Source: Bifidobacterium sp. ESL0704
GTDB taxonomy: Bacteria > Actinomycetota > Actinomycetes > Actinomycetales > Bifidobacteriaceae
Length of the DNA: 64,000 nt
NCBI RefSeq assembly: GCF_029392075.1
Contig: NZ_CP113929.1
Span: forward strand, 2,294,001-2,358,000
Reading direction: 5' to 3'
The first letter of the stretch is position 1; each line of letters begins with the position of its first letter. A program made the position numbers and the translations under genes. This document shows positions 1 to 64,000 of the stretch, piece by piece. The notes beneath the pieces are model-generated. The model saw only the letters and a list, made by a program, of their open reading frames with translations. It was not told where the DNA came from and made no database searches.

Positions 1-2
1 AC

Positions 3-3000
3 GGCACCGGCATCCAGAGGGTGAAGACCTCGCTGCTGGCCCCGGCGGACCGGTCGATCGATGCCAACGGCGACGGCAGCGTCTACGTGATGTGCGGCGA
101 GGACAAGACGGACCGACTGGTGGCCCACGGCGTGCGCATCTACTATTCCGACGACCTCTACAACTGGGTCGACAAAGGCTTGGGCTTCCAGACCTATCTG
201 GGTGACGCCGACCTGGCGAACAAGAAGAACGGCGCGGACGCGACCTACCAGCGTTATTACAACGTCGCAAACATGGAAAGCGACCCCGACTACACCAACA
301 TCTACGGCTCCGACTTCTCGGCCTTCGCCAACGACGCCTCCAACTACAACATCTCCAACGCCCAGCAGGCGCTCGACAAGCTGCTGTGGGACTTGAAGGC
401 GCTCAAGGGCACCGGCACCAACCCCACCCAGACGAGCGCGGTGTTCGAGCGGCCGAAGATGGCGTATAACCAGGCCACCGGCCGCTGGGTCATCTGGTTC
501 CACTCCGACGGGCCGAAGTACGGCAACGAGGATACGGCCACCTACTCCAAGGCCAAGGCGGGCGTCGCCATCTCGACGACCTCCAACCCCGCAGGGCCTT
601 ACAAGTACCTCGGTTCCTTCCGCATGAGCCCGGGCAACAACGCCGGCAACCCCGGCATGGCCCGCGATATGAACCTCTACATCGACAAGGGCAAGGACCT
701 CAACCATGACGGGGCCGACGACGCCTACCTCATCTACTCCAGCAACGAGAACCGCGACCTGACGATCTCGCTGCTCGACAAGACCTACACCAAGCTGGCC
801 AAGCCCGTCGCCCAGCAGCAGAAGGGCACCGACGTCGCCGCCGGCGACACCTACAACATCGCGGCCACGAACAGCAAGGAGTCCCCCGCACCGTTCAAGT
901 GGAACGGCAAGTACTACATCATCTATTCGGAGACCACCGGTTGGGCGCCCAACGAGAACAAGTACACCGTCAGCTCCGGCGACAACATCCTCGGGCCCTA
1001 CCACGAGGCGGGCACCCCGTTCATCGACGGCAGCGGCTACGAGCAGAGCCATACGAACTCGTTCTACACGCAGTCGAGCTCGGTGATCCCCTACGACGAA
1101 TCCAAGGGCATCTTCCTTTACTGGGGCGATCGTTGGTTCAACCCGGACACCGGCGCCGACATCAGCCAATCGCGCTATGTGATGACCCCCATGCGTATGG
1201 TCAACGGCAAAGTGCAGGTATTGCCCGCGGCGGACTGGAAGACCAGCGAGCTGCCCAACTATCAGGCAGTCGACGTGCAGACCCAACTGCCGACGAGCAC
1301 CGGATCGATGAGCGAGCTGATGAGCGGCCTGCCCAACACGCTCGACGTCAAACTGGGTGGTAGCGAGACCACGACCAACACACCAGTGGCCTGGGATCCG
1401 TATTTCGGCCCTGACCAGCCCACCGGCGCGGTGACCGTGACCGGCAAGCTTACGAGCCTCAACAACGCACGGATCAGCTTCACCGTCTCCGTGTACCCCA
1501 AGAGCACCGTGCTCTTCATGGACGCCGGCAGCGACCCGAGCCATGAATCCGCGTACTACACCGAACTGAAACGGCACGCGACGCTTCTAGGCACCAACGC
1601 GCAGCACAGCGACCAGGCCTATTCGGCCGGCGGCTGGGGCATCTCCAGTTCCGTGGGATCCGGCAACGGCACGGACGTCGACAAATACGAGACTGACAGC
1701 ACCGATATCTACGCGACCGGTTACTGGGCCAAGGCCGGCAAGACGATCGACTACAAGGCCGACCTGCCCGCCGGCACCTACACCGCCCAGGCAGGCTACA
1801 AGGAATGGTGGAGCAACAAGCGCCAGACGGTCTTCACCGTCTCCGATGCCACCGCCAACAAGCAGCTGGCCCAGACCACGATCGTGCCGACCGGCAGCGG
1901 CAACGCCACCGACGCGCAGCAATTCACGCTCAGCGAGGCGGCCACCGTACTCTTCTCGACCAAGTCGACCGGAGGCGGAGACCCGGTGCTCAGCTGGATC
2001 AGCGTGAGCAAGGTGGAGCCCGACCAAATCGTCTCGGTCACGCCCGAGCCCGGCATCATCTCCTTCTTCGACGGCAAAGCACCAACGCTACCCAAACAAG
2101 TGACCGTCAACAAGGGCGACGGCAGCTCGGAAAGCAAGCCCGTAACCTGGCAGAACGTCGATAGCGCGAATATGCCGATCTACACACCCCAGACCGTTCA
2201 GGGCATCGTAGACGGCACATCGCTTCCGGCCGTGGCAAGCGTCGAGAAGATTCCGGAGAACCTCGAATACTTCATCGACGTCGACGGCGGTGACACGGGC
2301 TCGCAGAACCCTTCGGCCAGTTACCAATCCACCGTCAAGACGATGGCCTCCAACGACGAGACGCTGCTCAACAGCAAACCCGACCAGGTCTTCGACGCCA
2401 GCGCCGGCACGACTTGGGGCAACGCCTCGACGAATTATGCGCAACGCAATTCGGACTCGACGAACCCCTTCGACTACGGCATCTACGCGGGCAAAGACGG
2501 CACCAAGGACACGCTTTCATACGCGCTCACCCTGTCGCCCGGCAAGCATACGGTCTCGATCGGCATGCACGACTGGTGGTGGCAGACCCGTCCGACGACC
2601 ATCACCTACCAGACCGCTGATGTGCAGCAGACAGGCAAGGCGAACGCTCGCACCGCCATCGTCGGAACCCAATCCGACCCGCAGCCCTTCGCCACGGTGA
2701 CCGTCAACAACGCGCAGACCATTGCCACCGGTGAAATCAACATCAGCGGCGAGCGCGACCAGCTGGTGACGTTCACGCTCACCTCCGACACCGGCACCGG
2801 ACCGGTACTCAGCTGGATCGCGGCGACCGAGGCGCCAAAGGGCACTACTCCGACACCACCGGCGAATAGCAACCATGCCCCGGTGATCTCCGGCGCGAGA
2901 GACACGACGGTGGCCTTCGGGACCATATTCAACGCCAAGGCCGGAGTGAGCGCCAGTGACGCGGAAGACGGTGACCTGACCTCGCGCATCCAGGTTTCGG

Positions 3001-3347
3001 GCACGGTCGACACCTCGCATGCGGGCGTGTACACCCTGACCTACACGGTCACCGATTCCGCCGGCGCCACGGCCACAGCCACCAGAAAGGTCACCGTCTC
3101 TCCGGCGATCAACAACGGCGGCAACAACCCCGGCAACAGCCCCAGCGGCAACAAGCCCGAGTCACCTTCCAACGGCAACAACAAGCCGAAGGATCCGACC
3201 AACGGCGCTCACGGGACGGCGAATGGCCACACTTCCAACCTCGCAAAGACCGGAAGCACAGCATCCGCGGTCGCAGCCGCAATGATGACGGCGCTCTGCA
3301 TGGCGTCGGCCATCACGGCGGCCCTCGCCCTGCACAAAAGGAGCTGA
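3..3347 (+). CDS. Cell-wall-anchored GH43 (subfamily 24-like) galactosidase, 5' partial
   Basis: The frame is open from the window edge, so the N-terminus and probably part of the first GH43 blade are missing. The first ~420 residues resemble GH43_24 exo-beta-1,3-galactanases: an FERPKMAYN segment followed by a tryptophan-rich strand, and ESPAPFKWNGKYY, where the Glu fits the general acid. Two homologous beta-sandwich modules follow, near residues 500-670 and 755-940; both have a FMDAG/FIDVD start and a GYKEWW/GMHDWWW strand, which suggests carbohydrate binding. An Ig-like linker separates them. A DUF5011/HYR-type domain lies near nt 2870-3095, followed by an Asn/Gly/Pro-rich wall-spanning stretch, the sorting motif LAKTGS, a hydrophobic segment and a basic tail (HKRS). 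It is probably an extracellular, sortase-anchored enzyme acting on galactan-type polymers. Family is fairly sure; exact linkage is inference. Confidence 0.85.
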   Translation, partial: GTGIQRVKTSLLAPADRSIDANGDGSVYVMCGEDKTDRLVAHGVRIYYSDDLYNWVDKGLGFQTYLGDADLANKKNGADATYQRYYNVANMESDPDYTNIYGSDFSAFANDASNYNISNAQQALDKLLWDLKALKGTGTNPTQTSAVFERPKMAYNQATGRWVIWFHSDGPKYGNEDTATYSKAKAGVAISTTSNPAGPYKYLGSFRMSPGNNAGNPGMARDMNLYIDKGKDLNHDGADDAYLIYSSNENRDLTISLLDKTYTKLAKPVAQQQKGTDVAAGDTYNIAATNSKESPAPFKWNGKYYIIYSETTGWAPNENKYTVSSGDNILGPYHEAGTPFIDGSGYEQSHTNSFYTQSSSVIPYDESKGIFLYWGDRWFNPDTGADISQSRYVMTPMRMVNGKVQVLPAADWKTSELPNYQAVDVQTQLPTSTGSMSELMSGLPNTLDVKLGGSETTTNTPVAWDPYFGPDQPTGAVTVTGKLTSLNNARISFTVSVYPKSTVLFMDAGSDPSHESAYYTELKRHATLLGTNAQHSDQAYSAGGWGISSSVGSGNGTDVDKYETDSTDIYATGYWAKAGKTIDYKADLPAGTYTAQAGYKEWWSNKRQTVFTVSDATANKQLAQTTIVPTGSGNATDAQQFTLSEAATVLFSTKSTGGGDPVLSWISVSKVEPDQIVSVTPEPGIISFFDGKAPTLPKQVTVNKGDGSSESKPVTWQNVDSANMPIYTPQTVQGIVDGTSLPAVASVEKIPENLEYFIDVDGGDTGSQNPSASYQSTVKTMASNDETLLNSKPDQVFDASAGTTWGNASTNYAQRNSDSTNPFDYGIYAGKDGTKDTLSYALTLSPGKHTVSIGMHDWWWQTRPTTITYQTADVQQTGKANARTAIVGTQSDPQPFATVTVNNAQTIATGEINISGERDQLVTFTLTSDTGTGPVLSWIAATEAPKGTTPTPPANSNHAPVISGARDTTVAFGTIFNAKAGVSASDAEDGDLTSRIQVSGTVDTSHAGVYTLTYTVTDSAGATATATRKVTVSPAINNGGNNPGNSPSGNKPESPSNGNNKPKDPTNGAHGTANGHTSNLAKTGSTASAVAAAMMTALCMASAITAALALHKRS

Positions 3348-3583
3348 ACCACACGCATCCCAGGCACATTCGGCCGCATTCCCGCAGAAACAAGACCAAT
3401 CCCTGCGGGTATGTGGCCGGCCCAGCCGCATCCAGTCGCATTCCCACCGATTCCAAGCTGATTCCGAACTGATTTTGGCGGGTAGGCGGCTGGATGACAA
3501 GGTGCGGGAACGCACAATGCAAATGATTCGCATCGAGGCGCGCACCAGCGGCCAGCAATCGCCGCGCCTAGCAACCCGATGAA

Positions 3584-3629
3584 AATGAGGCTGCTGATTG
3601 CATCATGTTGAGCAATCAGCAGCCTCATT
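3584..3629. terminator. Strong hairpin downstream of the GH43 gene
   Basis: An 18-bp perfect inverted repeat (3584-3601 with 3612-3629) encloses a 10-nt loop. It lies about 240 bp after the GH43 stop and has no clear T-run, so it may be a terminator or an mRNA-stabilising hairpin. The remainder of the 3348-3792 gap shows nothing I recognise. Confidence 0.6.
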
Positions 3630-3792
3630 CATGCCACTAGATGGCAACGGCGAGCGCCGCTTATCCCCTCACCGATACCTCCATAATGGGCGGGAACGGT
3701 CTGGTGATGGAACAATAATCATGAATTAGACATCTCACGTTCCGACGCGGAGCAATATCAACAAAGACGTGACACTACAAAGGGTGAAGATC

Positions 3793-4626
3793 ATGCAGTA
3801 TATCAACAAAACCATCGACGGCATTGACGGCAGCAAAGCCGAACTCACCGTCTATTCCATCGACAACAGCGAGGAAATGAATCCGCAACGTCGGCGCCCC
3901 ACCGTGCTCGTCATCCCCGGCGGAGGATACGTGTTTACCAGCGAGCGCGAAGCCGAGCCCATTGCGCTCAAGGTTCTAGCTGCCGGCTACAACGCGGCCA
4001 TCCTGCGCTATTCCTGCGCCCCATCCGTCTATCCCACCGCACTGCTCGAAGCCGCAGAAGCCATGAAACTGCTGCGAGGCAACGCCGAAGCCTGGCATAT
4101 CAAGCCCGACGCCATCATCGTCGCCGGATTCTCCGCTGGCGGGCATCTCGCCGGCAATCTCGCCACCACCGCAGGCGACGAGACCATGCGCGCGCACGGC
4201 TATGACCCGGACGAGGTGCGGCCGAACGGGCTGATGCTCGGCTATGCCGTGACCACTTCCGGCAAGTACGCCCACCGCGACAGCTTCGACAAACTGCTTG
4301 GAGCCGATTGCAAGAGCGATCCGGCGCTGCTTGAGGAGGTCTCGATCGACAAGCATATCGACGCCAAGACCCCGCCGACTTTCATCTGGCACACCGTGCC
4401 CGACGAACTGGTGCCCGTTGAGGGTGCGGAAATGACGTTCGCCGCCTGCGTGCACGCCGGAGCGGACGTCGAGGCCCACTTCTTCCCCACCGGCCACCAC
4501 GGCCTCTCGCTGGCGAACGCCGACGTGGCAGGAGCCGGCGATCCGGCTGGTGTCGACGAGGGCGTGCAACAGTGGTTGCCGCTGTTTATCAACTGGCTCA
4601 AGCGTCATTTCGGGGAAGCGGAATAA
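3793..4626 (+). CDS. Alpha/beta-hydrolase, acetyl-esterase (BD-FAE/xylan esterase-like)
   Basis: This is a 277-aa hydrolase. VLVIPGGGYVF near the N-terminus is the oxyanion-hole HGGG-type motif, AGFSAGGHLAG is the nucleophile elbow (GxSxG), and the Asp and His completing the triad fit VPDELVP and TGHHGLS near the C-terminus. Length and motifs match small esterases that deacetylate sugars or plant polysaccharides. The start at 3793 is preferred over the GTG at 3769 because an AGGG sits about 8 nt upstream and the protein fold begins right after it. No signal peptide is seen, so it is cytosolic. It lies beside a polysaccharide-degrading enzyme and upstream of a LacI regulator, consistent with sugar catabolism. 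Substrate is not shown. Confidence 0.85.
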   Translation: MQYINKTIDGIDGSKAELTVYSIDNSEEMNPQRRRPTVLVIPGGGYVFTSEREAEPIALKVLAAGYNAAILRYSCAPSVYPTALLEAAEAMKLLRGNAEAWHIKPDAIIVAGFSAGGHLAGNLATTAGDETMRAHGYDPDEVRPNGLMLGYAVTTSGKYAHRDSFDKLLGADCKSDPALLEEVSIDKHIDAKTPPTFIWHTVPDELVPVEGAEMTFAACVHAGADVEAHFFPTGHHGLSLANADVAGAGDPAGVDEGVQQWLPLFINWLKRHFGEAE

Positions 4627-4905
4627 TCGCCGATAGCCGGGAACAAAAACGCTTGCTGTCCCAGCACTCGAAACCGGCCTTCACGCAAGCGGCACCATCA
4701 CTGTAAACATTCGCATTCAATGCTTCCTGTGCTACGATGAAATCGATCGTGCCCATGCACGATGAGGCATGCGCTGTTTCAAGGAGGATGGGGACGCTCA
4801 GCAGAGACCGAATTCGCCTCCTTGCAAAATACGGCCACCCGTGACCATGCCCCGCGCGCAACAGGCAGAACCGTCAATCCTGCACTGGCTTGACCCATTC
4901 AACAG

Positions 4906-4927
4906 TCAATAGAGATATCTCTATTGA
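4906..4927. promoter_or_regulatory. 22-bp perfect palindrome before the LacI gene (candidate operator)
   Basis: The half-site TCAATAGAGAT is followed directly by its exact reverse complement, ending 23 nt before the LacI-family start codon. LacI-type regulators bind dyads of about this size, often in their own promoters, so autoregulation is a reasonable inference. The centre is AT rather than the usual CG. The rest of the 4627-4905 gap holds nothing I recognise. Confidence 0.5.
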
Positions 4928-4950
4928 TTATCCGCAGTAAAGGCGCAACC

Positions 4951-5979
4951 ATGCGAAACAATATCGAAGATGTGGCGAAACGAGCCGGAGTGTCCATAGC
5001 GACGGTATCGCGTACGTTCAAGCATCCGGATCTCGTAGCCGCAAAAACACGGAACAAAGTCATGGACGCGGCCAACGAACTGGACTTCTCCATTTCGCGC
5101 TCGGCTTCCGTCTTCCAAGCCGGACGCACCTACCGCATCGCCCTGCTGATCAACGACCGCTCGTCCACCTGGTTCAACGCGCACATGTACGAAGGCCTCG
5201 ACTCCGTCTTTCACCCGGCAGGTTACGACATCACCTTCTCGCATATCGTCACCAGCGACACCCGCCGCGCGTTCTTCGAAAACCTGCCCATCAGGCGCAA
5301 CGTGGACGCGGTCGTGGTCGCCTCGTTCGACATCAGCCGGCAGGAGGCCTCGCGTCTGCACAGCATGGGCATCCCCATCGTCGGCATCAACGCCATGCCC
5401 CAAGACGCGTTCTCGCTTTCCATCTCGATCGACGACGAAAAGGCGATGCACCTGATGACCCGCCATCTCATCGCCATGGGCCACCGCGATATCGTGTTCA
5501 TCGCCTTCCCTTCAAAGCCCGAAAACGTCGGAACCTTGCGTTTCAGCGCCAACGAACGGAGCAAAGGGTTCCAGCGGGCCTGCGAGGAGAGGGGGATCGA
5601 TCCATCCGTCATCCTCATTCCGGACGACGAGAACATCGTCGACAACGCACTGACGCGGCTTTTCGACCGCGATCACATGCCGACGGCCATCTGCTGCCAG
5701 CAGGACTCGCTGGCGGTTCCCCTCGTCACCAGGCTGCAACAGTTCGGCTATCGAATTCCCGAGGACATTTCCGTAACGGGATTCGACGACCTCGATTCCG
5801 CGCGACAAATCGGCTTGACCACGGTCCATCAGGACCCTACGCAGATGGGGGCGGCCATCGCGCAACGGACCTTGGACCTGCTCGATAAAAAGCCCGTAAA
5901 CCCAAGTCACGAAACGTTGGATACGCAGATCGTGTTCCGCCATTCCACCGCGCCCGTCAAAGACGTCACGACATCGTGA
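4951..5979 (+). CDS. LacI-family transcriptional regulator
   Basis: A 342-aa protein with the typical N-terminal helix-turn-helix (NIEDVAKRAGVSIATVSRTF) and hinge region, followed by a periplasmic-binding-protein-like sugar-sensing domain (FDISRQEASRLHSMGIPIVGINAM; ISVTGFDDLDSARQIGLTTV). The start at 4951 places the HTH at the extreme N-terminus as usual and has AAGG about 8 nt upstream; an in-frame start at 4924 would add a non-family leader. It most likely represses the alpha-glucosidase gene that follows in the same direction, and perhaps itself through the palindrome at 4906-4927. The effector is unknown. Confidence 0.93.
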   Translation: MRNNIEDVAKRAGVSIATVSRTFKHPDLVAAKTRNKVMDAANELDFSISRSASVFQAGRTYRIALLINDRSSTWFNAHMYEGLDSVFHPAGYDITFSHIVTSDTRRAFFENLPIRRNVDAVVVASFDISRQEASRLHSMGIPIVGINAMPQDAFSLSISIDDEKAMHLMTRHLIAMGHRDIVFIAFPSKPENVGTLRFSANERSKGFQRACEERGIDPSVILIPDDENIVDNALTRLFDRDHMPTAICCQQDSLAVPLVTRLQQFGYRIPEDISVTGFDDLDSARQIGLTTVHQDPTQMGAAIAQRTLDLLDKKPVNPSHETLDTQIVFRHSTAPVKDVTTS

Positions 5980-5982
5980 GAC

Positions 5983-6029
5983 GCAGGCAACTCAGCCAAC
6001 ACAACTTTTATCGGCCCTGAGACGCCTGC
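5983..6029 (+). terminator. Probable terminator after the LacI gene
   Basis: GCAGGC-aa-CTCAG pairs with CTGAG-ac-GCCTGC across a 21-nt loop, directly after the LacI stop. No strong T-run follows, so this is moderate evidence. Confidence 0.45.
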
Positions 6030-6162
6030 CCGAAAAAGCCGTCACTTCACGCTTCCTATACCAGCGTACGTCACAATACGCTATGAAAACATTTTCTAAT
6101 ACCGGCTTTCTTTATAAATAAAATCAGGGTACACTAGTTTTACACATATTCGTATGATTGAT

Positions 6163-6178
6163 TTGTTAACGTTGTCAT
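6163..6178. promoter_or_regulatory. Candidate LacI-type operator upstream of alpha-glucosidase
   Basis: The sequence TTGTTAACGTTGTCAT has the central AACGTT (CG-centred dyad) typical of LacI/GalR sites, with 5 of 8 half-site positions symmetric. It is 57 bp before the alpha-glucosidase start. It is unlike the palindrome at 4906-4927, so the two cannot both be ideal sites for one regulator. Confidence 0.3.
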
Positions 6179-6234
6179 AAGACAAACGCACCTACGTTAT
6201 CAGCTGCATTCTAGCCATCCAAGGAGGGAATCCA

Positions 6235-8019
6235 ATGACCGCCAACAACACACGCGCCGACTGGTGGAAGCAGGCCGTCGTCTATCAGGTCTATCCACGC
6301 AGCTTCAAGGATGTCAACGGCGACGGATTGGGCGACATCGCAGGCATCACCGAGAAAATGGGGTATTTGAAGACGCTGGGCGTCGACGCGATCTGGCTTT
6401 CGCCGTTCTACCCCTCCGAGCTCGCCGACGGCGGCTATGACGTCATCGACTACCGCAACGTCGACCCGCGCCTGGGCACCATGAGCGATTTCGACAACAT
6501 GGTCGCCACGGCGCACAAGGCCGGTATCAAAGTCATCGTCGACATCGTGCCGAACCACACCTCCGACAAGCACCGCTTCTTCAAGGAGGCGCTCAAGGCC
6601 GGACGCGGCAGCGCCGCACGCGACCGCTACATCTTCCGCGAAGGCCGCGGCAAGAACGGCGAATTGCCGCCGAACGACTGGCAGTCGCTCTTCGGAGGCC
6701 CGTCCTGGCAGCAGGTCGACGACGGCCAGTGGTATTTCCACATCTTCGCCGCCGAGCAGCCCGACGTCAACTGGAAGAACCCGGACATCCACGAGGAATT
6801 CAAGCAGACCTTCCGTTTCTGGAGCGACCACGGCGTCGACGGATTCCGCATCGACGTGGCACACGGGCTGGCCAAGGACTTCGACAGCAAATCGCTGGAA
6901 GAGCTCGGCCGCGAATACAGCGTGGAAAACAACGTCAACCACGACGGCAAGAACCCCATGTGGGACAGGCCGGAAGTCCATGAGATCTACAAGGAATGGC
7001 GCCAGGTCTTCAACGAGTACAACCCGCCGCGTTTCGCCGTCGGCGAGGCCTGGGTCGTTCCCGAGCACCAGCATCTCTACGCCTCCCCCGACGAGCTCGG
7101 CCAGGTCTTCAACTTCGAGTTCGCCAAGGCCAACTGGGACGTCGACGAGATGCGCACCGCCATCACCGAAGGCCTCGAATCCGCGGCACAGAGCGGCGGG
7201 TCCACCTCGACATGGGTGATGAGCAACCACGACATCCCGCGCAACGCCTCCCGCTATGGCCTGCCGCAAGTCAAGGCGAACGGCCAGCATCAGATCGCCA
7301 CCGATTGGCTGCTGCGCGACGGCAAAACCTACATCGAGGACCGCGAGCTCGGCACCCGCCGCGCACGCGCCGCCGCGATGATGGAATTCGGCCTGCCCGG
7401 ATCCGTCTACATCTACCAAGGCGAGGAACTCGGCCTCTTCGAGGTGCCGAACATCCCATGGGACCGCCTCGAGGACCCGACGCCGTTCCGCACCGCGCGC
7501 AACTTCAGCGACAAGGGCCGCGACGGCTGCCGCGTCCCGCTGCCATGGATTGCCGGCGACGAGCCGAAGCCCGCCAGCTGGAGCGAGGACGGGGCTTTCG
7601 GTGAGGGCGCCTCGTTCGGCTTCTCTCCGGCCAAAAAGGCCGACGGCAGCGCGAGCGCCGAGCCGCACCTGCCGCAACCGCTTTGGTTCAAGGATTTCGC
7701 CGCCGACAAGGAAGCGGCCGACCCGCAGAGCATGCTGAACTTCTACCGCGAGATACTCAAGAACCGCGCGCAGCTGCTCACCGCCACCGGCAACCACGAT
7801 GCCATCACGATGCTGGACATAGGCCACGACGTCATCGCCTACTCACGCCCGTCCACGGCCGCAGGCGATAAAGCGGATGCAACATTCGTCAGCGTCACCA
7901 ATTTCGGGGTGGCTCCTGTGGCTCTGCCGAACGGCAAGACCCTGCTGACCTCGGCACCGCTCGACGCCGACGGCAAGCTCCCGCAGGACGCGAGCGCCTG
8001 GCTGTTGCTGGACGAGTAA
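6235..8019 (+). CDS. GH13 alpha-glucosidase (oligo-1,6-glucosidase type)
   Basis: A 594-aa cytosolic enzyme of the GH13 oligo-1,6-glucosidase/alpha-glucosidase group. It opens with WWKQAVVYQVYPRSFKDVNGDGLGD. The conserved regions are DIVPNHTSD, DGFRIDVAHG (nucleophile D207), VGEAWV (acid/base E271) and SNHDIPRNASRYG (transition-state stabiliser D333). It releases glucose from the non-reducing end of alpha-linked oligosaccharides taken up by the cell. A strong ribosome site (AAGGAGGG) lies 6-7 nt before the ATG. The upstream LacI gene and candidate operator suggest sugar-inducible expression. Related bifidobacterial enzymes are called AglA/AglB; linkage preference cannot be read from sequence. 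Confidence 0.95.
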   Translation: MTANNTRADWWKQAVVYQVYPRSFKDVNGDGLGDIAGITEKMGYLKTLGVDAIWLSPFYPSELADGGYDVIDYRNVDPRLGTMSDFDNMVATAHKAGIKVIVDIVPNHTSDKHRFFKEALKAGRGSAARDRYIFREGRGKNGELPPNDWQSLFGGPSWQQVDDGQWYFHIFAAEQPDVNWKNPDIHEEFKQTFRFWSDHGVDGFRIDVAHGLAKDFDSKSLEELGREYSVENNVNHDGKNPMWDRPEVHEIYKEWRQVFNEYNPPRFAVGEAWVVPEHQHLYASPDELGQVFNFEFAKANWDVDEMRTAITEGLESAAQSGGSTSTWVMSNHDIPRNASRYGLPQVKANGQHQIATDWLLRDGKTYIEDRELGTRRARAAAMMEFGLPGSVYIYQGEELGLFEVPNIPWDRLEDPTPFRTARNFSDKGRDGCRVPLPWIAGDEPKPASWSEDGAFGEGASFGFSPAKKADGSASAEPHLPQPLWFKDFAADKEAADPQSMLNFYREILKNRAQLLTATGNHDAITMLDIGHDVIAYSRPSTAAGDKADATFVSVTNFGVAPVALPNGKTLLTSAPLDADGKLPQDASAWLLLDE

Positions 8020-8035
8020 AACTGACCGATTATGC

Positions 8036-8090
8036 GAATCGCAAAGTGCCTGAACCCAAAATTCACAATGGTTCAGGCACTTTGCGATTC
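8036..8090. terminator. Bidirectional terminator between alpha-glucosidase and phosphatase
   Basis: A perfect 21-bp inverted repeat (8036-8056 with 8070-8090) with a 13-nt loop sits between two convergent genes, so it can serve both transcripts. Confidence 0.8.
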
Positions 8091-8151
8091 CGTTCGAAAC
8101 GTAAGAGCCCAACGCAACAAGTTCCGAACGTAAGTCATCCGTTTATTCGTC

Positions 8152-8850
8152 TCACACGTTCCAGCGCACGATGACGGGGTCGTTTTTGTAGTAGCCGAGC
8201 TGCGAATAGTGGGCGGTATCGAAACGCAGGAGACGGCCAGCTCGCGGATCGACGTGCAGCCACTGAGTGGTGAGCACACGCAGGATATGGGCGTGCGCGA
8301 CGAGCAGGACGTTGTGGCCGGCGAGGATCAGCGGCGTCACCCGTTCAATCACGCGCCGGGCACGGGCAGCACCCTCATCCACCGTCTCGCCGATGCCGCT
8401 GTGGACATCGATTTTCTCGCCGTCAGGCAGTGTGCAGACCCAATCACCCTGCAATTGCGCAGGCAACGTTTCCGGCCCCTCTTCCCACACGCACCAATCG
8501 TGTCCGATCGCCGAGCCGACTTCCTCACGCCGACGTCCCTCTGCCGGGCCATAATCCCATTCTTCGAGATCGTCAAGCGTTTCGAAATCCGAATAACCCG
8601 CCAATTGTGCGGTCTCGCTTGCACGATGCAACGGACTCGAAAAAATATGCCCACGCCCGAAACCGTCCGGGAAAGCCTCGCGCAATCGTTTTCCGCCGGC
8701 CATTGCCTGCCGCCGCCCCTCTGCGTTCAACGGCACGTCCGTGCGCCCTGTATATTGCCCGCTGACACTCCATGCGGTCTGACCGTGACGCAGCAACACC
8801 AAGTAACCAGGTTTCGAGGCATCCTCGCCTGAAGTAAGATAATCACTCAT
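8152..8850 (-). CDS. Histidine phosphatase family protein (phosphoglycerate-mutase-like)
   Basis: A 232-aa member of histidine phosphatase branch 1. The RHG motif YLVLLRHGQT (catalytic His22) is near the N-terminus, the SSPLHRASETA segment carries the second phosphate-binding Arg, and VAHAHILRVL near the C-terminus supplies the second catalytic His. The length and the GHDWCVWEEGP insertion fit small broad-specificity phosphatases rather than glycolytic Gpm. It is cytosolic and convergent with the alpha-glucosidase gene. Substrate unknown. Confidence 0.9.
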   Translation of the reverse strand: MSDYLTSGEDASKPGYLVLLRHGQTAWSVSGQYTGRTDVPLNAEGRRQAMAGGKRLREAFPDGFGRGHIFSSPLHRASETAQLAGYSDFETLDDLEEWDYGPAEGRRREEVGSAIGHDWCVWEEGPETLPAQLQGDWVCTLPDGEKIDVHSGIGETVDEGAARARRVIERVTPLILAGHNVLLVAHAHILRVLTTQWLHVDPRAGRLLRFDTAHYSQLGYYKNDPVIVRWNV

Positions 8851-8988
8851 AGTGCAACTCTAACTCGGACCGGGCGTCTCGTCCACAACGGTGCGGCATT
8901 GCGCAGACATCCTCGACGAACGTGTCGGTTGCATCATCACTTCCCTACGCAAGCCGGAAGTTGGAAAACGGTAGGCCGCAGGCGGAAA

Positions 8989-9016
8989 GCAACAAGCAAC
9001 AAGCAACAAGCAACAA
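8989..9016. repeat. 7-bp tandem repeat (GCAACAA)4
   Basis: Four exact copies of GCAACAA lie in the divergent gap between the phosphatase and the DUF4235 gene, about 115 bp before the latter. Copy number could vary by slippage; no function is evident. Confidence 0.8.
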
Positions 9017-9131
9017 AAGTGTAGAAATGAGTCGTATCCGGCCTCAAAGGCCCAAACGATGCGCCGCTTCAAACTGTAATCAACAATCAAGAGAAAATAA
9101 CCACGGACAGTGCGCCGTCTATCATGGAACC

Positions 9132-9860
9132 ATGCATGCACGTCACAGCAAAACCGCAGTGAAAGAAGCCGGCCAGGAAGCCCTCACTGAACGCGCGGAG
9201 CACTCCGGCGTTTCTGCCGAATCGGGCAATCGCGCGCCAGACAATACGTCGGCATGGGGTTCCTTCATGCCTTCCACGCCTGCGGATGCCGACGCTTCAG
9301 ATGACGCTGCACAATTCGGCGATTCGGACGGAATCGGAGTCCGAATACGCGACGACAATAACGCCTTGCACACCGCTGAAGCGCCATCTTCTCCGGCCCA
9401 GACCTCGGCGACGGAAACTCGGCCGTCAGCCTCATCTTCACCGACGACTTCGACCTCGTCGTCAGCCTCATCTTCACCGACGACTTCGACCTCGTCGTCA
9501 GCCTCATCCGCCGACCGCATCGTCGAAACCCTCCAACACGTCGACCAGAAAGTAGAAACCATGCGTCAGAACCGTTTGCAAGACCCAGACACCTTGGGCG
9601 ACAAAATCGTCAAAATCGTTTTGCCAACCGCCTTGGGGGCGCTGGCCGGCAAGATATTCAAAGCCGTTTGGGACAGCCAAGTGACCAACCGCCGCAGGTC
9701 GACGGGCGGCATTACCGAAGACAGCCAGCAACAGGGGCTTATCGCCAGCATCATTTTCGCCGCAGCTTCAGCCGCGTTCGGTTCCGTCATCTCCTCATTG
9801 AGCACGCGTGGGTCGAATGCGCTGGTCACCCGCCGCCAGAACCGTCGCAGCGGAAAGTAA
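9132..9860 (+). CDS. DUF4235-domain protein with Ser/Thr repeat
   Basis: A 242-aa protein. The last ~115 residues match DUF4235: DKIVKIVLPTALGALAGKIF, then a segment of WDS-type sequence, then a hydrophobic helix (GLIASIIFAAASAAFGSVISSLS). This fits a small actinobacterial membrane-associated protein of unknown role. The N-terminal half is Ala/Asp/Ser-rich and includes a Ser/Thr block encoded by a 36-bp tandem repeat at 9425-9507. I chose the ATG at 9132; upstream in-frame codons (to 8922) read as non-coding. A TATCAT hexamer ends 6 nt before this ATG and no ribosome site is visible, so the message may be leaderless. Confidence 0.75.
   Translation: MHARHSKTAVKEAGQEALTERAEHSGVSAESGNRAPDNTSAWGSFMPSTPADADASDDAAQFGDSDGIGVRIRDDNNALHTAEAPSSPAQTSATETRPSASSSPTTSTSSSASSSPTTSTSSSASSADRIVETLQHVDQKVETMRQNRLQDPDTLGDKIVKIVLPTALGALAGKIFKAVWDSQVTNRRRSTGGITEDSQQQGLIASIIFAAASAAFGSVISSLSTRGSNALVTRRQNRRSGK
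9425..9507 (+). repeat. 36-bp tandem repeat inside the DUF4235 gene
   Basis: Two identical 36-bp units (9425-9460, 9461-9496) and an 11-bp partial third encode SASSSPTTSTSS-type repeats. The unit length is a multiple of three, so expansion or loss keeps the frame. Confidence 0.9.
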
Positions 9861-10315
9861 CGGCCCGAATCGGGCACGAGCCTATCTGAATGCCGAAGCG
9901 AACGAACGATCTCAACAGCCTTGATATGGCCATCCCGCACGAGCTCATCAAATAAACCCTCTATGCCTGCCGTCAGCACCACTTTTCGCATATTAATGGC
10001 TCGCAACCGGGAAATTCTGTCGGGTTGGCACAACCTTCTGCGGCCGGTCGCGTTGCGACGCCGGACACACATCGGACGGCACCACAATGCGATGGCCAAA
10101 GCCGATAGATACCATCCATAATATTCCAATATTCCCATATTCCCGCACCGCTTGCCTGCCGATACCCACCAATGGACGCTTTTACATGCTTGCTCGCATG
10201 GTTCATGCCAAACACGACATCTGCGTCTCCTATTCCGGCATAGGCCCAAATCACACCCGCCGTCTTACTCAGAGCGAAAAATCACCGGCATGTTCCGCAC
10301 CGGTTCTGCGAGAAT
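9861..10315. other. Gap without recognised gene
   Basis: No convincing coding sequence, RNA or hairpin is seen. There is a short run of AATATTCC-like repeats near 10115-10145. It should contain the promoter of the nitroreductase gene. Confidence 0.5.
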
Positions 10316-11113
10316 ATGGCTATGAACGAATCTCAACATAACCTACGCACCAACGAAACCATCACAACGCTGCTCAACCGCCGTTCCATCCGCAAGTTCA
10401 AGTCGGATGCCATCGACGAGCAAACCGTTGCGACGCTGGAAATCGTGGCGCAGCACGCGGCATCAAGCCAGTATCTGCAGGATTGGTCGGCCATCCGCGT
10501 TGAGGATCAGGCCATCAAGGACGCCATCGCCGAGATCTGCCACCAGACCTACGTGGCCGAAGCCCCGTTGCTCTACCTCTTTGTCGCCGACGAGCATCGC
10601 AACGCCGCCATCGCCGAGCGCAAGGGCGTCGACGTGCACGCCGACGAATTCACCTTGAACTCCAGCTACCGCTTCTCCCAGGCGCAGAACGACGCGGTTC
10701 TCGCGCTGCACGCCATGGAGACGGCCGCCTACTCGCTGGATCTGGGCTGCGTGATCCTCGGCTCCGTCCTGAACAACCCGCGCAAGCTCATCGAGCTGCT
10801 GCACCTGCCGGAATTCACCTACCCGGTGCTCGGCCTCGCTATCGGCAAGCCCGACCAGTCGCCTGCGCTGAAGCCACGCATGGAGCGTGACGACCAGTTC
10901 TTCGTCGACCGCTACCCTGCCGATGACGCGCAACTGCTCCACGGGCTCGATGCCTTCGACAACACCGTCCACGAGTATTACGATTTGCGCAACACCGACC
11001 GCCCCGTCGACGCCTTCAGCGACCAGATCGCCAACAACTCGGTCGACCGCGGCGTCTTCAGCCGCTCGGTAGTTCCAGTAGCCGAAGACCAGCACTTCCG
11101 CTTCGACCGCTGA
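10316..11113 (+). CDS. Nitroreductase family protein (NfsA/FRP-like flavin oxidoreductase)
   Basis: A 265-aa FMN-dependent NAD(P)H oxidoreductase. The N-terminus has NRRSIRKFKSDAI, the FMN-phosphate-binding RRSxRxF motif of the family, and the middle has LALHAMETAAYSLDLGCVILGSV and LPEFTYPVLGLAIGKPDQSP, typical of NfsA/FRP-type enzymes. The C-terminal third is the extended arm seen in this subgroup. It reduces flavins, quinones or nitro compounds in the cytosol. The start could be 10316 or 10322; no clear ribosome site precedes either. It stands alone. Confidence 0.88.
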   Translation: MAMNESQHNLRTNETITTLLNRRSIRKFKSDAIDEQTVATLEIVAQHAASSQYLQDWSAIRVEDQAIKDAIAEICHQTYVAEAPLLYLFVADEHRNAAIAERKGVDVHADEFTLNSSYRFSQAQNDAVLALHAMETAAYSLDLGCVILGSVLNNPRKLIELLHLPEFTYPVLGLAIGKPDQSPALKPRMERDDQFFVDRYPADDAQLLHGLDAFDNTVHEYYDLRNTDRPVDAFSDQIANNSVDRGVFSRSVVPVAEDQHFRFDR

Positions 11114-11149
11114 CGCCTAGGCCGATCGTACTTGCTACCAAGCCAATCG

Positions 11150-11760
11150 CTCTGCTGGAGCTTTTGCGACGCTAATCGTCCCATTCGCGTCACGAAACCT
11201 CCAGCAGAGCACGATAGCGGAGGAAATCAGACGCTAAATGGCTTGTTGGCGTCGCAAAAGCGCCAGCAGAACACGATAGCGGAGCAAACACGACGCCAAA
11301 CGGCCCATCTACGACACAAAAGCGCCAGCAACGCCTGATAGCGGAGAAAACGCGACGCCAAACACGCCAATCGCGTCACAAAAGCGCCAACAAAGCACGT
11401 CGACGAAGACAACACGACCTGGAACCACTCCACTCACACCTTCCACTGCCCCACCTGCGTCGCAAAAGCGCCAGCAACGCCTGATAGCGGAGAAAACGCG
11501 ACGCCAAACACGCCAATCGCGTCACGAAACCTCCAACAGGGCACGATAACGGAGGAAATCAGACGCTAAATGGCTTGTTGGCGTCGCAAAAGCGCCAGCA
11601 GAACACGATAACGGAGCAAACACGACGCCAATCGTCCCATCTGCGTCACGAAACCTCCAGCAGAGCACGATAGCGGAGGAAACGAGACGCCAAACGCGCC
11701 AAACGCGACACAAAAACGCCAACAACGCCCCATAACGGAGCAATTACGACGCCACCCAAT
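11150..11760. repeat. 62-bp tandem repeat array 1 (about 10 units)
   Basis: Degenerate units carry a (C/A)GACGC core at 11167, 11229, 11291, 11353, 11415, 11499, 11561, 11623, 11685 and 11747. The spacing is exactly 62 bp except for one 84-bp step. Each unit also has GCGTCrCAAAAGCkCC and a CGATAxCGGAG block. Segments are duplicated within the array (around 11192-11300 and 11524-11632). The first unit is a near-perfect inverted repeat: 11152-11172 pairs with 11187-11207 at 18 of 21 positions. The array fills a convergent gap between the nitroreductase and a small minus-strand gene. Related arrays are at 38151-38575 and 40226-40395. Confidence 0.95.
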
Positions 11761-11830
11761 GGGCATATAGGCCTCAGCGAGTCAGGCAAATCGGCAACAG
11801 CGCCAAGCCTGCCCGCAGCCGGACCCTGTC

Positions 11831-12097
11831 TTAGCGCCGCCGCGGCTTGAAACCACGCTTGCGCGAATGAGGCTTCGCACGTCGCGCGGCAGCTTGCGCG
11901 CTGACACCACGCAAGAACTGTTCCTCTTTGGGATCGTGATGAGTCAAGTGCCAGCCACCGCAGAACTCGCATCGATACACCCACAGCTCGGCATCACGCT
12001 CGATAAAAGCCTGACGAGCTGCGCGCTCGGCCTGGGCCTTGTCGTGGTAGATGATCTTGCGCGAGCTGGCGCAACGTTTCGGCGTGAAGTAGTGCAC
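11831..12097 (-). CDS. Small conserved-looking basic protein with a Cys-x2-Cys/His motif
   Basis: An 88-aa protein. RCEFCGGWHLTHH looks like a single zinc knuckle (CxxC with nearby His), framed by a Lys/Arg-rich N-terminus and a strongly basic tail (AKPHSRKRGFKPRRR). This suggests nucleic-acid binding, but no function is known to me. The GTG start at 12097 has AGGGTGG about 4 nt upstream. It lies between repeat array 1 and the aldo/keto reductase gene. Confidence 0.7.
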   Translation of the reverse strand: MHYFTPKRCASSRKIIYHDKAQAERAARQAFIERDAELWVYRCEFCGGWHLTHHDPKEEQFLRGVSAQAAARRAKPHSRKRGFKPRRR

Positions 12098-12290
12098 GTA
12101 TCCACCCTAGCAATGCGGGATTACAGCAATCTGAAAGCGCTCAGACCGTCCGCCGCGGGATTACAGCCAGCTGAACGACCGTGGAACCGCACCATAAGCC
12201 GATTCACGCAGATACTATGCTGCTGGAAAACCGCATATAACCAACAATCAAAGTCCGTTTACCAGCATCCGCGACGCGCATAGATACAAA

Positions 12291-12339
12291 ATGCTGGTAA
12301 ACTGCACCTGAGCCGAAGCCAGATGCAGTTTACCAGCAT
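12291..12339 (-). terminator. Terminator after the aldo/keto reductase gene
   Basis: A perfect 16-bp inverted repeat (12291-12306 with 12324-12339) with a 17-nt loop lies just past the stop codon of the minus-strand reductase. A third copy of the right-arm core, TTTACCAGCAT, occurs at 12258-12268, allowing an alternative pairing. Confidence 0.7.
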
Positions 12340-12359
12340 GAATATGTTGAATCAGCGAT

Positions 12360-13301
12360 TTACGGCAGATCGTTGCCGGCGGCGAAGTAGAGATCGTACC
12401 ACTCCTGCGCGCTCAGCTCGACATCGGCCCCGGCCACCATCTCGGTCAGACGGCTCGGCGTCATCGAACCGAGCAACACCTGCATATGCGCGGGATGACG
12501 CAGAATCCACGCCACGGCAATCGCGTTCTTGGTCACGCCGTGCGCATCGGCCACGCGCTGCATCACCTCGTTGAGTTCCGGGAACTTCGGATTGTCGATG
12601 AAGACGCCCTCGAAGAAGCCGAACTGGAAGGGGCTCCACGCCTGGATGGTCATGTGGCGCAAACGCGAGTAGCTGATAAGCCCGCCGTCATGGTCGACGC
12701 TCGGCGCATCGGTCATGTTGACGTGCATCTCCTGACGCACCATGCCGGTGTGGCCCAAACCGAACTGCAGCTGGTTGACCTCGAGCTTCTGATCGAGGCC
12801 GCTCTGCAGCATCTCGACCTGCATCGGGCTGAAATTGCTGACGCCGAAATGACGCACCTTACCGGAGTTCTGCAACTCGTCGAACGCCTCGGCAATCTGC
12901 TCCAGTTCCATCAGCTGGTCCGGACGGTGCAGCAGCACCGAATCGACGTAATCGGTCTGCAGATTCTTCAGCTCGCTGTTAACCTGATCGACGAGGTACT
13001 GCTTGGTGAAGTCGTAGCGGTTGGCCTGGTCGTCGCTATCCGTGTCGCGATGGATGCCGACCTTGGTCTGCACGTAGATCTTGCTGCGGTCGACCTTGAG
13101 GTCCTGCAAGGCCTGCCCGAAGTGTCGGCTACTTTCGCCGTGCGTATAGCAATCCGCGGTATCGAAGAAATTCACGCCGCCATCCAACGCCGTACGCACG
13201 ATTTGCGCCGATTCCTCTGCTGTTTTAGAGTTCATCCGCATCACGCCGAGAGCGGTGCACGAGGCATTCATGCCCGACGTTCCTAGCTCACTATATTTCA
13301 T
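12360..13301 (-). CDS. Aldo/keto reductase
   Basis: A 313-aa NADPH-dependent oxidoreductase of the AKR superfamily, YdhF-like. The catalytic tetrad is visible as FDTADCYTHGE (Asp, Tyr), IYVQTKVGIH (Lys) and SVLLHRPDQL (His). VRHFGVSNFSPMQ and the C-terminal segment IAVAWILRHPAHMQVLLGSM line the cofactor pocket. It reduces carbonyl compounds in the cytosol; the substrate is unknown. The ATG at 13301 has AAGGAAGG about 6 nt upstream. It is divergent from pepC. Confidence 0.92.
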   Translation of the reverse strand: MKYSELGTSGMNASCTALGVMRMNSKTAEESAQIVRTALDGGVNFFDTADCYTHGESSRHFGQALQDLKVDRSKIYVQTKVGIHRDTDSDDQANRYDFTKQYLVDQVNSELKNLQTDYVDSVLLHRPDQLMELEQIAEAFDELQNSGKVRHFGVSNFSPMQVEMLQSGLDQKLEVNQLQFGLGHTGMVRQEMHVNMTDAPSVDHDGGLISYSRLRHMTIQAWSPFQFGFFEGVFIDNPKFPELNEVMQRVADAHGVTKNAIAVAWILRHPAHMQVLLGSMTPSRLTEMVAGADVELSAQEWYDLYFAAGNDLP

Positions 13302-13637
13302 AAATGACCTTCCTTGGTGGGTACATCAGCTTCCAGTCTAGGGCAAGAGCGTGAAGTGTCTGAGACGCGGACGCTCACTTTTCGCGAGGCGCAACATTTC
13401 CTGCGGCGTCCTATCAGAGCGACATCCCTGCCGCAACCTCGCAGTACGACGTCGCTACCTCGCCACCTTCCAGCACGACACCACAACCCCGCCACCTTTC
13501 GGCACGACACCACAACCCCAGCACAACGTCATAGCACAACACAGCAAGCAACAATCACACAACAGTCTGCACCTACGAGCAAAGCGCTCGAAGACAAGTC
13601 CCACGATAAAATATGAGCAAACGATTATGGAGGCAAA
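13302..13637. promoter_or_regulatory. Divergent intergenic region, aldo/keto reductase and pepC
   Basis: This 336-bp gap must hold both promoters. An imperfect direct repeat of about 30 bp (GCACGACACCACAACCCC, around 13472-13520) is present. GGAGG lies 4-5 nt before the pepC ATG. Confidence 0.4.
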
Positions 13638-15185
13638 ATGAGCGAAAGCAACACCGCAGGCGACGAAGCGACAACGACGGGCACGGCCGCCGAAAAAATG
13701 GCCATGAGCACCGATGATGTGCGCCAATACCACGAAGCGTACAACACACAGCCCGCGGCCCGTGCCAACCATGTCGCCGCGAATGCCGCGGTCAACAACG
13801 GCGTGCTCAAGGCCGCGACCAGCTACGCCGGCACGCGCGAGCTTGCACACGATTTCTCGATCGAGCTGAAACAGGGCACCATCACCAACCAGCGCCAAAG
13901 CGGCCGCTGCTGGATGTTCGCGGCGCTCAACACCCTGCGTTACGAGCTGATGCACCGCTTCAAACTGGAAAACTTCGAGTTCTCCGAGACCTATCTGTTC
14001 TTCTGGGACAAGTTCGAGAAGTCGAACACCTATCTGGAAAACGTGCTGGCCACACTCGATGAGCCGACCGACAGCCGCACCTTCGAGGCAATCAACAGTT
14101 ATCCGGCCGATGACGGCGGCTGGTGGCAGATGTTCGTCAACCTGGTCGACAAGTACGGGCTGGTACCGAAATCCGCCTATCCGGAATCCGCGAATTCCGA
14201 GAATTCCGACGCCTTTACGCAATACCTGACCACCAAGCTGCGCCAGTTTGCCATCGAACTGCGCAACCATCACGAGCAGGGCGCCAGCATCGACGAGCTG
14301 CGTGCGTTCAAGAAGAAATACATGGAGGACATCTATCGTATCTGCGCGATTGCGCTCGGCGAGCCGCCTGCCACGTTCGATTGGCGAGCGCGCGTCAAGG
14401 ACGGCGACGACGATAAGGATTCGGCCGATAAAAAGAAAGCCAATGGCAAGGCCGCTGTCAACACCGGCACCGATTCCAAATCGAGCGAAGACAAATCCGC
14501 AACTACGATCGCAGCCAAAGACGCCAAGGGCGAATCCGGCATCGACGAGCGCAAACAGATCGTGGAAATCGGCATCACGCCGCTCGAGTTCTACCACAAG
14601 TACGTCCCGGTCGATGTCGACGATTTTGTGACGGTGTGCAACAACCCGATGCCGAGCCGCCCGTTCTATACGCATTTCCAGCTCAAATATTCGACCAACG
14701 TCGCCGAAACCGGCAATCTCGACTTCACCAACGTCCCCATCGATGTGCTGCGCAAGGCGGCCGTCGACCAGGTGAAGGCCGGGCATCCGATCTGGTTCGC
14801 TTGCGACTGCATGCAATACAGTTTGCGCGACAGCGGATATTTCAGCAAAGACGCGGTGCGGGTCGACGAGCTGTTCGGAACCGATTTCAGCATCGACAAG
14901 GCACACGGCCTCGAATACGGCGATTATCCGAGCAATCACGCCATGACCATCACCGGGGTCAATCTCGACAAAGACGGCCAGCCCAATCGCTGGAAAATCG
15001 AGAACAGCTGGGGCAAAGACAACGGGGATGACGGCTACTACGTGGCCGACGGCAAATGGTTCGACCAGTTCGTCACCGAGGTCATCATCCGCAAGGAGTT
15101 CTTGGACGAGAACACACTTAAGGCAACGGCCAGCGAACCTACCATCCTTGAACCGTGGCAGGTGCTCAGCGCTCGTTGCGACTGA
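13638..15185 (+). CDS. pepC: Aminopeptidase C (bleomycin hydrolase family)
   Basis: A 515-aa cytosolic C1B cysteine aminopeptidase that trims N-terminal residues from peptides, normally as a homohexameric barrel. The catalytic residues are C91 (QSGRCWMFAALN), H434 (PSNHAMTITG) and N456 (KIENSWG). Usual length is about 440-450 residues. The excess is a short N-terminal extension and a charged segment of about 50 residues at roughly 253-303 (nt 14397-14547), rich in Asp, Lys and Ser, which interrupts a normal family alignment. A TGGAGGC site sits before the ATG at 13638. It is convergent with metG. Confidence 0.95.
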   Translation: MSESNTAGDEATTTGTAAEKMAMSTDDVRQYHEAYNTQPAARANHVAANAAVNNGVLKAATSYAGTRELAHDFSIELKQGTITNQRQSGRCWMFAALNTLRYELMHRFKLENFEFSETYLFFWDKFEKSNTYLENVLATLDEPTDSRTFEAINSYPADDGGWWQMFVNLVDKYGLVPKSAYPESANSENSDAFTQYLTTKLRQFAIELRNHHEQGASIDELRAFKKKYMEDIYRICAIALGEPPATFDWRARVKDGDDDKDSADKKKANGKAAVNTGTDSKSSEDKSATTIAAKDAKGESGIDERKQIVEIGITPLEFYHKYVPVDVDDFVTVCNNPMPSRPFYTHFQLKYSTNVAETGNLDFTNVPIDVLRKAAVDQVKAGHPIWFACDCMQYSLRDSGYFSKDAVRVDELFGTDFSIDKAHGLEYGDYPSNHAMTITGVNLDKDGQPNRWKIENSWGKDNGDDGYYVADGKWFDQFVTEVIIRKEFLDENTLKATASEPTILEPWQVLSARCD

Positions 15186-15190
15186 ATACG

Positions 15191-15232
15191 ATGAGGCCCG
15201 CCTTCGCCTTCTGTGCAAAGCGTGGGCCTCAT
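15191..15232 (+). terminator. Terminator after pepC
   Basis: ATGAGGCCC (15191-15199) pairs with GGGCCTCAT (15224-15232), starting 6 nt after the stop. There is no T-run. Confidence 0.6.
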
Positions 15233-15280
15233 TGGCCAGCTTCCATCGGTCGATCCTCTCGTTCAATATCCATTAGTCAG

Positions 15281-15424
15281 CTTACCGGCTTGTCGGCTTA
15301 CCGGTTTACCGGCTTACCGGCTTGTCGGCTTACCGGCTTACCGGCTTACCGGCTTACCGGCTTACCGGCTTGTCGGCTTACCGGCTTACCGGCTTACCGG
15401 CTTACCGGCTTACCGGCTTACCGG
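15281..15424. repeat. 8-bp tandem repeat, 18 units (CTTACCGG)
   Basis: Eighteen contiguous 8-bp units are present. Fourteen are CTTACCGG, three are CTTGTCGG (units 2, 6 and 12) and one is TTTACCGG (unit 4). They lie in the convergent pepC-metG gap. Because 8 is not a multiple of 3, all frames read as the same periodic peptide, but no ribosome site or plausible product is attached, so I treat it as non-coding. Confidence 0.95.
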
Positions 15425-15627
15425 CCACCCGTTGGCTCGTCTCCCACAGCGGCGACACCGCGACGGGCTCGAAAACCGAGGTATCCCCCAGCTACTCACT
15501 GTCGAAATCCGTGTATGTTACTGGATCAGCATCGGTTTATGCATCCACGGAAACGAATACCCATTCGAAAAGCCGACGAAACCCGGAGGGCTGGGCACAA
15601 ACAGGCAAAACCTACACAAAAAGAGAT

Positions 15628-15653
15628 GCCCGGCGGAGAGAAGGCCGCCGGGC
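15628..15653. other. GC-rich hairpin in a purine-rich stretch
   Basis: GCCCGGCGG pairs with CCGCCGGGC around an 8-nt loop, followed by a GA-rich tract and a second short hairpin (AGCGGTT-GA-ACCGCT, near 15706). It could be part of a small RNA, but I cannot assign a family. Apart from the elements listed, the 15186-16035 gap has no gene. Confidence 0.4.
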
Positions 15654-15943
15654 GAGAGAAGAGAGAAGAAGGTTCAATTATGGGATTCAGAGAAGAATCT
15701 CGCCAGCGGTTGAACCGCTGACACCTCTAATATAGCAGCATCTTCCTTGGGAAAATGATGTCCAGAACTCAAAGAAGCCTGTGAAAATTGTAACAATTAT
15801 GCAACGATATGTCGAAATATGTGACCGCGGACACCTTTATATGCCTTTAACCGAATAAATCAAGCCCAACTCATCGACATACGGAAAGCAACTGTCGCTT
15901 TACCGACGAAAACCGTAATCGCAAAAGCTCAGCTCAAAGCACA

Positions 15944-15977
15944 AACCCCGCCAACGACACATGTCGCGGACGGGGTT
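15944..15977 (-). terminator. Terminator after metG
   Basis: AACCCCG (15944-15950) pairs with CGGGGTT (15971-15977), with further inner pairing (CGACA with TGTCG). It lies 59 bp past the metG stop, with TTTG following on the minus strand. Confidence 0.65.
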
Positions 15978-16035
15978 GCCATCTAGCATCATGAGGCTCT
16001 AAGCCCCTACCGAGCTATCAGCCGTCAAGAAACCG

Positions 16036-17913
16036 TTACTTGCCGTTCTTTTCATCGGCAAGCTTTGCCTTGGCCTCCTTGAGACGTTCGGCTTCGGCCT
16101 CCTTGCGGGCGGCAAGATCGGCTTCAAAACGCGCCAGTTCTTCGTCGACGGCCTCTTTCGGAATCTTCTGGAAGATAGGCGAGGGCTTCGGAATCGTGGT
16201 ACCTACGATCAACGGCTCGCTGCGCCACGGATGAACCGTGCGTCCAAGCTCATAGTCTCCGGTGATGATCGGATAGGTGAAACCGGGCTTATCGAGATCC
16301 TCGACCTCCTCGATATGCGGCAACGGCGAGAACGTGCCCACGCCGCCGAGCGCCTCCCAGACCTTCTGCGCGGCCTGCGGCAGGAACGGGGCGAGCAGGT
16401 GGTTCGCATCCGAGACCGCCTGCGCACACGTATGCAGCACAGTGCCGAGACGCTTCGGGTCGTCTTTGATCTTCCAAGGCTCGACCGCGGAGATGTACTT
16501 GTTGATGTCGCCGACGACTTTCATCGCCTCGTTCAGGGCGTTCTTCTGGTGGTGATGCTCGATGAGCCCGCCGACCGTATCGAAAGCGGTGGCCGTCTCC
16601 TCGAGCAGAGCACGGTCCTCGGCCGTCATGGAATCCTCGTCAAGCACCGGAATCTCGCCGAAGTTCTTGTACATAAGGTTGGCGACACGGTTGACCAGGT
16701 TACCCCAGCTGGCGGCAAGCTCCTCGTTGTTGTGACGCACGAACTCCGACCAGGTGAAATCGGCGTCGGAAGTCTCGGGGCCGGCCACGGAAATGTAGTA
16801 GCGGACGGCGTCAACCGGGTACCGCGCCAGAATATCCTTGACATAGATGACGATGCCGCGCGACGAGCTGAACTTCTTGCCCTCCATGGTCATGAACTCG
16901 CTGGCCACGACCTGCTCGGGCATGTTGAGTTTGCCGAACTCGCCCGGCTCGCCGCCCTTGGAACCCTCGCCGTTGTAGGCGAGCATCTCGGAAGGCCAGA
17001 TCTGGGAATGGAAGGTGATGTTGTCTTTGCCCATGAAGTAATAGGCCGGAGACTTCGGATCGTTCCACCATTTCTTCCATGCGTCAGGCTCACCCTTGCG
17101 GCGGGCCCATTCGATGGAGGCGGACAAGTAGCCGATGACTGCATCGAACCAGACGTAGAGCTTCTTGTTGGGGTTGTCGATCCAGCCGTCGACCGGCACG
17201 GGGATGCCCCAGTCGATGTCGCGGGTGATGGCACGCGGCTTGACTTCCTTGAAGAGGCCCAGCGAGAAGTTGATGACGTTGGTACGCCAGCCCTTGCGGG
17301 TCTTGAGCCACGCCAGATTCGCCTCGGCGAGCGCCGGCAGGTCGAGGAAGAAGTGCTCGGTCTCCTTGAATTCCGGCTTTTCGCCGTTGATCTTGGAGAC
17401 GGGGTTGATCAGTTCATCCGGATCGAGTTCGTTGCCGCAGTTGTCGCACTGGTCGCCGCGAGCGCCGTCCGCCCCGCAGATCGGGCAGGTGCCCTCGATG
17501 TAGCGGTCGGGCAGGGTACGGCCGGTGGAAGGCGAGATAGCGACCTTCTGCGTACCTTTATATATGTATCCGTTTTTCAGGCACTGCTTGAACAACTCCT
17601 GGACGACGTGCTCGTGGTTGCCCGTCGTGGTGCGGGTAAAGAGGTCGTAGCTTAAGCCCAGATCGCAGAGATCCTTGGCGATGACGCGGTTGTAGCGGTT
17701 GGCCAGCTCCTGCGGGCTCACCCCCTCCTTGTCCGCCTCGACCAGAATCGGGGTTCCGTGCTCGTCGGTGCCGGAAACCATCAGGACATCATTGCCCTTC
17801 ATACGTTCGTAACGCGCGTATACGTCGGAAGGCACGCCGAAACCGGCAACGTGGCCGATATGGCGTGGACCGTTCGCATACGGCCATGCAACGTTTACCA
17901 AAATATGAGTCAT
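16036..17913 (-). CDS. metG: Methionyl-tRNA synthetase
   Basis: A 625-aa class I aminoacyl-tRNA synthetase charging tRNA-Met. [14 protein letters not shown] contains the HIGH signature, KKFSSSRG the KMSKS-type loop, and CPICG...CDNCG the zinc-binding knuckle insertion. The anticodon-binding helical domain follows, and a Lys/Glu-rich coil ends the protein. There is no C-terminal tRNA-binding (EMAP-like) domain, as in shorter actinobacterial forms. The gene is convergent with pepC. Confidence 0.97.
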
Positions 17914-18081
17914 AACTACTGATTATTGGGCCCAGCGGGGACAGCGAGGGGCTTTCGCCTTCAAGCAAGCCAACAGATTCGAGGCGATAAGCGGAACTGA
18001 AGCACTTGTTGACCGTGTCATCCACAATTGCGCCAATGCGACAGCCAGCTGTCCACATGTCCACCTTTTACCTGTTTTGTG

Positions 18082-18111
18082 TTGCAGGTCATACCATGTC
18101 ATACCTATATT
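18082..18111 (+). promoter_or_regulatory. Candidate promoter for a leaderless message
   Basis: TTGCAG (18082-18087), an 18-bp spacer and TATATT (18106-18111) precede the ATG at 18119 by 7 nt, placing the expected transcription start at or next to the start codon. No ribosome site is visible. Confidence 0.45.
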
Positions 18112-18118
18112 GCCAACC

Positions 18119-19009
18119 ATGAACACTGCAACCATAGACGCACAGCGCACAGAGCACCCTTACTTCCGCAAACCGACAGACCGGGGTGGAGCGCTCGGCA
18201 CCGGGCATCCGCCGCCGAGCGCCCGAGCAGATGCTGGCCGGCACAAAAGCACCGGCAGGCCGGGCATCCTCGGCCGGAAGCAACGCAAGCCGGCAAATCC
18301 GAAACTAGGCAAAGGCAGAAGCGAACGTTTCGAGCCAAACGTGCCAGACCTCGCTGCCCGCGGCACGATGGAGCGTCCCGGCAACATCGCCACCAGCACC
18401 GCGCCGCCCATTAACCGCACCGCGCCGCCCATTAACCACACCACGCCACCCAACCGCAGCACGCCCATGCTCATGAGCAATCGCGACCTGCCGGGCCCGT
18501 TAAGCATGAACCGGCTTGACGATTTCGGCGCCCTGCACCGTCTCGATGACATCAGCGCCTATCTCGCCGAATACTCGGACACGCTTTTCGGCAGAGGGAT
18601 CATCATGACCAAAGTCGTGCCGAGCCACGCCATCGCCTGCAGCCGCAGTGCCCTGTGGGTATGGATGGGCGGCGGTTTCCCCGATGTCATCGACATCATC
18701 TCCGGATCGCACTTCCGCTCGATGGCCTATGGCCGTCCGATCAAAACATACGATCGCTGCGTCCCCGAAGGGCACATGAGCACCATCGCGGGCCTGAAAG
18801 TGACCTCGCCGACCAGAACGGCATGCGACATCGCGCTGATGAGCGGCGCCACCATACCGGGCAAACGTCGCTCGGAACTGATCTGCGCGATTATGCGGGA
18901 ATACCATATCTCTCCAGCCGCTTGCCTCACGATCCTCGAAAAGAACCATTTCTGGCCGAATGTGCCGCAAGCCCGTCGGTTCTTCAAAGCCGTCCAATAC
19001 TGTTTTTAG
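18119..19009 (+). CDS. AbiEi-antitoxin-like hypothetical protein
   Basis: A 296-aa protein from the ATG at 18119. The C-terminal ~180 residues resemble the region of AbiEi-type (type IV antitoxin-like) actinobacterial proteins with an IAGLKVTSPTRTACDIA motif. The family commonly has a helix-turn-helix before this and sometimes a nuclease domain after it; here the N-terminal ~115 residues are Pro/Arg-rich low complexity instead, including a repeated APPINRT unit (nt 18394-18455). No AbiEii-type nucleotidyltransferase toxin is adjacent. The exact start is uncertain; 18473 is an alternative. Function is inference only. Confidence 0.6.
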   Translation: MNTATIDAQRTEHPYFRKPTDRGGALGTGHPPPSARADAGRHKSTGRPGILGRKQRKPANPKLGKGRSERFEPNVPDLAARGTMERPGNIATSTAPPINRTAPPINHTTPPNRSTPMLMSNRDLPGPLSMNRLDDFGALHRLDDISAYLAEYSDTLFGRGIIMTKVVPSHAIACSRSALWVWMGGGFPDVIDIISGSHFRSMAYGRPIKTYDRCVPEGHMSTIAGLKVTSPTRTACDIALMSGATIPGKRRSELICAIMREYHISPAACLTILEKNHFWPNVPQARRFFKAVQYCF

Positions 19010-19144
19010 AATCCGCTCGTCGTCAATAGACAGATTGACGATTAAGCCCTACAAGAGAATAAAAAAGGTGAAGAGCTATCATGGTGTAATCGGCGTTCAC
19101 GCTCACAGGCGATTTGAAACGCGCATCGAGAGGACAGATTTGCC

Positions 19145-20899
19145 ATGTCATCACCGAATAAGCAGAACCGGAACCGCAGTGCGGCGAATGCGGAACGTGC
19201 CTCACACGGGGTCCATCCGATACAAAGCGTCAAACAGGTGATGCACATAGGAGCAGGCTCGCCGCAAGGCAAAACCGACAAGCCAACGATGCAGAAGGTC
19301 CATGTTCGCCGTCGCTTCCTGCGTGCCAAAGACATCACCGTCGTCGAGGAAAAGACGCTGAAGCAGGCCATCGCCGGCACCGTGGTCGGCAACTTCATGG
19401 AATGGTATGATTTCGGCATCTACGGCTACCTGGCGGTAACGATGGCCAGCGTCTTCACCAGCGGGCTGCCGAAAAGCATGAGCCTGATCGTGATGCTGCT
19501 CGGCTTTGCGGTGAGCTTCCTCGTCCGGCCTCTCGGCGGCATCATTCTCGGCCCGCTCGGCGACCGCGTGGGTCGGCAGAAGGTGCTGTTCCTGACCATG
19601 GGCATGATGGTGGTCTCCACCGCGCTTATCGGCATCCTGCCTACCAGCCATCAGATCGGAGCCTGGGCCATTGTGCCGCTCTATGCGCTGCAGATGGTGC
19701 AGGGCTTCTCGACCGGCGGCGAATACTCCGGGGCGACCACCTACATCTCGGAATTCTCACCCGATCGCAAACGTGGCTTCTACAGCGCCTGGCTCGACAT
19801 GGGCTCCTACATCGGCTCGGCGTTCGGCGCGGCTATGGTGGCCATCACCACCATCGTGGCCGAACACGGCTGGGGCGCGGACGCGATGGTCAACGGCGGC
19901 TGGCGCATCCCCTACTTGCTGACCATCCCGCTGGGCATTCTAGCCATGGCATTGCGTACCCATATCCCCGAAACCCCGCAGTTCGCGGCGCATCAGGAAC
20001 GCCAGGAAGAGGAACAGGCCGAACTCTCGCACGAGGCCCGCGAAGCCGCGTGGAGGCAGGAATCACCTTGGGACCGCCCCGGCACCATGCTTTACGTCAT
20101 CAAGCGCCACTGGCGCCGTTTGCTCATCGCCGTCGCCATCGTCGCAGCCACCAACACCGCCGGTTACGTGCTCACCAGCTACATGCCGACCTACCTGCGT
20201 GAAGAAGTCGGCACCACGCCCACCATGGCCGCCGCTGCGACCGTGCCGGTACTCATCATCATGGCCCTGTGCCTGCCGCTGATCGGCCACCTTTCCGACA
20301 TCATCGGCCGCAAACCCATCTATGCCATCGCCGTGATCTCAACGTTCGTCCTGATCTACCCGGCTTTCCAGCTGCTGCATCACGGCACGTTCTGGGCCAT
20401 CCAGGGAGCTTTGGCGATGATCGCCATCCCCGTGGCCTTCTACGCCGGAGTCTCGGCGAGTACGCTGCCGGCGCTGTTCCCGACCGAATCGCGCTTCTCC
20501 GGCATGGGACTTTCCTATAACTTCGCGGTCTCGCTTTTCGGCGGCACCACGCCGCTGGTCTCTCAGGCGTTGATCACTTTGACCGGCAATCACGACATGC
20601 CTGGTTTCTATATCATGTTCTTCGCCATTTTCAGCGGCATCGCCTGCATCGTGATGCGCGAATCCTCGGCTTCGCCGCTGCCCGGATCCATGCCGACGGT
20701 AGGTAGCGAAGAAGAGGCACGCGAGTTGGTGCTGACCCAGGAGCAGAACCCGAAGATCGACACTTCGACCATGCCGATGCCTATGATCACTGTGGAGATT
20801 CCGGTCGGTCAGACCCTCCCCCAGCGCCCGGAAAACATTAAATTCACGCCGAAGAAATCATCAACCCCGGAGTCAACCTCGAAGCAAGACGATCGATAA
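19145..20899 (+). CDS. MFS transporter, metabolite:H+ symporter (ProP-like)
   Basis: A 584-aa inner-membrane symporter of the MHS branch of the major facilitator superfamily. AGTVVGNFMEWYDFGIYGYLA marks TM1, GPLGDRVGRQKVL is the conserved loop 2-3 motif, STGGEYSGATTYISEFSPDRKRGF the loop 4-5 signature, and GHLSDIIGRKPIY the equivalent loop in the second half. Twelve hydrophobic segments can be followed. ProP, betaine and dicarboxylate carriers share this architecture, so the substrate is open. The ~60 residues before TM1 and the ~75 after TM12 are hydrophilic extensions. AGAGGA lies about 10 nt before the ATG; a later start (19289) is possible. Confidence 0.9.
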   Translation: MSSPNKQNRNRSAANAERASHGVHPIQSVKQVMHIGAGSPQGKTDKPTMQKVHVRRRFLRAKDITVVEEKTLKQAIAGTVVGNFMEWYDFGIYGYLAVTMASVFTSGLPKSMSLIVMLLGFAVSFLVRPLGGIILGPLGDRVGRQKVLFLTMGMMVVSTALIGILPTSHQIGAWAIVPLYALQMVQGFSTGGEYSGATTYISEFSPDRKRGFYSAWLDMGSYIGSAFGAAMVAITTIVAEHGWGADAMVNGGWRIPYLLTIPLGILAMALRTHIPETPQFAAHQERQEEEQAELSHEAREAAWRQESPWDRPGTMLYVIKRHWRRLLIAVAIVAATNTAGYVLTSYMPTYLREEVGTTPTMAAAATVPVLIIMALCLPLIGHLSDIIGRKPIYAIAVISTFVLIYPAFQLLHHGTFWAIQGALAMIAIPVAFYAGVSASTLPALFPTESRFSGMGLSYNFAVSLFGGTTPLVSQALITLTGNHDMPGFYIMFFAIFSGIACIVMRESSASPLPGSMPTVGSEEEARELVLTQEQNPKIDTSTMPMPMITVEIPVGQTLPQRPENIKFTPKKSSTPESTSKQDDR

Positions 20900-21188
20900 A
20901 ACACAAAGAGCACAACGAAGGCGCATAGACAAGCTCGGCATCCCGAAGCAGGCCAGTCGGCAGGATGCCCAGGAGCGCAATACCGATATGCCTATCGATG
21001 AAAGCCGAAGGTAAATTCGTACACACCAAGGCACGCTCACCAAGCCCGAACCGCCTAGTCAGCGCTTGAAGAGAGTCTGCCTCCTGCGTGGAACCGCCCC
21101 GGCCGGCACCCATCGAATGGCATGAGACATTACGGAAGGCCTATCTCACCTGCACGCGGGACGCCCGGTAACTTGGGGACGAGCCGCA

Positions 21189-21236
21189 TGCAGGATCGGC
21201 CAGGTGCAGGATCGGCCAGGTGCAGGATCGGCCAAT
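21189..21236. repeat. 16-bp tandem repeat, 3 units
   Basis: The unit TGCAGGATCGGCCAGG is present twice exactly and once with two changes, followed by degenerate remnants to about 21270. It lies in the convergent gap between the MHS transporter and the pilin gene; the rest of 20900-21185 shows nothing I recognise. Confidence 0.9.
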
Positions 21237-21285
21237 GTGGGACTGGGCGCGTACAGGACCGGCCAGGTGCCACTACATATATATA

Positions 21286-21325
21286 GGTGTGCCCGGAAAG
21301 CCAATATAGACTTTCCGGGCACACC
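21286..21325. terminator. Terminator at the end of pilus locus 1
   Basis: A perfect 15-bp inverted repeat (21286-21300 with 21311-21325) with a 10-nt loop lies 100 bp past the stop of the minus-strand pilin, and convergent to the transporter gene. Confidence 0.75.
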
Positions 21326-21425
21326 CAGAATTCAGGACCGTCAACCGACGCTCGTGATTCGCCACCACTCCGCGTTCACAGCGGGCAGGAACGGCTCACC
21401 AACACCGGTCGGCGACCGAACGCAC

Positions 21426-23354
21426 TCACGCGCTCAGCTTGCGGCGGGTCACGATCAGCAGGCTGGTCGCACCGGCCAGCGCCACGACCACGAGCAGCGC
21501 CAGCACCACACCAGCACCACCAGTCAACGGCAGCTGAGAGACCGAGTTCACGTTCTTGACCAAGATTGCACCTTTATCAGTGCTCATCGCCACATCGGTC
21601 AACGTTGGTTGTGCGTCAATCAGACCGAACACGGCGTCCTTGGTGTTGGTGTAGGCATCCGTGGCCGGCGTGGTGGCGTTGCCCTTCAACGTCACAACCG
21701 TGGACGGAAGGAACGTGCTCGAGAAACCGGGAGCTGCCTTCACTTCAGTGACGGTATAGTCGCCTTCCTTCAGCCCGTCGACGCGCAGTTCACCAGGGTG
21801 CTGCGCCTTATCATCACCACTGTGAGTACTCGGAGCAGAGGCCTCCGAATGGACCGCAAGATTTTCGACTGCATCCTCGGAATCTTGCTTGGCAGCCTTC
21901 TTGTATGAGCCGTCATCCAGCTTGTTGAACTTCACGACCTTTTTGGTGGCATTGTCGGTCACCTTGAACTCGGCACCAGCCAAGCCAGTGCTGTCGGCCT
22001 TCTTCAAGTTGATCAGATCAAAGTGACGGAAGTAGATGGTAGCGCTGGTGTCGCCACTGTCGCTGCCATCATTGCTGATGGAGCCATTGGAGCATTTTGT
22101 CGTATCAGTGGCAGTGGCGCAGTCGGTAACCTCACCCTTGCCGTCGCCGTCGGTACCAATTACCGCCTTATCTGTGCTGGGCTGCTTGCTGCTGTCGTTG
22201 GAATAGCCGAGCTTCACGCCGTTCTTCAGAGTGCCGCCCTGCGCATTATCATTGACCTTCATTGAATAAGTGATGACGATAGCATCCTGATACTTCAGGC
22301 TGCGGATAGACGGGGAAAGATCGAAGACCACATACTTGATACTGCCGTCGGCGTACGTCTGCGAGGTATCAACCGTGTAATCCGTGCCCTTCGTCAACTT
22401 CGTGCCACCGACGGTGACTATAGCATCGTTATTGTAATCCAAGCCAGTCTGTGAAGGCTGATCGATCATGGTGAAAATATAGTGTTTGAAACCAGTGGTC
22501 AGCGGCACCGCGCTGGTGAGCTTGTAGTGCAGCGTGCCACCAATCGACGGATCATTGTTGGTGCCATCGAGCACCTTCTTGACTGTCGGCGAATCGCTCT
22601 TCATATTGACTTGATTCAGAGCCAGGTCACCAAGCTTGTTGTAAACGACCGTATCGTTACCATTCTTGATGGTGATACCAGTGCTGACCAGCATCGGAAT
22701 GGATGCCTTGCGAGACGTACCGACAGCGGCCGACGAGAAATCGGAAGTCACATCCTCGACGATGTACATGCCAGGGTGGGAGACAGAAAGCGTGGCGGTC
22801 TTGTTGTCCTCAGCAACAGTGGAGTTAGAGGCACCGATCTCGCTCTTGAAGGTGGCGTTGTCGCTGAGCTCGGTGACGAAGGTACGCAGGTTGCCATCGT
22901 AGCCATGCTTGCTTGGATCTACTGCCGTGGCAGTGTTCGATGTGGTATCATCACCGGACGTTCCATAGCCGAGCCACTTCGAAGCGACCTCGCCCACCGG
23001 GTTGTCCACGTACGCCGAGTCCTCAGCAGTCGAAACGCCGATGGCAGTCTTCGCATCAGTCAAAGCCTGCTTCGCAGCGGCCTTCAGTGTGCTGGTAGTA
23101 CCAACGGACACGCTCGAAAGCGTTCCGGTATCGGCATCACCCGATGCGTTCTGGTAGTCACCGATCTTCACCGCGGCGAACTTATGACCCTTCAGCTTGG
23201 CCTCAGGAGAATTGACGGTGATGGTCTCGCTCTGAGCCTTGCTCAAGTCAATGGTGTCATTGGCTGCGTTTGCCACACCCAGCGGTGCCAATGCCAGCAA
23301 AGTAGCCGCTGACACTGCTACTCCCGCAAGCGTGCGTATGTTGAATTTTGTCAT
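21426..23354 (-). CDS. LPXTG pilus backbone pilin (SpaA/FimA type)
   Basis: A 642-aa surface protein. The signal peptide (LAGVAVSAATLLALAPLGVANA) is cut near residue 30. A fimbrial isopeptide-formation D2 domain begins about SPTVKKVLDGTNNDPSIGG. A SpaA-type CnaB domain (LINLKKADSTGLAGAEFKV ... GDYTVTEVKAAPGFS) carries the pilin E-box Glu. The sorting signal is LPLTGGAG, a hydrophobic helix and RRKLSA. It is likely polymerised by the class C sortase at 27123 into a pilus shaft. The start at 23354 has AGAGAGG about 7 nt upstream. The gene is last in the locus and looks more AT-rich than the surrounding chromosome. Confidence 0.92.
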   Translation of the reverse strand: MTKFNIRTLAGVAVSAATLLALAPLGVANAANDTIDLSKAQSETITVNSPEAKLKGHKFAAVKIGDYQNASGDADTGTLSSVSVGTTSTLKAAAKQALTDAKTAIGVSTAEDSAYVDNPVGEVASKWLGYGTSGDDTTSNTATAVDPSKHGYDGNLRTFVTELSDNATFKSEIGASNSTVAEDNKTATLSVSHPGMYIVEDVTSDFSSAAVGTSRKASIPMLVSTGITIKNGNDTVVYNKLGDLALNQVNMKSDSPTVKKVLDGTNNDPSIGGTLHYKLTSAVPLTTGFKHYIFTMIDQPSQTGLDYNNDAIVTVGGTKLTKGTDYTVDTSQTYADGSIKYVVFDLSPSIRSLKYQDAIVITYSMKVNDNAQGGTLKNGVKLGYSNDSSKQPSTDKAVIGTDGDGKGEVTDCATATDTTKCSNGSISNDGSDSGDTSATIYFRHFDLINLKKADSTGLAGAEFKVTDNATKKVVKFNKLDDGSYKKAAKQDSEDAVENLAVHSEASAPSTHSGDDKAQHPGELRVDGLKEGDYTVTEVKAAPGFSSTFLPSTVVTLKGNATTPATDAYTNTKDAVFGLIDAQPTLTDVAMSTDKGAILVKNVNSVSQLPLTGGAGVVLALLVVVALAGATSLLIVTRRKLSA

Positions 23355-23460
23355 GGGAGTACCTCTCTCTTTCCCTATTGTTGTTTGATTGTGACAAATT
23401 TTTGATATGTTGCCGGGCATGCATCCGCCGCCTCACGACGACAGACGCTTCCCGGAAAAT

Positions 23461-26400
23461 TTACCTTCGTCGAATGCTATGTCGAGCCTTGTCGCCTCGT
23501 CTGACGGCATGCAGGGGCCGGCCTTCAGCCAAGCCGATTCGATAGCGCTTCAACAGTTCGTACCCGCCGACCGTGACCACGATCATGGCCAATGCCAGCA
23601 GCCACACACCCCAAGGACGGTTACCGGTGAACGGCAACTTCTCAAGCGGCGGGGCCGGAATCACGGTCATGCTCTCCAGCGCAGACTGGTTGGTCAGAGT
23701 GCCATCGGCATCCACCTCTTGCGCCTGCACGGTCACCTTGCCTTTCGGAGTGCCGGGCTGCAGCGGAACTGACCAATTACCATTGGCATCGGCCGTGGTC
23801 GAAGTTTTTGCGCCTGCCGGCGTACCCTCAGGCCAGGTGATGGTAATCTTCGCGCCTGCTGCAACAGATTTCAGCGCCGGTCCGGTCGGTGAGACCACAC
23901 CGCTAAGCCCGTGGTTGTTGGCGGTTTTCAGCCCAGCCTTGGGAGCGTAAAAGTCAACGGCCGAAGTCTTTTCACTGTTGATCTCGTCCCCCTCGCTATT
24001 GGCAGTGACGGCGGTGAAAGTGAACTCACAGCCCTTCTTGCCATTCGGGGTATGACCAACAAACCATGAGGTCGGCACCTGACACGTCCACTCGGTACCC
24101 GTCAGCTTGCCGGTGCCAGCGTCCGTCGTGCTCTTGGCCACGTTGGTCTGCGCACAGACCGTCAACTCATCGTTCGACGTCGGCGCAGCCCGACCAGTTG
24201 CCTGTTTCGAACGAACGACGGCGGCAACGGAGCGTACAGACCCTGAAGTCTTCGTCTTACCTGCCTTCGTGGAGCTCAGCGCTTGCGCCGACCCCTTGTC
24301 GACATGCTGGGCGTAAAGCTTCATCGACGAGCCACCCTCGTTCGAGTACACCTTGCCGGAAACGGTGACCTGCGGATCGGTGCCCTCGAGTTTGCCGTTG
24401 ACCGTATACGGAGCCACGACCTTGTCGACGCTCGGCGCCGGATCCAACGGCATCTTGAACTGCACCAAAGAAACCGGCGAGAAGAAGGATGACAACTCCA
24501 TACGCATACCATTCATCTGTGTTGTCATATCCGTCTGATAGGCGTGGTAACGCCGCAAACGTTCAGTCGGCTGCGTAGCATCGACCGTGTCATCTGCGTC
24601 AGTGGCCTGTATCGACCACTTGCCGTCATCGCCTACCCTAGCCTTGCCAACCAGATGACCTGTGTTCTCGTAATCGTCAGTCGTGCCTTTGACGATGATG
24701 TTCTTCTTACTGCCGTCCGAATAGTTACCAGGCGAATTGGGAACATCCTCGTACAAGGAAATCCACTGGCCAGGCGTGCCGGTGCCTTTGATAGTGGGCT
24801 GGCTTGCACCGGAACGGGCGATGGCCTTGTTGTCACCAAGAGCGAACTGACTATCACCGCTTGCCATATCGGAGAAGGCAATGTCGGAGTTATCTTCGTT
24901 ATCGGCAGAGACACTAGTAATCGTCGGCACCTTCGGACGGGAGACGTCGTACTTATAGAACGCCGTGTTGTTGACCCAGCCCTTGTCCATCTGAGCCTGC
25001 GCCACGTCCGGATGATTATTAGCCATATCGAGGGTAATGCCCGGGTTGTTTGTGTCCGCGTTGGTCGCACACCCATTGGCATCGACGTTCGGCCAACTGA
25101 CCAGCCTGAAGTAGCCGTCACCCGGGTCTTCGGCCTTCGCTTTCTTGAAGTCGATGGAGCCATCCGCGTTCTGTGCCGGCTGCATGGGACCGCCAGCCTG
25201 GTTCGTGCCTTCGGTCGGACGATAGTAAAGATTGTCCTCATGTTTGCCTGCATTGTTCTCGTTGTAGGCAAAAGGATCGTCGTTGTCGAGCCTATAGGCA
25301 CTGCTGGTACCACCATCGGACCTCTCTGAGGCGGCACCAGCGCCAGTAACCAGCCGCGCGCCGTCACCGGTTAATGAGGTTACCGGCACCCACTTGGTGT
25401 TGTCCTTGAGCTCCATCCATTCGTACCAATACGACTTATACCGATGACATGTGTCGATTCGAGAAGCGTTCCTCTGGTTGTCATACCAACTAAGGACAAA
25501 TGAGTTCGGTGGAGCTACTCCCTCATCGGTTCCGTTCGGGTGATCCGAGGGACTATAAGTTGAATGCGTCGCGCCACCTTTTCTATCTTGGTCATGATTG
25601 CCTCTGCTGTCATCCAAATTACTGTAGAAGCTACCGCCAAGGCCGTAGTCAGACACAAGGCCCCAATTCGATTGATTGCCACTCCACAGATATGGCGGCT
25701 GATTGTTATAGCTCATAAAGAGGTTAGGCTGATCACAACCTTTGGTCCAATCACCATTCGACCCGTCACAATACGGGAACAGCTGCACATGATAACCCGC
25801 CATGATGTTAGTCGTCAGGCCGTAATGGCTTTGATACCAATCCAAGTCCCCGCGTCCATTGATTTTATAGTTAGCGGAATCAATCGCTGCATGTCCTACC
25901 ATCACCCAGACCTGGGCGGCATCAGTCGTGCGGCCATTGGCCTCAGTATCTTTCCACCAACCGTCTGACCTGTCATCCGGATAGTTGACATCCGCTACGA
26001 ACGACACGGTGACATAGTCGTAGAGACCAGAATGAACGATCTTGTGGATTGTGTAGTACTCGTGTTGGTTGGCCGCCCACTGATTTGCACCTAATTTGCC
26101 ATCAGCGGTAGCCGCATACTTGACAGCTCCACCATGCTCATAGACCTCACCCAATCCATTTCCGTTAATCTGGTTATCGACGAAATTGTATACAAAGCGC
26201 AGACCCGTATCACCAGACCATGAGCCTGTCTGAATCACGTGACCGTCCTTTTCGGTCGACACCTCACCATGGGCCACGCGTATCACCGCGTCAATACGAA
26301 TCTCATCGATATCGGTGTTGATCTTGTCGTTGTACGAAAGCATCTGGAAGAGGTGCGGCGTCCGGTCAGCCCCATTGGGAGCTGTCTTATCGTAAGAGTC

Positions 26401-26616
26401 ACGCCACTTAGTGTCGCGGGTATTGGCATCGCGGGCGTCCACAGCGGAATCAGCCTGGGCGTCATCGGCAGAAGCCGACGAGAGGACATACCCTCCGCCC
26501 AGCACCGTCATGACTGCGACGAATACTGCCAATACCAATCTCACCACACCACGATTCCGCAAAACAATCACGCTCCATACCGGCGTGCCAATCCACCAAA
26601 CGGTGTGAGATGACAC
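23461..26616 (-). CDS. Large LPXTG pilus-associated surface protein (tip-type)
   Basis: A protein of about 1050 aa. A hydrophobic signal sequence (VVRLVLAVFVAVMTVLGGGYVLSSASA) leads into a large globular region (LFQMLSYNDKINTDIDEIRID, VAHGEV) without a vWA MIDAS that I can see. Ig-like modules follow near the C-terminus (ITITWPEGTPAGAKTSTTADA), then LPFTGN, a membrane helix and a basic tail. The N-terminal region is homologous to the protein starting at 62097, in the second pilus locus. Position between a class C sortase and a backbone pilin suggests a tip or minor pilin with adhesive function. The start is uncertain: the GTG at 26616 is listed; a GTG at 26568 or a nearby TTG would bring the signal sequence closer to the N-terminus. 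Confidence 0.85.
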   Translation of the reverse strand: MSSHTVWWIGTPVWSVIVLRNRGVVRLVLAVFVAVMTVLGGGYVLSSASADDAQADSAVDARDANTRDTKWRDSYDKTAPNGADRTPHLFQMLSYNDKINTDIDEIRIDAVIRVAHGEVSTEKDGHVIQTGSWSGDTGLRFVYNFVDNQINGNGLGEVYEHGGAVKYAATADGKLGANQWAANQHEYYTIHKIVHSGLYDYVTVSFVADVNYPDDRSDGWWKDTEANGRTTDAAQVWVMVGHAAIDSANYKINGRGDLDWYQSHYGLTTNIMAGYHVQLFPYCDGSNGDWTKGCDQPNLFMSYNNQPPYLWSGNQSNWGLVSDYGLGGSFYSNLDDSRGNHDQDRKGGATHSTYSPSDHPNGTDEGVAPPNSFVLSWYDNQRNASRIDTCHRYKSYWYEWMELKDNTKWVPVTSLTGDGARLVTGAGAASERSDGGTSSAYRLDNDDPFAYNENNAGKHEDNLYYRPTEGTNQAGGPMQPAQNADGSIDFKKAKAEDPGDGYFRLVSWPNVDANGCATNADTNNPGITLDMANNHPDVAQAQMDKGWVNNTAFYKYDVSRPKVPTITSVSADNEDNSDIAFSDMASGDSQFALGDNKAIARSGASQPTIKGTGTPGQWISLYEDVPNSPGNYSDGSKKNIIVKGTTDDYENTGHLVGKARVGDDGKWSIQATDADDTVDATQPTERLRRYHAYQTDMTTQMNGMRMELSSFFSPVSLVQFKMPLDPAPSVDKVVAPYTVNGKLEGTDPQVTVSGKVYSNEGGSSMKLYAQHVDKGSAQALSSTKAGKTKTSGSVRSVAAVVRSKQATGRAAPTSNDELTVCAQTNVAKSTTDAGTGKLTGTEWTCQVPTSWFVGHTPNGKKGCEFTFTAVTANSEGDEINSEKTSAVDFYAPKAGLKTANNHGLSGVVSPTGPALKSVAAGAKITITWPEGTPAGAKTSTTADANGNWSVPLQPGTPKGKVTVQAQEVDADGTLTNQSALESMTVIPAPPLEKLPFTGNRPWGVWLLALAMIVVTVGGYELLKRYRIGLAEGRPLHAVRRGDKARHSIRRR

Positions 26617-27122
26617 ACATCATCGTCCTACATCAAACGATACTAATTCCAAATATCCGAACCTGCACGCAATCCTAAAGAGAACTGCATCACAATCCGT
26701 GCATGACGAATATAACACTTTCCCCCGAATAAGTGAAATACAGAAAATCGTTTTACTTAGCGATCTTCCATCACGAAACTCCGCTGATACGATACTCCCG
26801 ATAGTGATGCAAATCATGACAAAGTATAACAATTACAATCATTTTCTGTACTTAAGCAGACACCTCAATTCGTATTGCAAAATTAAAAAAATAGAAAAAT
26901 AATTTTTCTCTATCTGCGTAATTCATATGATGTGCGTCACAAAATTTCAGCTATCCAGACGCCGCTTGTCCGCCTCAAGCTCACACTCACGATAACGACG
27001 CCTCCTCGCGCCTACGCATCTTCCTCGAAAGGCACCATCGCCCTTCAACGGTCTGGCGTCAACGCCATATAGCGCTTGCCTGTGCAACCACCGACAAGCG
27101 CATACCTCGACATGGAAACCGG
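26617..27122. other. AT-rich gap inside pilus locus 1
   Basis: No gene is recognised. The 26620-26940 part is markedly AT-rich, with A/T runs near 26880-26910, and probably contains the promoter for the tip and backbone genes, separating them from the sortase. No homopolymeric G tract of the phase-variation type is present. Confidence 0.5.
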
Positions 27123-28103
27123 CTACAGCCGCATCTGACGCCTGATACGCGGGGGACGCGGGCCCTCGGCCGCATGCCGAATCTTCCACGGCTTACGATG
27201 CGAGAACCGCACCGCTGGCAGCCCCAGCAGCAGACCTGCCACGGCAACGAGAATGCCATAGAGCATGCCGTCGCCCTTGGCATTGTCCGGCTCAGGAATC
27301 GGTTCAGGAATCGGCTGCCTGGTTCCGGTGACGATCAGACGCTCCGTGTTGACCCCATAAGGCGTGCAGGTCATCAACGTGACCAGATCGCGGCCCGGAA
27401 CCACCTTGTAAAGATGGGTGTCGCTCGGCTTGATGACATGGATGCCGACCACGCGGTAGCCCATGGTACGGTTCAAGGTCTGCACGTAGAAAATGTCGCC
27501 TTGCTTCAGCTCGTCCAAGCGGGTAAAGAGCAGTGCGCTCGACAAACCGGTGTGCCCGCTCAGCACGGCGTTGGTCGAAGGGCCTCCCACCGGCAGGCTC
27601 GTGCCGTAAAGATGGCCCGCGCCATGGAGCAGGACTTCATCGGAGGTGCCATGGTAGATCGGCATCTTCACCGAAATCTTGGGAATGCGGATGACACCCA
27701 TCACCCCGGTGCCGTCATTCAACAGCGACTGGTATTCGGTGTCCTTTTCGCTCAGCGGTTTCGCCTTGGCGCCGCCTTTGTCGAAGGGATCGGTGTACTC
27801 CCCCAGCTGGGCCTGGCCAGATTCGAAAATACGGCGGTTGTAGGACTGGGCGCGATGGTACTCGCTGGCGACCTTGCCCTGCGGCCAGCGCGAGATGCGA
27901 TCGATCGAGTTCTGCACGGCGGCGTTCTCCCGATACATGTCGATCGTCCAGCGTGCGGGGAACCAGCAAATCGACACGATAAGGGCCACCAGAAAAATCG
28001 CGATAAGCGCGTCGACGATATAAATGGCTACCTGCCGACGATGGCTGATACGCCCGCTGTTATCGTTGATAATCGTCTCGAACGTAAGATCATCAAGCTC
28101 CAC
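27123..28103 (-). CDS. Class C (pilus-polymerising) sortase, locus 1
   Basis: A 326-aa membrane transpeptidase. There is an N-terminal TM helix (residues ~26-48), a lid segment with YTDPFDKGG (DPF, residues 105-107), and a beta-barrel with catalytic H184 (LSGHTGLS), C246 (TLMTCTPYGVN) and R255 (TERLIVTG). A second TM helix (~279-298) and a basic tail complete the class C topology. It should link LPXTG pilins into a covalent shaft. Unusually, it is transcriptionally upstream of its presumed substrates (23461 and 21426), from which it is separated by a 506-bp gap. Confidence 0.95.
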   Translation of the reverse strand: MELDDLTFETIINDNSGRISHRRQVAIYIVDALIAIFLVALIVSICWFPARWTIDMYRENAAVQNSIDRISRWPQGKVASEYHRAQSYNRRIFESGQAQLGEYTDPFDKGGAKAKPLSEKDTEYQSLLNDGTGVMGVIRIPKISVKMPIYHGTSDEVLLHGAGHLYGTSLPVGGPSTNAVLSGHTGLSSALLFTRLDELKQGDIFYVQTLNRTMGYRVVGIHVIKPSDTHLYKVVPGRDLVTLMTCTPYGVNTERLIVTGTRQPIPEPIPEPDNAKGDGMLYGILVAVAGLLLGLPAVRFSHRKPWKIRHAAEGPRPPRIRRQMRL

Positions 28104-28526
28104 GCTGCATCTCCATATCCCTAGCCGTCACCAGACACCACAATGTAATGCCGACACTTGAACGAACATACCACCAAAGCTACCGGAAATCGAATGCGGT
28201 CACCCTATGCGAGCTTCGTCGCTGCGCCAAGCAGCCAGCAGGGAGAAACCATTCCCCATGGCGGCTTCTGCCGCGGGCGGGCAGCCTCAATGCCATACAA
28301 TCCGCCAGAGCCAGAGCCGCTGCGTGTTCATATCGAGGTCTCAACGTGCCCCGGGCTGCGTTGACGGCGAGCTCCAGCATCACGTCGCAACACGCCGATT
28401 CGTCCCGTTGCGCCATAGACCATCCCCGGTTTCTCCGGAACCGTAAAAGTCTTGGTATCCCTATGTGCGTATCGATATGCCGGAGAGCCTTCGGATCATC
28501 CTGCACCGTTTCCGGCACAACGAGAA

Positions 28527-28573
28527 ACCCCGTCTGCCCCGGAACGCCGAAGCGCGTCGGAAGCAGACGGGGT
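28527..28573 (-). terminator. Terminator after the ABC exporter operon
   Basis: A perfect 11-bp stem (28527-28537 with 28563-28573) with a structured 25-nt loop lies 71 bp past the stop of the second ABC subunit; TTTCTCGTTGT follows on the minus strand. The rest of 28104-28643 shows no gene. Confidence 0.7.
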
Positions 28574-28643
28574 GATCACGGTTCCACGGACCATGCTCAA
28601 TGACCGAGCAACCATGCCAAAGACACGGCCGGCCGCAGAGGCG

Positions 28644-30479
28644 CTAATCCACCAACTCGGAGAACTGGCTGTTGTAGAGGTCGGCGTAGAAACCGCCGGC
28701 AGCCAACAACTCGCCGTGGGTACCGCGCTCGACGATGTCGCCGTGGTTCATCACCAGGATCATGTCCGCGTCCTTGATGGTCGAGAGGCGGTGCGCAATC
28801 ACGAAGCTCGTGCGGCCCACCGTCAGCGCGTCCATCGCCTGCTGAATCAGCTCCTCGGTGCGGGTGTCGACCGACGAGGTGGCCTCGTCCAAGATCAGGA
28901 TTGGCGCGTCCTGCACCATCGCGCGGGCGATGGTCAGCAACTGGCGCTGGCCGGCCGAAAGCGAGGTGTTGTCGTCGAGGACGGTGTCGTAGCCCTGCGG
29001 CAGCGAGCGCACGTAATGATCGAGCCCGACGGCCTTGCACGCCTGCTCGATCTGCTCATCGGTGACGCCTTTCTTGGCATAGGCGACATTTTCGCGCACG
29101 GTGCCATGGAAGACCCACGTGTCCTGCAACACCATCGAGAACTGCTCGTGTACGTTGGCTCGCGGCACGGTGGAGGTGTCGATGCCGTCGATGGTCATGG
29201 AGCCGCCGTCGATGTCGTAGAAGCGCATCAGCAGATTGACCATGGTGGATTTGCCGGCCCCGGTCGGGCCGACGATGGCGACTTTCTGGCCCGCCTTCAC
29301 CGACGCAGAGAAGTCGTGAATAATCGTCTTGCCGGGCTCGTAGCCGAAGTTGACATCCTTGAATTCGACGTCGCCACGCACACGCGCGGGCTTGCCGGTC
29401 TTCGGGTCGCGGCCGAGCAACGCGGGCTTCTTGCTCTCGTCGCTCATCTCGGGCTCCTCGAGGAAGCCGAAGACGCGCTCGGATGCGGCGGCGCAACGCT
29501 GCAGGTTCTGGAAGGCCTGTGCGAACTGCGAAAGCGGCTGGGTGAAGAGACGGACGTACATCATGAAGGCCACGATGACGCCGAACTCGATCTTGCCGTC
29601 GATGGCGAGCGCCCCGCCCACAATGCAGACCGCGCCGAAGCTCAGGTTGCCGATCATGTTCATCATCGGGCCCATCAGGCCGGAGAGGAACTGGCTCTTC
29701 CACGCGGAATCGTAGAGGTCGTTGTTGTACTTCTCGAAGCGGCGGATGGAGTCGGCCTCACCGTTGTAGGCCTTGACGACGGTGTGGCCGGCGTACATCT
29801 CCTCGACATGGCCGTTAACCTCGCCGAGCGCGAGTTGCTGCTGGGCGAAGTACTTCTGCGAGTATTTCATGATGAGCATCATCACCACGATGCCCAGAAT
29901 CGAGACCACGATGGCGCAGACGGTCATGATGACGTTGTTGTAGAACATCATCGCCAGCGAGCCGACGAAAAGCGTGACCGAGGTGATCAGCATGCCCAGC
30001 GACTGGCCCAGGGTCTGGCCGATGGCGTCGACGTCGTTGGTGATGCGCGAGAGCACGTCGCCATAGCTGGTCTTGTCGAAATACTTGAGCGGCAGCTTGT
30101 TGATCTTGTCGGAAATCGAGCGGCGCAGGCTCTGGCCGACGCGCTGGGTGACCGTGGCCATCATCCACTGCTGGACGTAGCCCAGCACCGCGTACCCCGC
30201 GTACAGACCGACCAGCAGCCACGCGATGCGCGTGACCTCGCCCATGTCGACCGCGCCCATCACCGGCTTGCCGTGCACCATGGCGGGCAGTCCCTTGGCG
30301 ATGGCGTTGGTCATGTTCTTCAGCTGGTCAGGCCCGATGATCTGGCAGATAGTGCCGGCGGCACCCAGCACAAGCGCGACGACGATAGCGGGCACGTACT
30401 TCTTGCAGTACCGCACCAGCTTGGCCATCACTCCGCCGAAATCGGCCGGCTTCTCGACCGGTCCCCTCATTCTTGGCAT
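28644..30479 (-). CDS. ABC exporter, fused membrane/ATPase subunit B (multidrug type)
   Basis: A 611-aa type IV ABC half-transporter. Six TM helices occupy about residues 20-340. The nucleotide-binding domain has Walker A GPTGAGKST, signature LSAGQRQLLTIARAM, Walker B ILILDEATSSVD with the catalytic Glu, and the H-loop VIAHRLSTI. It pairs with the next upstream gene as a heterodimer, exporting lipophilic compounds or lipids from the cytosol. The two genes are separated by 332 bp containing three palindromic repeats. The start at 30479 is provisional; MAKLVRYC (30428) is an alternative with GGAG close upstream. Confidence 0.93.
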   Translation of the reverse strand: MPRMRGPVEKPADFGGVMAKLVRYCKKYVPAIVVALVLGAAGTICQIIGPDQLKNMTNAIAKGLPAMVHGKPVMGAVDMGEVTRIAWLLVGLYAGYAVLGYVQQWMMATVTQRVGQSLRRSISDKINKLPLKYFDKTSYGDVLSRITNDVDAIGQTLGQSLGMLITSVTLFVGSLAMMFYNNVIMTVCAIVVSILGIVVMMLIMKYSQKYFAQQQLALGEVNGHVEEMYAGHTVVKAYNGEADSIRRFEKYNNDLYDSAWKSQFLSGLMGPMMNMIGNLSFGAVCIVGGALAIDGKIEFGVIVAFMMYVRLFTQPLSQFAQAFQNLQRCAAASERVFGFLEEPEMSDESKKPALLGRDPKTGKPARVRGDVEFKDVNFGYEPGKTIIHDFSASVKAGQKVAIVGPTGAGKSTMVNLLMRFYDIDGGSMTIDGIDTSTVPRANVHEQFSMVLQDTWVFHGTVRENVAYAKKGVTDEQIEQACKAVGLDHYVRSLPQGYDTVLDDNTSLSAGQRQLLTIARAMVQDAPILILDEATSSVDTRTEELIQQAMDALTVGRTSFVIAHRLSTIKDADMILVMNHGDIVERGTHGELLAAGGFYADLYNSQFSELVD

Positions 30480-30590
30480 TTGTTCACTACTTTCGTTTTC
30501 AAATTCCTACGTTGATTATGATTTCAGTATCTGCGTGCAGCTGCTGCGTGCGGATTCATTCATTCCTCCGCTGCCGAAGTGGGTCTACGA

Positions 30591-30755
30591 CATGGGTTTG
30601 TAGCTTTTCGACGAACCCCGGCTACAAACCCAGCATCAAGGCCCGCTTAAACATGGGTTTGTAGCTTTCGTACGAATAAAAGCTACAAAACCTGCATCTG
30701 CACCTTCCTCAACATGGGTTTGTAGCTTTCCGACGGACTTTAGCTACAAAACCTG
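30591..30755. repeat. 61-bp tandem palindromic repeat, 3 units
   Basis: Each unit starts with TGGGTTTGTAGC(T) at 30593, 30654 and 30715 (exactly 61 bp apart) and ends with the inverted (A)GCTACAAAaCC(C) about 28 nt later. Unit 1 pairs perfectly over 12 bp (30593-30604 with 30621-30632). They lie between the two co-directional ABC exporter genes. Two more units are at 42081-42181. Confidence 0.95.
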
Positions 30756-30811
30756 TTCCTGCACATTCCTCACGTGAATCGGCACCGTGCCTGACGCACG
30801 ATGAGCACCGT

Positions 30812-32671
30812 TCACGCAGCCAGCTCGTCGGGACTCAGCTGGGACTCGGCGATCTGCTGGTAGACCTCGCAGGTGGCGAGCAGCTCCTTGTGCGTGCCGA
30901 GGCCGACGACCTTGCCATCATCGAGCACGACGATCTGGTCGGCGTCCATGATGGTGCCGACGCGCTGGGCAACGATGAGCTTGGTCGCGTCGGCCGCGTG
31001 CTCCTTCAGGGCGTCGCGCACCGCACGGTCGGTCTTGAAATCGAGCGCGCTGAACGAGTCATCGAAGACCATGATCTCGGGGTGGCGGTAGACGGCGCGG
31101 GCGATGGAAAGCCGCTGCTTCTGGCCGCCGGAGACGTTGGAGCCGCCTTGCGCAATCGGCGCATCGTAGCCGCCTTCCATGCGGTCGACGAACTCGCCGG
31201 CCTGCGCCACCTCACTGGCGGCGCGGACATCGGCTTTTTGCTCGGCGCTCAGCTCGTCGCGCTGGCTTTCACCGGCAATCAACTCCAATTCGCGCTTGCG
31301 CCCAGCCGCGGTTGAGGTGTCGGCCACCTCGACGGTTTCGGCATCTCCGGGCTGGTCGCCGTAGCTGACGTTGGACGCCACAGTGCCCTTGAACATCACC
31401 GATTGCTGTGGCACGTAACCGATCTTGTCGCGCAGCGCCTTGATGTCGTAATCACGGACGTTGACGCCGTCGATCAACACCTCGCCCTCGGTGGTGTCAT
31501 AGAAGCGCGGCACGAGATTGACCAGCGTGGATTTGCCCGAACCGGTGGAGCCGATGAAGGCAACGGTCTGGCCACGGCGGGCGGTGAAGCTGACGCCGCG
31601 CAGCATCTCGTCGCGGGTGTCCGGGTAGGCGAAGCCGACGTTGCGGAACTCGACGGTGCCGGTCTCGCCGGGTTTGCCCTCGCGCACGGAACCAGACTTG
31701 ACGGAAGGCTCGGTGTCCAACACCTCCATGACGCGCTGGGCGGAGACGTCGGCGCGCGGCCACAGTACGAAGACCATGCTTAGGAGCAGGAACGCCATGA
31801 TGACCTGCATCGCGTAGCTGGAAAAGACGACCATATTCGAAAAATCGGTAAGCTTGTCGGCCGGCAGCGCGGCGTCCTTGATGAGGTAGGCGCCGATCCA
31901 GTAAATCGCCAGGCCCAGCCCGTTCATCACGCTGGACATGACCGGAATCATCGCGGCCATCGCGCGGGTGGTGAACAGTTGCGTGCGGGTCAGGTCGTCA
32001 TTGACGCGGGCGAACTTGGCCTCCTGATAGTCCTCGGCGTTATAGGCGCGGACGACGCGCAGGCCGGTCAGGTTCTCGCGGGCGACGGCGTTGATATTGT
32101 CGGTCAGGCGCTGCATCGAGCGGAACTTCGGCATGACCAGAGTCATGATGATGACGACGAACACCAGCATCGCGACGGTGGCGATCCCTGTGGCGAGCGT
32201 CCATTGGAAGCCCTTACCTGCGATCTTGCACACCGCCCAGACCGCCATGATCGGAGCGCGGAAGACCAACAGGACTCCCATCGTGATGAACATCTGGATC
32301 TGCGTGATGTCGTTGGTGGAACGGGTGATGAGCGAGGCCGTGGAGAATCTGCTCATCTCGGCCGGCCCGAAGGACTCGACCTTACGGAACTCGAGCGAGC
32401 GCAGGCGTTGGCTGAACGAGGCGCCGACGCGGGCCATGAAGTAGCCGACGGCGATGGCGCAGACGACCGAGCCCAGCGAGACGAGCAGCATCTTGCCGCC
32501 CTCTTTGAAGATGTCAGCCATCTTGCTGCCCGGCGTCTCGACCAGCGCCGTGACCCGTGACATGTAGTCCGGCAGTTTCAGGTCGAAAAAGACCTGGCCG
32601 GCAATGAAGGCAAGGCTGAGCAGCATCTGACCGATCTCCGTTTTGGAGAGGTATTTGCTGATACGAAGCAT
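30812..32671 (-). CDS. ABC exporter, fused membrane/ATPase subunit A (degenerate site)
   Basis: A 619-aa partner of the subunit at 28644. The TM region is residues ~10-330. Walker A is GSTGSGKST and the signature VSGGQKQRLSIA, but Walker B reads IMVFDDSFSALD, with Asp where the catalytic Glu normally stands, and the H-loop is VAQRVGTI, with Gln for His. These are the hallmarks of the inactive half of an asymmetric heterodimeric exporter. About 50 extra charged residues (GDAETVEVADTSTAAGRKRE onward) sit between the Q-loop region and the signature. The start at 32671 has AAAGGGG about 5 nt upstream, better than 32704. It follows a marR gene. Confidence 0.93.
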   Translation of the reverse strand: MLRISKYLSKTEIGQMLLSLAFIAGQVFFDLKLPDYMSRVTALVETPGSKMADIFKEGGKMLLVSLGSVVCAIAVGYFMARVGASFSQRLRSLEFRKVESFGPAEMSRFSTASLITRSTNDITQIQMFITMGVLLVFRAPIMAVWAVCKIAGKGFQWTLATGIATVAMLVFVVIIMTLVMPKFRSMQRLTDNINAVARENLTGLRVVRAYNAEDYQEAKFARVNDDLTRTQLFTTRAMAAMIPVMSSVMNGLGLAIYWIGAYLIKDAALPADKLTDFSNMVVFSSYAMQVIMAFLLLSMVFVLWPRADVSAQRVMEVLDTEPSVKSGSVREGKPGETGTVEFRNVGFAYPDTRDEMLRGVSFTARRGQTVAFIGSTGSGKSTLVNLVPRFYDTTEGEVLIDGVNVRDYDIKALRDKIGYVPQQSVMFKGTVASNVSYGDQPGDAETVEVADTSTAAGRKRELELIAGESQRDELSAEQKADVRAASEVAQAGEFVDRMEGGYDAPIAQGGSNVSGGQKQRLSIARAVYRHPEIMVFDDSFSALDFKTDRAVRDALKEHAADATKLIVAQRVGTIMDADQIVVLDDGKVVGLGTHKELLATCEVYQQIAESQLSPDELAA

Positions 32672-32867
32672 GGATCCCCTTTCATACTTCTTTGGAATAG
32701 CCAACGAATTTATTGACTACCCATAGATTACTTACAGTGTTAGATATTTGATTATCTGCGCGGTACATTACACGCAATCTTTACCTTTGATGCGAATTTC
32801 GCCACGCGCTTGCACGCGCGTACTGCTCCAGCTCGCACCCGTCGCGAGTTGATGCGGAAACCTTGCT

Positions 32868-33437
32868 TCACGCCTTCGCGCCAGCCGAATCCGGCTCATC
32901 TTTACGGGCTGCGCTCACACTTTCGCCACCCGAGTCGAGCCATGCCCGATGACGCTGCTCCCAGTCCGCAAACGCCTGCGAAACCTCGGCGGCGCTGGGA
33001 CGATCCTCGCCAGGCTTGCACACCGTAAGGTAGACGATAAATTCCTCGGCCAGATTCACGAACTCACGAGCCCTGCGCTCACCCATCTGCGAAAAGATCC
33101 AGCAGACGGCCGAGTCGATCTTCCCCTGGTCGCCGGCGGCCTGTTCGCGGCCGGCATCGGTCAAGGAGACCAATACATTGCGCCGGTCCTTCGCGTCGAT
33201 CTCACGCGAAACGAGCCCCTTCGACTCCAAAGCCTTAAGCAGCGCGGAGATGCGGCCGGAACTGGCATGGAGCGCAACGGCAAGCTGGGTGGGCGTAGCG
33301 GTACCGTGCCGCAACAACTGGCGCAACACGAACGGCTCGCCCCGGTTCGAACGGTCCAGCTCGTTCCACAACACTGATTTGCTGTTCGCCGCGCTCCAGT
33401 TGAGGTCGCGCAACGCCTCCTGCTCAAAACCCATCAT
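32868..33437 (-). CDS. MarR-family transcriptional regulator
   Basis: A 189-aa winged-helix regulator. LRQLLRHGTATPTQLAVALHASSGRISALLKALESKGLVSREIDAKDRRNV shows the helix-turn-helix, recognition helix and the D-x-R wing of the family. It is the first gene of the minus-strand set with the two ABC exporter subunits, so it probably represses the exporter and responds to its substrates. GGAGTGA lies right before the tandem ATG ATG start. Confidence 0.9.
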   Translation of the reverse strand: MMGFEQEALRDLNWSAANSKSVLWNELDRSNRGEPFVLRQLLRHGTATPTQLAVALHASSGRISALLKALESKGLVSREIDAKDRRNVLVSLTDAGREQAAGDQGKIDSAVCWIFSQMGERRAREFVNLAEEFIVYLTVCKPGEDRPSAAEVSQAFADWEQRHRAWLDSGGESVSAARKDEPDSAGAKA

Positions 33438-33585
33438 TCACTCCGTTACTCTTCTTCGATGGCATTAATCCTAACACCGATGAATAGTTTGCACTAGAAG
33501 CTTTCGCGGATACAGGAACATCTACCGAAAAACGGATTCGCATTCTTTGCCCCCTCCACGAAACCGACAACCGCACAAACAAAAA

Positions 33586-33622
33586 CTTCCCGCCTCAAGG
33601 GACGAACCCAAGAGACGGGAAG
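33586..33622 (-). terminator. Terminator after the 67-aa gene
   Basis: CTTCCCGCCTC (33586-33596) pairs with GAGACGGGAAG (33612-33622), with one mismatch. On the minus strand the stem is followed by TTTTTGTTTGT, a classic intrinsic terminator. Confidence 0.85.
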
Positions 33623-33660
33623 ACTAAAGTCTAAATTTTTAAATCCCGAACAGAACCCTA

Positions 33661-33864
33661 TCAGGCCTTTGCAACCGGACGAAGATCAGCATGATGACGC
33701 TTGAGATACTCACCGACCGCCTCACGAATGAGTACAGAAGGACGAACCTCTTCATCCGCCGCTCCCGAAAGAACCCAATCAGCGAGCTCCGACGTCGCAC
33801 GAACGCACCAAGTACGCTCTTGAAGCTGACGAACCCCATGCTGTGCCTTAACCGCCTTAGCCAT
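33661..33864 (-). CDS. Small hypothetical protein (67 aa)
   Basis: It begins MAKAVKAQHGVRQLQERTW and includes EEVRPSVLIREAVGEYLKRHH. The second half could form a helix-turn-helix-like or ribbon-helix-helix pair (SVLIREAVGEYL resembles the second helix of Arc/MetJ-type antitoxins), but I cannot assign a family. It is very likely a real gene: GGAGGTAGGAA directly precedes the ATG and an intrinsic terminator follows. A DNA-binding antitoxin is one possibility; no toxin partner is recognised nearby. Confidence 0.7.
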   Translation of the reverse strand: MAKAVKAQHGVRQLQERTWCVRATSELADWVLSGAADEEVRPSVLIREAVGEYLKRHHADLRPVAKA

Positions 33865-33894
33865 TTCCTACCTCCATTATTATGAATAAAACTT

Positions 33895-33948
33895 GTGTTA
33901 CCGATAGCCTAACTGTAACACATTTTCGGTAAACCGAAACAGTTACAC
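33895..33948. promoter_or_regulatory. GTAACAC-type repeats and hairpin upstream of the 67-aa gene
   Basis: GTGTTAC (33895-33901), its inverse GTAACAC (33915-33921) and GTTACAC (33942-33948) are clustered 30-85 bp before the start. TGTAAC/GTTACA also flank an inner TTTCGGT/ACCGAAA dyad (33914-33947). This looks like an operator region, possibly for the small protein itself. Confidence 0.45.
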
Positions 33949-33998
33949 ACCGATTGTGAGCCAACTATCATCACACAAACCCCGTTGGTGCAAGTTCC

Positions 33999-34220
33999 CT
34001 AAACACCAACAATATTCAAGGTAATACAGCTTTCAGATTTGTCAATCTGTATTTCAGCCAACACCGCGATTTCACCCAATCCATTTCGGATAAAAATTAT
34101 CCAAAACCCAATATTTGCAATATCTTTCGGGGACTTAAAACCTTTTAAAAAAGATTTTACGCTCTTGGCGTAATCCTCGAAAACCGTGGTGCGACACGCC
34201 CGAAATGGAATATGGCACAC
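33999..34220 (-). CDS. Doubtful small ORF, AT-rich
   Basis: A 73-aa frame with protein-like sequence (VFEDYAKSVKSFLKGFKSPKDIANIGFW). It begins with GTG without a ribosome site, and its base composition is clearly lower in GC than its neighbours. It may be a fragment of a lost gene or non-coding. Confidence 0.25.
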   Translation of the reverse strand: MCHIPFRACRTTVFEDYAKSVKSFLKGFKSPKDIANIGFWIIFIRNGLGEIAVLAEIQIDKSESCITLNIVGV

Positions 34221-34269
34221 TCATCAAACGTTCTAACAAAAAAATACCGATTCATTACCCATTTTCGGT

Positions 34270-35847
34270 TCAGACCAGCAGCTCGACCTCTCTGCCGCGG
34301 TAACGAATCAGGCTGTAACCGCCGAAAAGCACCAGCCAGACCAGCCCGGCGATAGCCGAACCACGGGTGTCGGGAGCCAAGAACAACGTGGCGTAGATGA
34401 ACACGAAGAAGAAGATCGTCAGCGTATTCGTGAGCTTGTAGGCCGGCATCACGAAACCGTCGGCCTCGAAATCGGCGGAACGGCGATAGCACTGGTGCGC
34501 CACCATCGTCAGGATGTAGATGAAGATGATCGCGGCGCTGGAGGCCGAGGCGAAGAGCACGAACGCGCTGGAAATCTGCGGAATCGCGTTGATGACCGGC
34601 GAAAGCAGGATGAAGCAGGCGGAGACCACGATGGCGCGGGCCGGAACCCTGTTCTTCGAGACGACGCCAAGCTTCTTGAGCGTGGGCGAGGTGGAGACCT
34701 CGGCGAGCTGGAAGAGGTGGCGACCGGCGGAATAGAGCAGCGAGTTCAACGCGGAGGACGCAGCGGTGATGACCACGAAGAAGACCAGCGCCGAGGCCCA
34801 CTTGAGGCCCGCGTACTGGAAGACCATGATGAACGGGGAGGCGAAGGAGCCGTCCTTGTTCGGCTTGAACGACTGCCACGGCACAATCAGCATGATGGCG
34901 ATCAGCGCGCCGACATAGAAGATCAGGATGCGCATGATGATCTCGTTGATGGCTTTCGGCAGCACCTTGCGCGGGTTTTTGGTCTCGCTGACGGTGACGC
35001 CGACGAATTCGATCATCTCGTAGGAGAAGAAGACCATCTGGAAAGCCATGAGGAAGGCGACCCAGCCGTTGGGCGCCAAGGTCAGGCCGTTGAAGATGTT
35101 GTCTAGGCCCGCATGGCCGGCCGGGCTGATATGGTCGACGCCGTGGACCTGCACGGCGGGATAGTGGAAGTTGACGATGACCATGACCACGGCGGTGACG
35201 ATCAGGCCGACTATCAGGGTGATCTTGATCATCGAGAACCAGAATTCGGTCTCGCCGAACGCTTTGACCGCAATGAGATTGATGATCGCGAGCAATGCGA
35301 GGAAGCAGACCTCGATCAGCGGCTGCCACGCGCGCAGATCGAAGCCGAATGTGTCGAAGAAGGTGACGAAATACGTGCCGACCGCGGTTATTTCGCTCAA
35401 GCCCATAAGGATAAGGACGATCCAGTAGGTCCAGCCTGCGAAATGCCCCCAGCCGGAGCCGAGGTAACGGCCGATGAAATTGATGAAGGTATGCTGGTCC
35501 GGATCGTGATACATCAGCTCGCCGATGGCCCGCATCAGGAGGAACATCATCAGGCCGACGAGGATGTAGACCAGGATGATGCTGGGGCCGGTGAAGGCGA
35601 TCGACTTGCCGGAGCCCAGGAACAGGCCGGTGCCGATGGTGCCGCCGATGGCGATGAACTGGACGTGGCGATTGCTCAGGCCACGCTCGAGCTGGTTGCT
35701 CTCCTCGCCCGCGCTGCCGCCGCCAGGTCGGGAAGCGTTTGCCGACGTGCCCGTTGCCGTGGCGTTGGCTGCTGACGATGCATGTGCAGCTTTGGCGTTG
35801 GTTCCGGCATCGGTCGCGGTATTCCTGCTTCCATCCATTGGTGTCAT
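34270..35847 (-). CDS. Amino-acid permease (APC superfamily, AAT family)
   Basis: A 525-aa membrane transporter with 12 hydrophobic segments. RHVQFIAIGGTIGTGLFLGSG is the consensus TM1 of the AAT family, GELMYHDPDQHTFINFIGRYLG precedes TM3, and FGETEFWFSMIKI and SETKNPRKVLPKAINEI are conserved loops. The family imports amino acids by proton symport; CycA/GabP-type carriers are the closest by motif, but the substrate is not shown. A 60-residue Ala/Ser/Thr-rich hydrophilic N-terminus precedes TM1. The start at 35847 has AAGGGA 6 nt upstream; the frame is open further. Divergent from a second permease. Confidence 0.9.
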   Translation of the reverse strand: MTPMDGSRNTATDAGTNAKAAHASSAANATATGTSANASRPGGGSAGEESNQLERGLSNRHVQFIAIGGTIGTGLFLGSGKSIAFTGPSIILVYILVGLMMFLLMRAIGELMYHDPDQHTFINFIGRYLGSGWGHFAGWTYWIVLILMGLSEITAVGTYFVTFFDTFGFDLRAWQPLIEVCFLALLAIINLIAVKAFGETEFWFSMIKITLIVGLIVTAVVMVIVNFHYPAVQVHGVDHISPAGHAGLDNIFNGLTLAPNGWVAFLMAFQMVFFSYEMIEFVGVTVSETKNPRKVLPKAINEIIMRILIFYVGALIAIMLIVPWQSFKPNKDGSFASPFIMVFQYAGLKWASALVFFVVITAASSALNSLLYSAGRHLFQLAEVSTSPTLKKLGVVSKNRVPARAIVVSACFILLSPVINAIPQISSAFVLFASASSAAIIFIYILTMVAHQCYRRSADFEADGFVMPAYKLTNTLTIFFFVFIYATLFLAPDTRGSAIAGLVWLVLFGGYSLIRYRGREVELLV

Positions 35848-36393
35848 AATCTTCCCTTCGCTTCTTGCTGCTTCAAGCGCAATAGTGAATAGAGTACGCC
35901 GGAAGAGATGACATCGGGGTTTCCGGGGGCGGTTTTCGGGGGAATTACCGCCGATAAAGTGACAATATATGATGAAAACTGACACAAATAATCGACTTTT
36001 CCGCGCAAGCAACACGCCATTTCAGCGTTTATCGCTCGTTGATGGCGCAAATGCAAAAGTTTTGGTCAGTGTCTCATAACGTGGACTATTTCACAGCGCC
36101 AACGAAGGCCAACAGCGCAAACCAAGCGGAACCGGCTCGAATTGAACAAACTCGAGACGCGCACTTCAAGGCGAGGCGCGGGAGAGCCTTTGTCAAATCC
36201 CGAACCAACCAACGCAAATATCCCCTTACGGCCTTAGACTTTCGAAATGTTGGGGAAATTTTCAAACGAGCCGCACACGCCAGCCGCCAATCACGGTCGA
36301 ACGACCCGCGTGGTCTATTTCCGTCAAAGCGCCGCGCCGAAACGCGCGACACGTAATACACGAGCAGGGAATCCCGTGAAAGAGGAGCGCCAC
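35848..36393. promoter_or_regulatory. Divergent region between two amino-acid permeases
   Basis: The 546 bp hold both promoters. No gene, clear operator or riboswitch is recognised. Confidence 0.4.
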
Positions 36394-38016
36394 ATGACTG
36401 GTCAGTCGGGCACAATAACAGACAACAATACAAGCGGCGGAAACGGCATAGGCACAAGCCGCGCGAACGCTGGCACAGCAGCCGGCAACCTTCCTAGCAG
36501 CGGCGGCGATGCCGGAAATATCGGGAAATCTGCAAAACCAAGAAAACAAGGCGGCAACCACGTCCTGCGCAAGCTCAAGACCCGACAAATCTCGATGATC
36601 GCACTCGGCGGGTGCATCGGCACCGGCCTTTTCATGACCTCCGGCGGCACCATCGCCGAAGCCGGGCCTGGCGGCGGACTCGTGGCCTACGCGGCCATGG
36701 GCGTGATGATCTACTTCTTGATGACCAGCCTCGGCGAGCTCGCCACCAACATGCCCGTCTCCGGATCGTTCGCCGTCTACAGTTCCAAATACGTCGACCC
36801 GGCGCTCGGCTTCGCGATGGGCTGGGACTACTGGCTCAACTGGGCCATCGCCGGCGCCACCGATATCTCGACCGCCGCGCTTTTGATGCAGTACTGGTTC
36901 CCGAAGTCCCCGGGCTGGGTGTGGAGCCTGACGATGCTCGTTATCATCTTCTGCCTCAACGCCTTCGTGGTCTCCGCGTTCGGCGAGACGGAATTCTGGC
37001 TGGCGCTGATCAAGGTCGTCACCATCATCATCTTCATCGTCGTGGGGCTGCTGATGATCTGCGGCATCATGTTCCAGCCGGCCGTCGGTTTCAAGAACTT
37101 CACCTATAAAGGCGGGCCGTTCATCGGCGGTTTGCCCGCAATCATGGGCGTCTTCCTCATCGCCGGCTACTCGTTCCAAGGCACCGAGGTCGTGGGCGTG
37201 ACCGCGGGCGAATCCGAGAATCCGACGCAGGCGGTGCCGAAGGCCATCAACAACGTCTTCTGGCGCATCATCCTCTTCTATCTGCTTTCGATCTTCGTGA
37301 TCGCGGCCATCATCCCCTACACCGACCCGAACCTGCTCGGCGCTTCCGACAGCAACATCGCGATGTCGCCGTTTACCATCGTTTTCGAGAAGGCCGGACT
37401 GGCGGGCGCGGCAAGCATCATGAACGCCGTCGTGCTCACCTCGATTTTGTCGGCCGTCAACACCGGCGCCTACGCCTCCAGCCGCATGCTCTACGGCATG
37501 GCGAAAGACGGCTATGCACCGAAGTTCCTGGGAACCACCACCAAGCGCGGGGTGCCGCTTGCAGCGCTGATCACCACGCTGTGCATCGAGGCGCTGGCGT
37601 TCTCGAGCAGCATTTTTGGGCCGAAATTCTATATGTGGCTGGTCACCGCGACCGGCCTGACCGGCTTCATTTCCTGGATCGGCATCGCGCTGAGCCACTT
37701 CCGCTTCCGTCGCGCGTTCAAGCTGCAAGGCCACAAGCTCTCTGAGCTCAAGTACCGCGCCAAGCTCTTCCCGTTCGGGCCTCTCCTGGCCATCGTGCTC
37801 TGCTTGCTGGTGATCTGCGGACAGGACCTGCCAGGCTTTGCCTCCGGTAACTGGGGCGAGCTGCTGGCCACCTATTTCAGCGTCATCCTCGTCGCCATCC
37901 TCTACTTCGGCTTCAAATTCACGCGCCACACCCACATCGTGAAACTTGCGGACATGGACGTCTCCTCGGCCCGCCCCGAAGTGCTGAAAAAGCAGGCCGA
38001 AGCGTCCACCAAGTAA
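36394..38016 (+). CDS. Amino-acid permease (AAT family, LysP-like)
   Basis: A 540-aa permease. LKTRQISMIALGGCIGTGLFMTSG is TM1, and GELATNMPVSGSFAVYSSKYVDPALGFAMGWDYW strongly resembles the LysP/basic and aromatic amino-acid carriers. FGETEFWLALIKV, the TAGESENPTQAVPKAINNVFWRI loop and 12 TM segments support the family. It should be a proton-coupled importer in the cell membrane. A ~60-residue Gly/Asn/Ala-rich N-terminus precedes TM1. GAGGAG lies about 6 nt before the ATG at 36394; earlier in-frame starts lack support. Confidence 0.92.
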   Translation: MTGQSGTITDNNTSGGNGIGTSRANAGTAAGNLPSSGGDAGNIGKSAKPRKQGGNHVLRKLKTRQISMIALGGCIGTGLFMTSGGTIAEAGPGGGLVAYAAMGVMIYFLMTSLGELATNMPVSGSFAVYSSKYVDPALGFAMGWDYWLNWAIAGATDISTAALLMQYWFPKSPGWVWSLTMLVIIFCLNAFVVSAFGETEFWLALIKVVTIIIFIVVGLLMICGIMFQPAVGFKNFTYKGGPFIGGLPAIMGVFLIAGYSFQGTEVVGVTAGESENPTQAVPKAINNVFWRIILFYLLSIFVIAAIIPYTDPNLLGASDSNIAMSPFTIVFEKAGLAGAASIMNAVVLTSILSAVNTGAYASSRMLYGMAKDGYAPKFLGTTTKRGVPLAALITTLCIEALAFSSSIFGPKFYMWLVTATGLTGFISWIGIALSHFRFRRAFKLQGHKLSELKYRAKLFPFGPLLAIVLCLLVICGQDLPGFASGNWGELLATYFSVILVAILYFGFKFTRHTHIVKLADMDVSSARPEVLKKQAEASTK

Positions 38017-38150
38017 GGGATCCTCGGCCGCCGGATAAGAAACCGCAACAACCAAGCAGGAGCCGGCAGTGGCCGCAAAGTGGCATGACCATCATTAACC
38101 CGCCTGGCCGCAACGCACACGAATATCATGCACCGTTCCCGGCCAGGCTT

Positions 38151-38575
38151 GCTGGAGGTTTCACGACGCAAATCACCCAACCCGCGACACAAAAGCTCCA
38201 GCAACCGTCGACAGCGGAGGTTTCACGACGCAAAACACCCAACCCGCGACACAAAAACTCCAACAACTTACGACAGTGGAGACTTTGCGACGCAAAACAC
38301 CCAATCTGCGACACAAAAGCTCCAGCAAGCCACAGTAACGGAGGAAACACGACGCAAAACAGGCCGATAGCGACACAAAAGCTCCAACATCCGACGATAA
38401 TGGAGGAAATGCGACGCAAAACAGGCCAATAGCGACACGAAACCTCCAACACCAGACGATAATGGAGGAAATGCGACGCAAAACAGGCCGATAGCGACAC
38501 AAAAGCTCCGACAACCCACGACAGCGGAGGAAATGCGACGCAAAACAGGCCGCTAGCGATACCAAAAGTTGTCAA
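38151..38575. repeat. 62-bp tandem repeat array 2 (about 7 units)
   Basis: CGACGC cores lie at 38164, 38226, 38288, 38350, 38412, 38474 and 38536, all exactly 62 bp apart. The unit reads roughly GGAGGAAATGCGACGCAAAA, about 14 variable bases, then GCGACACAAAAGCTCC and a variable CGATAA/CGACAG block. The first unit begins with the inverted half-unit seen in the other two arrays. It is in the convergent gap after the LysP-like gene. No gene lies in 38017-38793. Confidence 0.95.
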
Positions 38576-38659
38576 TAGGCCGGCACGTCCAAGCTCGCAG
38601 CATTCGCAAGTTGGCATCAAATCGCACAGCATCCCCGAACACATCTTACGCAAAAAGAA

Positions 38660-38700
38660 AGTTGCCTCTCGATCCGCTTCTCGCCAATCGGGAGGCAACT
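38660..38700 (-). terminator. Terminator after the 125-aa membrane protein gene
   Basis: AGTTGCCTC-t-CGAT (38660-38673) pairs with ATCG-g-GAGGCAACT (38687-38700). TTTCTTTTTG follows on the minus strand. Confidence 0.85.
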
Positions 38701-38793
38701 GAACAACCAGATAAAAGTCAAATCACTGCTGTTGCCGGCGCTGTAAGACCCGGCGCCAAGCGCAACCATGCAGACAACCGAGTAGAGGCAACG

Positions 38794-39171
38794 TCAAGCA
38801 ACAAGATATGTTGCCATCTCGGATCCAGCCTCGGTTTCATCGATACCGACCGCATAAGCGGCGGATTGAATCTTGGAGTCGGCGGTGCGGCCGGCCTTGT
38901 CGCCTTGGTCGGGTTCGGTGGCCGGATTCACGTGAATCGTGCTGTCCGGTCCTTCCTGAGCCTCCGATTCGGTCTGCATATAGACTGCGGAAACAGGATG
39001 CGGTGCCTCGACGACCGTATAGGTATGCATATCTTTAAGGATTGCGAATACGGCCACAGCGGCAAGCGCAAAGAAGGCGAGGCGGTAAACGATGCCTTTG
39101 ATACGCGAGATGGCTGAGCCACGAGACTTTCTGCGGGCCGTCTTATCTACGAACCGATTGCTTCTTGCCAT
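38794..39171 (-). CDS. Hypothetical single-pass membrane protein (125 aa)
   Basis: The N-terminus is basic (MARSNRFVDKTARRKSRG), followed by one TM helix (VYRLAFFALAAVAVFAILKD, residues ~28-47) and an acidic, probably extracellular tail of about 75 residues. I do not recognise a family. AAGGA lies ~9 nt before the ATG, and an intrinsic terminator follows, so it is likely a monocistronic real gene. Confidence 0.7.
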   Translation of the reverse strand: MARSNRFVDKTARRKSRGSAISRIKGIVYRLAFFALAAVAVFAILKDMHTYTVVEAPHPVSAVYMQTESEAQEGPDSTIHVNPATEPDQGDKAGRTADSKIQSAAYAVGIDETEAGSEMATYLVA

Positions 39172-39535
39172 GGCTGCCGTCCTTAAACGCGTAAATTCGT
39201 CGCCCCTCGCCCAGCGATTGGCGATTCAGCCCGCCCGCGTAAGAAGTGATTGATCAATATTCAACAAGTGATTGCTGAATGCGTAAAAAGACTATCGTTC
39301 TCACAGCGCGTCAAAAACCAAAATTTGCGTATGGCGGCGCATCGTTGCACAAACGTCATTCGCTGATTATTGGCCTGATTATACAAAAACTGTTGATTTT
39401 ATACGGTTTGCAGCCACTTTCATACGCGCGGACCCGCCTTCTGGAATTTCGGGGAATGTAACACCACTCACAGATCAAAAATCCCATACCGCGCAAGAGA
39501 GCATTCACCTAACGTAATGGGCACCGTTCCAGCAA

Positions 39536-39915
39536 ACGCCGTATTGTCAAAATATGCGAGCGACGCCGCCACATCCTTATGATTTCAGTGCCCAACCCGG
39601 TATCCACAGCACGTAACGACACCACTGCATCCACACGGTTCCAGCGCCCAAACCAGTATCCATAGTTCATAACACCACTGCCACACCCGTATGACCCCGG
39701 CACCCAACCCGATATTCGTAGCGCGTAACGCCACCGCCACACCCGCACGATTCCAGCGCCCAACCCAGTATCCACAGTTCATAACACCACTGCCGCATCC
39801 GTATGACTCCGGCACCCAACCCGATATTCGTAGCGCGTAACGGCAATGCCACATACGTATGATTTCAGCACCTAATCCGATAGCCACAGTATGTAACGAT
39901 ATCCGCATTACGTAT
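39536..39915. repeat. 56-bp tandem repeat array (about 6 units)
   Basis: A CCCAACCC-type core recurs at 39591, 39647, 39703, 39759, 39815 and 39871, exactly 56 bp apart. Units contain CCgATATTCGTAGCGCGTAACG or CCAGTATCCACAGTTCATAAC variants that partly alternate, which implies a 112-bp higher-order unit. It is non-coding and in the long gap before the ilvC end. The neighbouring 39172-39535 shows nothing I recognise. Confidence 0.92.
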
Positions 39916-40225
39916 GACAACCCGTGATTGCCATTTTCGCAACAGCTGGGTCTGGGCCGTTTGCGCTCCATGCCACAGTGCGCAAAACGAACGCCAAGAA
40001 GAATCCATCCATGCTTACTTGTCGGGTTTCCCATGAAGGTAATCATTTCAGATAAAGAATATTATGCATTTTACCTAGTTATTCATGTGGTTATACATTT
40101 TGCAGCATTTCGTGCCGGAAATCCGCCGTCGATGATCCGACATGTTGCCCGCGCGGCCACCAGAGACGTCGATTCCCGTCGGTCGGGCATCGCCAATGGC
40201 CCATCCGCCTGCACTGTTGTTCGTT

Positions 40226-40395
40226 ACTGGAACTTTTGCGACGCAAAAAGACCAGACAGCGTCACAAAAGCTCCAACAACAAACAATAACGGCAGAATCA
40301 CGACGCAAAAAGACCAGACAGCGTCACAAAAGCTCCAACAACAAACGATAACGGCAGAATCACGACGCAAAACAACCAAATAGCGTCACAAATCC
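40226..40395. repeat. 62-bp tandem repeat array 3 (about 3 units)
   Basis: CGACGC cores are at 40239, 40301 and 40363 (62 bp apart). The array starts with CTGGAACTTTTGCGACGC, an inverted half-unit pairing with GCGTCACAAAAGCTCCAAC in the same unit. Units share the GCGTCACAAAAGCTCC and CGATAACGG blocks with arrays 1 and 2. Confidence 0.95.
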
Positions 40396-40450
40396 GCCAC
40401 GAGCTCACTGTCCAGCAAAAGTCATCCCACGATCCGCACAAGCACACAAG

Positions 40451-40558
40451 CCACGCAAACCACGCAAACCACGCAAACCGCACAATCCGCACAATCCGCA
40501 CAATCCGCACAATCCGCACAATCCGCACAATCCACACAAACCACACAAACCACACAAA
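40451..40558. repeat. 9-bp tandem repeat, 12 units
   Basis: Three CCACGCAAA, six CCGCACAAT and three CCACACAAA units follow one another without interruption. On the minus strand this reads as a periodic Val/Ile/Trp-rich peptide without a ribosome site, so I regard it as non-coding. Confidence 0.93.
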
Positions 40559-40604
40559 CCAGCCAGCCACCAGCCAACCAACCAACCACCACAAACAACA
40601 AAAA

Positions 40605-40632
40605 TTGCCACCGGGCCGAAACCCGATGGCAA
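40605..40632 (-). terminator. Terminator after ilvC
   Basis: TTGCCACCGGG (40605-40615) pairs with CCCGATGGCAA (40622-40632), with one mismatch. The minus strand continues TTTTTGTTGTTTGT. Confidence 0.85.
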
Positions 40633-40702
40633 CCTTTCACTCTCTATCTCTCGCCGGCAAACCCGACGAACGGCGTAACGCCGCCTATATCAACGAATCG
40701 AA

Positions 40703-41758
40703 TTACTTCTGCACCTGCGTACGGGCGATGGAGCCGTTGAAGGACTCGTTCTCATCGGCGTCCGCAGCCTTGCCCTTGAGCCAGGAGAACATCGAACGGA
40801 GCTTCGGGCCGACAGTCTCGATCTTTTCGTGGCTGTACTTCTCCTGCAGTTCCTTGAAGTGCGGGGCGCCAGCGGCCTGATCGTCCATGAATTCCTTGGC
40901 GAACGAACCGTCCTGAATGCGCTGCAGCTGATGCTCCATGTTGTGGCGGGTATGCTCGTCGATCACAGTGGAAGTGAAATCGCCGTACTGTGCGGTGTCG
41001 GAGCAGGACCAACGCGCCTTGTTCAGGCCGCCCTCGTTCATCAGGTCGACGAGCATCTTCAGCTCGTGGCAGACCTCGAAGTAGGCGATCTCCGGCTGAT
41101 AGCCGGCGTCGGTGAGGACCTCGAAACCGGTCTCGACCAAGTGGTTGACGCCGCCCATGAGCACGTCCTGCTCACCGAAGAGGTCGGTTTCGGTCTCTTC
41201 CTTGAAGGTGGTCTTGATGGCACCGGCGCGCAGGGCGCCAAGAGCCTTGGCATAGGCGAGGGTGATGGCCCAGCCGTCGCCCTTGTCGTCGTTCTCGCAG
41301 GCGACAACCACCGGCACACCACGGCCGGCGACGTACTCGCGGCGAACGATGTGGCCCGGGCCCTTCGGAGCGACCATGAAGGTCATGTGGCCCTTGCCCG
41401 GCTTGATGTAGCCGTAACGAATGTTGAAGCCGTGCGCGAAGGCGAGCGCCGCATCGGGCTTCATGTTGGGCTCGACCTCTTCCTTATAGATCGTGCCCTG
41501 ATACTGATCAGGAGCCAGGAACATAATGATGTCCGCAACCTTCGCCATATCAGCGACGGACATGACCTCAAGTCCCTGCTCCTTGGCGTACTCAACGGAC
41601 TTGGAGGTAGGCCGCAGACCGACGACGACGTCCACACCGGAGTCGCGCAGGTTCAGCGCGTGGGCGTGACCTTGCGAGCCGTAACCGATGATACCGACCT
41701 TCTTGCCGTCGAGAACGGAAAGATCAGCGTCGTCTTCGTACCAGATTTGTGCTGCCAT
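40703..41758 (-). CDS. ilvC: Ketol-acid reductoisomerase
   Basis: A 351-aa class I KARI, the second enzyme of branched-chain amino-acid synthesis, converting acetolactate or acetohydroxybutyrate to the dihydroxy acids with NAD(P)H and Mg2+. [22 protein letters not shown] is the Rossmann motif. The C-terminal knotted domain has the metal-binding acidic residues ([33 protein letters not shown]). The start at 41758 ([10 protein letters not shown]) has GGAG about 9 nt upstream and matches the family N-terminus; the frame is open six codons further. No T-box or leader peptide is visible upstream. Confidence 0.97.
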
Positions 41759-42080
41759 AATATGCACTCCTTGCATAATTTATTATTATTTGCCCCGGAT
41801 CAGGCACCTTGCCTGCCGAAGCCTAGAAACTGGCTCTTGATCAAAAGGGATTTTGTCCCGTTAACTGCTCATTGTAACGCCGGTCACAGCGCAAACCACG
41901 CCGCCGTCCAATTATCGAACAGTTATTTTTCGGAATCATCCCAGACCGCTCAAAGTCACGAGCCAGCCTCACATCTTCACTATTCTTGCTATTCAGTTAT
42001 TGATATTCAGTTATACGAATTACGAGCCTTCCCGGATATCCACCGCCCCGGGCCTCGCATGGCCAACGGCTTCCTCATCG

Positions 42081-42181
42081 CGGGTTTGTAGCCAATCAGA
42101 AAGTTAATGCTACAAACCCATGTTTAGGAGCTTCCTTATCTCGGGTTTGTAGCTCAACCGAGATAGAAAGCTACAAACCCA
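42081..42181. repeat. 61-bp tandem palindromic repeat, 2 units
   Basis: CGGGTTTGTAGC (42081 and 42142, 61 bp apart) pairs with GCTACAAACCCA (42109-42120 and 42170-42181). These are the same elements as at 30591-30755, including a TTCCTyA linker between units. They lie between ilvC and the MHS transporter, both minus strand. Confidence 0.95.
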
Positions 42182-42263
42182 TGAAAAAGGTCACCATATA
42201 TGGGGTTGCGGGCCGCGGACCGCAGCGCGGGGCACAGGACGGATGACGGGCTGAGGCCGGCGA

Positions 42264-43652
42264 TCACGCGGTGAAGTCGGTGTCCTTGGTTTCCTTGCAG
42301 GTGAGTAGGGAGACCAAGCAGCACAACGCCATCACGGCCATATAGAGGCCGACCGAACGCACGCCCCAGTGGGACGAGAGCCAGGTGGCGACGGTCGGGA
42401 CGAAGGCCGCACCGACGATGGCGGCGAGGTTGTAGCCCAGACCGGAGCCGGAGTAACGGATGTTGGCGCTGAAGAGCTCGGGCAGAATCGCGCCAACCGG
42501 ACCGAAGGCGATGCCCATCAGCGCGAAGCCGACGCACAGGAAGACCATGATTTCCGCGAAGTTGCGGTGGCCCATCAGCAGGTAGGGGAAGACGAACGAG
42601 AAGACGACCAGAGCGACCGCGGAGAACATCAGCACGCGGCGACGGCCGAGCCTGTCGGCGTAGACGCACGAGAGCACGATGAATGCGGCGAAGACGCAGA
42701 CGGCGACCATGAGCATCAACAGGTACTCGCGGTTGGTGAAGCCGAGACCACCGCCGCCCTCGCCCTTGGGCTTGGTGCCCCAGGCCAGCGACCAAGTAGC
42801 CAGCGTGTAGAAGAGGGTGTAGGTGACCGCGACGATGAACGTGGCCTGCAAGACCTGACGCCAGCTGGTGCGGAAGACTTCCTTCAGCGGCGATTTGACG
42901 GTCTTCTTCTGCTCTTGGGCGAGGCGGAAAATCGGGGTTTCCTCCATGTGGACGCGCACGACCAGGCCGATCACGACCAGCACGATGGAAAGCAGGAACG
43001 GCACGCGCCAGCCCCACGCGAGCATCTGCTGCTCGTTGCAGAACGATTCGAGCAGGAAGTAGGTGCCGTTGGAGAGGAAGAACCCGATCGGAGCGCCGAG
43101 TTCAGGGAACGAGCCATAGAGCGCACGCTTGTTGGCCGGGGCGTTTTCGGTGGCGACCAGCGCCGCGCCGGACCATTCGCCGCCAAGCCCGATGCCTTGG
43201 ATGAAGCGGCAAAGGCAGAGCACGACGACGGCGAGCAGGCCCCACTGGCTGTAGGTCGGCAGGCAGCCGATGAGGAACGTGGCCAGGCCCATGGTCATCA
43301 GGCTGACGACCAAGGTGGTCTTGCGGCCCATGCGGTCGCCGAAGTGGCCGAAAATCAGGGAGCCCAACGGACGGGCGACGAAGGCGATGCCGAAGGTCAG
43401 GAGGCTGACCAGAAGCGCCACGGTCGGGTTGGTCTTGTCCGAGAAGAAAATCTTCGGAAAATAGTTGGCCGAGGCGGTGCCGTAAGCATAGAAATCGTAG
43501 AATTCAATGGCCGTGCCGACCATCGAGGCGGCGATGACGGTGCCGACCGAATCGTGGGCCATCGCCTGAAGTTTCGCCGTGCTTGCGGCCGTTGCCGCAT
43601 TGCCGTTGCCGCTGCTACTGCCGTTCCCAGCCGCTGTGTCGACTGATGTCAT
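42264..43652 (-). CDS. MFS transporter, metabolite:H+ symporter (ShiA/KgtP-like)
   Basis: A 462-aa member of the MHS family with 12 TM segments. IAASMVGTAIEFYDFYAYGTA is TM1, RPLGSLIFGHFGDRMGRKTTL the loop 2-3 motif, and GIGLGGEWSGAALVATENAPANKRALYGSF the loop 4-5 motif that defines shikimate, citrate and alpha-ketoglutarate symporters. VYADRLGRRRVLM is the second-half equivalent. It probably imports an organic acid or osmolyte with protons. GGAG lies about 7 nt before the ATG. A 30-residue Gly/Asn/Ala-rich tail precedes TM1. Confidence 0.92.
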   Translation of the reverse strand: MTSVDTAAGNGSSSGNGNAATAASTAKLQAMAHDSVGTVIAASMVGTAIEFYDFYAYGTASANYFPKIFFSDKTNPTVALLVSLLTFGIAFVARPLGSLIFGHFGDRMGRKTTLVVSLMTMGLATFLIGCLPTYSQWGLLAVVVLCLCRFIQGIGLGGEWSGAALVATENAPANKRALYGSFPELGAPIGFFLSNGTYFLLESFCNEQQMLAWGWRVPFLLSIVLVVIGLVVRVHMEETPIFRLAQEQKKTVKSPLKEVFRTSWRQVLQATFIVAVTYTLFYTLATWSLAWGTKPKGEGGGGLGFTNREYLLMLMVAVCVFAAFIVLSCVYADRLGRRRVLMFSAVALVVFSFVFPYLLMGHRNFAEIMVFLCVGFALMGIAFGPVGAILPELFSANIRYSGSGLGYNLAAIVGAAFVPTVATWLSSHWGVRSVGLYMAVMALCCLVSLLTCKETKDTDFTA

Positions 43653-44382
43653 AATGTTCTCCTCCGATACGCCATGTACCGATTACTGCTTCATTCGTTC
43701 TCTCGTCGCTCTCGCCGCCCGCAGCCTGCAGCTTGCAGCCCGCACCCGCAGCCCGCGTTGTGCTTGCTGTGCGGACAGTTGGTTTGGGAATCCTCCAATA
43801 TCGCCTGAATTCCGTCTGCATTGTCGGTTTGAGTCTTGCGTTGTTGAGTTTTATTGTTCGTATACGTTCTTGCGGCACTACCACGGTGACCTTTTGGGGC
43901 GTAATAACAAATGAACCCTGCCGTTGGATGCAGGGTTCAGAAAGCTATATGCTTCGATATCTTTGATATCGCCATTCGTTCGACCGAACGATTTGCTTGC
44001 TTGCCCTGCCTTCATTGGCGGGGCTCAAGCTGAATGCGAAAATCAGGCCGCCAACGAAGACGGGCTAATAATTCGTGCTGATTGTGCGCTGAAACTCATC
44101 AATCCGTTCCTCATGGCGTCCTCCCTTCACGTTTACCGAGTTCTTTCGGGCTCTTGACCCGTTTAGTTAGAACCATAGACCCGGCATCGCGCGACCTTCG
44201 GCACAATGTCCGTTATGTGGACAAAATTCAATGATCTGGTGCACACAATCGTCATCCCGCTGTCTGGCATAAATACGGCGTACATCATCAGTTGCACCAT
44301 AAACAAACTGCTTGCTGCTGCGCAACGGCTTATATATGGCGCAACTGACTGCTTATTCGGCGATGAGACGGGCTGACAGCGG
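43653..44382. other. Gap without recognised gene
   Basis: No convincing gene is seen in 730 bp apart from the hairpin at 43912-43939. It must contain the promoter of the MHS transporter at its left end. Confidence 0.4.
43912..43939 (-). terminator. Hairpin, probable minus-strand terminator
   Basis: TGAACCCTGC pairs perfectly with GCAGGGTTCA around an 8-nt loop; TTTGTTATT follows on the minus strand. It may end the transcript of the minus-strand gene stopping at 44383. Confidence 0.6.
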
Positions 44383-44910
44383 TCAAGCTTGTGTGCCAGT
44401 ACCTCCAGGCTCATCAAGTTCATTGGAACCGGCGGAATCAAGCCAATCGGCCGGGTTACCGGAATCGGCAGGTCTACCAGAATCAACCCAATCAGCAGAG
44501 TTACCAGAATTTACGGAACTACCAAAGTCGGCCGAACTACCAAAATCGGCCAAATCAACCGGTTTGCCAGAACCAACCCAATCAACCGGACCACCAGAGT
44601 CGACAGGACCAGACGGACCAACCGGACTAGACGGACCAACCGGACCACCAGAATCGACAGGATCAACCGGACCAACCGGACTAGACGAATCAACCGAATC
44701 AGATGAATCAGATGAATCAGATGAATCAGATGAATCAGATGAATCAACCGGACCACCGATTCCATCGAACTTGTTCACGCTATCATCGCCCTGTGCCGCT
44801 GAACGATGACGCAGAGCAACAATCACGCCACCTGCCACAAGCAGAATGACCATAAGCGCTACGACGCCGGCGATAGCCGCTCCTGTCGTAGCTAACAGAC
44901 GTACACCCAT
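44383..44910 (-). CDS. Small membrane protein with Ser/Asp and Gly/Pro/Val repeats
   Basis: A 175-aa protein. One TM helix (GAAIAGVVALMVILLVAGGVIVAL, residues ~10-33) is followed by RHRS and a ~140-residue acidic low-complexity tail: an SDS-repeat encoded by five 9-bp AGATGAATC-type units (44701-44745 on plus), then GPVDSGGPVG-like repeats. The topology suggests a membrane-anchored stalk or spacer. AGGGAGA lies 4 nt before the ATG at 44910, supporting this strand over the long plus-strand shadows. It begins 66 bp after menE ends, in the same direction. Function unknown. Confidence 0.6.
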   Translation of the reverse strand: MGVRLLATTGAAIAGVVALMVILLVAGGVIVALRHRSAAQGDDSVNKFDGIGGPVDSSDSSDSSDSSDSSDSVDSSSPVGPVDPVDSGGPVGPSSPVGPSGPVDSGGPVDWVGSGKPVDLADFGSSADFGSSVNSGNSADWVDSGRPADSGNPADWLDSAGSNELDEPGGTGTQA

Positions 44911-44976
44911 CAAGTCTCCCTAACTAGTGGTCCAGTAATCCAGCAATTACACCTTAACAGCATCGTGGCCATATCG

Positions 44977-46887
44977 TCACTTACTCAGCAGGAACCTTCG
45001 CACCTTGCCGGTGCTGGTCCGCGGCAAGGAATCGACCCGGTAGAACCGCTTCGGCACCTTATAATGCGCGAGGCGAGCACGGCCAAATTCGCGCAACCGC
45101 GCAACCGTGGAAGCATCCGGCTCATTGCGACCGTCGGCAGCAGCCTTTTTGGCAGCCGTAGCCGCAGCCTCAGCATCGCAACGGCACACCACGTAGGCGA
45201 CCGGCACCTCGCCCCACTTCTCGTCCAGCTCGGAAGCGACGGCAATCTCGTCGATGCCCGGGCAGTCGGCGTAGACCCGCTCGACCTCTTCGGGGAAGAC
45301 ATGCTCGCCGCCGGAGATGATCATGTTGTCGAGCCTGCCGTCGATATAAAGATAGCCGTCGACGTCAAAATGACCGACATCGCCCGTCTTATACCAGCCG
45401 TCAGCGGTTTTCTTGGCTTCCATCGCACCGGGCCGATTCAGGTATCCGGGAGTCAGCGCTCCTGTTTTAATGAGAATCTCGCCGGTCGCGCTGGCCAGCT
45501 TCATCGAAGTGGTGAAGTATGGCTTGCCGCTGGAAAGCAGCTTTCGAGCGCCGTCGCCCGTGCTTGTGCCGACAATCTGCGAGCAGGTTTCGGTCATGCC
45601 GTATGAACGCACGACCACCATACCGAGCTTATGGCAACGCTTCAGCAATGCAAGGTCAGACTTCTCTCCGCCCAGAATAAAACCTTTGAACGTCGACGAA
45701 TAACCGAAATGAGAAGGCAACAGCTGCGTCGAATCGGCTTCATCTGCCGAATGGTCCGCTTGCTTTCCGTCTGCCGACGCAAGCGCCGCATCCGACGTAG
45801 CATGTCGTTCCGCGCCAAACGGGTCCGAAACCGCGCCCGGCATCATGGTTGCCGTCACGTCCAGTGCGCCGTCAGATCCTCCTCCGACCAACACACGCTG
45901 CTCATGTACCGGCACCAGCTGTTTGAGCATCGTGGGCACTACCGAAACCCAAGTCACTGGCTCTTCGGCCAAGATCCGTTCCATCTCTTCAGCGTCGAAA
46001 TGGTTCATCAGCCGCACGGCGACGCCGAAAATCAGGCCACGCAGAATAATGGAATATCCACTGATATGGAAAATCGGCACGGCGCACAGCCATTCGTCGG
46101 ACGGTTCGGTGCCGAGATTGAGCGCCACGCTCGTCGCCGAGGTGAAGTGGTTGCGCACGGTCTGCTGAATGCCTTTCGGCGCACCCGTCGACCCGGAGGT
46201 GAACATGATGCTGACCACCTGATCGTCGGCGAATTCCCTCGGAATCGCCGAAGCAGCAGCATCCAAACCTTCGGCATCAGATTCGCTGATGCCCACGCCG
46301 ACAACGCTGGCAACATCAACAACGCCGGTCGCGCCGTGAACATCCACGCCATTATTGTCCACGATTCCGGCTTCGGCCACGCCCCCATAAGGGTCACCGG
46401 GTACCACGCCACCGGCGCCAGCCTCAAATCTGAACGTTGTATCGGCACCAACTGAGCTGGAATGAAGGCCATCGGACTTCAATTCGCCGGCTTCGGCGAA
46501 CACCTGATCAAAACTCAGCACACGGACGCCGGTCTCGCCAGATGCCTTGTCGCCCAACAGGTCAACAGGCAAACTGTCATCCTTCAGACAGCAGGCGACT
46601 TCGGCGTCGCTCATTTGCTGGGCGAGCTCGTCATTGGTCAGACGCTTGTTGAGCCAGACCACCGTCTTGCCATACAGCAGCAGGGTAACGGCCATCAGGT
46701 AACCACGGAGGTCGTTGTCGGAAACCAGCGCGACATTCCGCGTCTTGAACGCCCCGAACCGGTCAAGCGCCGAGCCCAGGGCTTTGGCCCGTTCGAACAC
46801 CTCACGGAAGGTGTAGCGCACCTCCCCGTCATCCACCGCCAGCCGCTCCGGTGTCAACTCTGCCCGTTTCAGCACCCAGTTATCCAT
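44977..46887 (-). CDS. menE: Acyl-CoA ligase, o-succinylbenzoate-CoA ligase-like
   Basis: A 636-aa ANL-superfamily adenylating enzyme. The P-loop is IMFTSGSTGAPKG (residues ~227-239), then YGMTETCSQIVG (~429-440), the GWYKTGDVG hinge and the C-terminal catalytic Lys in PRTSTGKVRR. The neighbouring menB makes MenE (forming o-succinylbenzoyl-CoA from OSB, CoA and ATP) the best call. MenE proteins are usually about 450-490 aa; the excess comes from two low-complexity insertions at ~134-220 and ~333-398 (nt 46228-46488 and 45694-45891). The start ATG at 46887 has GGGGG upstream. Substrate identity rests on context. Confidence 0.75.
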   Translation of the reverse strand: MDNWVLKRAELTPERLAVDDGEVRYTFREVFERAKALGSALDRFGAFKTRNVALVSDNDLRGYLMAVTLLLYGKTVVWLNKRLTNDELAQQMSDAEVACCLKDDSLPVDLLGDKASGETGVRVLSFDQVFAEAGELKSDGLHSSSVGADTTFRFEAGAGGVVPGDPYGGVAEAGIVDNNGVDVHGATGVVDVASVVGVGISESDAEGLDAAASAIPREFADDQVVSIMFTSGSTGAPKGIQQTVRNHFTSATSVALNLGTEPSDEWLCAVPIFHISGYSIILRGLIFGVAVRLMNHFDAEEMERILAEEPVTWVSVVPTMLKQLVPVHEQRVLVGGGSDGALDVTATMMPGAVSDPFGAERHATSDAALASADGKQADHSADEADSTQLLPSHFGYSSTFKGFILGGEKSDLALLKRCHKLGMVVVRSYGMTETCSQIVGTSTGDGARKLLSSGKPYFTTSMKLASATGEILIKTGALTPGYLNRPGAMEAKKTADGWYKTGDVGHFDVDGYLYIDGRLDNMIISGGEHVFPEEVERVYADCPGIDEIAVASELDEKWGEVPVAYVVCRCDAEAAATAAKKAAADGRNEPDASTVARLREFGRARLAHYKVPKRFYRVDSLPRTSTGKVRRFLLSK

Positions 46888-46915
46888 CAATACCCCCTGT
46901 ATTCATCCGTTTTCA

Positions 46916-47062
46916 GCATCTTGGTGCCACCAAGTCGCCGAAAAAACGAACACTTCGATGATATTTCATGTTTTTGCCCCATCTTGGTGCACCAAGACCC
47001 CCGAAAAACGAAGAATGAGGCCCAATTTCGCAAAAATAGGGGGACTTGGTGGCACCAAGATG
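46916..47062. repeat. CTTGGTGCACCAAG palindrome array, 3 units
   Basis: CTTGGTGcCACCAAG at 46920-46934, CTTGGTGCACCAAG at 46983-46996 and CTTGGTGgCACCAAG at 47045-47059, spaced 63 and 62 bp, lie between menB and menE. Linkers share CGAAAAA(A)CGAA-like sequence. A second array is at 54530-54674. Confidence 0.95.
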
Positions 47063-47147
47063 GCAGAAAGCGCGACCTTTTCGGAAATCGGGACGGCGAC
47101 TTCGCGCAATTATCGAAGTCCACCGCCCCTATGCACAACTTGCAGGA

Positions 47148-47972
47148 TCACGGGAATTTCGGGAACTGGTCGAAATTGGGCGTGCGCTTCTGGTTGAACG
47201 CGTCGCGGCCTTCCTTGGCCTCGTCGGTGGTGTAGAAGAGCATGGTCGCGTCGCCGCCGAGCTGCTGCAGGCCGGCGAGCCCGTCGGTCGCGGCGTTCAT
47301 GGAGGCCTTGATGAAACGCAGGGCCATGGGCGACTTGGTCAGCAGCTCGCGGCACCACTTGATGGTCTCGTCCTCGATGTCGGCCAGCGGCACGACCTTG
47401 TTGATCCAGCCCATCTGCAGCGCCTCCTCGGCGGTGTAGAAGTGGCCGAGGAACCAGACTTCCTTCGCGCGCTTCTGGCCGATGACGTCGGCGAGCAGGC
47501 CGGAGCCATAGCCTGCGTCGAAGCTGCCGACCTTGGGCCCGGTCTGGCCAAACTTCGCGTTGTCTGCCGCGATCGTCAGGTCGCAGACCAGTTGCAGCAC
47601 ATTGCCGCCGCCCACGGACCAGCCGCGCACCATCGCGATGACGGGCTTGGGAATGATGCGGATAAGGTGTTGCAGGTCGAGCACGTTCAAGCGCGCGACG
47701 TGATCGGAACCGACGTAGCCGCCGTTGCCGCGCACTCCCTGGTCGCCGCCCGACGAGAACGCGAGATCGCCCGCGCCGGTGAAGATGATGACACCGACCG
47801 TCGCGTCATCACGGCAAATCGTGAAGGCGTCGATCAGCTCCTCGATGGTCTTCGGTGTGAAAGCGTTGCGCTTCTCGGGCCGATTGATGGTGATTTTGGC
47901 TATATGGTCGAGCCGCTCGAAGAGTATTTCGTCATACTCCTTGACGGTCTCAAAGGTTTGGTCACTTGCCAT
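47148..47972 (-). CDS. menB: 1,4-dihydroxy-2-naphthoyl-CoA synthase
   Basis: A 274-aa crotonase-fold enzyme cyclising o-succinylbenzoyl-CoA to DHNA-CoA in menaquinone synthesis. MenB-specific features are [11 protein letters not shown] (oxyanion-hole region with GGDQ), [40 protein letters not shown] (a signature of MenB rather than other enoyl-CoA hydratases) and a C-terminal [16 protein letters not shown] tail. The start at 47972 has AAAGGAG about 5 nt upstream; longer frames add a non-family leader. It is followed by menE on the same strand and is divergent from a thioesterase gene. Confidence 0.93.
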
Positions 47973-48389
47973 TGCCTCTCCTTTATTGCTTGTTACATCT
48001 ACGGCATTAGGCACACCATCCGACATGCCATCAGTCACGGTGGAAAGCGCTGTCGGAATCCTGACGAAGCGGGCACGAGACCGACGGACAAGCCGACGTG
48101 ATTCGTCATCCAAGGCACGGCTGGTCAATCTTTCACAACACAATTGTCGCCGCACCGACCACGAATACCGCAGAGCGCTCAAATCCGGATGCCGAGATAC
48201 CGGTTTCCACACTACCCCATCAAAGCGGGCGTATGCTGTGAATGTGCGGTGCTTCACCTTACGGTTTCAATTCCACCGGATTCAATCGTCGGGCCACCGG
48301 CTTCGCCCCTCATTTACCTCGGCAAACGCCGGACAACGCACGTTCCATCCCCCATCCCCCATACAGATACGATACGAGGTTCTGATCCG

Positions 48390-48755
48390 ATGTCATTTGC
48401 AAACTACCTAGGAATCCGCCAACAAGAGATCTCAGCCACGAAGGTCATCCTGACCTTGCCGGTCACCGAAAACCTGCTCCAGCCATTCGGCGCGCTGCAC
48501 GGCGGGGTGAACGCCGTGCTCGCCGAGGAAGCCGCGAGCCTAGGCGCCTTGGCACGCCTCGACAAGGCCCACGTCCCCGTCGGCATCGACGTTTCGACCC
48601 ACCATTTTCGTCCGGTTTCTTCAGGCACGCTGACGGCCACCGCCACCCCTGATTTCGTCGGCCGGACAACGCAGACCTGGCGTGTGGAGGTACGGATGGG
48701 CAGCAAACTCACCAGCGTCTCGACGGTGACGCTGGCCGTGCGCGAGCGCCGATAA
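48390..48755 (+). CDS. menI: PaaI-family hotdog thioesterase (DHNA-CoA thioesterase-like)
   Basis: A 121-aa single hotdog domain. The catalytic motif LQPFGALHGGVNAVLAEEAAS (HGG and the following acidic residue) and the strand HHFRPVSSGTLTATATP are typical of PaaI/MenI-type acyl-CoA thioesterases, which release DHNA from DHNA-CoA. The function is inferred from divergent adjacency to menB; other acyl-CoA substrates are possible. The ATG at 48390 has GAGG upstream. Confidence 0.75.
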   Translation: MSFANYLGIRQQEISATKVILTLPVTENLLQPFGALHGGVNAVLAEEAASLGALARLDKAHVPVGIDVSTHHFRPVSSGTLTATATPDFVGRTTQTWRVEVRMGSKLTSVSTVTLAVRERR

Positions 48756-48956
48756 GCCACATATCATCGGCAAAACGGCCCGCTACGGCCCATCGCCGCC
48801 AACCGGCATACAAACCTTTGCCGTACTCAATTTTCAAACTGGCGATTACAAGATTATTGACGTATGGTGTCGGTAGTTGCTCAACCGTGACCACGCCCCG
48901 CGAAGCCGTACACCGAAATCGGCTACCCGCCGGATGCGGCCCTTCCTGAAAGGATT

Positions 48957-50399
48957 GTGGTTCCCGATATGGCTTCCGCCTCGACCAAGAAGAAAATCCC
49001 GCTTATTGTGTTTCTGCTCTGCTGCGTAGGACTGGTGGCGATGTGGTTCACGCCCGCTCCGGCGCATGTGCAGACCGCCGGCTGGCATAGCTTCGCCATC
49101 GTGCTCTTCTTCCTGGCCGGCTGCGTGCTCAACGTCGCGCCGCTGTCGATTCTGTCGCTGACGATGATGTCGCTGCTGGGCCTGACCTTCACCATGCCGG
49201 CTGGTACGCTCATCTCGTTCTTCGGGTCCGGGCCGGTGTGGCTCGTGCTTTTCGCGTTCTTCATGGCCATCGGCTTCCGCAAGACCAATCTCGGCGCGCG
49301 CATGGCCTACTGGCTCATCGCGCATTTCGGCCGCAGTCCGCTGGCGCTGGCCTACGTCATGGCCATCTGCGACCTCATCCTGGCGCCGGTCATCCCCAAC
49401 ACCAACGCGCGCGGCGCCGGCATCCTCTTCCCCATCAACCAGTCGCTGGTCGAAGCGCTTGACGAGCCGAAAGATCCGAGCAAACGTTCGGTCAGTTCGT
49501 TCCTCACCTTGGCCACGTTCCACTTGAACCTCATCATCGGCGGGCTCTTCCTCACCTCAATGGCCACGAATCCGCTGGTGGCAAGTATGGCCGCCAGCAC
49601 CTTCCATATCACAATCTCATGGTTCCAATGGTTCGCCTACGCCAGCGTGCCCACGCTGCTCGCGGCCGTGATAGTGCCGATTGTCATCCTCGCCATCCAT
49701 CACCCGGAAAGCCAGAGTGCCGACCTCTCCGTCGTTCACAAAACCGCCCAGGATGCGTTGAAGAAGATGCCGAAGATGGCCGTCAACGAGTATCTGATGA
49801 TCGCCGCGTTCGTTCTAGTCGTCATCCTTTGGGGCACCTCGTCGGTCACCAAGCTCGACAACACCATCATCGCGCTGCTCGGCCTGACCGTCCTGCTCGT
49901 CCTGCGTATCATCGACCTCGATGACGTCTTCGCCGAAAAGCAGGGCTGGAACATCCTGCTGTGGCTCGCGCCGCTTATCGGCGTCACCGGCTACCTCAAC
50001 GAGACCGGCGTGGTCGGCTGGATCAAGAAGGTCCTCACCTCAAGCGTGGCGGGCATCCCGGCATGGCTGGCTATCGTGGTCATCGTGTTGCTCTACCTTT
50101 ATGTGCACTACCTGCTTACCAGCGTGCTCGTCCACGTGCAGACGTTCTTTATTCCGTTCGCGCTCATCCTGGTCTCACTTGGGGTGCCGCCGATTGTGGC
50201 GACCATGCTGCTCGGCCTGTTGACCTGCGTCTCCCCCGGCACGACCCACTACGGCACCGGCACTGCGTCGATCTACTTCTCGACCGGATACGTCAGCCAA
50301 AAGGAATGGTGGAAGACCGGCTTTATCGTCAGTCTCGTCAACCTCGTCATCTACGCCGGCGTCGGCACCCTTTGGTGGAAACTGCTCGGCCTGTGGTAA
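48957..50399 (+). CDS. DASS-family dicarboxylate/2-oxoglutarate transporter
   Basis: A 480-aa membrane protein of the divalent anion:Na+ symporter (DASS/CitT) family, with about 12 TM segments. LAPVIPNTNARGAGILFP is the first substrate-binding motif (family SNT-like PNTNARG) and LLTCVSPGTTHYGTGTASIYFSTGYVSQKEWWKTG the second, with the conserved GTTHYG and C-terminal WW-K. These resemble the 2-oxoglutarate/malate translocators and citrate/succinate antiporters. The start is either the GTG at 48957 or the ATG at 48969; AAAGGA lies just before the GTG. It is downstream of and co-directional with the thioesterase gene. Confidence 0.9.
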   Translation: MVPDMASASTKKKIPLIVFLLCCVGLVAMWFTPAPAHVQTAGWHSFAIVLFFLAGCVLNVAPLSILSLTMMSLLGLTFTMPAGTLISFFGSGPVWLVLFAFFMAIGFRKTNLGARMAYWLIAHFGRSPLALAYVMAICDLILAPVIPNTNARGAGILFPINQSLVEALDEPKDPSKRSVSSFLTLATFHLNLIIGGLFLTSMATNPLVASMAASTFHITISWFQWFAYASVPTLLAAVIVPIVILAIHHPESQSADLSVVHKTAQDALKKMPKMAVNEYLMIAAFVLVVILWGTSSVTKLDNTIIALLGLTVLLVLRIIDLDDVFAEKQGWNILLWLAPLIGVTGYLNETGVVGWIKKVLTSSVAGIPAWLAIVVIVLLYLYVHYLLTSVLVHVQTFFIPFALILVSLGVPPIVATMLLGLLTCVSPGTTHYGTGTASIYFSTGYVSQKEWWKTGFIVSLVNLVIYAGVGTLWWKLLGLW

Positions 50400-50935
50400 A
50401 AGGCGCAGAAGAAATCCTGCGGCAAAAGGCCGATTACCGTTCCATGCGCGCTCAATTCCCGTCAGCATACAATGGTCTCATATATTCCCCGCAAAGGGGC
50501 GAAATGTCCGGCACCAAGTCGATGAGGATCCGCACGCGGCAAATCGCATTGTACGAAAGCAACGAGCGCAATGCCCATCTCGATATACAAGTGCAAGAGG
50601 AAACGGCCTGGCTTTCGTAACAATAGATAGGAACGCTATTTGACAGAGATATAACCGCCGTTGGAAAGCACATAGCCAGCGACGCAGCGGGAACAGGAAA
50701 CACCGCAGAATCCTTGCCATAATCCTTACCGAACATGATCGGCGTCCAACCCTGTTCATTCCTAAAACAACAACGGAATAACACTTTTTAGAGATAAAGA
50801 TGTTCCTATCTACATTTATTTGGAGATATTAATATGCGCACCACAATATATATGCTTATCGGGGACACCGCTTGATCTGGAAATGTCCGTTATCCCGGGT
50901 ACCGATTAACGGGCTGTACGAGGAAAGCGATGACG
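50400..50935. other. Gene-poor gap with flanking inverted repeat
   Basis: An 11-bp inverted repeat, TAGATAGGAAC (50624-50634) and GTTCCTATCTA (50802-50812), bounds a 189-bp segment of lower GC. A minus-strand frame (50452-50784) overlaps it but lacks a ribosome site. It could be a small non-autonomous element (MITE-like) or gene debris. Confidence 0.4.
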
Positions 50936-52777
50936 CTACCGGCTTGCGACGGTTCCCGGAAGTTGCCCCGAGTGGCCGGCCATATAGCGGTCGAGAAGGG
51001 CGTCGTAGATCGGCTTGGTGCCGGTCAGGTCCGATACCAGCAGGGCAATGAAACTACAGGCGGCGACCGGAAGCATATGCATCAAAGTGCCGCTCATTTC
51101 AACGGTCAGAAGGATCGAAGTCATCGGCGCCTTGACGGAAGCGGTCAGCGCTCCGGCCATCGCGCACACGGCGAATAATGGAATGATTTTGGCTTCGACG
51201 ATCGGATTCCCGTTGATTTCGATCGCATGAAGCGAGACCCCGAAAACGGAACCGGTGAGCGTACCGACCGCGAGAATCGGCATGAAGATCCCGCCGGGCA
51301 CGCCGCTGCCGAAGCTCGTGGACGTGAACAGCATCTTGACGACCAACAGAATCACGAGGAATGTGACGCCACCGGTCGCACGTTCCGCGAAACCGATAAG
51401 GCTTTCGCCGCCACCCAAGACCTGCGGCAGGAAAATACCGACCGGCAGCGCGACAGCCAGCGAAATCATCGGACGAATCCACCACGGCAATTTGTTATAG
51501 AGCGTCTGGAAACCAAGCAGCAGTTTGTTCATCGACACGCCGATCAGACCGGCGACAAGGCCCAGCGGAATCATCCACCAATACTCCGGCAGGCTTAGTT
51601 GTGTCAGACGCGCGAAATCAAGCACCGGCTTCAGGCCGAACCAATATTTCGAGACGAGATCGGCGGAAAGGGAGGCCGCGGCGGCTGAAAGCAGGATGAC
51701 CGGCGAAAAGTTGTGATGAACCTCTTCAAGCGCGAACATCATGCCGGAAAGCGGGGCGTTGAACGCGGAGGAAAGGCCGGCGGCGGCGCCTGCGGTGATA
51801 AGAATATTCGTTTCGGCAGTTTTGGGCCCGCCCGCGCCTTCGCTGCCATCCGCCTGACGGTGAGCTTTCGGCGGAAAATCGCCATCGGCTAGGCGGCCGT
51901 TGGCACTGGTGGCACTGGTGGCATTTGTATCGGTGACGGTAGCGGCGTTATTGACAGTATTGACATTATCGGCGGCATCGACAGCAACGGCATTTGTATT
52001 GGTGACGGTATTGGTATCGGTGACAGCAGCGACGTCATCGACATTTGTATCGGTGACAGTATTTGTATCGGTGACAGCAACGGCATCATTGGCGACATTG
52101 GTAGCGGCATCGATGCCATTGGCGACAGTGGCGGCACTGTCGGCTTCGTCGGCAATATTGATGTTACTGGCCATTCCCCCCGCTACGACGGTGCCGGATT
52201 CCTGCATATTTGCATATATGGCTTTACCCGTATTCACACCGAGGTGCGAGGCGTTGCTTGCTCTGGCGTTCGTGCCCGCATCCACATGGTTCAAACCAGC
52301 CGCATCGGCCGATTCTGTAACGGTTCCGCCTTGACGGCGAAGCCTTCTCGCAATTTGTGTCATACCCTGGCTGGAGGCGGCACCGATCTGGATCGACGGG
52401 CCTTCGCGTCCGAGCGACAGGCCGAACATGCCGCAGAGCAGACCACCTGCGAACCTGACGACGAGCACTATGCCCGCCCGCATCTTCAAGCCAAGCCGCA
52501 CGACGCCCTCGACTTGTGGGATGCCACTGCCGGACGCCATCGGCTCGAGCCGTATCAGCCAGGCGACGAATAGGCCGACAAGCGCGGCTGCAAGAGCCCA
52601 GGGCGCGATAAGCCACGGATTGCTGCGGATTTGCGGGTACATCCAGCGCGCGAACTGCGTACCCCATTCGATACCCTGGCGGTAGCAGGTGACCAGCACC
52701 CCAGCAACCAGGCCGCAGGCCACCGCACGCGCCGCCACAATCCACTGGCTGCGCCGCGATATACCCACCGTTGCCAT
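50936..52777 (-). CDS. ClC-family chloride channel/antiporter with large internal insertion
   Basis: A 613-aa membrane protein. The selectivity motifs are GSGIPQVEG (~83-91), GREGPSIQIGA with the gating Glu125, and GSGVPGGIFMPILAVG; NAPLSGMMFALEE and the final helices are also intact. It should move chloride, or exchange it for protons, across the membrane. Between IQIGAASSQGMTQIARR and ETNILITAGAAAGLSSAFNAP the family has only a short cytoplasmic loop, but here about 168 residues (~153-320, nt 51818-52321) of Ala/Asn/Thr/Val/Asp low complexity intervene, with VTDTNT-type repeats. The gene follows purA in the same direction. Confidence 0.93.
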   Translation of the reverse strand: MATVGISRRSQWIVAARAVACGLVAGVLVTCYRQGIEWGTQFARWMYPQIRSNPWLIAPWALAAALVGLFVAWLIRLEPMASGSGIPQVEGVVRLGLKMRAGIVLVVRFAGGLLCGMFGLSLGREGPSIQIGAASSQGMTQIARRLRRQGGTVTESADAAGLNHVDAGTNARASNASHLGVNTGKAIYANMQESGTVVAGGMASNINIADEADSAATVANGIDAATNVANDAVAVTDTNTVTDTNVDDVAAVTDTNTVTNTNAVAVDAADNVNTVNNAATVTDTNATSATSANGRLADGDFPPKAHRQADGSEGAGGPKTAETNILITAGAAAGLSSAFNAPLSGMMFALEEVHHNFSPVILLSAAAASLSADLVSKYWFGLKPVLDFARLTQLSLPEYWWMIPLGLVAGLIGVSMNKLLLGFQTLYNKLPWWIRPMISLAVALPVGIFLPQVLGGGESLIGFAERATGGVTFLVILLVVKMLFTSTSFGSGVPGGIFMPILAVGTLTGSVFGVSLHAIEINGNPIVEAKIIPLFAVCAMAGALTASVKAPMTSILLTVEMSGTLMHMLPVAACSFIALLVSDLTGTKPIYDALLDRYMAGHSGQLPGTVASR

Positions 52778-52829
52778 CTGTTGCCGATTCCTTCCCGTAC
52801 CAGTTCTTCACAGAGCCACTGACCGTTCG

Positions 52830-53095
52830 CGCACTTTTCTGACGCTGCCGTCGAAAAAGTGCTAGTTAGCAACTCTTAAATGCATTAATCTGACGTTACC
52901 GTAAGAAAAGTGCAGGCTGGCATGCCTAAAGTGCACCATTCCAACGCTAGCGTCGAAAAAGTGCACTTTGCAGTTCCCGGTACCATTCTCACGCCAACCG
53001 TCGAAAAAGTGCATCTTACGGTTCCTTAAATGCACTATTTTGACGCCAATGCAGAAAAAGTGCACCCTAGCAATCCTAAAGTGCACTTTTTATAC
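52830..53095. repeat. 51-bp tandem repeat array (about 5 units)
   Basis: GTCGAAAAAGTGC-type cores recur at 52850, 52901, 52952, 53000 and 53051 (steps of 51, 51, 48 and 51). Each is preceded by (T)GACGCt/cnnc and separated by CCTAAAGTGCACy-like linkers. The array fills the purA-ClC gap (52778-53119) and ends with AAAGTGCACTTTTT near 53081, which may help terminate purA transcription. Confidence 0.93.
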
Positions 53096-53119
53096 AGTAT
53101 CAGCAATACGCTCTGGTGC

Positions 53120-54421
53120 TCAGTCGACGAGCGAGCGCACCTCGATGATGTGGTCGCGCTGCGGGCCGGTGCCGATGGCGGAGATACGGCAGTTGGAAAT
53201 CTCCTCAAGCCGCTTGACATAAGCCTGGGTATTAGCCGGCAAATCCTCGAACTTGTGGACCTTCGAGATGTCCTCGGTCCAACCGGGCATGGTCTCGTAG
53301 ACGGGCTTGGCGTTGGCGAACGCCTCCTGGTCGATAGGCATGTCATCGTAGCGGGTGTAGGTGCCGTCACCGTTGTCGACATCGTAGGCGACGCAGATCG
53401 GAATCTCGTTGAGGCCGGTCAGCACGTCGAGCTTGGTGAGCACGATGTCGGTCAAGCCATTAACCTGCGTGGCGTAACGGGTGACGACGGCATCGAACCA
53501 GCCGCAACGACGCGGACGGCCGGTGGTCACGCCGAACTCATGACCCTGCGCGCGCAGCCATTCGCCGGAATCGTCCAGCAGCTCGGTCGGGAACGGGCCC
53601 TCGCCCACGCGGGTGACATACGCCTTGGCCACGCCGATGACGCGGTCGATCTTGGTGGGGCCGACGCCCGTGCCGGTGCAGGCGCCGCCGGCGGTCGGGT
53701 TGGAAGAAGTGACAAACGGATACGTGCCATGGTCAACGTCGAGCATCGTGGCCTGGCCGCCCTCGAAGAGCACGGTCTTGCCATCGGCAATCGCCTTGTT
53801 CAAGAGCAGCGAAGTGTTGGTCGCGTAAGGCTTCAAGCGCTCACCGAGCTTCAGCAGTTCGTCGGTGGTCTCGTCGACATCAATCGGACGGCGGTTGTAA
53901 AGCTTGACGAGCATCTGGTTCTTCTGGTGCAGGCTGGCCTCGACCTTGTCGTGCAAGCGGTCGGCGTCGAAGAGATCGTGCACGCGGATGCCCACACGGT
54001 TAATCTTGTCGGCGTAGGCCGGGCCGATGCCGCGGCCGGTGGTACCGATCTTGTGCTTGCCGAGGAAGCGTTCGGTCACCTTGTCGATAACGCGGTGGTA
54101 CGGCGCAATGACCTGCGCGGATTCGCTGACGCGCAGTTTCGAGCAGTCCACGCCGCGGGCTTCAAGTCCATCAATCTCCTCAAAGAGCACTTCAGGATCA
54201 ACCACGACGCCGTTGCCGATGACCGGCGTGACGTGCGGGTTCACCACACCACTGGGCAGCAGGTGCAGCGCATAGGTCTCGTCGCCGACGACCACCGTAT
54301 GGCCCGCATTGTTGCCACCGTTGAAGCGCGCGACATAGTCGACCTTCGTACCGATAAGGTCGGTCGCCTTGCCTTTGCCTTCATCTCCCCATTGAGCACC
54401 AATCAGAACAATTCCAGGCAT
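53120..54421 (-). CDS. purA: Adenylosuccinate synthetase
   Basis: A 433-aa enzyme catalysing GTP-dependent formation of adenylosuccinate from IMP and aspartate in AMP synthesis. [15 protein letters not shown] is the N-terminal GTP/IMP loop with the catalytic Asp; [28 protein letters not shown] and the C-terminal [11 protein letters not shown] guanine-binding segment are all present at normal spacing. Full-length, with no oddities. It lies between the P-type ATPase and ClC genes, all minus strand, and is separated from each by repeat arrays. Confidence 0.98.
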
Positions 54422-54529
54422 ACTAACCTCCCGAGATTCGCGTTATTTCGCCGTTACAAGCCTACCGTCACGCCTATACCAGCAGCCGCTGTCCCCTCTA
54501 ATCAAATTGTGAATTCTGCGTTATTGAGC

Positions 54530-54674
54530 CATCTTGGTGCACCAAGATGCCGTTTTTACGGTAATTTCCCCACCAAAGTTACGAAAACACCTATTCTTGG
54601 TGCACCAAGATGCCGTTTTTATGGCAATTCCGCAGCCAAACCACGAAAATATGGGAACTTGGTGCACCAAGATG
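54530..54674. repeat. CTTGGTGCACCAAG palindrome array, 3 units
   Basis: CTTGGTGCACCAAG occurs at 54533-54546, 54596-54609 and 54658-54671 (63 and 62 bp apart). In the first unit it extends to the 20-bp palindrome CATCTTGGTGCACCAAGATG. Linkers share TGCCGTTTTTaxGG and CCACGAAAA blocks. It is the same family as 46916-47062, here between the P-type ATPase and purA. Confidence 0.95.
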
Positions 54675-54779
54675 CCAATAAAATGCGGATTTTGCAGGTC
54701 TTTCACATTTTAACGGCATATATTTAGCGCCTTCAGTTCAAGCACACGAACATATCAACACGCAAAAGCAGGTGTTCTT

Positions 54780-57700
54780 TTATACATCCCGTTCGCGCAG
54801 GGCAGTCAGGGCCCAAAGGATCGAGACGACGTCGATGGCCTCCTGCATGAACGCCCCAACCACTACCGGAATGAGGTTGAACGCGGCGGCGACCATGCAG
54901 ACCAGCGCCAGCCCGAGGCCAGTGACCACGGCCTGCAGCATGGTGCGCTTGGTCTGGCGAGCGATGGCGACGGCGCGCGGCACGTCGGCGATATCGTCAT
55001 TCATGATGACCACCTGGGCGGTTTGCGAGGCGGCAGTGGAGGTGCCGTCCGTCATCGCGATGCCGATATCGGCCGCGGCCAGCACCGGGGCATCGTTGAC
55101 GCCGTCGCCGACCATCACCGAAATCGGGCGCGGCTTCGGTTGGCCGGAAAGCCGATCGAGAAGCGTCTCGATTTTCGAGGAGTGCGACAACGTTTCATGT
55201 GAAACAGCCTTGACTGCCGCTACCTTATCCTGCGGCAGCAGATCGGCGCGAACATCGTCAATGCCAACTTCCGAAGCAATTACGTCGGCTGAGCTGCGGG
55301 AGTCGCCGGTCAGCATGGTCACCGCACCCACACCCAAGGAGCGCAGACGCCGCAACGATTCGCGAGCATTATCGCGCGGCACGTCGCGCAGCACGATACG
55401 TGCGGCCAGAAGCCCATCAACCGAAACGTACGCCACCATTTCGTCGGCCGCACGAGGGCTAAACCGCGAAGTCGAGAAAGCATCGCTCTCACGTGAGGCG
55501 GCATCCGCATCATCGCTTGATGAGGCAGAATTTTCCAAGTAATCGTTATCAGCCCGAACGCCTGCAGACTTTTCCCTATTATTTCGGTTGTCTTGATTAT
55601 CCTGCGAACATACAGCAGAGCCGCCTATCTGCGCCGAAGCAGAGGTACCGGCAATTTCGGCAACGCCGGATTTCGCGGCGACGCTTACGTTGTCATCGGC
55701 ATGATTCGGCATTGCCACCCCAGCAAGCGCACCACCGCCGCCAGCGTTTGCGCCCGCTGCGAAACTCAGCCGGCCGACGCGCACCATGTGGCCCTCGACC
55801 ATGCCCCGCACACCGCTGCCAGCATCTTCGTGCACGTCCTTGACCACCGGGAAAGCAGTGCGACCGTTGTGCAACTTCTTCGACGCCGCGGCCCCGGCAG
55901 CGACGATGCCCTGCGCGAGGATATGCACCGAATAGGTCTCCACCACCGCGGCAAGCTCGACGATGACGTCTTCAAGACGTGACGCATCGGAAGATTCAGA
56001 CCGGCCAGCGCTATCGGTACCTACAGCAACAACCTCACCGGCGTTAGTGGGACCGCTCTCATCGTTGTGCACGGCAACGGACTCACCGGCATCGGCAGAA
56101 TCATCCTCACCGCCATCAGCGTTTCCGCCGTTGTTGCCAACACTGCCCATGGCAGCGTCATTGTTTTCGTCGTTGAGGCCAGCCACGGAATCGGCTCTTA
56201 AGCCCAAAAGCCCAGGCAGCCGCCCACGCGCCTCGTCCGGCACGTCAACCCGCACAACCTGCGGCCTGGTGACCGTAAGCGTGCCAGTTTTATCGAAGAA
56301 AATATGCGAGACCTTGCCGAGATTTTCCAGAACCTCCTGCGTTTTCGTCAGGATTCCGGCCTTCGCGAGCCTTCCCGTTCCAGCCATATACGCTACAGGT
56401 GCGGCGATGAGCAGCGGGCAGGGCGTGGCCAGAACGAGCACCTGCGCAAACCGTTCCGGGGTGCCGGAAGCGATCCACGCGGCAACGCCGATCACCAGCG
56501 AAATAATGGTGAACGGCACCGCGAGCACATCGGCGGTCTTCACCACGGGCGCACGCGAGGCACGCGCGGAATCGACCAGCTGCATGGTCTGCTGATACTG
56601 CGAATCCTGCGCCAGCTGCGTGGCACGCATCACGATCATCGTCGAGCCGTTGATGGCTCCGCTCATCACGCGAGCGCCCGCAAACACGGTGCGTGGCAAC
56701 GGTTCGCCATTGATGGCGCTCAAGTCGAGCGTCGCCGTGCCGCTCAAAAGCTTGCCGTCCACCGGAATCGTCTCGCCGGGCAAGACCACCAGCACATCGC
56801 CGAGCGCCACCTGGCCGACCGGCACGGTGTGGAAATGAGCGTCTTGCGCGGCCTGTGATTCCATGGTTTTCACAGCCTGCGAGGTTCGGGCCAGCGATCC
56901 GCCGATAAATGTATGCCGTGCCAGCGAGCCTGCCGGCTGGGTGCGCTTCCCTCGGGAATCTTGCGAACCGTTCCGGGAGCTTGCGGCATTGTCCTTCGCC
57001 ACGGAAGAAAGCTCGCAGTTGCAATCATCGGCATCAATCACGCACAGGTTGTTTTCCCGTTCGCGCGCATTCCCTTTCGGCAACGCGGCAGCCAACGTTG
57101 CCCGGAAACCGTCGGCCAAACGCTTGTCGCTGCTGGCAAACAGCGCGGCAAGATGGTCGTTTTCGGCAAACTCCTCCCGTTTCATGGTTTCGGCACAAGT
57201 GGCGCCGACTTTGCTCGCCGGAGAATAGCGTTTGACCGTTTTATCCGGATTCTCAGGAACGCCCGCACCCCCAGTATTGCCGACCGTTTCCAGACTATCG
57301 GCACGCTTAGCGTCACCAATAGTCCCAACGTTATTTGTATTATCTATACTTTCGATATCCGCATGATTCCCGTCGTTCTGCGGTCCGGTTGTATCGGCAG
57401 AGTGACCGCCATCCACTTTCCCGGCCGCACCGACCCCGGGCAAATCCGAGATATGCGCCATCTGCGGGGCGGCGGCGACCAGGGCGCTCAGGTTGCTTTC
57501 GGCCTTGGTCTGCGCGAATTCTTCGATGGCTTCGCCCGACCAAATCATCAATACCACGGCCCAAGCCGCCCAATACTCCTGCACGCCAAGTGTGGAAAGC
57601 AGCGCAAGGATCGCGAGCACGTCGATGCCCACATGGCCGGCCTTCAAGGAAGCGATCATGCCGCAGATGGAATCGAAAACGGAATAGGCAACGAGCAGCA

Positions 57701-57923
57701 CCACGATAAGCTGGCCGACGGAAGGGTTGAACGCGAACGGACCGACGTGCCACGCTCCGACAGCTGGCGGAGCCGCCACAAAATTGCCGATTTTCAGTGC
57801 ACCGAAGCCGCCCAGCCATGGACGATAATTCCAGAACAATGCCACAAAAACCGCAGCAACAATAGTGATGGGAAGCATCGGTACCTGTCGGCAGATACCA
57901 GCAGCCTTGCGAATAATCCGCAT
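54780..57923 (-). CDS. Heavy-metal P1B-type ATPase with three low-complexity insertions
   Basis: A 1047-aa metal-transporting ATPase. Actuator motif INGEPLP (family TGES), TM motif ATPCPLLIAAP (Thr-Pro-Cys, ~500-502), phosphorylation site FFDKTGTLT (D544), MLTGDS and the hinge GDGVNDAPVL are all present. No N-terminal CxxC metal domain is seen. Related enzymes are about 620-800 aa; the extra length comes from hydrophilic insertions at ~160-365 (before the actuator domain), ~575-648 and a third in the nucleotide-binding domain (nt ~55440-55750). A TPC motif has been linked to Ni/Fe-type P1B pumps, but the metal is undetermined. AAGGAG lies 5 nt before the ATG at 57923. Confidence 0.9.
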   Translation of the reverse strand: MRIIRKAAGICRQVPMLPITIVAAVFVALFWNYRPWLGGFGALKIGNFVAAPPAVGAWHVGPFAFNPSVGQLIVVLLVAYSVFDSICGMIASLKAGHVGIDVLAILALLSTLGVQEYWAAWAVVLMIWSGEAIEEFAQTKAESNLSALVAAAPQMAHISDLPGVGAAGKVDGGHSADTTGPQNDGNHADIESIDNTNNVGTIGDAKRADSLETVGNTGGAGVPENPDKTVKRYSPASKVGATCAETMKREEFAENDHLAALFASSDKRLADGFRATLAAALPKGNARERENNLCVIDADDCNCELSSVAKDNAASSRNGSQDSRGKRTQPAGSLARHTFIGGSLARTSQAVKTMESQAAQDAHFHTVPVGQVALGDVLVVLPGETIPVDGKLLSGTATLDLSAINGEPLPRTVFAGARVMSGAINGSTMIVMRATQLAQDSQYQQTMQLVDSARASRAPVVKTADVLAVPFTIISLVIGVAAWIASGTPERFAQVLVLATPCPLLIAAPVAYMAGTGRLAKAGILTKTQEVLENLGKVSHIFFDKTGTLTVTRPQVVRVDVPDEARGRLPGLLGLRADSVAGLNDENNDAAMGSVGNNGGNADGGEDDSADAGESVAVHNDESGPTNAGEVVAVGTDSAGRSESSDASRLEDVIVELAAVVETYSVHILAQGIVAAGAAASKKLHNGRTAFPVVKDVHEDAGSGVRGMVEGHMVRVGRLSFAAGANAGGGGALAGVAMPNHADDNVSVAAKSGVAEIAGTSASAQIGGSAVCSQDNQDNRNNREKSAGVRADNDYLENSASSSDDADAASRESDAFSTSRFSPRAADEMVAYVSVDGLLAARIVLRDVPRDNARESLRRLRSLGVGAVTMLTGDSRSSADVIASEVGIDDVRADLLPQDKVAAVKAVSHETLSHSSKIETLLDRLSGQPKPRPISVMVGDGVNDAPVLAAADIGIAMTDGTSTAASQTAQVVIMNDDIADVPRAVAIARQTKRTMLQAVVTGLGLALVCMVAAAFNLIPVVVGAFMQEAIDVVSILWALTALRERDV

Positions 57924-58132
57924 GATTCTCCTTGCGCGTGTGCTGCTAAAGCCACGAGTCACACAAGTTACGCGGCCAAAGCAAGTTGGTCACGCCTTGT
58001 TAACCCACCGGCGACGCGAAGCCACCGATACACGGCGTAAAGATTATGAAATCAAGTATAGCGGTATCACGTCGACAACCCGTCCCAAAAACTCGCGTGG
58101 GTCGCCACGGATCCTGCAAGGAGCAGCAGCCG

Positions 58133-59599
58133 CTATATGATGCCGAAGAAATAAGCGACGTGGGCATCGAACCACGCGTAGCCGAGGTCGAAGACGGGCA
58201 GAAAACCGGTGCGCATCATCATCCCGAATGCGGCCCACGCACAAGCCAAAGCGACGAAAGCCAGCAACCAGAGCAACGTGGTGAGCAAGGCGATTTTCGC
58301 CCGCAGACGGCCGGCCGAACGGTGGCGGCGACCGAGACGGCTTGCATCACGGAATTCCTGGTCTTGCGCCTCGAACCGGTCAAGGGCATCGGCAAGGATA
58401 CGGCTCAGCCGCGCACGGCGGCGACGGGTGAGCGCCATGCCCACCGCAGCCAGCATGACCAGCACCAGAAACAGCCACATCGTCCACAAGGGCGCACCGC
58501 TCGGCTGGGTCGCGGGCACTCCCTCCCCCACAAAATGGCCGCGAACGAGCAGGCGATGGTCGTTGACGCCGTAGGGCGTGCAGGTGAGCAGCGTGACGTA
58601 GTTGCCGCCGTCAATCGGCTGCAACCGGCTCACGTCGTCGGGCAACACCACGGAAATCCGGTCGACCCGGTAACTCAGCCGATGGTTCAGCACACGAATC
58701 TGAAAAACGTTCCCACGCTTCAATTGCGTGAGGTTGTCGAAAAGAATATGGCCGACGAGACCGGTGTGGCCGGTGACGACGGGCTGGATGCCGGTGTCGT
58801 CGGTCGGCAGCGGGGTCGTGGCGAGATGACCGGTGGCCCGCGCCAGCGCCTCGTCCGAAGTGCCGTGCTCGATAGGCAGCTTCACATGAATCTTGGGGAT
58901 GTCGACATATCCCATCATGCCTTTGCCATCCACATTGAGCGTTTGGTAATAGCGGTCGAAAGGCGCTTTGATGTTGGCGTTGCGGAACGGGTCGCGCACC
59001 GGCAGACGCCCGATTTCGGCATTATACGACTTGGCATCGTTCCACATCCGCCGCTGGGCAGACGGCGAAAGCTTGGAGACGATGGCATCGTAGGCGTCGA
59101 TGGCGGCCTGCGGCTGGCGATAGTTCACATAATCCGCGACCAGCGGATAGAGGAAAATCGCCAGCCCGACCAAGAAAATGACTATATCGATGAGGCTGCG
59201 GGGCTTGCGCGCCTTCGCGTGACGGGCAGACAAACCGGGCGCGACAGAAGCAACCGAGCCCGTGCGGCTGACGGTTCCATCCGGTTCGATGGTTCCATCC
59301 GATTCAACGGTTCCAACAACCGCGCTCGTCTGATCGGGTTCAACCGGTTTGGCCAACACGTCAGAGCCAGTCGCCTCAGCTGCCTTGGCTGCCTCCGCAT
59401 GGCCGGCAGCATCCACCGAATCGGTCGTCTCGATTGCCTCCGCCCCGGATGTTTCCGCCTTGCCGGCCGCGTCCGCTGCCTCGGTCGAAGAACCGCCCGA
59501 TCGGACGGTACGGCTTGCCACGACCCTCCTCATCGACTTCGCCGGTTTCACCGCGCGGTCGTCTGTTCCGCTTTCAGAACCGCACGATGACGACGCCAT
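58133..59599 (-). CDS. Class C sortase with long N- and C-terminal extensions, locus 2
   Basis: A protein of up to 488 aa. The core (residues ~135-390) is a class C sortase: TM helix SLIDIVIFLVGLAIFLYPLV, lid motif with RDPFRNA, and catalytic H278 (VTGHTGL), C340 (TLLTCTPYGVN) and R349 (DHRLLVRG). In front is a ~130-residue Ala/Glu/Thr/Val-rich cytoplasmic segment, and behind are a TM helix, a basic loop (TRRRRARLSRI) and a further hydrophobic pair reaching the C-terminus; usual class C sortases have about 300-400 residues. The ATG at 59599 overlaps the end of the pilin gene by 52 bp; the ATG at 59533, 15 nt after the pilin stop, is an equally good start. Confidence 0.93.
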   Translation of the reverse strand: MASSSCGSESGTDDRAVKPAKSMRRVVASRTVRSGGSSTEAADAAGKAETSGAEAIETTDSVDAAGHAEAAKAAEATGSDVLAKPVEPDQTSAVVGTVESDGTIEPDGTVSRTGSVASVAPGLSARHAKARKPRSLIDIVIFLVGLAIFLYPLVADYVNYRQPQAAIDAYDAIVSKLSPSAQRRMWNDAKSYNAEIGRLPVRDPFRNANIKAPFDRYYQTLNVDGKGMMGYVDIPKIHVKLPIEHGTSDEALARATGHLATTPLPTDDTGIQPVVTGHTGLVGHILFDNLTQLKRGNVFQIRVLNHRLSYRVDRISVVLPDDVSRLQPIDGGNYVTLLTCTPYGVNDHRLLVRGHFVGEGVPATQPSGAPLWTMWLFLVLVMLAAVGMALTRRRRARLSRILADALDRFEAQDQEFRDASRLGRRHRSAGRLRAKIALLTTLLWLLAFVALACAWAAFGMMMRTGFLPVFDLGYAWFDAHVAYFFGII

Positions 59600-61527
59600 G
59601 CGGCGAGCGCCATCACCATCGCGCCCAGCACCAAGAAGAGCACAATGCCCATGCCACCGGTAAGCGGCAGTCCCAAAGGTCGGCCGAAGATATCGGTGGC
59701 CTTCCAGTTCTTCATGCCGACAGTGATGAGTTTGCCGAAGACGTCCTTGGCATCTTTGGGTGCGCTCTCGTACGCGCCGAACAAAGAACTCGACTTAGTG
59801 TTGGACGGGTCGTAACCGGCAGGGAAGATACCTTCCGGGTTTGAAGTGACGATGTCTTCCTCGCTCTTGCCCGCAATCGCGCTGAAGTCGAGCTGTTTGA
59901 AGACCTCGCGCGCACGCGCGTACCCCACGGGTGCCTTGTATTCCTCGATGTTGACCTTGAGACCCACGCCCTTCCAGGTCGTCGGATCGGAAGGATCGGT
60001 TTTCTCCATCACCGGCAGATCGACGAAGCTGACGATACCGGCATTGTTGGAAGCCGCCTCGATGAAATCGACACCTTCCGGCCGCTTGTCGCTGTCGGCG
60101 TAGAACTTGCCATCGCTGGCCAGGAAGCGCGCGTCGCTGTCCGGATCCGAAAGCCGGAAGACTGCCCCCGGCAGGCCGTTGCCGTCGGTGTCGGTTTTGA
60201 CGAACTGGAAGCCGGCGGTCGGGCTATGCGAAGCACCAGGCAGTGGCTTCGGAGTGTAGTTGTGGTCTGCGAAGGCGATGTTGCCCATATGCCCGGCGTC
60301 GACGCTGATGGAGTCGCCGTTCGCGGTCACTTGGGTCTTCAGATCGATGCGCAGCAGGATACGATGGTCCTTCTGGACTCCTGTAATCAGGCTCTTGAAC
60401 GTGGCGACGTCCTTGAAGAAGTCGAAGGTCAGGTAGGTGGTGCCCGCGCCGTCAGTGCCGACCTCGCGACCATCCTGGGTGGTCATCGACTGGCCTTTGT
60501 ACGTCGAATTGATACGCTTGGGAGCGGTATGGCCCGTCGAGTATGAGTACACTCCCGCCGGCACGTCATGAGTAACCTGCCGGCCGTTGTCGGCGGTGAA
60601 CGTCACGCTCACCGTAGGATCGGCGATGGTCTTCAATGAAGCGGGCAAGCGGTCAATGATGCGCAGCTGCACCCCAGTTCCGTCGGTGGCAATGTTCGTG
60701 TCATCGATATTCGAAAGCTGTAGGAGGCTGCTGTCCTTGCTGGCCTGCGGATTGCTGTCGTTGGCAATCACTTGGGTGATCTCGTAATCCTGCTTATCGC
60801 CGACCTGCGCGATGGCGGAACCGGTGGTGTGGGTCATGACCTTGGAAAGCTGGTTTGTGGTTTGGTTCTTGGGGAACAGGTGGAGGTTATAGATATAGCC
60901 GACGCTAGTCGTGCCGTTCGTGTCGGTCTGCGTGGTACGGTACGGCAGGCCGAAAATGGAATCCTCGACGAACGCGCGGCTGCTGTAGCGGCTGCCGGTC
61001 TGATGGAGCAGATAGTGGTGCTCGCCCTTGGGGAAACCGGTGCTTAACGTCTTGTGATCAGCATCCACGAACCACTGGTTCGAGTTGATGGATCCGTCGG
61101 CACCGGTCGAGCCGTAATAGACATGCCCCTCACCCATCTTCACGAATGTGTTCGAGTCGTTGACCGAGACCTGCGACCACCGCAATCCTTCGGCAGGCTG
61201 CACTTCGCTGAGTTCGAAATCGGCTCCGGAATTGGCCTGGCGACCCTCGGCGGCCTCATGCTGATCGTTGGCGGAGCCGGTGGAGGCGAAGCCCTCGTCG
61301 CTGGAAAGATACGAAGTCACCGTCAGCGTCGGCACCTTGTTCGGATCGATGGCACCGGCGACGAAATCGTCCTGGTCCCCGTAAGTCGGCAGCTTCGACG
61401 TGGGATCGACACCATCTGCGGCCTCGGCGCGGGCGACGGGACCCGCCAGAGCCAGCAGCGTCGCCAACGCCAGCAACAGCGCTACGAAACGCTTTCCTTT
61501 CAATCGATTTTGCAATAATCTGCTCAA
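59548..61527 (-). CDS. LPXTG pilus backbone pilin, locus 2
   Basis: A protein of about 659 aa. The signal peptide is FVALLLALATLLALAGPVARAEA. Pilin domains follow, with a CnaB/SpaA-like module near the C-terminus (FQFVKTDTDGNGLPGAVFRLSD ... NIEEYKAPVGYA, the latter resembling the pilin E-box). The sorting signal is LPLTGGMG, a hydrophobic helix and RRHR. The class C sortase gene immediately downstream should polymerise it. The start is probably the TTG at 61527, with GAGGGG about 10 nt upstream; the frame is open to 61605. Confidence 0.87.
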   Translation of the reverse strand: MSRLLQNRLKGKRFVALLLALATLLALAGPVARAEAADGVDPTSKLPTYGDQDDFVAGAIDPNKVPTLTVTSYLSSDEGFASTGSANDQHEAAEGRQANSGADFELSEVQPAEGLRWSQVSVNDSNTFVKMGEGHVYYGSTGADGSINSNQWFVDADHKTLSTGFPKGEHHYLLHQTGSRYSSRAFVEDSIFGLPYRTTQTDTNGTTSVGYIYNLHLFPKNQTTNQLSKVMTHTTGSAIAQVGDKQDYEITQVIANDSNPQASKDSSLLQLSNIDDTNIATDGTGVQLRIIDRLPASLKTIADPTVSVTFTADNGRQVTHDVPAGVYSYSTGHTAPKRINSTYKGQSMTTQDGREVGTDGAGTTYLTFDFFKDVATFKSLITGVQKDHRILLRIDLKTQVTANGDSISVDAGHMGNIAFADHNYTPKPLPGASHSPTAGFQFVKTDTDGNGLPGAVFRLSDPDSDARFLASDGKFYADSDKRPEGVDFIEAASNNAGIVSFVDLPVMEKTDPSDPTTWKGVGLKVNIEEYKAPVGYARAREVFKQLDFSAIAGKSEEDIVTSNPEGIFPAGYDPSNTKSSSLFGAYESAPKDAKDVFGKLITVGMKNWKATDIFGRPLGLPLTGGMGIVLFLVLGAMVMALAAWRRHRAVLKAEQTTAR

Positions 61528-62096
61528 TGGAGCACTTCCCCTCGTTTTACAATCATTGTCATCGACAGCCGTCAAACGGTGTGATGGAGGACAAAACGGG
61601 TACAAGTGCGAACCTCAAACCCGGCATACAGCGCCTTACATCGCGAATCATGCCTGCTGTGGTGACAATGGCGACGGAAAAACCGACGCCCTAACAAACT
61701 TTGCCTATGCGAATATAGCGGAACCATCATGGTGCGTGACGGAGCACTCGCCCACAGCAGATATGAAATAACTCACGAATACTACTGATTGGCCTAAGTT
61801 TTTAGTCATTTATTCATGAATAGTCTAAATAATCATGAGCGATGGCCGCGCTTTGCCAGCTGCGTTCCCCTTGCCCGATACCGGCGTCGCCGAAAACGAC
61901 AAAACAACAGCGACATGGCAGGACTTATCGCATCAAATCGTCTCAGACCCCATTTGGCGACTATCACACAATTCACGGCCGCGCAAACCCGTCGCAGACA
62001 TTGAACCATTCATTTCGCCTGAAGCCTAGCGCAACGGTGTACCCTCTGTACGTCACCAGATACCAATCGCGGCAACACAACGTAAGGAGGCAGAAA
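61528..62096. promoter_or_regulatory. Divergent region of pilus locus 2
   Basis: The 569 bp separate the divergent pilin/sortase and tip-protein genes and should contain both promoters. An ATTCATGAAT palindrome (61811-61820) lies in a locally AT-rich part. No gene is recognised. AAGGAGG sits just before the GTG start at 62097. Confidence 0.45.
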
Positions 62097-64000
62097 GTGC
62101 GTGCATTCGGCGAAAAATCACGCTGGAGCGCATACGCCCACGGCCTTCTTGCCCTGTCGTTGGCAATCCTTACGCTGCTCTCGACCCTAATCGCCATCCA
62201 GCCTTACGCCACCGCGCAAAGCGCGATGGACGATATCGATGCGACGACACCAATCACCCAGCCACAGCCTTCTCACGCACCCATCCAGAAAACCGCCACC
62301 GCCGGCACACAGGCGACCGGCGTCGACCACAAACCCCGCCTCTACCGGATGCTCAATTACAACTCACGCATCGACGCGTCCATGGACGAGCTGCGCATGG
62401 ACTTCGTGCTGCGAGTGGCGCACGGTGACGTTAACCCGCAGAGAAGCAACCCCGGACTGACCATCGTCTACTCCTACGACGGCACGACCACCAACACGCG
62501 CACAGCCACCTACCTCGGAGCGCAAAGCGACGCCGGCAAGATCAAATACTGGACGGACAACGAGGCCGATGACTTCGTGATCCAAGCGAGCCAGACGGTC
62601 GGCGATTACGACTATCTCGCGATTTCGATACGCGGCGATTTCGACTATCCCAACAGCCCCGACCCTAATATCATAGGCGGCACGCAGGTGCCGCTGTATG
62701 TCTACGCCGTGCTCGGCAACGTAGGCGCGCTCTCGGTGCAGCAGATGGAGAGCATGCCGTCGATTGCCACCAACATGGCCACAGACCCCACCACCGGCAA
62801 GGCGCTGCCGTTGCACACCTACGCGACCGACCGCTGCACCAGCCCGGCACCGGTGAACGGCAAAATCACCTGCACCGGCAACGGGCCGATCCTGGGCATC
62901 GGCTACGACTCCACCCCGCAGATGTTCAACAGCGAGGCCGGCACCGGCTGGGGGCTCAACGTAGCGCACGGCTTTTCGCAGGTTGGCGCCGGCCCAGGCA
63001 TCGCGCCGGCGCACTCGTTCTTCACCTACTTCAACGACTACGACCTCGTCTCGCGCGACAACGGCACCTCCGACGGCGACGGGCTGGCCAACCCGCACCC
63101 CTACTCCGTGGTGAGCTCGTTCTATTTCCAATGGCTGGCCTTAAGCGAAACCGGCCAATGGGTACCGGCGGACGCACTGACCCCGACCGCGCAGATCGGC
63201 ACGCAAAAGCCCGGCAACACGGCCAATTTCAACAAATGGAACAACTATTCCGCACTCAACCTCCCAGCTTCCGGCACCAACACCGCCATGCTGGCCTCAG
63301 GCGACGCGCAACGGCCGGACGGCTCCATCGATTTCGCCCGCGCGATGGCCGAACAAAAAACAGGCGGCAGGCCCAGCGGCTACTTCAAACTGGTGGTCTG
63401 GCCGATCACACGCAGTTCCGCCGGCAGCGACGACCGATACATCACCGCGCAGGATCAAGACATCTTCAACCCGCTCACCTCCACAGCAAGCGGCACCAGC
63501 AACGGCGGCAAGGGCGTCACCGCAGGTATGAGCGCAGCCGAAGCAAAACGAATTATCGACCTCGGATGGTCGAACGCCTCCGTCTTCGACGGTTTCGCGC
63601 TTGCCAAGCCCACACCTCCCACCATCGACGCGCCAAAAGTCGGGCCCAGCGGCCTGCTCTACGCCTCCACGCAGAACGTCGGCGGTACCGGAACGCCGGG
63701 GATGGACGTCGATCTGTTCGTCTCCACACCGGACCCAGCCAGTGGCGAAGTGGCCAGCACGACCGCCAAACGGGTGGAATCGTACGTCGGCACGGCCACC
63801 GTGGGCGCGGACGGGCGCTGGAAGCTGCCGGACAGCGTCGACGAATCCGACCCCTATGCCCGAATCCGCTCCTACCGCGCCTGGCAATACCCGCCGCCGG
63901 GTTCAGGCTCCAAAACCGCGTCATCGGCCCAAAGAACACCGGCATCGGCCCAGGAAGCCACCGCCGCAACATCGGCCCCGGGCAACTCCGTCAATCCGCT
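62097..64000 (+). CDS. Large pilus-associated surface protein (tip-type), locus 2, 3' partial
   Basis: The frame is open from the GTG at 62097 to the window end (about 634 residues seen). AAGGAGG lies 6 nt upstream. A signal sequence (LLALSLAILTLLSTLIAIQPYATA) is followed by PRLYRMLNYNSRIDASMDELRMD and VLRVAHGDV, clearly homologous to LFQMLSYNDKINTDIDEIRID and VIRVAHGEV in the locus 1 protein at 23461. Proline/threonine-rich Ig-like sequence begins near the end (APKVGPSGLLYASTQNVG). The C-terminal LPXTG is expected beyond the window. A tip or minor pilin role is inferred from its paralogue and the adjacent pilin and sortase. Confidence 0.88.
   Translation, partial: MRAFGEKSRWSAYAHGLLALSLAILTLLSTLIAIQPYATAQSAMDDIDATTPITQPQPSHAPIQKTATAGTQATGVDHKPRLYRMLNYNSRIDASMDELRMDFVLRVAHGDVNPQRSNPGLTIVYSYDGTTTNTRTATYLGAQSDAGKIKYWTDNEADDFVIQASQTVGDYDYLAISIRGDFDYPNSPDPNIIGGTQVPLYVYAVLGNVGALSVQQMESMPSIATNMATDPTTGKALPLHTYATDRCTSPAPVNGKITCTGNGPILGIGYDSTPQMFNSEAGTGWGLNVAHGFSQVGAGPGIAPAHSFFTYFNDYDLVSRDNGTSDGDGLANPHPYSVVSSFYFQWLALSETGQWVPADALTPTAQIGTQKPGNTANFNKWNNYSALNLPASGTNTAMLASGDAQRPDGSIDFARAMAEQKTGGRPSGYFKLVVWPITRSSAGSDDRYITAQDQDIFNPLTSTASGTSNGGKGVTAGMSAAEAKRIIDLGWSNASVFDGFALAKPTPPTIDAPKVGPSGLLYASTQNVGGTGTPGMDVDLFVSTPDPASGEVASTTAKRVESYVGTATVGADGRWKLPDSVDESDPYARIRSYRAWQYPPPGSGSKTASSAQRTPASAQEATAATSAPGNSVNP

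Follow-up and report, generated by a model that had tools for sequence, protein, structure and literature searches.

The REP arrays of enterobacteria, Pseudomonas and Stenotrophomonas are, in the sections of PMC2817692 drawn on here, intergenic, high-copy strings of regularly spaced inverted elements arranged in modules. The REPs themselves are palindromes in which pairing is kept by complementary changes, and they are accompanied by RAYT genes (same sections of PMC2817692). In Bifidobacterium animalis lactis AD011, according to the part of PMC5217627 used, a GGGACAG(N)15TGTCCC pair is intergenic in 20 of 21 copies and lies mostly closer to gene 3' ends. Bifidobacterium is not mentioned in PMC2267715.

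The arrays described here are built of 62-bp units in the genome of Bifidobacterium sp. ESL0704 (G000; 2,415,815 bp, one contig), and three of them lie in the window, the whole 64,000-nucleotide stretch of DNA that was analysed. They resemble BIME/REP arrays, as portrayed in those sections of PMC2817692, in being intergenic (28 of 28 arrays, by codon-based gene calls), high in copy number (135 units) and composed of regular inverted elements. They differ in that the half-site itself is not palindromic, the arms lack covariation, no Y1 gene was found, and the outer box changes by species at shared positions. The AD011 pair is likewise an intergenic dyad with a similar gap and a 3'-end preference, but it has another sequence, and the part of PMC5217627 used reports neither tandem arrays nor a fixed period for it. 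In a literature search that covered mainly open-access papers, no title or abstract opening named an element of this kind; an earlier, sequence-only reading likewise knew of no named bifidobacterial element of the sort. CRISPRs share the regular tandem layout, but in the 62-bp arrays the repeat drifts and the loops recur within one array, and a CRISPR-like guide array was rejected because of the recurring loops. TIGR (tandem interspaced guide RNA) arrays are reportedly tandem dyad-like repeats as well, but the loops of the 62-bp arrays are not unique spacers. A CRISPR-like array is present in G000 as well, at 1.07 Mb.

The sequence-only reading had proposed three separate arrays of one unit, with about 10, 7 and 3 copies at an exact 62-bp spacing, flanked by unrelated genes. 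The arrays (A1, A2 and A3) are indeed separate and share one unit, all in one strand sense (+), with a Tandem Repeats Finder period of 62 in each. A1 (11149..11754, end approximate) has nitroreductase and aldo-keto reductase genes as neighbours. Its GACGC anchors, at 11168, 11230, 11292, 11354, 11500, 11562, 11624, 11686 and 11748 on the + strand, keep the 62-bp step except for one of 146 bp (11354 to 11500) at a diverged interruption (11397..11480, +), and its content is eight full units, a half unit and a degenerate stretch rather than about ten units. A2 (38146..38566, +, end approximate) has the 7 units proposed; an amino acid permease gene flanks it on one side and a 125-aa ORF with no Pfam match on the other. 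A3 (40221..40395, +, end approximate), with its 3 units, adjoins the same ORF and follows the 3' end of a ketol-acid reductoisomerase gene. The exact spacing thus stands for A2, A3 and most of A1, and the flanking genes do belong to unrelated families. The first unit of A1 (11149..11210, +) is a near-perfect 62-bp palindrome with 28-nt arms that are 86% complementary, and in each of the three arrays the first unit is the best-formed palindrome. The near-palindromic unit, the best-formed first units and about 25 further arrays in the genome had escaped the earlier reading.

When aligned on GACGC, the units prove to be imperfect dyads: two 20-bp half-sites in inverted orientation enclose a 14-bp loop, and an 8-bp linker follows. 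The consensus halves over 135 units are TACYGGAGGAWTCACGACGC on the left and GCGTCACAAAACCTCCARCA on the right. In G000 each half-site carries an outer box, GGAGG, and an inner box, GACGC, separated by a spacer that is A/T-rich in either sense (e.g. GAAAC and GTTTC), and the inner boxes form the dyad GACGC-N14-GCGTC. The half-sites are conserved across the 135 units, while loop and linker are only weakly so. From centre to centre the boxes are spaced 11, 19, 11 and 21 bp, and the period is therefore close to six helical turns. A helical quantisation of family periods is suggestive only: a Rayleigh test gives p ~2e-5 for 16 values that were chosen after they had been seen, and p 0.15 for the six period classes alone.

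Seventeen window units were used to build a sequence-only profile, which gave at least 150 matches in G000 at E <= 0.01; matches were scored for 150 of 1287 first-look candidates, so that weak copies may be missed. The profile matches far outside the window, and the best match outside the profile-building set, at G000 2286519, has an E of 3.0e-15, which excludes chance. The matches group into about 28 arrays (at least 28), three of them within the window, and a rescan of these yielded the 135 aligned units. One hundred of the 108 unit-to-unit steps are exactly 62 bp, and the other eight are 61 (one), 63 (two), 123 (one), 125 (two), 146 (one) and 186 bp (one). The profile scan, proposed in the earlier reading, thus adds about 25 arrays to the window's three, and the amplification and the constraint on unit length inferred there, the latter strong, both hold for the genome as a whole. 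The 28 arrays lie in 8 convergent, 2 divergent and 18 tandem gaps, as against 24, 28 and 104 among 156 control gaps, with no significant difference (divergent p 0.26, convergent p 0.11).

The family is not restricted to G000, as a scan of other Bifidobacterium genomes brings out, and arrays occur in relatives including G025. At E <= 1e-4 the window profile finds matches in 3 of 61 genus genomes. Allowing up to two mismatches, the core pattern is present in 33 of 189 family genomes, usually as one copy or a few; G000 is included in both counts. Copies of the core pattern on the two strands number 51 and 50 in G000 and 102 and 53 in G025. A G025 profile matches G025 180 times, G113 58, G000 45, G029 13, G055 8 and G058 3 times, and has no match in G048, G015 or G004. 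G025 has 91 units, and of 75 steps 58 are of 60-65 bp, 8 of 51-53, 5 of 66-68 and 4 longer, with none of 54-59. The bare dyad is more frequent than its reversed control in several species, among them G000 (80 vs 12), G025 (99 vs 7) and G078 (51 vs 2); it is found at least once in 102 of 112 genomes, many of them near control level. In G035 and G078 the dyads have a further outer box, TTCTGCC, and some pairs are 52 bp apart. The exact core occurs in 17 stretches of genome contigs, four from Bifidobacterium (two of B. tibiigranuli, one of B. subtile and one MAG) and 13 from other bacteria, the latter number being near the ~7 estimated by chance. A distant-mode search of plasmid records gave no match, and the exact core pattern is absent from the viral contigs searched.

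Array positions were also compared between genomes, by setting the flanks of the 28 G000 arrays against array loci of five relatives, 35 in all (G025 19, G113 8, G029 3, G055 1 and G058 4). At 17 of the 35 loci the flanks match on either side of a gap that contains a dyad (G025 7, G113 4, G029 2, G055 0, G058 4), and at two more they match on either side of a gap that has none. These 17 loci account for 13 of the 28 G000 arrays. The rule is loose and allows 0.73 chance dyads per kb; by it, 5 of 156 control gaps qualify, four of them at one 16-kb locus (Fisher p 7e-9 against the 13 of 28 arrays). Half of the control stretches lie within the terminus zone, and outside it the count is 1 of 73 (p 5e-8). 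A stricter rule, in which the locus-finding match must itself lie inside the gap, retains 16 of 35 loci and 1 of 156 controls. The thirteen G000 arrays, A1 with a G025 partner among them, thus have a partner array in a relative's orthologous gap, and many arrays therefore look inherited in place; the other 15 have none among the loci compared. The inner dyad GACGC-N14-GCGTC is kept in the five compared species, and the outer box differs among GGAGG, TTGC and AGGAGA types. Read by eye, the TTGC type is found at the shared sites of G025 and G029 and at three of the four G113 sites, and an AGCAGA or AGGAGA type at those of G058 and the remaining G113 site. Shared gaps with species-specific outer boxes indicate that the arrays keep their positions while their repeat sequence changes concertedly. 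At site 2250181, followed in 14 genomes, G000 has 7 units, G025 has 5 at steps of 51-52 bp and G029 has two and a partial one; seven genomes have a single terminator-like hairpin, and none is visible in four. The 13 shared positions speak in part against a recent spread as the form of the dispersal proposed in the sequence-only reading, although the A2 position lacks an array in 11 of 11 relatives.

The reading that we prefer, with a probability of roughly 0.4, is that the arrays are BIME-like intergenic strings of putative protein-binding half-sites in duplex DNA. It is supported by the fixed half-sites and spacing, the uncoupled arms, the shared positions with their species-specific outer boxes, and a siting between genes, in tandem settings mostly towards a 3' end. 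A dimeric or multimeric DNA-binding protein would occupy successive half-sites. BIME-2 is bound or cleaved by DNA gyrase, and the candidate occupant here would be either a nucleoid protein or, by analogy with BIME-2, gyrase. The bound protein may shape topology or chromosome structure at the ends of transcription units. Unequal recombination and conversion between arrays would determine the number of copies and allow the outer box to change concertedly across one genome. Against this reading, the G025 steps of 66-68 bp do not fit whole helical turns, concerted change can take place without function, 15 of 28 arrays are partnerless among the compared loci and A2 is missing from all 11 relatives, the gene arrangement is like that of control gaps, and the units fold better as RNA than shuffled sequence on both strands. 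Among the three options offered earlier, the DNA-protein array fits best, the transcript-end structure is weakened by the missing covariation, and the mobile repeat is a strong rival.

This main rival, strong though doubtful, holds that the arrays are a selfish palindromic element, MITE- or REP-like, which was originally spread by some enzyme, is today passed on at fixed positions and kept uniform by recombination between arrays, and has no host function. High copy number in two species with few copies in others, perfect palindromes at array starts and as singles, the absence of A2 from the relatives and the presence in G000 of several further palindromic families with similar periods all speak for it. 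However, there is almost no length change over 108 steps, positions are shared between species above expectation, and Y1/RAYT (PF01797), the only transposase family searched, is found in 0 of 19 genomes, with matches in 5 of 14 control genomes as a positive control. A Y1/RAYT transposase was accordingly rejected as the mover.

Quite unlikely is a structure at the RNA level, in which the arrays would be transcribed as 3' regions and their hairpins would end or protect transcripts. Of the 18 arrays in tandem settings, 15 lie closer to the 3' end (sign test p 0.008; two of them by one base), and the seven relatives with a single terminator-like hairpin at site 2250181 point the same way. The units fold better as RNA than shuffled sequence with a mean z of -3.05 and -3.28 for the two strands, and the first units fold best, as expected of dyads. 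The T/G-rich strand has 81% standard pairs including G-U, vs 63% for the other strand, and a folding energy of -20.3 vs -14.3 kcal/mol. Against such a structure, the arrays run in either sense relative to the neighbouring gene, and none of the 4227 Rfam families has a covariance-model match at gathering score in the window. Each unit's own arms form 12.21 of 20 Watson-Crick pairs, vs 12.15 when arms are shuffled among units (p 0.25), and with G-U allowed p is 0.12 for the A/C-rich strand and 0.16 for the T/G-rich one; a hairpin centred on the linker gives 0.98 and 0.97. Pairing at the 20 arm positions of G000 equals or nearly equals the expectation for independent columns, combinations that break pairing are as frequent as expected (46 observed vs 42), and in G025 the pair counts likewise match expectation, except that one position falls short (30 vs 44 expected). 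No covariation between the two arms was found in the 135 units of G000 or the 91 of G025. A hairpin under selection is thus unsupported within the family, and duplex sites explain the conservation better.

The strand composition of the arrays follows the replichores. The start of the contig carries genes read by eye as dnaN, recF and gyrB, and in sampled stretches of G000 the GC skew changes sign between ~1.0 and 1.4 Mb. On the strand expected from the replichore, A+C exceeds 0.5 in 27 of 28 arrays vs 73 of 84 ordinary gaps. The exception is array 1907685, where the profile likewise prefers the other strand; in array 394381 two of three matches are on the expected strand and the best match is on the opposite one. 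In G025, 12 of 13 clusters agree with the expected strand. All 17 shared sites have A+C above 0.5 (0.53 to 0.74) on the G000-matching strand relative to the flanks, a lean that ordinary gaps mostly show as well. Strand orientation as proof of oriented insertion was dropped because 73 of 84 ordinary gaps lean alike, and for that reason only the size of the A+C excess (0.657 in arrays vs 0.555 in ordinary gaps, p 2e-10) and an asymmetry of the ends are special. In 23 arrays the first left arm has A+C of 0.46 vs 0.73 inside (paired p 2e-4); for the last right arm vs inside p is 0.12, and for the difference between the two ends 0.011. A neutral tandem repeat, made and shaped by slippage and strand-biased mutation, would account for the replichore lean that arrays and ordinary gaps have in common, but it is very improbable given the larger A+C excess of the arrays, half-sites conserved while loops and linkers drift, a 62-bp step kept across 28 separate arrays, and shared positions that carry different units in other species.

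The arrays also avoid the presumed terminus. None of the 28 lies between 0.966 and 1.663 Mb, a zone of 0.7 Mb round it, and a largest gap of this length among 28 random points has a p of 0.003; a pair with another outer-box type is found inside this array-free zone, at 1466744. In G025, with at least 24 array positions, 0.94 Mb is empty among the matches listed (p 2e-4). In sampled stretches of G000, 2 other tandem families lie in 254 kb within the terminus zone vs 11 in 335 kb elsewhere; these counts come from reading a table and include several families with weak palindrome scores.

The arrays form a real, partly position-conserved, BIME-like system, whose combination of properties was found nowhere described. 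It is unlikely, but conceivable, that they represent a bifidobacterial chromosome-organising system, in which position-conserved, terminus-avoiding arrays of same-face half-sites would serve a putative dedicated DNA-binding protein, with a recognition box that changes by species and all arrays of a genome following. If the arrays are selfish, they would be a BIME-like element without the transposase that accompanies BIMEs. If they are binding sites, an entire set of them would have changed its sequence jointly between close species without leaving its positions. Such a set would offer a natural case of co-evolution between a DNA-binding protein and the sequences it recognises, and would point to a hitherto unknown level at which chromosomes or transcript ends are organised in an important gut genus.

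Besides the 62-bp-step dyad arrays, the genome holds several further palindromic tandem families. One, GGGTTTGTAGC ... GCTACAAACCC, has a period of 61 and occupies window positions 30590-30772 and 42069-42183. The CTTGGTGCACCAAG palindromes, which have a period of 62-63, are located at window 46917-47062 and 54531-54676, and also at chromosome positions 938222 and 2080814. The AAAAGTGCAC palindromes enclose GACGC and GCGTC, the inner boxes of the dyad arrays; they occur at window 52824-53098 and at chromosome positions 1800428-1801071 (L048), where about 10 copies follow each other with a period of 51.

Close to A3, the dyad array at window 40221-40395, lies a tandem repeat of 56 bp (window 39591-39890) with a higher-order unit of 112 bp, in which palindromy is not clear. 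Window 15280-15425 and 40424-40588 hold simple repeats, one with an 8-bp unit (GCTTACCG) present in about 18 copies and one with a 9-bp unit. A long CRISPR-like array at chromosome positions 1070726-1077366 (L177) has GTCGCTCCCTTCGCGGGAGCGTGGATTGAAAT as its repeat and a step of 65-67.

In several relatives (L145-L147, L149, L150, L153 and L155), the place of dyad array A2, 3' of the amino acid permease gene, is taken by a different short palindrome, GTCAATAGACTGAC-like and spaced about every 40 bp, and in most of these relatives the repeats precede an ATPase-like gene. At the site of the seven-unit dyad array at chromosome position 2250181, relatives (L197-L200 and L204-L206) have one hairpin, GCGTCACAAGGCCTCC ... 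GGCCTTGTGGCG, whose changes between species look compensatory.
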